In this document: piece by piece, positions 1-21,682 of the stretch
Position numbering within the stretch: position 1 is the stretch's first letter
How the letters are laid out: each line of letters begins with the position of its first letter
Virus record (IMG/VR): IMGVR_UViG_3300006916_000467
Coordinates: 1 to 21,682 of that record
DNA from: a virus
Strand: one strand, 5' to 3'
Length of the DNA stretch: 21,682 bases
Translations under genes and position numbers: made by a program
The notes under the pieces: generated by a model
What the model was told of the DNA's origin: nothing
Databases searched by the model: none
The model's input: the letters and a program-made list of their open reading frames with translations, nothing else

Positions 1-19
1 TAAATCAATGAATTAGAAT

Positions 20-232
20 ATGACAGACGACAAGGATCGTGAAGAAAAAATACGCCGCAACCGTGAGAAATACCCAGAGATTGCGGCGTTAGTAGATGAA
101 GTCAGGAAATATTTTCCCGAAGCGAAGGTCACTTCTATTCGGAAGCTGACACCTCAAGAGCAGGAGCAGAGGCGTCAAGTTCTAACCAGTCGCGAACAAG
201 GCGTAAGGGTCTGGCCAACTTCTGAGCGATGA
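20..232 (+). CDS. Small hypothetical phage protein
   Basis: A 70-residue, very charged reading frame that starts with ATG four bases after an in-frame TAG. No clear Shine-Dalgarno sequence is visible in the 19 bases before it. The first 45 residues look like a genuine small phage protein: an acidic and basic helix followed by a VDEVRKYFPEAKV segment of the kind seen in many uncharacterised phage proteins. The last third is antisense to the end of the primase gene and reads as low-information Gln/Arg-rich sequence. The two genes overlap tail to tail by 98 bases. I assign no function. It could be the last gene of a rightward unit lying outside the window, or its natural end may have been lost so that translation now runs on to 232. 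Confidence 0.5.
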   Translation: MTDDKDREEKIRRNREKYPEIAALVDEVRKYFPEAKVTSIRKLTPQEQEQRRQVLTSREQGVRVWPTSER

Positions 233-2075
233 CGTCTGGGTCGTGACCATCTAATGCCATGTCTTTCGCACGTTGCTTGGTTGATCTGCTCGACACAACA
301 ATCTTCTCGTCTGTGATGTTGTGCGCCGCGTATCCAACCCACTGCACACGATCATGTAGGTCAGTCCATTCTCGGACTTTGCCATACCGTATCTCCATCA
401 CCATGTATAAGCGATAGTCAGACGGTAGCTTTGCTTGTAGCTGTGGCCAGATTGGGTGGTCATAGTTGCCATCGTACAGACCTGCGTTCTGTTTGGCTGT
501 GTCCTCGTCATCAAAGACCTGCGCCACTCTGATCTGTGTCTCCAGCACAGTAAGCTGGTTTGTTGAACCCGCCTCTCGGCCAATGCCACTTTCAGATGGC
601 TTGTTGCTGTGGTGGATCATGATCACAGACAGGCCAGAGTTGCGAAGTTTGACTGCCAGCTTGTTGATTTTTGCCCACTCGTCTGCGGAGTTCTCAGCCA
701 AACCGGGATACGCAGACCGAATGGTGTCGATCACAACCACGTCTGGCTCTGCAAACTCAATCCAACCTTGCAGTTCCATCAGCCCTTCACGTTGGTGGAG
801 GTCGATTTCTTTCTTGTCTACGAAGGGTGTCCAGATGTTGAGGCGGTCTTGTGTGTCGCCATGTATCTGCCGCATTTCGATTAGGCGTCTGGCGATTGTC
901 GACATGCCCATCTCGAAGTCGAGATACAAAACTCGTGCAGGTCTGCCGATTTCAAATGGCCCGAAATACTTTCGCCCTGCACATAGTGCGGACATCGCAT
1001 GCTGAACAAAAAGTGATTTGCCATGGCCAGAGTAACCGAAGACCTGCACGATTGTATTAGCAGGTAGCCAAGGCTCAATCAAATAAGATTTGGCGTCACT
1101 CTCAGATAATAATTGCTCGGCATCAGCCATTTGGATGAGGCGTCTATCCCTCTTTTCCTCTTGCTGTTTCTCATGCACATAAGGCTTGTAAATATAGTCG
1201 CCATTATCATTGAAACGATCAGGATGGTTGCGTCGTTCGGACTGCTCCATTGACTGAACCGTCGCCTCGAACTCGCGCTCGTCCAGTTGATCTGCGAAGA
1301 ACTCATTCATGAAGGCGTGTCCGCGCAGACGCAGGTCTGGGCCAAAGTAACCTTCCAATATGCTCTCGCTGATGTGCCGCATCACTCGTTCGTTGCGGCC
1401 ATTGCTCATGCCAGACGGTATCTTCAGAGTGTTGGGGAAGTTGTCACGCACATACTTTGCTGTGCGATCCCACTCACTAACAAACTCATCAGGCTGTAAA
1501 GGCTCAACAGACGACAGGTCAAGCTCATCAAAATGAAAGTCCCCGTCTGGTCTTCTCTCTTGCAGACAAGGCTTCCAGTCTTCCCACATTGGGAACTCAT
1601 CCCAGTCTATGTACTGAGGGTAATCCCAAATGTAGTTGTTTGATGGGGGAAGTAGCGCATAGCTACCGTCCCCACGGAAGTCGAGGCCGTTGATCTTTGG
1701 CCAATCTGCTCCCCGACTATTTATCCCTGCTCTCGGCCCACGCCGCACGCCATCACGCGGATGTTCAAAGTATAAGTGAACACCGCGCTTTGTTTTTACG
1801 CGGATGGGTGAACGCATACCCGCATCGAATGCGGCATGCAGTGCATCTTCGTTGTCACAATCGACAACCACCACGCCACTGATTGCACCAGTGACGATTG
1901 CTATGTCGTGGTCTGGCCACTTCGTCCACCATTCTTCCACCTCTTCCTCGGTGGGGTGTCTGTCTTGGTAATCACGCCATTTAATAGCGGGTCTCTTCCC
2001 TTCTGGCTTGATTGGAATGATGCTCCAACCACGATCCAGATATTCAAGAGCCGCATCCAATTTGGTCTTGGACAT
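135..2075 (-). CDS. Bifunctional primase-polymerase / RepA-type AAA helicase fusion
   Basis: A replication protein of about 646 residues that probably makes primers and unwinds the phage origin or fork. Residues 5-150 match the prim-pol fold: the acidic pair D72/D74 in VVVVDCDNED, H100 in KRGVHLYFEHP, and the family signature LDFRGDGSYALLPPS near 131-145. From about residue 330 there is a RecA-fold ATPase like AAA_25/RepA: Walker A GYSGHGKS at 347-354, an acidic LDFEM at 385-389, a Walker B-like strand VVVIDT ending at D450, and a MIHHSNK motif. The C-terminal 40 residues resemble a small winged or HTH segment. A TTG start at 2090 is possible, but GAAGAGG at 2088-2082 lies six bases before the ATG at 2075, so I prefer that start. 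The gene overlaps the HTH gene upstream by 32 bases, suggesting coupled expression. Confidence 0.9.
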   Translation of the reverse strand: MSKTKLDAALEYLDRGWSIIPIKPEGKRPAIKWRDYQDRHPTEEEVEEWWTKWPDHDIAIVTGAISGVVVVDCDNEDALHAAFDAGMRSPIRVKTKRGVHLYFEHPRDGVRRGPRAGINSRGADWPKINGLDFRGDGSYALLPPSNNYIWDYPQYIDWDEFPMWEDWKPCLQERRPDGDFHFDELDLSSVEPLQPDEFVSEWDRTAKYVRDNFPNTLKIPSGMSNGRNERVMRHISESILEGYFGPDLRLRGHAFMNEFFADQLDEREFEATVQSMEQSERRNHPDRFNDNGDYIYKPYVHEKQQEEKRDRRLIQMADAEQLLSESDAKSYLIEPWLPANTIVQVFGYSGHGKSLFVQHAMSALCAGRKYFGPFEIGRPARVLYLDFEMGMSTIARRLIEMRQIHGDTQDRLNIWTPFVDKKEIDLHQREGLMELQGWIEFAEPDVVVIDTIRSAYPGLAENSADEWAKINKLAVKLRNSGLSVIMIHHSNKPSESGIGREAGSTNQLTVLETQIRVAQVFDDEDTAKQNAGLYDGNYDHPIWPQLQAKLPSDYRLYMVMEIRYGKVREWTDLHDRVQWVGYAAHNITDEKIVVSSRSTKQRAKDMALDGHDPDVIAQKLARPLRLVRDWLELDASAPALEVSASE

Positions 2076-2271
2076 CTTCATCCTCTTCAAAGTATAGGTC
2101 TAAGTCTAGTTCTGGGTTCTCGGACTTGATTTTCTCCAAGACGACGCTCGACACATACTGTCTTGTAACCCACCCATAAGGCGCAGTGCGAACCACGCCC
2201 ACGAGTTTAGCCACAGAAGATGCGCCGCCCAAATCATCTATAAGACGTTGGATGTTGAGCTTCGCTTGCAT
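2044..2271 (-). CDS. Cro/YdaS-like helix-turn-helix regulator
   Basis: A 75-residue DNA-binding protein. Residues 8-36 (LIDDLGGASSVAKLVGV, then RTAPYGWVTR) fit the Cro/YdaS pattern, in which an LGG turn, an SSVAKLVGV helix and an AxYGW recognition helix form the HTH. The tail from about residue 52 is strongly acidic. An ATG at 2292 would add seven basic residues but has no ribosome site. The ATG at 2271 is preceded by AAAAGG about nine bases upstream, so it is preferred. It is the first gene of the leftward early unit, directly beside a divergent promoter region with palindromes. It most likely represses its own transcription, the rightward operon or both. Target and direction are inferred. 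Translation runs 32 bases into the primase gene. Confidence 0.75.
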   Translation of the reverse strand: MQAKLNIQRLIDDLGGASSVAKLVGVVRTAPYGWVTRQYVSSVVLEKIKSENPELDLDLYFEEDEDVQDQIGCGS

Positions 2272-2292
2272 TCGATCTTTCCTTTTTTTCAT

Positions 2293-2322
2293 TTGACACT
2301 TGCGTCAGTGTATAAGTTATAC
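2293..2322 (+). promoter_or_regulatory. Candidate sigma70-type promoter for the rightward early operon
   Basis: TTGACA at 2293-2298 is a perfect -35 box. TTATAC at 2317-2322 is a fair -10 after an 18-base spacer. The first gene of the operon starts 66 bases beyond it behind the strong ribosome site AAAGGAGGT at 2375-2383. The -10 falls inside a 13-base palindrome, so a bound repressor would block it. Confidence 0.55.
2296..2322. promoter_or_regulatory. Operator candidates in the divergent region
   Basis: Two inverted repeats sit back to back. ACACT (2296-2300) and AGTGT (2307-2311) flank a six-base spacer and overlap the rightward -35 region. GTATAAGTTATAC (2310-2322) is a perfect palindrome about a central G and covers both -10 boxes. 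A related eight-base palindrome GTTATAAC lies at 2366-2373, next to the first rightward ribosome site. The neighbouring Cro/YdaS-like protein is the natural candidate to bind these. Binding is inferred, not seen. Confidence 0.45.
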
Positions 2323-2343
2323 TACACCTATAGATGTTTGCAA
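2316..2343 (-). promoter_or_regulatory. Candidate leftward promoter for the HTH and primase genes
   Basis: On the minus strand TTGCAA (2343-2338) can act as a -35 and TATAAC (2321-2316) as a -10 with a 16-base spacer. This promoter and the rightward one share the same few -10 bases, so the two transcription starts would be mutually exclusive or jointly controlled. The match is moderate and the assignment rests mainly on position. Confidence 0.4.
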
Positions 2344-2387
2344 GACGTCATTCGTAGTTGCTGACGTTATAACTAAAGGAGGTATGT

Positions 2388-2819
2388 ATGCCTGAGACTG
2401 ATAGCTGGTCTGTCTTCGCCGACACATCCAGCCCCCCGAAGTCGTCCGTCTCCGCTAATCGGCTTGAGCCATTAGCAGAAGAGTTCGACAGACTAACCAA
2501 AGAGCGTGACGCGCTCGATGAACGCATAGGCCAACTCGAAAATGAGATCGCCTACCTTTTCCCAGAGGAAGCGGGTGAGATTGCCCAATCCACAGACAGG
2601 TTCGAGGTCTTGGTTACACGATCTGAGCGTTGGACGTGGAACAAGGAAGCACTCGAAAAGCAGTTTGGGGAAGGACAACTGCCAGACCATGTGAAGCGTA
2701 GTCTGACTGTTGATAAGCGTAAGTTCCAAAAGCTACCGCAACATGAGCAAGAGCCTTTGCGATACGCGCTTACCCGAAAACTCGACCGACCAAAGATAAA
2801 GGTGATCCCAAATGTTTAA
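2388..2819 (+). CDS. Phage coiled-coil protein of the recombination operon
   Basis: A 143-residue soluble protein behind a near-perfect ribosome site (AAAGGAGGT, five bases before the ATG). After a Ser/Pro-rich N-terminus, residues 27-58 form a clear heptad-like coiled coil. The C-terminal half has aromatic and basic patches (SERWTWNKEAL, KRKFQKLP, LDRPKIKVIP). It is first in a rightward operon directly ahead of a Sak4-like ATPase, and similar unnamed proteins are common upstream of such ATPases in phages. A role in DNA recombination or as an ATPase partner is plausible from context only. The coiled coil also invites comparison with Gam-type nuclease inhibitors, but I see no specific Gam motif. 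The stop overlaps the next start by eight bases. Confidence 0.85.
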   Translation: MPETDSWSVFADTSSPPKSSVSANRLEPLAEEFDRLTKERDALDERIGQLENEIAYLFPEEAGEIAQSTDRFEVLVTRSERWTWNKEALEKQFGEGQLPDHVKRSLTVDKRKFQKLPQHEQEPLRYALTRKLDRPKIKVIPNV

Positions 2820-3576
2820 GACTATGAGTACATCGGACGTCTCACGCGACGAGCCGACCAAGACTTTGCTGTATGCACATCACGGCTACGGCAAGACCTA
2901 TCAATGTCGCTACTACCAGAAGCGTTATGGCAAGGGATTGATCATATCTGGTGAAGCAGGGCTAAAGTCTATTGAAGACGTGGCCATTGATTACCTGCCC
3001 TTCTCCTCATGGGATGGCAAGCATAACCCAGACGACGGTGTCTATTCGTTCCGTGGTATCTGGAAGATGATTGACAGCCCTGAGTTCAAGGAAGCAGGGT
3101 TCAAGTGGATTGCAATCGACAGTCTGACTGAGATGTCTGAGCGTCTGATTGAACACTTGGAAAAGGAACACGAAGGGAACAAGAACGGTTTCCAACTGTG
3201 GGGTGATTACAACCGCATTATGTTGGGTGCCTTGAAGACCATTCGTGACCTGCCTTTGCATGTCTATGTGACGTGTCTGGCAAAAGAAGAGAAGGATGCA
3301 AATGACGTCACTCACTATTGGCCGTTGGTCAAGGGTGGCTCTGTATCCAAACACGTACCTGCCCTGTTCGACCACGTGCTTTGTGGTGTTCGAGTGACAG
3401 AAACGAATGACCAAGGGAAACCAAAGGTAACTCGGTACATTGTCACAGACGAAGTGTCTGGTTGGCATGGCAAAACACGTGATCCACGCAACCGTCTGAA
3501 GCCATTTGAGAAGTGCGAAGACGTAACAGAACTCTTAAACCGAATGGTCGGTGAGGAAGAAGGAGAAAGTAAATGA
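2812..3576 (+). CDS. Sak4-like RecA-fold ATPase (AAA_24 type)
   Basis: A 254-residue ATP-binding protein of the type used by phages as a short RecA-like single-strand annealing or strand-exchange protein. Walker A is AHHGYGKT at residues 22-29. Walker B is the hydrophobic strand ending in D103 (KWIAIDSLTE). A third beta strand, LHVYVTCLAKEEK, precedes a region with KGGSVSKHVPALFD, which fits the core layout of Sak4/AAA_24 proteins and their usual length of about 220-260 residues. The upstream AAGGTG about eight bases before 2812 supports this start; an internal ATG at 2824 is the alternative. The stop overlaps the next start as ATGA, so it is translationally coupled to the DUF669-like protein, a pairing seen in many phages. 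ATPase identity is sure; the recombination role is inferred. Confidence 0.88.
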   Translation: MFKTMSTSDVSRDEPTKTLLYAHHGYGKTYQCRYYQKRYGKGLIISGEAGLKSIEDVAIDYLPFSSWDGKHNPDDGVYSFRGIWKMIDSPEFKEAGFKWIAIDSLTEMSERLIEHLEKEHEGNKNGFQLWGDYNRIMLGALKTIRDLPLHVYVTCLAKEEKDANDVTHYWPLVKGGSVSKHVPALFDHVLCGVRVTETNDQGKPKVTRYIVTDEVSGWHGKTRDPRNRLKPFEKCEDVTELLNRMVGEEEGESK

Positions 3577-4049
3577 GTGATTGGAATGGTTTCGGGTCAT
3601 TAGACCTGTCCAATGTAGAAGCCAGTGGTGGTAGCGCACGTCTGCAACCCGGCACATATACCGTGAAATGTTCGGAAGCAAAGGTCGAACAGATCGGTAG
3701 CACAAACAACCGCAAATTGGTTGCAGACTTTGTAGATGTAGATGGATCAGGCGACATCCGCGTGAACTTCAACATCCTGCACTCAAGCGATCAGGCGCAA
3801 GAGATTGGCAGACGTCAGTTGAAGTCGTTCTTGATTGCCGCAAATCACCCCAACCCAGACAAGCCGGGCGACGTTGATAAGCTGAAAGGTCTTCAGTGCA
3901 AGATCATCGTTGGCATGGGTAAGCCATGGAAGGGTGATGATGGCGTTGAGCGTCAGTCAAGTGAGGTCAAGAAGTTCATGGCTATGGCTGAAGCGGCGGC
4001 GTCTGCTGGCTCAAAGTCAGACGACATGGACGACGACATCCCTTTCTAA
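3573..4049 (+). CDS. DUF669-like protein, probable single-strand DNA-binding protein
   Basis: A 158-residue protein with a beta-rich core and an N-terminal LQPGTYTVKCSEAKVE strand pair typical of DUF669-type phage proteins. Its last nine residues are acidic and end in DDDIPF, essentially the SSB C-terminal tip that recruits replication and repair proteins in bacteria. That tail, after a flexible Ala/Ser/Lys stretch, is the best argument that this protein coats single-stranded DNA and docks partners such as the neighbouring ATPase or nuclease. It starts in an ATGA overlap with the ATPase gene, with AAGGAG upstream. It is followed by the leftward terminator hairpin before the nuclease gene. Confidence is high for the gene and moderate for the exact function. 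Confidence 0.85.
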   Translation: MSDWNGFGSLDLSNVEASGGSARLQPGTYTVKCSEAKVEQIGSTNNRKLVADFVDVDGSGDIRVNFNILHSSDQAQEIGRRQLKSFLIAANHPNPDKPGDVDKLKGLQCKIIVGMGKPWKGDDGVERQSSEVKKFMAMAEAAASAGSKSDDMDDDIPF

Positions 4050-4056
4050 GCCATAC

Positions 4057-4082
4057 AAAAAAAGGGGGGCGCAACGCCCCCC
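4057..4082 (-). terminator. Strong intrinsic terminator pointing leftward
   Basis: A perfect eight-base GC stem (GGGGGGCG at 4064-4071, CGCCCCCC at 4075-4082) with the three-base loop CAA. Read on the minus strand it is followed at once by seven U residues (A tract 4057-4063 on the plus strand). On the plus strand the bases after the stem are TAAATTGA, with no U tract. It therefore has the form of a terminator for leftward transcripts, although the genes on both sides run rightward. Confidence 0.75.
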
Positions 4083-4098
4083 TAAATTGAGGGAAGCC

Positions 4099-4914
4099 AT
4101 GAGCATAAAAGCTACCGAAGTTGTCTTCAAGATTGACGAAGGATATGACAGAAAAACCGAAGAGAGAGCGCGAGACTATATTGGGGCTTCGGGCATCGGA
4201 CATCCCTGCGACGCCTACCAAGCCTACAGCCTACGCGGATTTCCCAACACTGAGCCAGACGCTCGCCTCAAGCGAATATTCCGCTTGGGCCACATCCTCG
4301 AAGACGAAGTCGTCAAAGACTTAAAGGAGAAGGCAGACGTTCGGGTCTGGGAAGTCGATGGTCTGACTGGTCGTCAGCACACATACGAAGAATGGAACGG
4401 TCATGTGGTCTGCCACATGGACGGACACATAGAACTAGATGATGGCGAACTGCGCGTCTTGGAGATCAAGTCCATGAACGACGCATCGTTTAAGAAATTT
4501 CAGAAGGACGGAGTGAAATACTCGCATCCACGTTACTTTGCACAGGTGCAAATGATGATGGGGATGTCTCAGATACATGAGACCTTCTTTATCGCTGTGA
4601 ATAAAAACAACAGCGAATACCATGCGGAGATTGTAAAATATGATGAGTTTGAATTTGGACACATCAAGGATCGGATACAGACAGTGTTCGATGGAAACGC
4701 AAAAAAGATCAGCGTCGACAACTCAGACTGGCGTTGCCGAGGGTGTTTCAAATCAGACGTATGTTGGGGCGACCGTAGTGTTCCCAAGTTATGTCAGACC
4801 TGTAGCTTTTCCCGTCCAAAGCCAGACGGTGGATGGCATTGTAGCAAGCATGACAAGGACACCCTTAACCCTTGCGAAGATTACAAATTGTTTGAGCCAT
4901 TACCGAAGGAGTAA
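4099..4914 (+). CDS. Cas4-like PD-(D/E)XK nuclease with Fe-S cysteines
   Basis: A 271-residue RecB/Cas4-family nuclease, probably an exonuclease that makes or trims ends for recombination. The catalytic motif is D108 (HMDGHIEL) followed by E122-x-K124 (LEIKSM), with Q151 in the following helix. Cysteine C37 near the N-terminus and C213-x2-C216-x5-C222 near the C-terminus match the spacing that holds the iron-sulphur cluster in Cas4 and AddB. A second cysteine group follows (C232, C235, C248, C259), with the look of a small zinc knuckle. I chose the ATG at 4099, just after GAGGGA. The same frame is open upstream to 3910, but that part overlaps the DUF669 gene and reads as noise. The adjacent ATPase and SSB-like genes support a recombination role. 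No cas1 or cas2 is present, so this is not a CRISPR gene. Confidence 0.88.
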   Translation: MSIKATEVVFKIDEGYDRKTEERARDYIGASGIGHPCDAYQAYSLRGFPNTEPDARLKRIFRLGHILEDEVVKDLKEKADVRVWEVDGLTGRQHTYEEWNGHVVCHMDGHIELDDGELRVLEIKSMNDASFKKFQKDGVKYSHPRYFAQVQMMMGMSQIHETFFIAVNKNNSEYHAEIVKYDEFEFGHIKDRIQTVFDGNAKKISVDNSDWRCRGCFKSDVCWGDRSVPKLCQTCSFSRPKPDGGWHCSKHDKDTLNPCEDYKLFEPLPKE

Positions 4915-4918
4915 CTGG

Positions 4919-5206
4919 ATGAAGCTAGAGGAGTTAAAGGAAAAACACGAGGCGATTGCAGAAAAGACCTCCACTCTTCTTGCCGAAATCGAAGCCAAGC
5001 AGAATGAAATCTTGTCGATTACTGAACGTCTGGATGAGATCAACATTCTGAAAGGTGAGGACATCAAAGCGCAGAAGGCACGAGCGAAAGAGAAACGTGC
5101 GCGTCTGCGTGATGAGATCACAGACCTGCGACATAATGTACGTCTGTTGGATGGGCAGAAAGAATGGCTAATGATCAAGGCGAAAGCTCTGGCAGGTGAA
5201 CTATGA
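4919..5206 (+). CDS. Small coiled-coil protein
   Basis: A 95-residue protein that is almost one continuous charged helix: residues 3-45 and 52-85 show strong heptad patterns rich in Glu, Lys, Leu and Ile. The ATG at 4919 follows GAAGGAG by seven bases, and the gene starts five bases after the nuclease stop. The frame remains open far upstream, but that part lies inside the nuclease gene. Its end overlaps the next gene as ATGA. I recognise no family. Its position suggests a helper for the nuclease or replication proteins, or a scaffold-like dimer. That is inference only. Confidence 0.75.
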   Translation: MKLEELKEKHEAIAEKTSTLLAEIEAKQNEILSITERLDEINILKGEDIKAQKARAKEKRARLRDEITDLRHNVRLLDGQKEWLMIKAKALAGEL

Positions 5207-5565
5207 AGCGCGGCGAAATATTAGGCAAGGCTTCAGAATATGTTGATGGCCCAAGGGCAGACGACTACGGCGACGCGTTCGAGAACTTTGAGCGGATTGC
5301 TGAAGGATGGAATATTATTCTCAAGAACGCCTTGAATACGCACGGATATTTCACAGCATCACACGTCGCATTGATGATGGATTGGGTAAAGACAGCACGT
5401 CTATTGCACAACCTAGAAAGCGCAGACGGATGGATTGATAAGTGTGGATATAGCGCACTCGGTGGCGAGTGCGCTATGAAGAGCAGAGAGCGGAGTGATT
5501 ACGCTAAGTCTCTAATTGAAAATGCGGCCCGTCCAAGAAAGGCCGACGACCCTGAGAGCGTCTGA
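5203..5565 (+). CDS. DUF6378-family phage protein
   Basis: A 120-residue protein matching a widespread phage family of unknown function. The recognisable features are the N-terminal AxxYVDGPRADDYGDAFENF segment, an IAEGWNIIL helix, a DVA-like SHVALMMDWVKTARL helix and the DGWIDKCGYSALGGECA segment near 75-90. The aspartate, asparagine and lysine pattern resembles all-alpha nucleotide-binding folds, but no activity has been shown that I can cite. It starts in an ATGA overlap with the previous gene, with an AGGTG site. It is the last gene of the rightward operon, and its last 62 bases overlap the end of the endolysin gene on the other strand. Its GGEC codons sit in a perfect 12-base hairpin. 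Confidence 0.82.
   Translation: MKRGEILGKASEYVDGPRADDYGDAFENFERIAEGWNIILKNALNTHGYFTASHVALMMDWVKTARLLHNLESADGWIDKCGYSALGGECAMKSRERSDYAKSLIENAARPRKADDPESV
5450..5477. other. 12-base perfect stem-loop inside the DUF6378 gene
   Basis: ATAGCGCACTCG (5450-5461) is followed by the loop GTGG and the exact complement CGAGTGCGCTAT (5466-5477). It lies 26 bases beyond the endolysin stop in the leftward direction and 88 bases before the DUF6378 stop in the rightward direction. Neither side carries a strong U tract, so it is not a classical terminator. It could mark or protect the 3' end of the late transcript, act as a processing site, or slow polymerases at the meeting point. Confidence 0.6.
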
Positions 5566-5971
5566 TGTCAACGTATTCCATCATCAACGCTTCACAAGTT
5601 CCCTTGTGATCCGTTAATTTCTTGTGCCATGCCGCTCCCCAAGTGAGTTCGCAACCAACTTCTTTGGCGGCAGACAAGAATGCGTCTGCAATCTCATCAT
5701 ACAAATTCAATTCCCAGACGCCATTTGAGCCAACATAGGCCATGGCGTCTATGGCGTGCGAGTATCCGTCTGCCTGTGGTAGATGGTAAGACTTCATTGT
5801 CTTTGACCTGCCAGTGCGGACATTCTCCTCCTGCTCGGCTACAGTTCTGGTGCCGCAAATAATTCCGAAGTCGATCTTAGTACGACCGATGGCCAGTTTG
5901 CAGACGTCCACGAGTTGTGGATGTACGCCTTCTAGTTTTGACAGACTGCGGTTAGATAGTTTGAAGCTCAT
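5504..5971 (-). CDS. Endolysin, M15 (VanY / L-alanyl-D-glutamate peptidase type)
   Basis: A 155-residue zinc peptidase that should cut peptide cross-links of the cell wall at lysis. The M15 ligands are visible: H63 in SYHLPQADGYSHAIDAMAY, D75 in the same stretch, and H150 in the closing DGPHFQL. A WGAAW segment at 111-115 matches the WGGDW-type motif of the family. The length is normal for single-domain phage M15 enzymes such as the T5 endolysin. There is no signal peptide, so release depends on the holin. It starts in an ATGA overlap with the gene upstream, with GGAGG just before it. It is the last gene of the late leftward operon and overlaps the DUF6378 gene tail to tail by 62 bases. Confidence 0.88.
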   Translation of the reverse strand: MSFKLSNRSLSKLEGVHPQLVDVCKLAIGRTKIDFGIICGTRTVAEQEENVRTGRSKTMKSYHLPQADGYSHAIDAMAYVGSNGVWELNLYDEIADAFLSAAKEVGCELTWGAAWHKKLTDHKGTCEALMMEYVDIRRSQGRRPFLDGPHFQLET

Positions 5972-6441
5972 TCTGACGCCCCTCCTATGTTGAAGTTTAG
6001 GTTCGGGTGATCAGGGTATTGAACAACAACTGGCCCCTCTGGGCATGTGTAGTGTATGTATGCGATAAGTGTTGCCGTGCCATCGCTTACTTTTTCTGGA
6101 TCATCTATAGTAAACGTGTACGCAAATGTATCGACACGATTGTTTGCTGGCCCCATGAATGTAGTGATAGATGGGGTTACGTTATGAACAAGAAGTTCAC
6201 TGTCTCGCACATTCAGTATGAAGTCATCGACGTTGCAGTCGTCGCGTAGCTTTACCCTTGCCACCTCAACTTTGAATGGCCCGTTAGATGGGCCGTCTGT
6301 AATATTGAAGTATTCAGGCGACCACTCAAGTATGGGGCGTTTAAGCCAACCAAACTTGTCTGCCGCTTGATACCCGCCAGCAATCAATGCGACACTGGCA
6401 GTAGCTATACCGATGTACGTTTTGATGCTGTCGATGTCCAT
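5968..6441 (-). CDS. Unknown membrane-anchored protein of the lysis cassette
   Basis: A 157-residue protein with one membrane segment at about 7-27 and a soluble, beta-rich domain from 40 to 157. The soluble part has only two cysteines, C69 and C133, which could pair if it is outside the cytoplasm. However, the basic residues just after the helix would by the positive-inside rule favour a cytoplasmic C-terminal domain, so topology is unclear. There is no lipobox and no proline-rich or coiled-coil region, so it is not a standard spanin. It sits between holin and endolysin, with a TAATG overlap upstream and ATGA downstream, so it is made together with them. A role in lysis timing or envelope disruption is plausible from context. 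I do not recognise the family. Confidence 0.8.
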   Translation of the reverse strand: MDIDSIKTYIGIATASVALIAGGYQAADKFGWLKRPILEWSPEYFNITDGPSNGPFKVEVARVKLRDDCNVDDFILNVRDSELLVHNVTPSITTFMGPANNRVDTFAYTFTIDDPEKVSDGTATLIAYIHYTCPEGPVVVQYPDHPNLNFNIGGASE

Positions 6442-6845
6442 TACTTGGCAACTCCTTTTGTCTTCTCGAATGTGCGCAGACCACCAAGGCCGAGCATGCC
6501 GAGCAACACAGTCATCAGGCTATCCATCTCAAACGATGGGAGATCACTCGGATGCAAGCCAGTTACGTTGAATGAAACAAGCGCAAACACTACGATGGGA
6601 TGAATGATGAAATGGTATGCTAACGCGACCGCGCAGACCCATCCGACCATCGGCCTCCACCCCGCAACGAATATACTGCGGTGTGCGGCTTCAGCCTTGT
6701 TCGTTTCGATTTGACCCATCGCCGCTTCGTGCGCATGTTTTTCTGCCATGGTTGCGATTTCGTGAGCGAGTTTGGCTCTTTGGTCTTTGTCCTCGATGAA
6801 CTTGTCGAGAAGGCCAGTGACTGGCCCGATCAGTGCTTGCAACAT
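6441..6845 (-). CDS. Holin, three-helix GTA-release type
   Basis: A 134-residue membrane protein of the family known as holin of three TMs for gene-transfer-agent release. Residues 1-55 are an amphipathic charged helix. RSIFVAGWRPMVGWVCAVALA starts the first membrane helix, a second follows around 80-97, and the third is MTVLLGMLGLGGL near 111-123, ending in a RTFEKTKG tail. The AGWRP and LGGLRTFEK motifs are the family signature. I use the ATG at 6845 because AAGGAG lies six bases before it. An upstream ATG at 6896 would add 17 polar residues and overlap the previous gene. It would form the pores that let the endolysin reach the wall. The stop overlaps the next start as TAATG. Confidence 0.88.
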   Translation of the reverse strand: MLQALIGPVTGLLDKFIEDKDQRAKLAHEIATMAEKHAHEAAMGQIETNKAEAAHRSIFVAGWRPMVGWVCAVALAYHFIIHPIVVFALVSFNVTGLHPSDLPSFEMDSLMTVLLGMLGLGGLRTFEKTKGVAK

Positions 6846-6867
6846 GTTGGTCTCCTTGTTTTCTGCT

Positions 6868-7074
6868 TCACTTCTCATGTCCGATCCAGACGGCAAACGC
6901 GCCTGTCATCGCGCCCGTGACCGTTGCTGTCAGGGCTGTCGCTTGTGAGGTCATCGCTTCAGGTGGAAGACCCATGAACCAATGGAGGACTTCAATGTAC
7001 ATCCACGTCATGACGCCCATCATAATTCTGGGCATCAACTTCCAAGCGAGAACTCTCTCCATCACTATCGTCAT
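6868..7074 (-). CDS. Small two-helix membrane protein
   Basis: A 68-residue protein with two predicted membrane helices, about residues 17-35 (Met/Trp-rich) and 46-65 (ATALTATVTGAMTGAFAVWIG), joined by a short MGLPPEA turn. The VTGAMTGAFAVWIG ending is shared with small proteins next to holins in many marine phages. GAGG at 7084-7081, six bases before the ATG, overlaps the stop codon of the giant gene, so the two are coupled. It could be a second holin, a pinholin or an antiholin. The sequence alone does not decide between these. Confidence 0.75.
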   Translation of the reverse strand: MTIVMERVLAWKLMPRIMMGVMTWMYIEVLHWFMGLPPEAMTSQATALTATVTGAMTGAFAVWIGHEK

Positions 7075-7082
7075 AAGCTACC

Positions 7083-10000
7083 TCAGTAGGACTTGTTCCA
7101 ACTGCCCTGCCAGCCGCCTGAATTGCCGCTGTTAGGCTCGCCTGCGGCGGCATCCACTAAGCCCTCACGGAAGCGTCTGTTGCCTCCAAGGACTGGGATA
7201 CGCGTCGCAACTTCGCGCATTGCAGACCGCTCTTTTGCATTGCTGTTGTCGCCCTCATCGAAGATGCCTGCGGCTACCTGCATTGTTGCGTTGCCAAGAC
7301 CGAAGGATGGGCCAAGAACTGTCGACCACATACGCTGTTGTCCGTATGCGCCGTTATCGACTTGGCTGACTGCTGAGTGAATGACGTCACCGAGTAGACC
7401 AAGGCCACCCATCACCATCATACTTTCAACATACCAACCCATGAAGTCGTTCTCGCCGCCATGAACTTTCTCGTCATAGCCAAGTGCTTTGAGCAGGTTA
7501 CGTTTACGCAATTCAGAACTACGCTCGTCTTCACCGCCGCGTTGTTGAATGATGTCTTTCGCTGTCAGTGTTGCCGCACCAAAGAGTGGGCCAACAGACG
7601 CCAGATAAGCCAGTGGTTTGAGGTTGCCTTTGTTGGCTTCGCTCAAGACGTGACCAGTCAGACGTGACATCATCAACGGGAACGACTTCAACTGGAAGAC
7701 CAGTGCGCCGATTGGCGTCTGCGCCCACAGTGGGATGTCGTTCGGGTTTGGCTGGAAGATTGCGTCGTCTGCAAACTTAATGATCGCCATGCGCAGGCCG
7801 TCTTCTTCCATGATAGACGGATCAATCATCTCTCCTGCTCGTTTTGCACCGGGCAAGAACTCAGACAGACCGTAGTTTTTTAGGAAGCGGTGTGCAGTTT
7901 TGTACTGCGCAGACTGCTGTGCGTATGGGACACCTTCCTTGAACGTATCACGCGCCTTCATCTGCATGGTGCGGAAGGCTTCGTAGCCAGTCGCGCCTGC
8001 AATCATGCGGTTCATGTCTGTCCAAGGTGTCAGCAATGTAGCGTTGAAGAAGGCATGCGATGCCTTATTGTCTGGCGCACCGTACATGTGAACCATGCGC
8101 TCGTGAACAATGTTCTCCATCGCAACACCCACGTTGCGGATCATCTCTCTATAGTGCGGGTCTCTCAAGTTCTTGACGCCAGTTGCCCAAGATTTGAAAG
8201 AGCCAGAGCGGATAATTGGAAGCCCCAAGTCACCGATAGATGTCAGCGTCGTAAAGCCAAGAAGCGATACGTTGTTGAACATCCGAACCCCACGAGAGAC
8301 ACGCATTGCCGTCTTGTTGGTTCCGCGCATCGGCTTCTTCAGCAAGACTGACATCGCATCTTCGACGTAACGCAAGCCTTCGTCTGTATCTACAGAGCCG
8401 GGTTTACCTTTGAAGTCTGCAAGTGCGCCAACGATTGCGTCTACACGCTTCTCGTATACTGGGTTCACACGGCCAGACGTGTCGAGTGGCGCAATGTCCA
8501 TCAGCATCTGACGCGCACCAGACGGGCCAGATGTTTGCGCAACTTCAATTAGCGTATCAGCAAATGCTGATGCTTCTTGCGCCGCGCCTTGGAATGGCAT
8601 GCGGATTGTGTCGACCAGCGTCGCCACCTCGCGTCTGCCTTGCGGGTTCATTGCGGTGATGTCGTACTCGAACTGCTTATTCTTGGTAAGTAGATCGACG
8701 ATGCCCTGCTTACCTTCGTTTGCGACCATCAGGTAATCAGACACAGCGTGGCTGTTTACACCGAAGCGTTTCGCAGACGTTAGGCGGCGTGAGCTACCCT
8801 CAAAATACTTGACCAAGAGACCTTCGAGGTTGCTTTCCAAGAATGGCTCAAGTTCTTTGAGCATATCTGGATACTTTTCGAGTTCGATAATCCGTGAGTA
8901 GTCGACGTTCTCGAAGGTTGAGTTCTTTGTAGTTCCCTTAACTGGGATGAAGATGCCATCATCTGCCTCATCCAACAGCTTGAGCATGACGCCTTCCGCA
9001 AATGCGGTTGCCTGCTCGTCTGTGAAGTCTTGGCCAAACTCTAGCTTCTCGCGCATGTAGTAGCGACGCATCTTCTCGACAAACTCGTCGCGGTTTTTGG
9101 CAATCTTCTTCTGATCCCAGACCTGCGGCAAGTAGTTCGGGCCACGGTCGCCGACGTGGTAGCCCTCTTTGATCAGTTCCATGCGCTCGTTTGCGAGGTT
9201 CGCGCGGATTTGCTTGTAGATCACGCGCTCGTCTGCACTCAGTGCTTTCTCTTGACGTGACCCATCACCGTAGCGCAGTGCCTTAACAATACGGCTGTGC
9301 GACTTTGGCTGATCCTGACCAATGCTTGATGTCGAGCGACGGAAGTGTCCGCGCAAGATGCCGTCACTATCTGGCAGTCTGGATAGACGGTCAAATACAG
9401 GCATAATCTTCTTGGCGAAGCGTTGGTTCAGATCAGGGAAGTGTTCCTTGTACCTGTCACCAAGCCAGTTCATGCCCATATTCTTCATGCGTTGCGATGA
9501 ACGCTCGAAGTATTTGAATGGGCCAGACTTACGGACTGCCGCTTCTTCTTGCACAGACATGTCACGCTTGCGAAGCATTGACATGATCGCACCTGTCATA
9601 GTGCTGTTTGTACCTTCTTGCTCTAGCAGTTCGCCGAATTGTCCAACTGGGATGTCGTTGATGCTCTCAATGCTTTCATCCATCAGAGCCATTGTGACGT
9701 CGCCGTTCACTCCGCGAGGAATGATGCGCTCTTTCTCAACGATGTTGTTGTAGACCATCTCGTCGTTGATGTCGAAGTAGTCTGCGTCAACATGCTTGGC
9801 CTGCTCCGGGTTGAACAAGATAACGCTGGTGTGCGTTACAGACGATGCCCGGTAGGTGTCTGCATTCTGCATCAGGTCTTCGCCAGACGACAGAGTATTG
9901 CGGTGTGTTGTGATCATTCCGTCATGACCAAGATCGTCGAGGAACCCAGTCAGTTCTTCCTGCGCCGCAACTCGGTTGCGGCCAGACTTCATGATTGAGT

Positions 10001-13000
10001 TCACCAGTTCGCGATACGCGACTGTCCCTTCAACATCCTTATCTAGCAGTGCGTCTGATAGGTGCTTGAATGTGCGCTCGTTGTAGTTACCGACTTCGTT
10101 CATCCGACCCATGATCGCTTTGATCGTTGGGTGGTTCAGGTTGTAGACGGTGGTTGAGCGGAAATCGACAGGGCGACGTAGTTGGATCAACATCGGCATG
10201 ACATATGGATCAATGTTTAAGCCACGAGCGGCAAGGCTTTCTGCCAGTGCCTGCTCATTCGCAACCATCTCATCGAGAGTGTTACGGAATGCGTCCAGCG
10301 TGCTGGTTGTCACGTCTGGGTCGACGCCAATGTTCTCCTCGATGACCGTGTATTCACGGCGCAGACGAGAAATTTCACGGCGTGTTTCCACCATATCCCA
10401 GATGTCCCAATCGAGGTCTTCTTTCTCAGCCGCTGGAAGGTTTAGTTCTTCAGCCTGCTGGAACATAGCCTCCATAGTTGGGCGTCGTGAGTAGACTTGG
10501 GTCGCTACATGTGGATTTGCTGTTAGGTAGTAACCGGGGCCATAGTTTCCGCCCTGAGAACGTCTGAAGATTGCGTTCGGATTGTCGTCTGTGCGACGGA
10601 ACACATACCCTTTTGGCGTTCCATGGTAGAAGACCACAGGAACCTCGGCCTCTGCGTTGTAACCAAAGCCACCTTTAGTGAAGTTCACCATGTTGACGGC
10701 GCGAGGCTTCGATGCTGAGTTGATTGCGTCTGCCGCGTAGTCTGCCGCGTATGATGGATGCGTAAGTGCGCCATCTACGGAAGCTGACATTGGGCGGCTC
10801 TCGCCATTAACGAACATATCTCCGTAGAATGTCAGACGAAGGTAGCGTCCATTAACATCTGCGCGTCCAAACTGTCCATTAGTGACGTAAGCGCTGTAAT
10901 CAATGTTACGATCAATAGCACGATCAAGAGTATTTCTCATGCGGATGTTATTGGCATCCCCAGTGATCACGCCCTCAAGGATTTGTCTGCGCGGTATATC
11001 CTCTCGTGTATACCGATTGACTGCATCAGCGAACCACTCGTTGGCGATTGCTTGCTCACGGATATACTCAGGACGATCTGCGTATTTCGCGCCAATCAAT
11101 CCTTCGATACGTTTGCGCATGCCGCTATCGAGAGAACGGTATGCTTCAATGATTGCTTCGCTTTCATCTGGTTTCAGTGCGCCAGAACGAACGACCATGT
11201 GCATTAGATCACCGACCGCTTCTTCTGGAGACGCATTACCTTTGTTCAAAGTTGATGCAATTCTGCGAGTTGCCTTGCGAAACTCGTTAAACTCAGGCGA
11301 TCTGTAATCTCCGAATACTCCATCACCTGCGAATGTCTCGTCACGGCCAGCCAGACGCGCAACGTCACCTGCCATCAAAGCATTCGTCTGTTCGTTTGTG
11401 CCACGGGCTGTTTTGCCCATGATGTTGTACAGACGATAAGCCATGGTGCGCAGTGTGGTTTGCACATCGGCGTCACGGTGTGTGAGGAAAGATAGGTTCT
11501 CGCGAAGTGACGCGCGAGCGGAGGGAGGAATGCCGTCGCTTGTCATTACACCGACATTATCGTTCACTTCGCGAGATATGATTAGGTTACTGTCACGGAA
11601 TACTGGAGAGATAACTTTACCGCCATTCTTCATAGCTAGTTTCTTGTTAGCTCGACGCCCCAACTCGTACAGTGCCATATTGAGAACGTCTTTGTTCCCT
11701 TCATATGCCGCTTCGAGTAGCGTCTGCTCCAGTTCCTGACCACCCATCGCGAAGATTTCGCGAGTGACAGGCACCTGTTTCGCAGGCAATGGACGCGCTT
11801 TTACTTTAGACGCGATCTCTATTGCCAGTTGATCCCCGTAGTCTGTGCCACGATGCTTGCGGTAAGCGGTGAACAGTTTGCGAAGTGATAAGTCTTTCGG
11901 GCTACCTGCCACAGACACATCAACTGCGGGAGTATTCTTGCCAGACGCACGTGCGCGTTTAGGTTTTGGAGTATTTGCATCTGCAACAGCTTGCGCTTCT
12001 GCACGTGCCGCTTGTGTTGCACGGTTTGCTTTTGCTTTTGCTTTGGTTGCTGATGGCTTTGCCACTCCGTCTGCGTTACGAGGTGGGTCATTCTGCACTC
12101 GTGGCTTGGAACCAGCAGGCAAAGTTCCCTTGCCTTCGGCACGCTGATAGCCAGACGACAATGCGTCGTCGATGCTCTCGATCATGTGCTTAACGCTTGA
12201 ATAACCCTTGTCGATAGCACGTTTGCTGATCTGACCCGGAATGCCGTTGGCAGGTTGCCACTTGCCAGCATAACCGTTGAAGTAGAAGTCTCGTAGGTTG
12301 TCTGCGATTTCTTGTGGGTTTCCGATAGACTGCAAACCTGCAAGATCGCCACCTTCTAGGAAGCGACGGGCAGATGCGGTGTCGTCAATGCTTGTAAGCT
12401 CAGACGTTTTGCCACCAAGGATTTCATCAATCGCCTTGAACTTCTCATTCAGAATTTTCAGCAGTGTATTCGGCTTGCCTTTCGGTGAACGCAAAGCCAG
12501 AAGTGGGCCAGAGCCACCCATACCTGCAACAGGAACACCTTCTTTATTGTTGATAGCGACACTCAGTAAGAACCGTTTCAATTCTTGGAATGACGTTATG
12601 ATGCCCTCTGCGCTATCAGACGCGAAGGCTTCGTTGATGTCTCTTTCCAATGCTTGAAGTTGTGCGTGTCGGCTTTGCAGTATCTTGCCTTCAGGGGTAA
12701 CAGGCTTGCTGTCCACGCCCATTGCGAACTTCTTCTCCTGTACGCGGTCAGGTAGGATTTTTGCAAACAGCGGCTCAAGGCTTGGGTCGATTGTTTCTTT
12801 TGCAAAGAAGCGGTCAAAGACTGCCTGAACATAGTCAGTCATACGCTTCCAGAAACCAAGGTCACGTACCTCTACGTCTGCATGTTTTTGCATTGCCCAG
12901 ACTGAGAACTGATTTGCGAAGAACTCTTGTGGGCTGTCACCCGCATTTGTGCTGAGTGTGTAACCACCACCGACATCCATACCTGTGTAGGTAGGAAGTC

Positions 13001-16000
13001 TGTCGTTGATCTTGCCTCCGTCTTTCTTCAGCTTCTGGCCTTTTGACCCAGTCACATAATACTCGGTCATATGATCCCAGAACTCGACGCGGTCTTCTGG
13101 TGTCAAGATATTGCGATACGCCCAGTGCGCGACCTCGTGATAAAGAGTAGCAATTCTTGGGTGCGTCTTCTTGGCCTGCAAGTTGATGTTGATGTATGCG
13201 CGGCCTTCAGACGTCATGTTGTGGTTATCACCACCACCATTTCTGCCACGGATTTCAGGCGCGACGTTAGGGTCGCCACCAAGGTCACGGATCAAACGGT
13301 GCGCAGTGCTAAGTTCTTCAGCCGAGTAGCCTGAAAGAATGCCGTCAAGATTTTCGATCAGGTCTTTTCTTTCGACGTTAGTCAGCGTGAAACCCTGCGG
13401 ATTTACACGGCGTTGTGCGGCGTAAAGAGTGCGCAGTGCCTGCGTGACCTCCATACGTTGCTTGTCGATCAAGGGCCAGCGTGTCTGTGTGTCGAGTGTA
13501 GACGTCAGCAAGCGGAGTGTCTGGAAGCTCATAGGCTTGCCTGATGACAGCATGCCCTCAACCTGACCTGTGTAACCTACCTTGCCAGCCGCGAGACGTA
13601 GTGCGGCCTGCTCTTCTGCTGTTGGCTCAAAGTTAAGTTTGTCTGCGTCTTTGACATCGAGTGGATCGCCCATGCCTGTTGCGTCGCCTGCATTAAAGCG
13701 TGCGCCACGACCAGTTGCCGCTTCTTCAACGGGCAGACTGTCGAACAGGGCTTTCTTTGCCATAAGCGTCTTTGGATTTGCGTCCATTGGCGCATAACGG
13801 ATTTCCCAGTTGTCTGGGTCAGATGCCTTACCACCCTTCTGGCCAATGATTGCGTAGATGTCTTTGCCATCTTCAACTTGTTGGCGTGAGATGAGACGAA
13901 TGTCATCTGGGTTATCTTTGGAGCGAGCAATAAGTTTCTTATCGCCAGGAGATGGAGGTGGTGACGGCTTGACGTCTGCCGCCGGGACAACTTCCGGGGC
14001 GGCTGTTTTGTCTTTTGCCGCACGGCGCGTGCGAAGCTCGCGCAATAGTGCGTCTACGTCTGTCTCGTCTGCGTACTGATCAAGAAGAGCGGCGAGCGTC
14101 TGGTCTACAGACTTCTCAGCTTTTGGTGCCGCAGTCGGCTGTGCAGTGGATGGAGCATCGCCACGTGCTTTCAGTGCGAAATCACGGCTAACATAGGCGC
14201 GGCCAGTTACACCGTCAGCCCATGCTGTGCCGCCCTTCTTGACTTCAACCAATCCAGTTGGGCCAAAGACTTGCTCAGTACCAGTTGTTTCGTATGGTAC
14301 AAGGTCTTGTCCCTTACCTGACTTTGCTTGGATCATAGCCGCTTCACGACCAAACTCGTTCGGGCGAACCTGATAACCACCGCTTACAGTGTAATCAGAG
14401 CCTTTTGAGATGCGTGTGCCACGGCGTAGGAACGATTGGATGCGGCCAGTTTTTGCACGGCCTGCTGTTGTGTAGATTGATTTGTCGTCGATGGCCTTTT
14501 GAGTGCCGCGTTCGAGCGTTTTAGATGCGTTGCCACGCATTTCCATGACACGCGCTTCGGCCATGGTGCGAGCGGCGTCATCGCTAATCCCTTCGATCTC
14601 GCCTTTGTACTTCTTAGATAGACGGTCGATTTGTTTTAGTTCTGTCTTAGTGTATTTGCTGACGTTGCTCGCGTTGCTTTCTGTAGCATCGCGCATTCTG
14701 ATCTCGTGATCGAGTAATGCCAGAAGGTCGTCTGCACTAGACTTAAACTCATCGGATGATCCGAGCTTGGCAACCCAAGTACGGATTTGATCGTCAGTTA
14801 ATTCTTCGCCAAAACTGTCGAGAAGGTCGCCGATCTCGTCTAGTTCACGCTGTACAGTTAGTGCGTAGTCACTAGGTTTGGCATCGCCGCGTGTGCGAAG
14901 TGCCTTGCTTATAACGCCTTTTGTGATGCGGCCATCTTTTGAGTTCGCTGATGGCTGTAGGCTACGCCAATCAAGACCTTCAGCAATAGCACGGCCACGC
15001 TGTTCAATAGAAATATCTGGGATGTTCGCTGTAGGAACGTCTGCATCCAAACCATTCTCACGGGCAAAGATTGCAACCAGTTCGTCTGGGTCTGCTTTTG
15101 CACCCACCTCGTTTGCGCGACGACGGATTGCGTCGAACGCTTCGAGAGGATTGTCCTTGTACATGGGATCGCCCATGTCGATGGTCTGCAATATGCCTTC
15201 GAGTTCTTCACGAGGGGTTGGCGTTGCAGGAGTTTCTGCGTCACCGCCCAGCGCACGGGTAAGATCGCGACCACCTTGGTCAATACCTTTCTTGGTACGG
15301 ATGTCGCTGATGCTTTGCTTAACAAGCTGACCACGCTTGCCTGTTGTGATTAGGCCGCTTGCAATGTCGCGAGCAAGGTCTGCTTCTGAGTATGTATCGT
15401 CAAGCAATGCACGTGCTTGTGCCTCGACACGGCCAAATGCGATTGGCTGTGCAGGAGTTTCTGGTTCAGGGGCCGCTTCAGGTTCTGCTTCAGGCGTTTC
15501 AGCGCGAGCCGCAGGAGTTTCTGGAGCGTCAGTCATCGGGCCATCAGTTGATGGCGCGTCTGTCATTACCTGTTCAGGCGGAGCTTCAGGTGCTGGTGCC
15601 AGTTCTTGTTCTGGTGCAGGAGCTTCGTCTGCCTGCTGACGCAGGCCAAAACCGTCTGCATCCATACGGGCAAGCAACTCATCAGGCTCAAGTCCGTCTG
15701 CGGCGGCAAGTACCTGACGCACGTCTGCCATGTATGTTTCATAGCGACGACGAAGCTGTGCCGCTTTCTCGATGTCTCCAACAGCGTTCGATCCTTCGAG
15801 TTCGATAATCTGCTTTGCTTCACGTTCTGCACGCTTTTGTGCTGAACGTAGTGCCGCGATTGTCGCCGCCTCTTCTTCTGCACGCGCAATAGTATCTGCG
15901 TCTGCGCCAGAGGTGCGGAGGTCGTCGATAAGTTGGCGAGCGGCACGTGTCGCGCCATCGAGCGTTGTGTTTACTTTGGCTAGGTCTTCAGCGAAATCAC

Positions 16001-16916
16001 CAAACTCGCCCGTATTAAATTGAGCGGTAGGTGTTTCTGCCTGTGCAGTTGGTGCCGCTTCTTCTACTGGAGCGGGTTGCATAAATTGGTCTACATCACG
16101 AGAACCAGTGACTAGATCGTTCAAGCCACGTGCGCCACCTGTGGCAAGCGTCTCGCGGATTTGCGCGTCTGTCATGCCACGAGCGCGTAAGCTCGCAACG
16201 TCGTCGATACCCTGACGTGCGCCAGCGATGCCTGATGGAATACCGATTGCACCACCAACGCCTGCGCCAAGCACACCGCCTGCCAATGCAGACACGCCAA
16301 GTTCTGCGCCACTAAAGCTGTCGCGTGCGCCAGTCTGGATGTCGCGAATTTGTTCGGCAGTGTTGACGATTGCTTCTTGGCCAGCAGAAATCGCGCCCTC
16401 TGATGCGGCGGCTCGGCCTACACCAGATACTGTGCCACGTGCAACTGGAGCGGATTTGCCAGCGACGTAGGCCGCACGGCCTGCGGTCGCGGCACCTTTG
16501 TAAGCCGCAACACCGGGAATAAGATTGAGAGGATCAGCAATGATTGCGCCAGCAATGTCACCAAGTGCGCTTGCGCCACGGCCACCGTCTTGCCAGAAGT
16601 TTGGAAGTTGACGCCAGACGCTGTCGATGCGGCGCATACGTGCGCGTTGTTCTGCGGATGCAGACGATGCTTCCATCGCGTCGCCGATTGCCCCAACTGT
16701 ATTGAGGTCGCCCCACGTCTGATCGCTGTAGAACATGTCGATCAGGTGTTGGTCGTCTGCGAAGTATTGACCCTTCTCCCTGTAGTACGAACGAAGGTCG
16801 TTCAGGAAGCGTGGGTCTCGCATGATTTGGCGAGGATTTACAGTACCAGAATAGTCTTCAGTCGGCTGATTGCCGAAGTTTTGGATGTCAACTTGACCCT
16901 TAGTATAAAAGCTCAT
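7083..16916 (-). CDS. Giant polyvalent internal virion protein with metallopeptidase and ADP-ribosyltransferase-like domains
   Basis: A 3277-residue protein in the place where T7-like phages encode gp16 (1318 residues), so it is likely carried in the capsid and ejected with the DNA. Visible parts in order: a conserved N-terminus with DPRFLNDLRSYY and FYSDQTWGDLNTVG; a Gly-rich hydrophobic stretch at 207-233; a Pro/Ala/Glu linker at about 430-495; a zinc peptidase motif HEVAH at 1260-1264 with probable third ligand E1331 in SPQEFFANQF; a basic Ala/Lys linker at about 1615-1660; an ART-like domain with YHGT at 2097-2100 and GPGYYLT at 2126-2132, then NPEQ; NYLPQVWD near 2590; and hydrophobic segments near 3070-3185. 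I saw no lysozyme motif. The start has GGAG ten bases upstream, in a hairpin. Enzyme activities are inferred from motifs. Confidence 0.9.
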   Translation of the reverse strand: MSFYTKGQVDIQNFGNQPTEDYSGTVNPRQIMRDPRFLNDLRSYYREKGQYFADDQHLIDMFYSDQTWGDLNTVGAIGDAMEASSASAEQRARMRRIDSVWRQLPNFWQDGGRGASALGDIAGAIIADPLNLIPGVAAYKGAATAGRAAYVAGKSAPVARGTVSGVGRAAASEGAISAGQEAIVNTAEQIRDIQTGARDSFSGAELGVSALAGGVLGAGVGGAIGIPSGIAGARQGIDDVASLRARGMTDAQIRETLATGGARGLNDLVTGSRDVDQFMQPAPVEEAAPTAQAETPTAQFNTGEFGDFAEDLAKVNTTLDGATRAARQLIDDLRTSGADADTIARAEEEAATIAALRSAQKRAEREAKQIIELEGSNAVGDIEKAAQLRRRYETYMADVRQVLAAADGLEPDELLARMDADGFGLRQQADEAPAPEQELAPAPEAPPEQVMTDAPSTDGPMTDAPETPAARAETPEAEPEAAPEPETPAQPIAFGRVEAQARALLDDTYSEADLARDIASGLITTGKRGQLVKQSISDIRTKKGIDQGGRDLTRALGGDAETPATPTPREELEGILQTIDMGDPMYKDNPLEAFDAIRRRANEVGAKADPDELVAIFARENGLDADVPTANIPDISIEQRGRAIAEGLDWRSLQPSANSKDGRITKGVISKALRTRGDAKPSDYALTVQRELDEIGDLLDSFGEELTDDQIRTWVAKLGSSDEFKSSADDLLALLDHEIRMRDATESNASNVSKYTKTELKQIDRLSKKYKGEIEGISDDAARTMAEARVMEMRGNASKTLERGTQKAIDDKSIYTTAGRAKTGRIQSFLRRGTRISKGSDYTVSGGYQVRPNEFGREAAMIQAKSGKGQDLVPYETTGTEQVFGPTGLVEVKKGGTAWADGVTGRAYVSRDFALKARGDAPSTAQPTAAPKAEKSVDQTLAALLDQYADETDVDALLRELRTRRAAKDKTAAPEVVPAADVKPSPPPSPGDKKLIARSKDNPDDIRLISRQQVEDGKDIYAIIGQKGGKASDPDNWEIRYAPMDANPKTLMAKKALFDSLPVEEAATGRGARFNAGDATGMGDPLDVKDADKLNFEPTAEEQAALRLAAGKVGYTGQVEGMLSSGKPMSFQTLRLLTSTLDTQTRWPLIDKQRMEVTQALRTLYAAQRRVNPQGFTLTNVERKDLIENLDGILSGYSAEELSTAHRLIRDLGGDPNVAPEIRGRNGGGDNHNMTSEGRAYININLQAKKTHPRIATLYHEVAHWAYRNILTPEDRVEFWDHMTEYYVTGSKGQKLKKDGGKINDRLPTYTGMDVGGGYTLSTNAGDSPQEFFANQFSVWAMQKHADVEVRDLGFWKRMTDYVQAVFDRFFAKETIDPSLEPLFAKILPDRVQEKKFAMGVDSKPVTPEGKILQSRHAQLQALERDINEAFASDSAEGIITSFQELKRFLLSVAINNKEGVPVAGMGGSGPLLALRSPKGKPNTLLKILNEKFKAIDEILGGKTSELTSIDDTASARRFLEGGDLAGLQSIGNPQEIADNLRDFYFNGYAGKWQPANGIPGQISKRAIDKGYSSVKHMIESIDDALSSGYQRAEGKGTLPAGSKPRVQNDPPRNADGVAKPSATKAKAKANRATQAARAEAQAVADANTPKPKRARASGKNTPAVDVSVAGSPKDLSLRKLFTAYRKHRGTDYGDQLAIEIASKVKARPLPAKQVPVTREIFAMGGQELEQTLLEAAYEGNKDVLNMALYELGRRANKKLAMKNGGKVISPVFRDSNLIISREVNDNVGVMTSDGIPPSARASLRENLSFLTHRDADVQTTLRTMAYRLYNIMGKTARGTNEQTNALMAGDVARLAGRDETFAGDGVFGDYRSPEFNEFRKATRRIASTLNKGNASPEEAVGDLMHMVVRSGALKPDESEAIIEAYRSLDSGMRKRIEGLIGAKYADRPEYIREQAIANEWFADAVNRYTREDIPRRQILEGVITGDANNIRMRNTLDRAIDRNIDYSAYVTNGQFGRADVNGRYLRLTFYGDMFVNGESRPMSASVDGALTHPSYAADYAADAINSASKPRAVNMVNFTKGGFGYNAEAEVPVVFYHGTPKGYVFRRTDDNPNAIFRRSQGGNYGPGYYLTANPHVATQVYSRRPTMEAMFQQAEELNLPAAEKEDLDWDIWDMVETRREISRLRREYTVIEENIGVDPDVTTSTLDAFRNTLDEMVANEQALAESLAARGLNIDPYVMPMLIQLRRPVDFRSTTVYNLNHPTIKAIMGRMNEVGNYNERTFKHLSDALLDKDVEGTVAYRELVNSIMKSGRNRVAAQEELTGFLDDLGHDGMITTHRNTLSSGEDLMQNADTYRASSVTHTSVILFNPEQAKHVDADYFDINDEMVYNNIVEKERIIPRGVNGDVTMALMDESIESINDIPVGQFGELLEQEGTNSTMTGAIMSMLRKRDMSVQEEAAVRKSGPFKYFERSSQRMKNMGMNWLGDRYKEHFPDLNQRFAKKIMPVFDRLSRLPDSDGILRGHFRRSTSSIGQDQPKSHSRIVKALRYGDGSRQEKALSADERVIYKQIRANLANERMELIKEGYHVGDRGPNYLPQVWDQKKIAKNRDEFVEKMRRYYMREKLEFGQDFTDEQATAFAEGVMLKLLDEADDGIFIPVKGTTKNSTFENVDYSRIIELEKYPDMLKELEPFLESNLEGLLVKYFEGSSRRLTSAKRFGVNSHAVSDYLMVANEGKQGIVDLLTKNKQFEYDITAMNPQGRREVATLVDTIRMPFQGAAQEASAFADTLIEVAQTSGPSGARQMLMDIAPLDTSGRVNPVYEKRVDAIVGALADFKGKPGSVDTDEGLRYVEDAMSVLLKKPMRGTNKTAMRVSRGVRMFNNVSLLGFTTLTSIGDLGLPIIRSGSFKSWATGVKNLRDPHYREMIRNVGVAMENIVHERMVHMYGAPDNKASHAFFNATLLTPWTDMNRMIAGATGYEAFRTMQMKARDTFKEGVPYAQQSAQYKTAHRFLKNYGLSEFLPGAKRAGEMIDPSIMEEDGLRMAIIKFADDAIFQPNPNDIPLWAQTPIGALVFQLKSFPLMMSRLTGHVLSEANKGNLKPLAYLASVGPLFGAATLTAKDIIQQRGGEDERSSELRKRNLLKALGYDEKVHGGENDFMGWYVESMMVMGGLGLLGDVIHSAVSQVDNGAYGQQRMWSTVLGPSFGLGNATMQVAAGIFDEGDNSNAKERSAMREVATRIPVLGGNRRFREGLVDAAAGEPNSGNSGGWQGSWNKSY
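15226..15523. repeat. Three exact copies of a 13-base repeat in a low-complexity linker
   Basis: GCAGGAGTTTCTG occurs at 15226-15238, 15451-15463 and 15511-15523, with a two-mismatch relative near 16025-16037. On the coding strand it encodes the repeated tetrapeptide ETPA within Pro/Ala/Glu-rich segments of the giant protein. Codon-level identity suggests recent internal duplication or recombination rather than only amino-acid selection. Confidence 0.6.
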
Positions 16917-16926
16917 CGCGGCGGTT

Positions 16927-16966
16927 CTCCAGTTTACCTAGTGGCGATACCGCTAGATTACTGGAG
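16927..16966 (-). promoter_or_regulatory. mRNA hairpin enclosing the ribosome-binding site of the giant gene
   Basis: In the leftward mRNA, CTCCAGT (16966-16960) pairs perfectly with ACTGGAG (16933-16927). Inside, CTAGCGG and CCACTAG (16956-16950 and 16944-16938) pair with one mismatch around a five-base loop. The GGAG that should recruit ribosomes for the giant gene is in the 3' arm of the outer stem, ten bases before its ATG at 16916. No U tract follows, so it is not an intrinsic terminator. An RNase III processing site, as used between T7 genes, is the main alternative. Confidence 0.6.
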
Positions 16967-16986
16967 TGAATGCCTATCGGTCGTCC

Positions 16987-19257
16987 TTACTGGACTGGGG
17001 GAACCGCTCTGTTCAGGCTCTCTGCGAACTCGCGACCACGATCACTTCTGAAGAACTCAAGCACGAATGGATCGGTGCTTGTCATCATGAACTCAAGTGG
17101 GTTGGCAACGAATGCGTCATATGCTGTTGGATTGTCCATTAGCGTGGTTCTCACGCGTGGTGTCCGCAGGAATGTATGGATCATGCTCGCTCTTGCACGG
17201 TCGACCTCAGTGTATTCGTTCATGCCAAGGAAGCCGCCAACATACGATGCTGGTGCTGAGACCATACCATTCTGTGTTGCAATGCTTTCAAGCTGTGCAG
17301 ACTTGTCCATGTTCTCTGTGAACTGCTGGAAGTCTTCAACCGCCGCTGGAGCGTTATCGCTGAGTGCGGGGTTGTTGCCAGATGGCTGACTGTTAAGTTG
17401 TTGCTGTAGTGCGGCGCGTGCTGTCGCAAGTTCTGTTTCCAGACGCTGACGTATCTCAGTGACAGATGCGTTCATCACGCCCTCTAAGCTGTCGCCACTA
17501 CCGAAGATTTTGCTCTGATCCCAGAGGCCACCCTCAATATCAAGCCACCCAAGGCCACCGTTGGCAGTCGTTTGCAGGCGTCCAAGAGTTTGCCATTTGC
17601 CGACAAGGTCGCGAACACCGTTGTTTAGCTGGCTGTCGATAGCTGTCAGTACGTTTATCAGAACTTCTGGGTTGTCGCGGTATGTCCTTACTGCGGTCGC
17701 GATGTCGTCTGTGACGTCTGTCATCGCTGTGTCCAGAGCCTGCTGTTCGCCAGAGTACCAGTTCTCGAATGTCTGGATTTCTGGGCTTCCGCGCAAAGAC
17801 TGGATTTGTGTACCAAGACGCTCTTTTGCTTCGCGTACCGTATGGCCCTGAACCGCCGCTTGGAAACCCGGATCGGAGCGAACCATTTGTGCAACGATAA
17901 GTGGGTTGGTTCCGTCTTCTGCCGTGATTGACTGGAAGACTGCCTCCATCGCCGCAAGAACTTGCGGTGTCATCTCGTATTCTTGTGCAAGCTGAACTGC
18001 CGCCAACTGAGCGGAACGACCCGCAGGGCCAGCCTGTGGTGGGAAGTTCTGGTTGCTTGTGCTTCCAAAGTACGCTTCGACTGAAGCCACATTCCGTGTG
18101 TCGAAGTCTGCAAGACCCTGCTGAACTGCTGTAGATGCTTCGTCAACGCCAGTAGATGCGAGGCCACGTTGCTTGAGGCGAAGCTCTTGCTTCACTTCAT
18201 CTAGGTAATCCATCAGGTATTGGCGTGGGTTTGCTTCAAATGCTTCGCGGCTTTCGACGCCGAATAGTGTTTTTAGGTCAGCTTCTGGCAATGCTCTCGC
18301 ACGTGCCGCAATGCGATCCATTAGGTCGTCATCATCTTGCAAGACGACCGCGCTTTGGATGCCGGGTCGATCAAGCAAGCTGGTTAAGAAGTTGTTGCCA
18401 AGCTCAAGGGCTTCACGTTCGTTCACAAGACTTTCACGACTTGCGACTTGGTTGGCTTCAGCTTGTAAGTTTGTGAAGAACGTACTGTCTTTAGTAGGCA
18501 GATTGATGTCTTGGTAGACGCCGACAATAGTCTCATAGACGTCTGGATCGCCACGCTGGATGGCCTCAACTGCTGTGCGAAGAATGTCCTGTCTGCGTTC
18601 TGTCGCATAAGTCAGACGACGCTGATCTTCTAGTGTGTTGGCTTGCGTAATAAGTGGTTGGATCAATGCAGTCGGAACACCGAATGGCGCAAGGTCTTCT
18701 GCCGTAATGTTTCTGCCACCTGCGTTATTTACAAGCGTCTGTATGATTGGCGCATACTCTTGGATGCGTGACGCAATCGCCGCGTTGCGGCGTTGCGTTG
18801 TAAACATATTATTTGGATTGAAGCCCATCTTGCCGAAGTCGACATTTGGGAAGCGTTCCTGCAACTGCTGTTGCATAGCTGTAAAATCTGTTGCTTGATA
18901 GCCACCTTCGCCCGGATCATCATAGCCAAGCATGATGCCAGTGACCGCTCCAGATAGGGCGTCCTGTAGCTCAATGTTACGCTTAAAAACATCATATTCA
19001 CGGTCAGCGTCTGCACGCTCACGGTTTGTGTTTGCTTGTGAAACAACTGCGTCCAGTGCCGCGCCAGACGGCATGCCGCCGCGCAAGTAGTTGCGACCGC
19101 CAGACATGCTGTCGATAAACTGCTGGAATTGATCTGCTGTAGCCGTTGGGTTTAGGCGTTGAAACTCGTTGAACGCTTTCGCGAGTTCGCCGCGTCTGCG
19201 TTCATCACGTTCTTGTTGAGCATTAAATCCTGATGCGAAGCCTGCGAAATCTATCAT
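16987..19257 (-). CDS. gp15-like internal virion (ejectosome) protein
   Basis: A 756-residue protein with no signal peptide or membrane segment, rich in Ala, Gln, Asn and Asp and apparently mostly helical. It begins with an IDFAGFASGFNAQQERDERR stretch that looks like a short conserved docking sequence followed by helix. Length and position match gp15 of T7 (747 residues), which forms the middle part of the DNA-ejection tube between gp14 and gp16. I see no enzyme motif. A TTG at 19266 is an alternative start, but the ATG at 19257 forms a TAATG overlap with the previous stop, a typical coupled arrangement, so I chose it. Gene certain, role inferred from order and size. Confidence 0.85.
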   Translation of the reverse strand: MIDFAGFASGFNAQQERDERRRGELAKAFNEFQRLNPTATADQFQQFIDSMSGGRNYLRGGMPSGAALDAVVSQANTNRERADADREYDVFKRNIELQDALSGAVTGIMLGYDDPGEGGYQATDFTAMQQQLQERFPNVDFGKMGFNPNNMFTTQRRNAAIASRIQEYAPIIQTLVNNAGGRNITAEDLAPFGVPTALIQPLITQANTLEDQRRLTYATERRQDILRTAVEAIQRGDPDVYETIVGVYQDINLPTKDSTFFTNLQAEANQVASRESLVNEREALELGNNFLTSLLDRPGIQSAVVLQDDDDLMDRIAARARALPEADLKTLFGVESREAFEANPRQYLMDYLDEVKQELRLKQRGLASTGVDEASTAVQQGLADFDTRNVASVEAYFGSTSNQNFPPQAGPAGRSAQLAAVQLAQEYEMTPQVLAAMEAVFQSITAEDGTNPLIVAQMVRSDPGFQAAVQGHTVREAKERLGTQIQSLRGSPEIQTFENWYSGEQQALDTAMTDVTDDIATAVRTYRDNPEVLINVLTAIDSQLNNGVRDLVGKWQTLGRLQTTANGGLGWLDIEGGLWDQSKIFGSGDSLEGVMNASVTEIRQRLETELATARAALQQQLNSQPSGNNPALSDNAPAAVEDFQQFTENMDKSAQLESIATQNGMVSAPASYVGGFLGMNEYTEVDRARASMIHTFLRTPRVRTTLMDNPTAYDAFVANPLEFMMTSTDPFVLEFFRSDRGREFAESLNRAVPPVQ

Positions 19258-20756
19258 TATCCCCAACCCCCTTCGGGCGTCACATTCCAGCCCTTGCCAC
19301 CGAGCCAGTTATTCATCTTGTCATCCATTGTGTTCAGCCAAGAACCTTCTTTCGCCGCACTGTCATTGACTAACTTATTAAATGAAGTACCAAATGCTGA
19401 AGATGCGTCGAAGGAGCGAGACTGAGCGTTCTGATAATTTGTAGCGGCGGCATTGTACAAGTTGTTGCCGATGCTTTGTGCGTTGCCCAAGTAAGTATTC
19501 GGGTCGTTTACCGTCACGCCATATGGGTTGAAGATTGCACTGTCGATATTGAAGCCAGCGTTGTTTACTAGACTTGTTGGACGGCTGTAGTCTGCAATGC
19601 CCGGTGTCAGTGTGCCAGCAACTGCGGCAGACCCAATGTTTACAGGAGCGCGGAAATTGTTCGCGCTAGAAATTGAGCGGTTGTAGATGCCAGACGGTAC
19701 GATTGATGCGTAACGTGTTGCGTCTACCGCAGACGCGGCCTGCGGAACTTTCATCATTTGGTCGATGCCTGCGCCTGCAACATTTGCTGTTTCAGAAAGA
19801 ATGCCAGAACGACGCTTCATAATGTCGTTGACGTTTGAAGCTAGAAGGCCAGTTTCTCCAGTGATGTATTTGAGGGCGTCATCGTATGCACGGTTGCGTG
19901 CAGATTGGTATTCGTTTGCAATGCGTGCCGCAATGTCGCCACGTCTTGCTGTTCCCGGCGTGCTTTCATCGAGGCCACTGCGGATCAGAGCCGCTTCGTT
20001 TACAGACGCGACACGGTCTGCCGCGCGGTCTACATCAGATTGGTATTGTGCAGAACGTCTGTCGACCTCGCTTGCTATGTCTGCGCCAGTGACGCGTTCG
20101 ATCTCAGGGATCATACCAAGGCCAGCGGCTGTCTGGTTCAGTGCCGCTTGGTATCCGTAGATGTTATTGAAGATTTCGTCGCGTGTCGCCAGTTGGTCGT
20201 TACGCTCTGCCATTGCCTGACGTTGAGCGTTTTCGTACTGATCCATCAGGTACTGACGCTCGATCTGAGCCATGGCACGCTCTTCAAGGAAGCGGCGCAT
20301 GTCGTCGTCACGCTCTCCTGACGCAACCGCCTTTGCTTCCTCAAGCTGTTTAATGGCAAATGCACGCTCGTCTTCAGCGATGTCTTGACGCTTCAGAAGG
20401 TTTTCGAGATTGAACTGCTGGATTTTCGCGGCTTCTTTATCCTCTTGGATTTGCCGTTCGATGTCCATTCGACGCTGTTCCATAAGAGCGTCTTCGTTCT
20501 TGCGAAGCTGTTCTAGCTCAAAGTCACGCTCTTGCTCACGGATGCGTCTGTTCATCCGCTCCATCTCACGCTGGTATGCGTTCTCCTCACGCTGATCACG
20601 CTGTGCATCGCGCATCATGCCGAGGTTCATCCTCTGCAAGTCCATCTGCTGACGGAACTGGTAATCCTGTTGTGCGCGTGCGGCGGCGGCGTCATTTGAG
20701 GCTGATATGGCCCCGAACGCGCTACCTGCTAATCCTAATACTGCGGAGAACGCCAT
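19257..20756 (-). CDS. gp14-like internal virion protein with long coiled coil
   Basis: A 499-residue protein. Residues 3-19 are small and hydrophobic (Ala, Gly, Ser, Leu), followed by ASNDAAAARAQQDYQFRQQ. That is the usual opening of podovirus gp14-type proteins, in which a short membrane-active helix leads into a helical body. Residues 25 to about 215 form a very long Arg/Glu/Gln/Met-rich coiled coil. The C-terminal 170 residues switch to Asn/Ser/Ala/Gly-rich sequence ending in EGGWG. T7 gp14 is much shorter (196 residues), so this is an expanded version. It starts three bases after the previous stop, with AAGGG about eight bases before the ATG, and overlaps the next start as TAATG. Likely the outer-membrane end of the ejection channel, by analogy. 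Confidence 0.85.
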   Translation of the reverse strand: MAFSAVLGLAGSAFGAISASNDAAAARAQQDYQFRQQMDLQRMNLGMMRDAQRDQREENAYQREMERMNRRIREQERDFELEQLRKNEDALMEQRRMDIERQIQEDKEAAKIQQFNLENLLKRQDIAEDERAFAIKQLEEAKAVASGERDDDMRRFLEERAMAQIERQYLMDQYENAQRQAMAERNDQLATRDEIFNNIYGYQAALNQTAAGLGMIPEIERVTGADIASEVDRRSAQYQSDVDRAADRVASVNEAALIRSGLDESTPGTARRGDIAARIANEYQSARNRAYDDALKYITGETGLLASNVNDIMKRRSGILSETANVAGAGIDQMMKVPQAASAVDATRYASIVPSGIYNRSISSANNFRAPVNIGSAAVAGTLTPGIADYSRPTSLVNNAGFNIDSAIFNPYGVTVNDPNTYLGNAQSIGNNLYNAAATNYQNAQSRSFDASSAFGTSFNKLVNDSAAKEGSWLNTMDDKMNNWLGGKGWNVTPEGGWG

Positions 20757-20759
20757 GAT

Positions 20760-21682
20760 TTATGCCCTTAATACGTTTTGCGCGAATGCCGATGGTGATA
20801 GCGTGTTTGCGTACTCCTCTTCCTCTTGCTCTGACAACATTGCTAGATATTGATTGAGCGTGATGGGATCAATTTGGTCAAAGTTTTGAAACTCTGGAAC
20901 ACCACTTGCCCCCACTGTTGAGAGGATGGCTTCGCGAGCGATACGGTCACGTTCCGCTACAGCTTCTGCATCACGCTCTAGGCGTTGGCGTTCACTGTTC
21001 AAACGGCCTTCAGCGGCACTAATTTCATCCAGTGCTTGCTGTGCATTATAGAGTTCGATCTCTGCTTGCAGTGCATCGAAGCCTTCTTGGTTTTGACCGA
21101 GGTCATCAACGCCGTAGTATTGAGCGTTATTGACTTGTTCGAGAAGTGCTTGTGCGCGGGTTTCCAGCGCATTACGTGCATCAGATAGCTCTTGCATACG
21201 TGTGTCGATCTGACCAGACGCATCACTAAGTTGGCTGGAGATGTCGTTGACCCGACCGCCAGTAAAGCGACCAAGCTCACCACCTGCTTCTGTAAGTTGA
21301 CGCTGAAGATTGCGCATGCCTTCTTCATCGTATGCTTCAAGCCCCGCAATGTTACCTGCGGTTCCAGTGATGTTGCCAAGGATGTCGTCGAGAGCAGTTT
21401 GTCTGCGGCTCTTGAGATCAGCTAGTGCAACGTCTGCGTCTGTGAGAGACCCTGTTGCGCCAGAGAAGTCATATGGAAGCACAGACGAGAACCCACTCAT
21501 GTTAGTGCGAGCATCGCGTAGCGCGTCTTCGATAGCGTCAATGCCAGCGGCACTGTAGATGCTACCGCCTTCTGCGGCGTCTTCAACCGCACGAGCGGAG
21601 GCCAAGTAGTCACGCTGTGCTTGGTCAATTCGGCCAAGCTCTGATGTGCGTTGGCGTTGAAGCGTGTTCACGTCACCGAGCA
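20760..21682 (-). CDS. Partial coiled-coil structural protein (5' end outside the window)
   Basis: The frame is open to the right edge, so the N-terminus is missing. A GTG at 21671 could serve as a start, but no ribosome site can be judged there and the codons before it (LGD) remain open. About 307 residues are visible, mostly Ala/Glu/Gln/Arg/Leu-rich helix with coiled-coil character around residues 140-250, then a short tail with PEFQNFDQIDPITLNQYLAML. There is no enzyme or membrane signature. It is the most upstream late gene seen and is placed like the tail or internal proteins that precede gp14 in podoviruses. A virion structural role is inferred from position. Confidence 0.78.
   Translation of the reverse strand, partial: LGDVNTLQRQRTSELGRIDQAQRDYLASARAVEDAAEGGSIYSAAGIDAIEDALRDARTNMSGFSSVLPYDFSGATGSLTDADVALADLKSRRQTALDDILGNITGTAGNIAGLEAYDEEGMRNLQRQLTEAGGELGRFTGGRVNDISSQLSDASGQIDTRMQELSDARNALETRAQALLEQVNNAQYYGVDDLGQNQEGFDALQAEIELYNAQQALDEISAAEGRLNSERQRLERDAEAVAERDRIAREAILSTVGASGVPEFQNFDQIDPITLNQYLAMLSEQEEEEYANTLSPSAFAQNVLRA

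Follow-up and report, generated by a model that had tools for sequence, protein, structure and literature searches.

The window, as we call the whole 21,682-base stretch of marine phage DNA analysed here, is purged of about twenty Type II restriction specificities, and GANTC, the HinfI specificity, is nothing special among them. GANTC was probably lost as an escape from Type II restriction, a GANTC cutter having been one of many enzymes involved.

The words GAATC, GATTC, GACTC and GAGTC each occurred zero times in the window. The original prediction had reported zero copies where about 85 would be expected, and both figures were borne out: Markov models gave 84 (order 0), 101 (order 1), 86 (order 2) and 57 (order 3) expected copies. 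Synonymous codons were also shuffled gene by gene with protein and codon usage preserved (14 genes, 21,033 coding bases), which yielded 55.5 ± 5.6 copies and a minimum of 39 in 1000 shuffles. Across the Markov and codon-preserving models, the comparison that the prediction had proposed, 55–101 copies were expected and none was observed, so that the absence exceeds what composition, dinucleotides and codon usage account for, as in Type II site avoidance. GANTC ranked lowest of all 256 XXNYY words and was their sole zero. As had also been claimed, GATC and near-misses were common: GATC was not avoided (103 observed vs 95 expected), and the single-change neighbours of GANTC (six reverse-complement pairs) had observed/expected ratios (O/E) of 0.84–1.20. 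GANTC and the other sites are avoided largely through codon choice. All 42 serines after Asp or Glu were encoded by AGY, whereas TCN served 266 of the 415 serines over the whole 14-gene set, and none of the 577 NTC codons was preceded by a codon ending in GA. Closely similar contigs from separate IMG/VR records agreed with the window (observed/expected: L003, 0/66; L004, 0/36; L005, 0/26; L006, 1/30).

The original prediction had held the deficit to be specific to GANTC unless other pentamers showed the same, and they did. GCAGC, GCTGC, GGACC, GGTCC and CCTGG were each absent from the window. GCWGC stood at 0/70 (observed/expected) against 112/58 for GCSGC, GGWCC at 0/27 against 25/27 for GGSCC, and CCWGG at 1/39 against 17/13 for CCSGG. 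Of the 64 six-base palindromes, 41 were at zero (combined expectation 195; expectation of at least 3 for 26 of them), while the remaining 23 were near expectation (149/167); a uniform thinning model gave 13.6 zero words, with a maximum of 24 in 5000 draws. Degenerate sites that match known enzyme specificities were purged as well (GDGCHC 0/30, RGATCY 0/24, RCCGGY 0/16 and RGCGCY 1/30). Of the 98 known Type II sites that could be tested, 29 were purged, or 21 once special cases were removed. Inverted repeats were strongly avoided without a spacer (O/E 0.44), weakly with a spacer of 1 (0.82) and hardly with a spacer of 2 (0.94); mirror words and near-palindromes were at normal levels. A reading confined to GANTC was dropped because GCWGC, GGWCC, CCWGG and the 41 palindromes act alike, and general palindrome avoidance was dropped because the counts are all-or-none word by word.

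By sequence comparison, the window can be assigned to the CRP-810 family as a fragment of such a phage. Its closest named relative was Roseobacter phage CRP-810: the primases shared 80.6% identity with 97% of the query covered, eight collinear DNA matches linked CRP-810 positions 14706–34980 to window positions 56–20737, and the family gene order (primase, ATPase, nuclease, lysis, large proteins) was present. Of 117 confirmed relatives the best 80 were kept, and in the primase tree (80 rows) the window grouped with L003–L006 with a support of 97; the partial primases of L051, L063 and L079 were left out, and stop codons (two in L023 and any in L141) were replaced by X in the alignment. The 21.7-kb fragment is the entire record and contains neither the capsid, portal and terminase genes of the family nor the integrase gene that most members carry. 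The CRP-810 family has been recorded from roseobacters and further Alphaproteobacteria. A search of GTDB with a single primase sequence gave no match; an alignment search with the primase found a family relative as a prophage in Poseidonocella, whose bacterial family is presumably the Rhodobacteraceae, and six more matches, to partial primase only and in other phyla. The host of the window is most likely an alphaproteobacterium, with a roseobacter favoured, to judge from these relatives; the predicted alphaproteobacterial host thus gains support from CRP-810 as nearest named relative and from the Poseidonocella prophage.

The gene underlying the family tree encodes a putative 651-aa bifunctional primase/polymerase with AAA_25 (135–2090, minus strand; PF09250, E = 5.5e-29; PF13481, E = 1.7e-27). 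The plus strand encodes a phrog_2480 protein (2388–2819) and a phrog_2300 protein (3573–4049), both PHROG matches of unknown function, a predicted Sak4-like ssDNA annealing ATPase (2812–3576; phrog_124, E = 8.2e-31), a Cas4-domain exonuclease (4093–4914; phrog_1990, E = 3.3e-61; 69.9% identity to CRP-810) and a DUF6378 protein (5203–5565; PF19905; phrog_474, with the PHROG name phosphofructokinase). Predicted on the minus strand are an endolysin (5504–5971; phrog_465, E = 3.3e-50), a holin of the gene-transfer-agent type (6441–6896; PF11351, E = 1.5e-20) and a giant 3277-aa protein without Pfam match (7083–16916), whose open reading frame makes up almost half of the window's GANTC-free coding sequence. 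The same strand encodes a 759-aa protein (16987–19266) and a 499-aa protein (19257–20756), both without a match in Pfam or PHROG and perhaps virion proteins from their position, and a 303-aa protein (20760–21671) with no accepted Pfam family and one match under the curated cut-off. A search for relatives of the 759-aa protein confirmed none.

Across the family, lineages lack differing sets of sites in a clade-wise mosaic. GANTC was purged in 33 of the 80 primase-tree rows and kept in 47, and the minimum number of state changes on the tree was 7 for GANTC, 7 for GCWGC (with one switch between sister groups), 9 for GGWCC, 7 for CCWGG, 3 for GATC and 4 for CCGG. CRP-810, which infects the CHUG roseobacter strain FZCC0198, retains GANTC (105 of 214 expected) and is purged of GCWGC, GGWCC, CCWGG and 30 of 49 testable six-base palindromes, whereas the window lacks all four of these short sites save one CCWGG. 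CRP-810 also keeps GATC. When stretches below 6 kb were left out (12 of 81 family and 13 of 80 control stretches, the controls being 80 listed of 111 matching stretches), 25 of the 69 stretches from the family had a GANTC O/E no higher than 0.1, compared with 1 of 67 random IMG/VR stretches. Median O/E in these 67 random stretches was 0.75 for GANTC and 0.59 for six-base palindromes; phage lambda had 0.56 for the latter.

The avoided words follow enzyme specificities rather than palindromes at large. In 18 lineages (18 of 37 sequences, one or two from each clade; G025 with bases to 20,000 of 20,835), median O/E was 0.96 for the 8 six-base palindromes without an exact listed enzyme vs 0.23 for the 56 with one (P = 1.3e-4). 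Seven of these 8 were spared across the family, the exception being CGCGCG (O/E 0.34). Base composition confounds this link in part, notably through AT-only words, all eight of which were spared, enzyme or not. O/E correlated with the number of enzymes overall (rank correlation −0.39, P = 0.0016); inside the two-G/C class the correlation was −0.17 (P = 0.42), and it was likewise not significant in the AT-only and GC-only classes. The cleanest part of the link lies in the ranks within the two-G/C class, where the three no-enzyme words ranked 1, 2 and 4 of 24.

The EcoRII-C nuclease domain, of the CCWGG type, was found in 11 of 198 host-family genomes, two of the 11 with stop codons; the SinI model (GGWCC) matched none of the 198 and was also silent in every control. 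A GANTC-cutting enzyme would have to be present in the hosts; none turned up in the host genomes, where the nuclease models applied were for other specificities such as CCWGG and GGWCC. Among four PF01555 loci picked (L287–L290), L287 was an EcoRI-type restriction-modification (R-M) pair between the terminase and portal genes of a prophage in one host-family genome. A second host-family prophage, in G149, carried two Type II methyltransferases adjoining terminase. G149 had the only second CcrM-like match at E = 1e-40 or better among 120 genomes, and this gene was rejected as a HinfI-type candidate, as it belonged to the two-methyltransferase cassette by the phage terminase, with no nuclease seen before the contig ended shortly after the cassette. 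On the phage side, GANTC-free contigs gave no match to PF01555 or PF00145 (39 records each) or to PF02086 or PF05869 (28 each), and none of the four models matched the 52–59 kb contigs G002, G013 and G018, which hold 1–7 GANTC. The methyltransferase of a GATC-free subclade, at first a CcrM-like candidate, was dropped as such: it reached only 96.9 bits with the CcrM model (cut-off 830), compared with 633.5 bits for a CcrM-like protein from a host.

The original prediction had explained the avoidance by regulatory methylation or cutting. Selection against the site holds, and cutting is the better half; CcrM methylation alone does not suffice. That CcrM methylation disturbs phage transcription or replication, so that GANTC is purged, agrees with the GANTC scarcity reported for CcrM-bearing alphaproteobacterial genomes in the excerpted part of PMC3973325, with 58 copies against 240 expected over four Poseidonocella genome stretches, with an O/E below 0.8 in all 17 named alphaproteobacterial phage stretches and with the nearly GANTC-only loss in the RDJL phages. 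Yet, of the genomes sampled from the Poseidonocella host's family, 113 of 120 carried CcrM-like genes and 146 of 149 had PF01555 matches, while the purge varies within the phage family, CRP-810 among those keeping the site. Among 17 further stretches from named alphaproteobacterial phages, 15 retain GANTC (O/E 0.25–0.79). Since CcrM is near-universal and many phages keep GANTC, CcrM alone is insufficient to explain the absence; this comparison is at the family level. The weaker GANTC depletion that alphaproteobacterial chromosomes and many phages show is a background of its own, and mild depletion also occurs beyond Alphaproteobacteria (Pseudomonas phage YuA, O/E 0.50; the random viral median above), with Staphylococcus phage StB20 (NC_019915) taken as a non-alphaproteobacterial control. 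CcrM methylation also leaves the joint loss of GCWGC, GGWCC, CCWGG and 41 palindromes unexplained, and regulation need not, we infer, remove all coding copies. We regard it as an unlikely cause.

It is rather improbable that the cutter is a nuclease of the phage itself or of a resident prophage rather than a chromosomal R-M system, with own or rivals' sites avoided. The two host-family prophages described above point this way, since they show that rival prophages do carry R-M genes, whereas the silence of the four methyltransferase models in G002, G013 and G018 points against it, and self-made nucleases are implausible for twenty specificities; a prophage-borne variant may apply, but would still count as restriction. 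A zero that stems from avoidance of palindromes in general, from biased mutation or from an assembly artefact would accord with the shortage of six-base palindromes in viruses at large. Such a cause is hardly credible: loss is all-or-none per word, W-centred words are gone and S-centred ones kept, near-complete GANTC loss is concentrated in the family, and the separate near-identical contigs agree with the window, the per-word pattern already contradicting it.

The counts establish the absence, its sharpness from word to word, its tie to known enzyme specificities and its shifts between lineages; restriction as the cause, and a GANTC cutter in the hosts, are inferred. If restriction is the cause, the many Type II enzymes of a host population would select against their recognition sites in phage DNA, and each lost site would improve the survival chance of injected DNA. 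The set of enzymes faced would then bring about twenty specificities to zero or near-zero copies and leave most other palindromes near normal. Some observations run against restriction. About twenty specificities are many for one host, and a host population must be assumed; Xiamenvirus phages show that GANTC can be purged alone; and Rusinov et al. 2018, in the excerpt consulted (PMC6286503), reported fewer eliminated sites in temperate phages, yet most CRP-810-family members carry an integrase, according to part of the family's paper, which covers 251 family genomes (PMC11288001).

T7 is the classic case of restriction-site avoidance, and in our counts it resembles the window (GATC 6/143, CCWGG 2/87 and, of 50 six-base palindromes that could be tested, 18 with an O/E ≤ 0.1); the purge in CRP-810 is broader than that in T7. 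In Xiamenvirus, other six-base palindromes were barely avoided: RDJLphi1 had GANTC at 1/211 in 50 kb and these palindromes at 0.84, and RDJL6 had 1/65 in 15 kb and 0.96. Both are phages of Roseobacter denitrificans, with strain OCh114 as host. Phage-encoded GANTC methyltransferases of phiLM21 and its kin are another GANTC-centred trait of alphaproteobacterial phages (PMC5537653, in part); unlike the window, phiLM21 keeps GANTC (20/57 in 15 kb, computed here), and the four Pfam models detected no methyltransferase in the GANTC-free family contigs examined. Among the papers listed in literature searches on GANTC, HinfI or site avoidance with phages or roseophages, none concerned site avoidance in the CRP-810 family, and the consulted part of the family's paper (PMC11288001) does not discuss site content.

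Phage site avoidance is already known; what is notable here is how broad it is in a family whose members mostly carry an integrase, together with the clade-wise mosaic. A striking absence of one site may be mistaken for a mark of cell-cycle methylation although it belongs to a wider evasion of restriction. There is a small chance that CcrM guards chromosomal GANTC in roseobacters, so that a GANTC nuclease could be gained without its own methyltransferase and GANTC would be a privileged target in Alphaproteobacteria. If so, this would explain the repeated and at times isolated purging in unrelated roseophages (the CRP-810 family and RDJL), and each lineage's purged set could serve as a barcode of the R-M repertoire in its uncultured hosts. 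Related marine phages that differ in erased sites, across the six scored four- and five-base sites, form a natural series, which makes the R-M systems used by uncultured marine roseobacters testable from phage sequence.

GANTC was absent from the window: GAATC, GATTC, GACTC and GAGTC each occurred zero times in 21,682 bases with a GC content of 51.7%. This agreed with the original prediction, and Markov models of orders 0, 1, 2 and 3 gave expectations of 84, 101, 86 and 57 copies, respectively. A stricter null model, in which synonymous codons were permuted within each of the 14 genes with proteins and codon usage unchanged, gave 55.5 ± 5.6 copies, and the lowest of 1000 shuffles still contained 39. 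The twelve words that differ from GANTC by a single change (six reverse-complement pairs) showed observed/expected ratios (O/E) of 0.84–1.20. The absence is real, and codon choice largely accounts for it: in the window genes, serine was encoded by AGY in all 42 Asp-Ser and Glu-Ser dipeptides, even though 266 of the 415 serine codons overall were TCN.

The original prediction had also regarded the loss as specific to GANTC, which did not hold, because GCWGC (0/70, observed/expected), GGWCC (0/27), CCWGG (1/39) and 41 of the 64 six-base palindromes were missing or nearly so as well. The sister words with an S (G/C) instead of a W (A/T) centre were retained: GCSGC 112/58, GGSCC 25/27 and CCSGG 17/13. 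GCSGC was also in excess over codon shuffles (109 vs 74), and this excess beside the missing GCWGC looks as if W-to-S changes had erased the site. The 41 zero-copy palindromes had a summed expectation of 195 (26 of them with an expectation of at least 3), and the remaining 23 together were observed 149 times against 167 expected; uniform thinning predicts 13.6 empty palindromes, with a maximum of 24 in 5000 draws. Mirror words and near-palindromes had normal counts, and the depletion of three-base inverted repeats was strong at spacer 0 (0.44), slight at spacer 1 (0.82) and almost nil at spacer 2 (0.94). The Biopython enzyme table lists 125 palindromic 4–6-base sites, 98 of which were testable in the window; 29 of these were purged (O/E ≤ 0.1), or 21 once special cases were removed, including the degenerate specificities GDGCHC, RGATCY, RCCGGY and RGCGCY.

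The window is a complete linear IMG/VR record, which is probably a fragment. It encodes a primase/polymerase, a Sak4-like ATPase, a Cas4-domain exonuclease, an endolysin, a GTA-type holin and large proteins without a family, among them a giant 3277-aa protein (7083–16916) with no Pfam match. Among named phages, Roseobacter phage CRP-810 is closest, with 80.6% identity in the primase and eight collinear DNA matches. According to a published account of the CRP-810 family (PMC11288001), 217 of 251 uncultured genomes carry an integrase, and prophages are known from SAR11, Poseidonocella and a sphingomonad; the Poseidonocella prophage was also recovered here. Relatives confirmed in viral contigs numbered 117, the best 80 of which were used.

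The missing sites differed from lineage to lineage of the family. On a quickly built primase tree, in which 31 of the 60 inner branches were starred and the backbone is largely open, the minimum number of changes in purged state (O/E ≤ 0.12) was at least 7 for GANTC (purged in 33/80 rows), 7 for GCWGC (22/76), 9 for GGWCC (41/69), 7 for CCWGG (45/75), 3 for GATC (12/80) and 4 for CCGG (19/60). GANTC counts were 1/206, 3/207 and 7/171 in the large contigs G013, G018 and G002, and 105/214 in CRP-810 itself. The GCWGC state switched between the sister groups of stretches L007–L010 and L011–L017: G002 (L009) contained 76 of 181 expected sites (O/E 0.42) and L015 none at 85% nucleotide identity, with 0 or 1 per stretch throughout L011–L017. 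In the same alignments GGWCC was zero in both groups, as was GANTC, with the sole exception of one GANTC in L009 aligned to L013. A PF01555 methyltransferase was encoded in 5 of 39 records (G025–G027, G029 and G030; L064–L066, L070 and L071), which make up five of the six records of one GATC-purged subclade; the four further GATC-purged records that were searched (G020, G021, G023 and G024) had none.

Palindrome avoidance is common among viruses, as random viral stretches had a median six-base palindrome O/E of 0.59, reaching 0.23 in single stretches; at 0.43, the CRP-810 family is on the strong side. GANTC O/E was ≤ 0.1 in 25 of 69 family stretches vs 1 of the 67 random stretches of at least 6 kb (80 in the full control set). 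Purged six-base palindromes made up 30/49 of those testable in CRP-810, compared with 21/47 in HMO-2011, 18/50 in T7, 5/45 in RDJLphi1 and 4/55 in lambda. The first 50 kb of HMO-2011 had GATC 0/157 and CCWGG 0/77, and 15 kb of pelagiphage HTVC010P had CTNAG 0/52.

The original prediction had invoked CcrM, the cell-cycle methyltransferase of GANTC. CcrM-like genes were found in 113 of 120 genomes of the bacterial family of Poseidonocella (two matches partial), and PF01555 matches in 146 of 149. CcrM alone is thus not the explanation, since it is near-constant and the GANTC state changed at least 7 times. It may explain a weaker background depletion: GANTC is reported to be under-represented in CcrM-bearing Alphaproteobacteria (PMC3973325), stood at 58/240 in four Poseidonocella stretches, and had an O/E of 0.25–0.79 in 15 of the 17 stretches from named alphaproteobacterial phages that do not belong to the CRP-810 family. 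However, Pseudomonas phage YuA (0.50) and random viral stretches (median 0.75) were also depleted. The remaining two of the 17, RDJLphi1 (NC_015466 1–50000; 1/211) and RDJL6 (OK283306 25001–40000; 1/65), are related phages of one host, Roseobacter denitrificans, and hardly avoided other palindromes. They make the strongest case for a pressure on GANTC by itself, and this near-isolated purge keeps alive the idea of a GANTC nuclease riding on CcrM protection, though we consider this reliance on CcrM improbable.

Restriction was supported by the enzyme table. Across 18 lineages, the eight six-base palindromes without an exact listed enzyme had a median O/E of 0.96 vs 0.23 for the other 56 (Mann-Whitney P = 1.3e-4), although AT-only palindromes were all spared, enzyme known or not, and CGCGCG, with no listed enzyme, stood at 0.34. 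Random viruses showed the same trend more weakly (0.86 vs 0.52). O/E correlated with the number of enzymes overall (rank correlation −0.39, P = 0.0016) but not significantly within the composition classes computed. The cleanest part of the link is the two-G/C class of 24 words, where all three palindromes without an enzyme are near the top, at ranks 1, 2 and 4. An EcoRII-C domain occurred in 11 of 198 genomes of the candidate host family, and an EcoRI-type restriction-modification pair lay within one of its prophages. This nuclease and methyltransferase sit between the terminase and portal genes (L287 172–4847, G042), and two methyltransferases adjoin the terminase in a second prophage of that family (L293 3–3737, G149); terminase-adjacent Type II genes may mark a cargo hot spot. 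The searches of these genomes, which could not have identified a GANTC nuclease as such, turned up none. From the original interpretation, an alphaproteobacterial host and a site that is cut were retained, and GANTC specificity and CcrM were not. These results indicate that the phenomenon in the window is probably Type II restriction-site avoidance, with a putative GANTC nuclease; such avoidance is of a known kind, but here it is unusually broad and differs between lineages.
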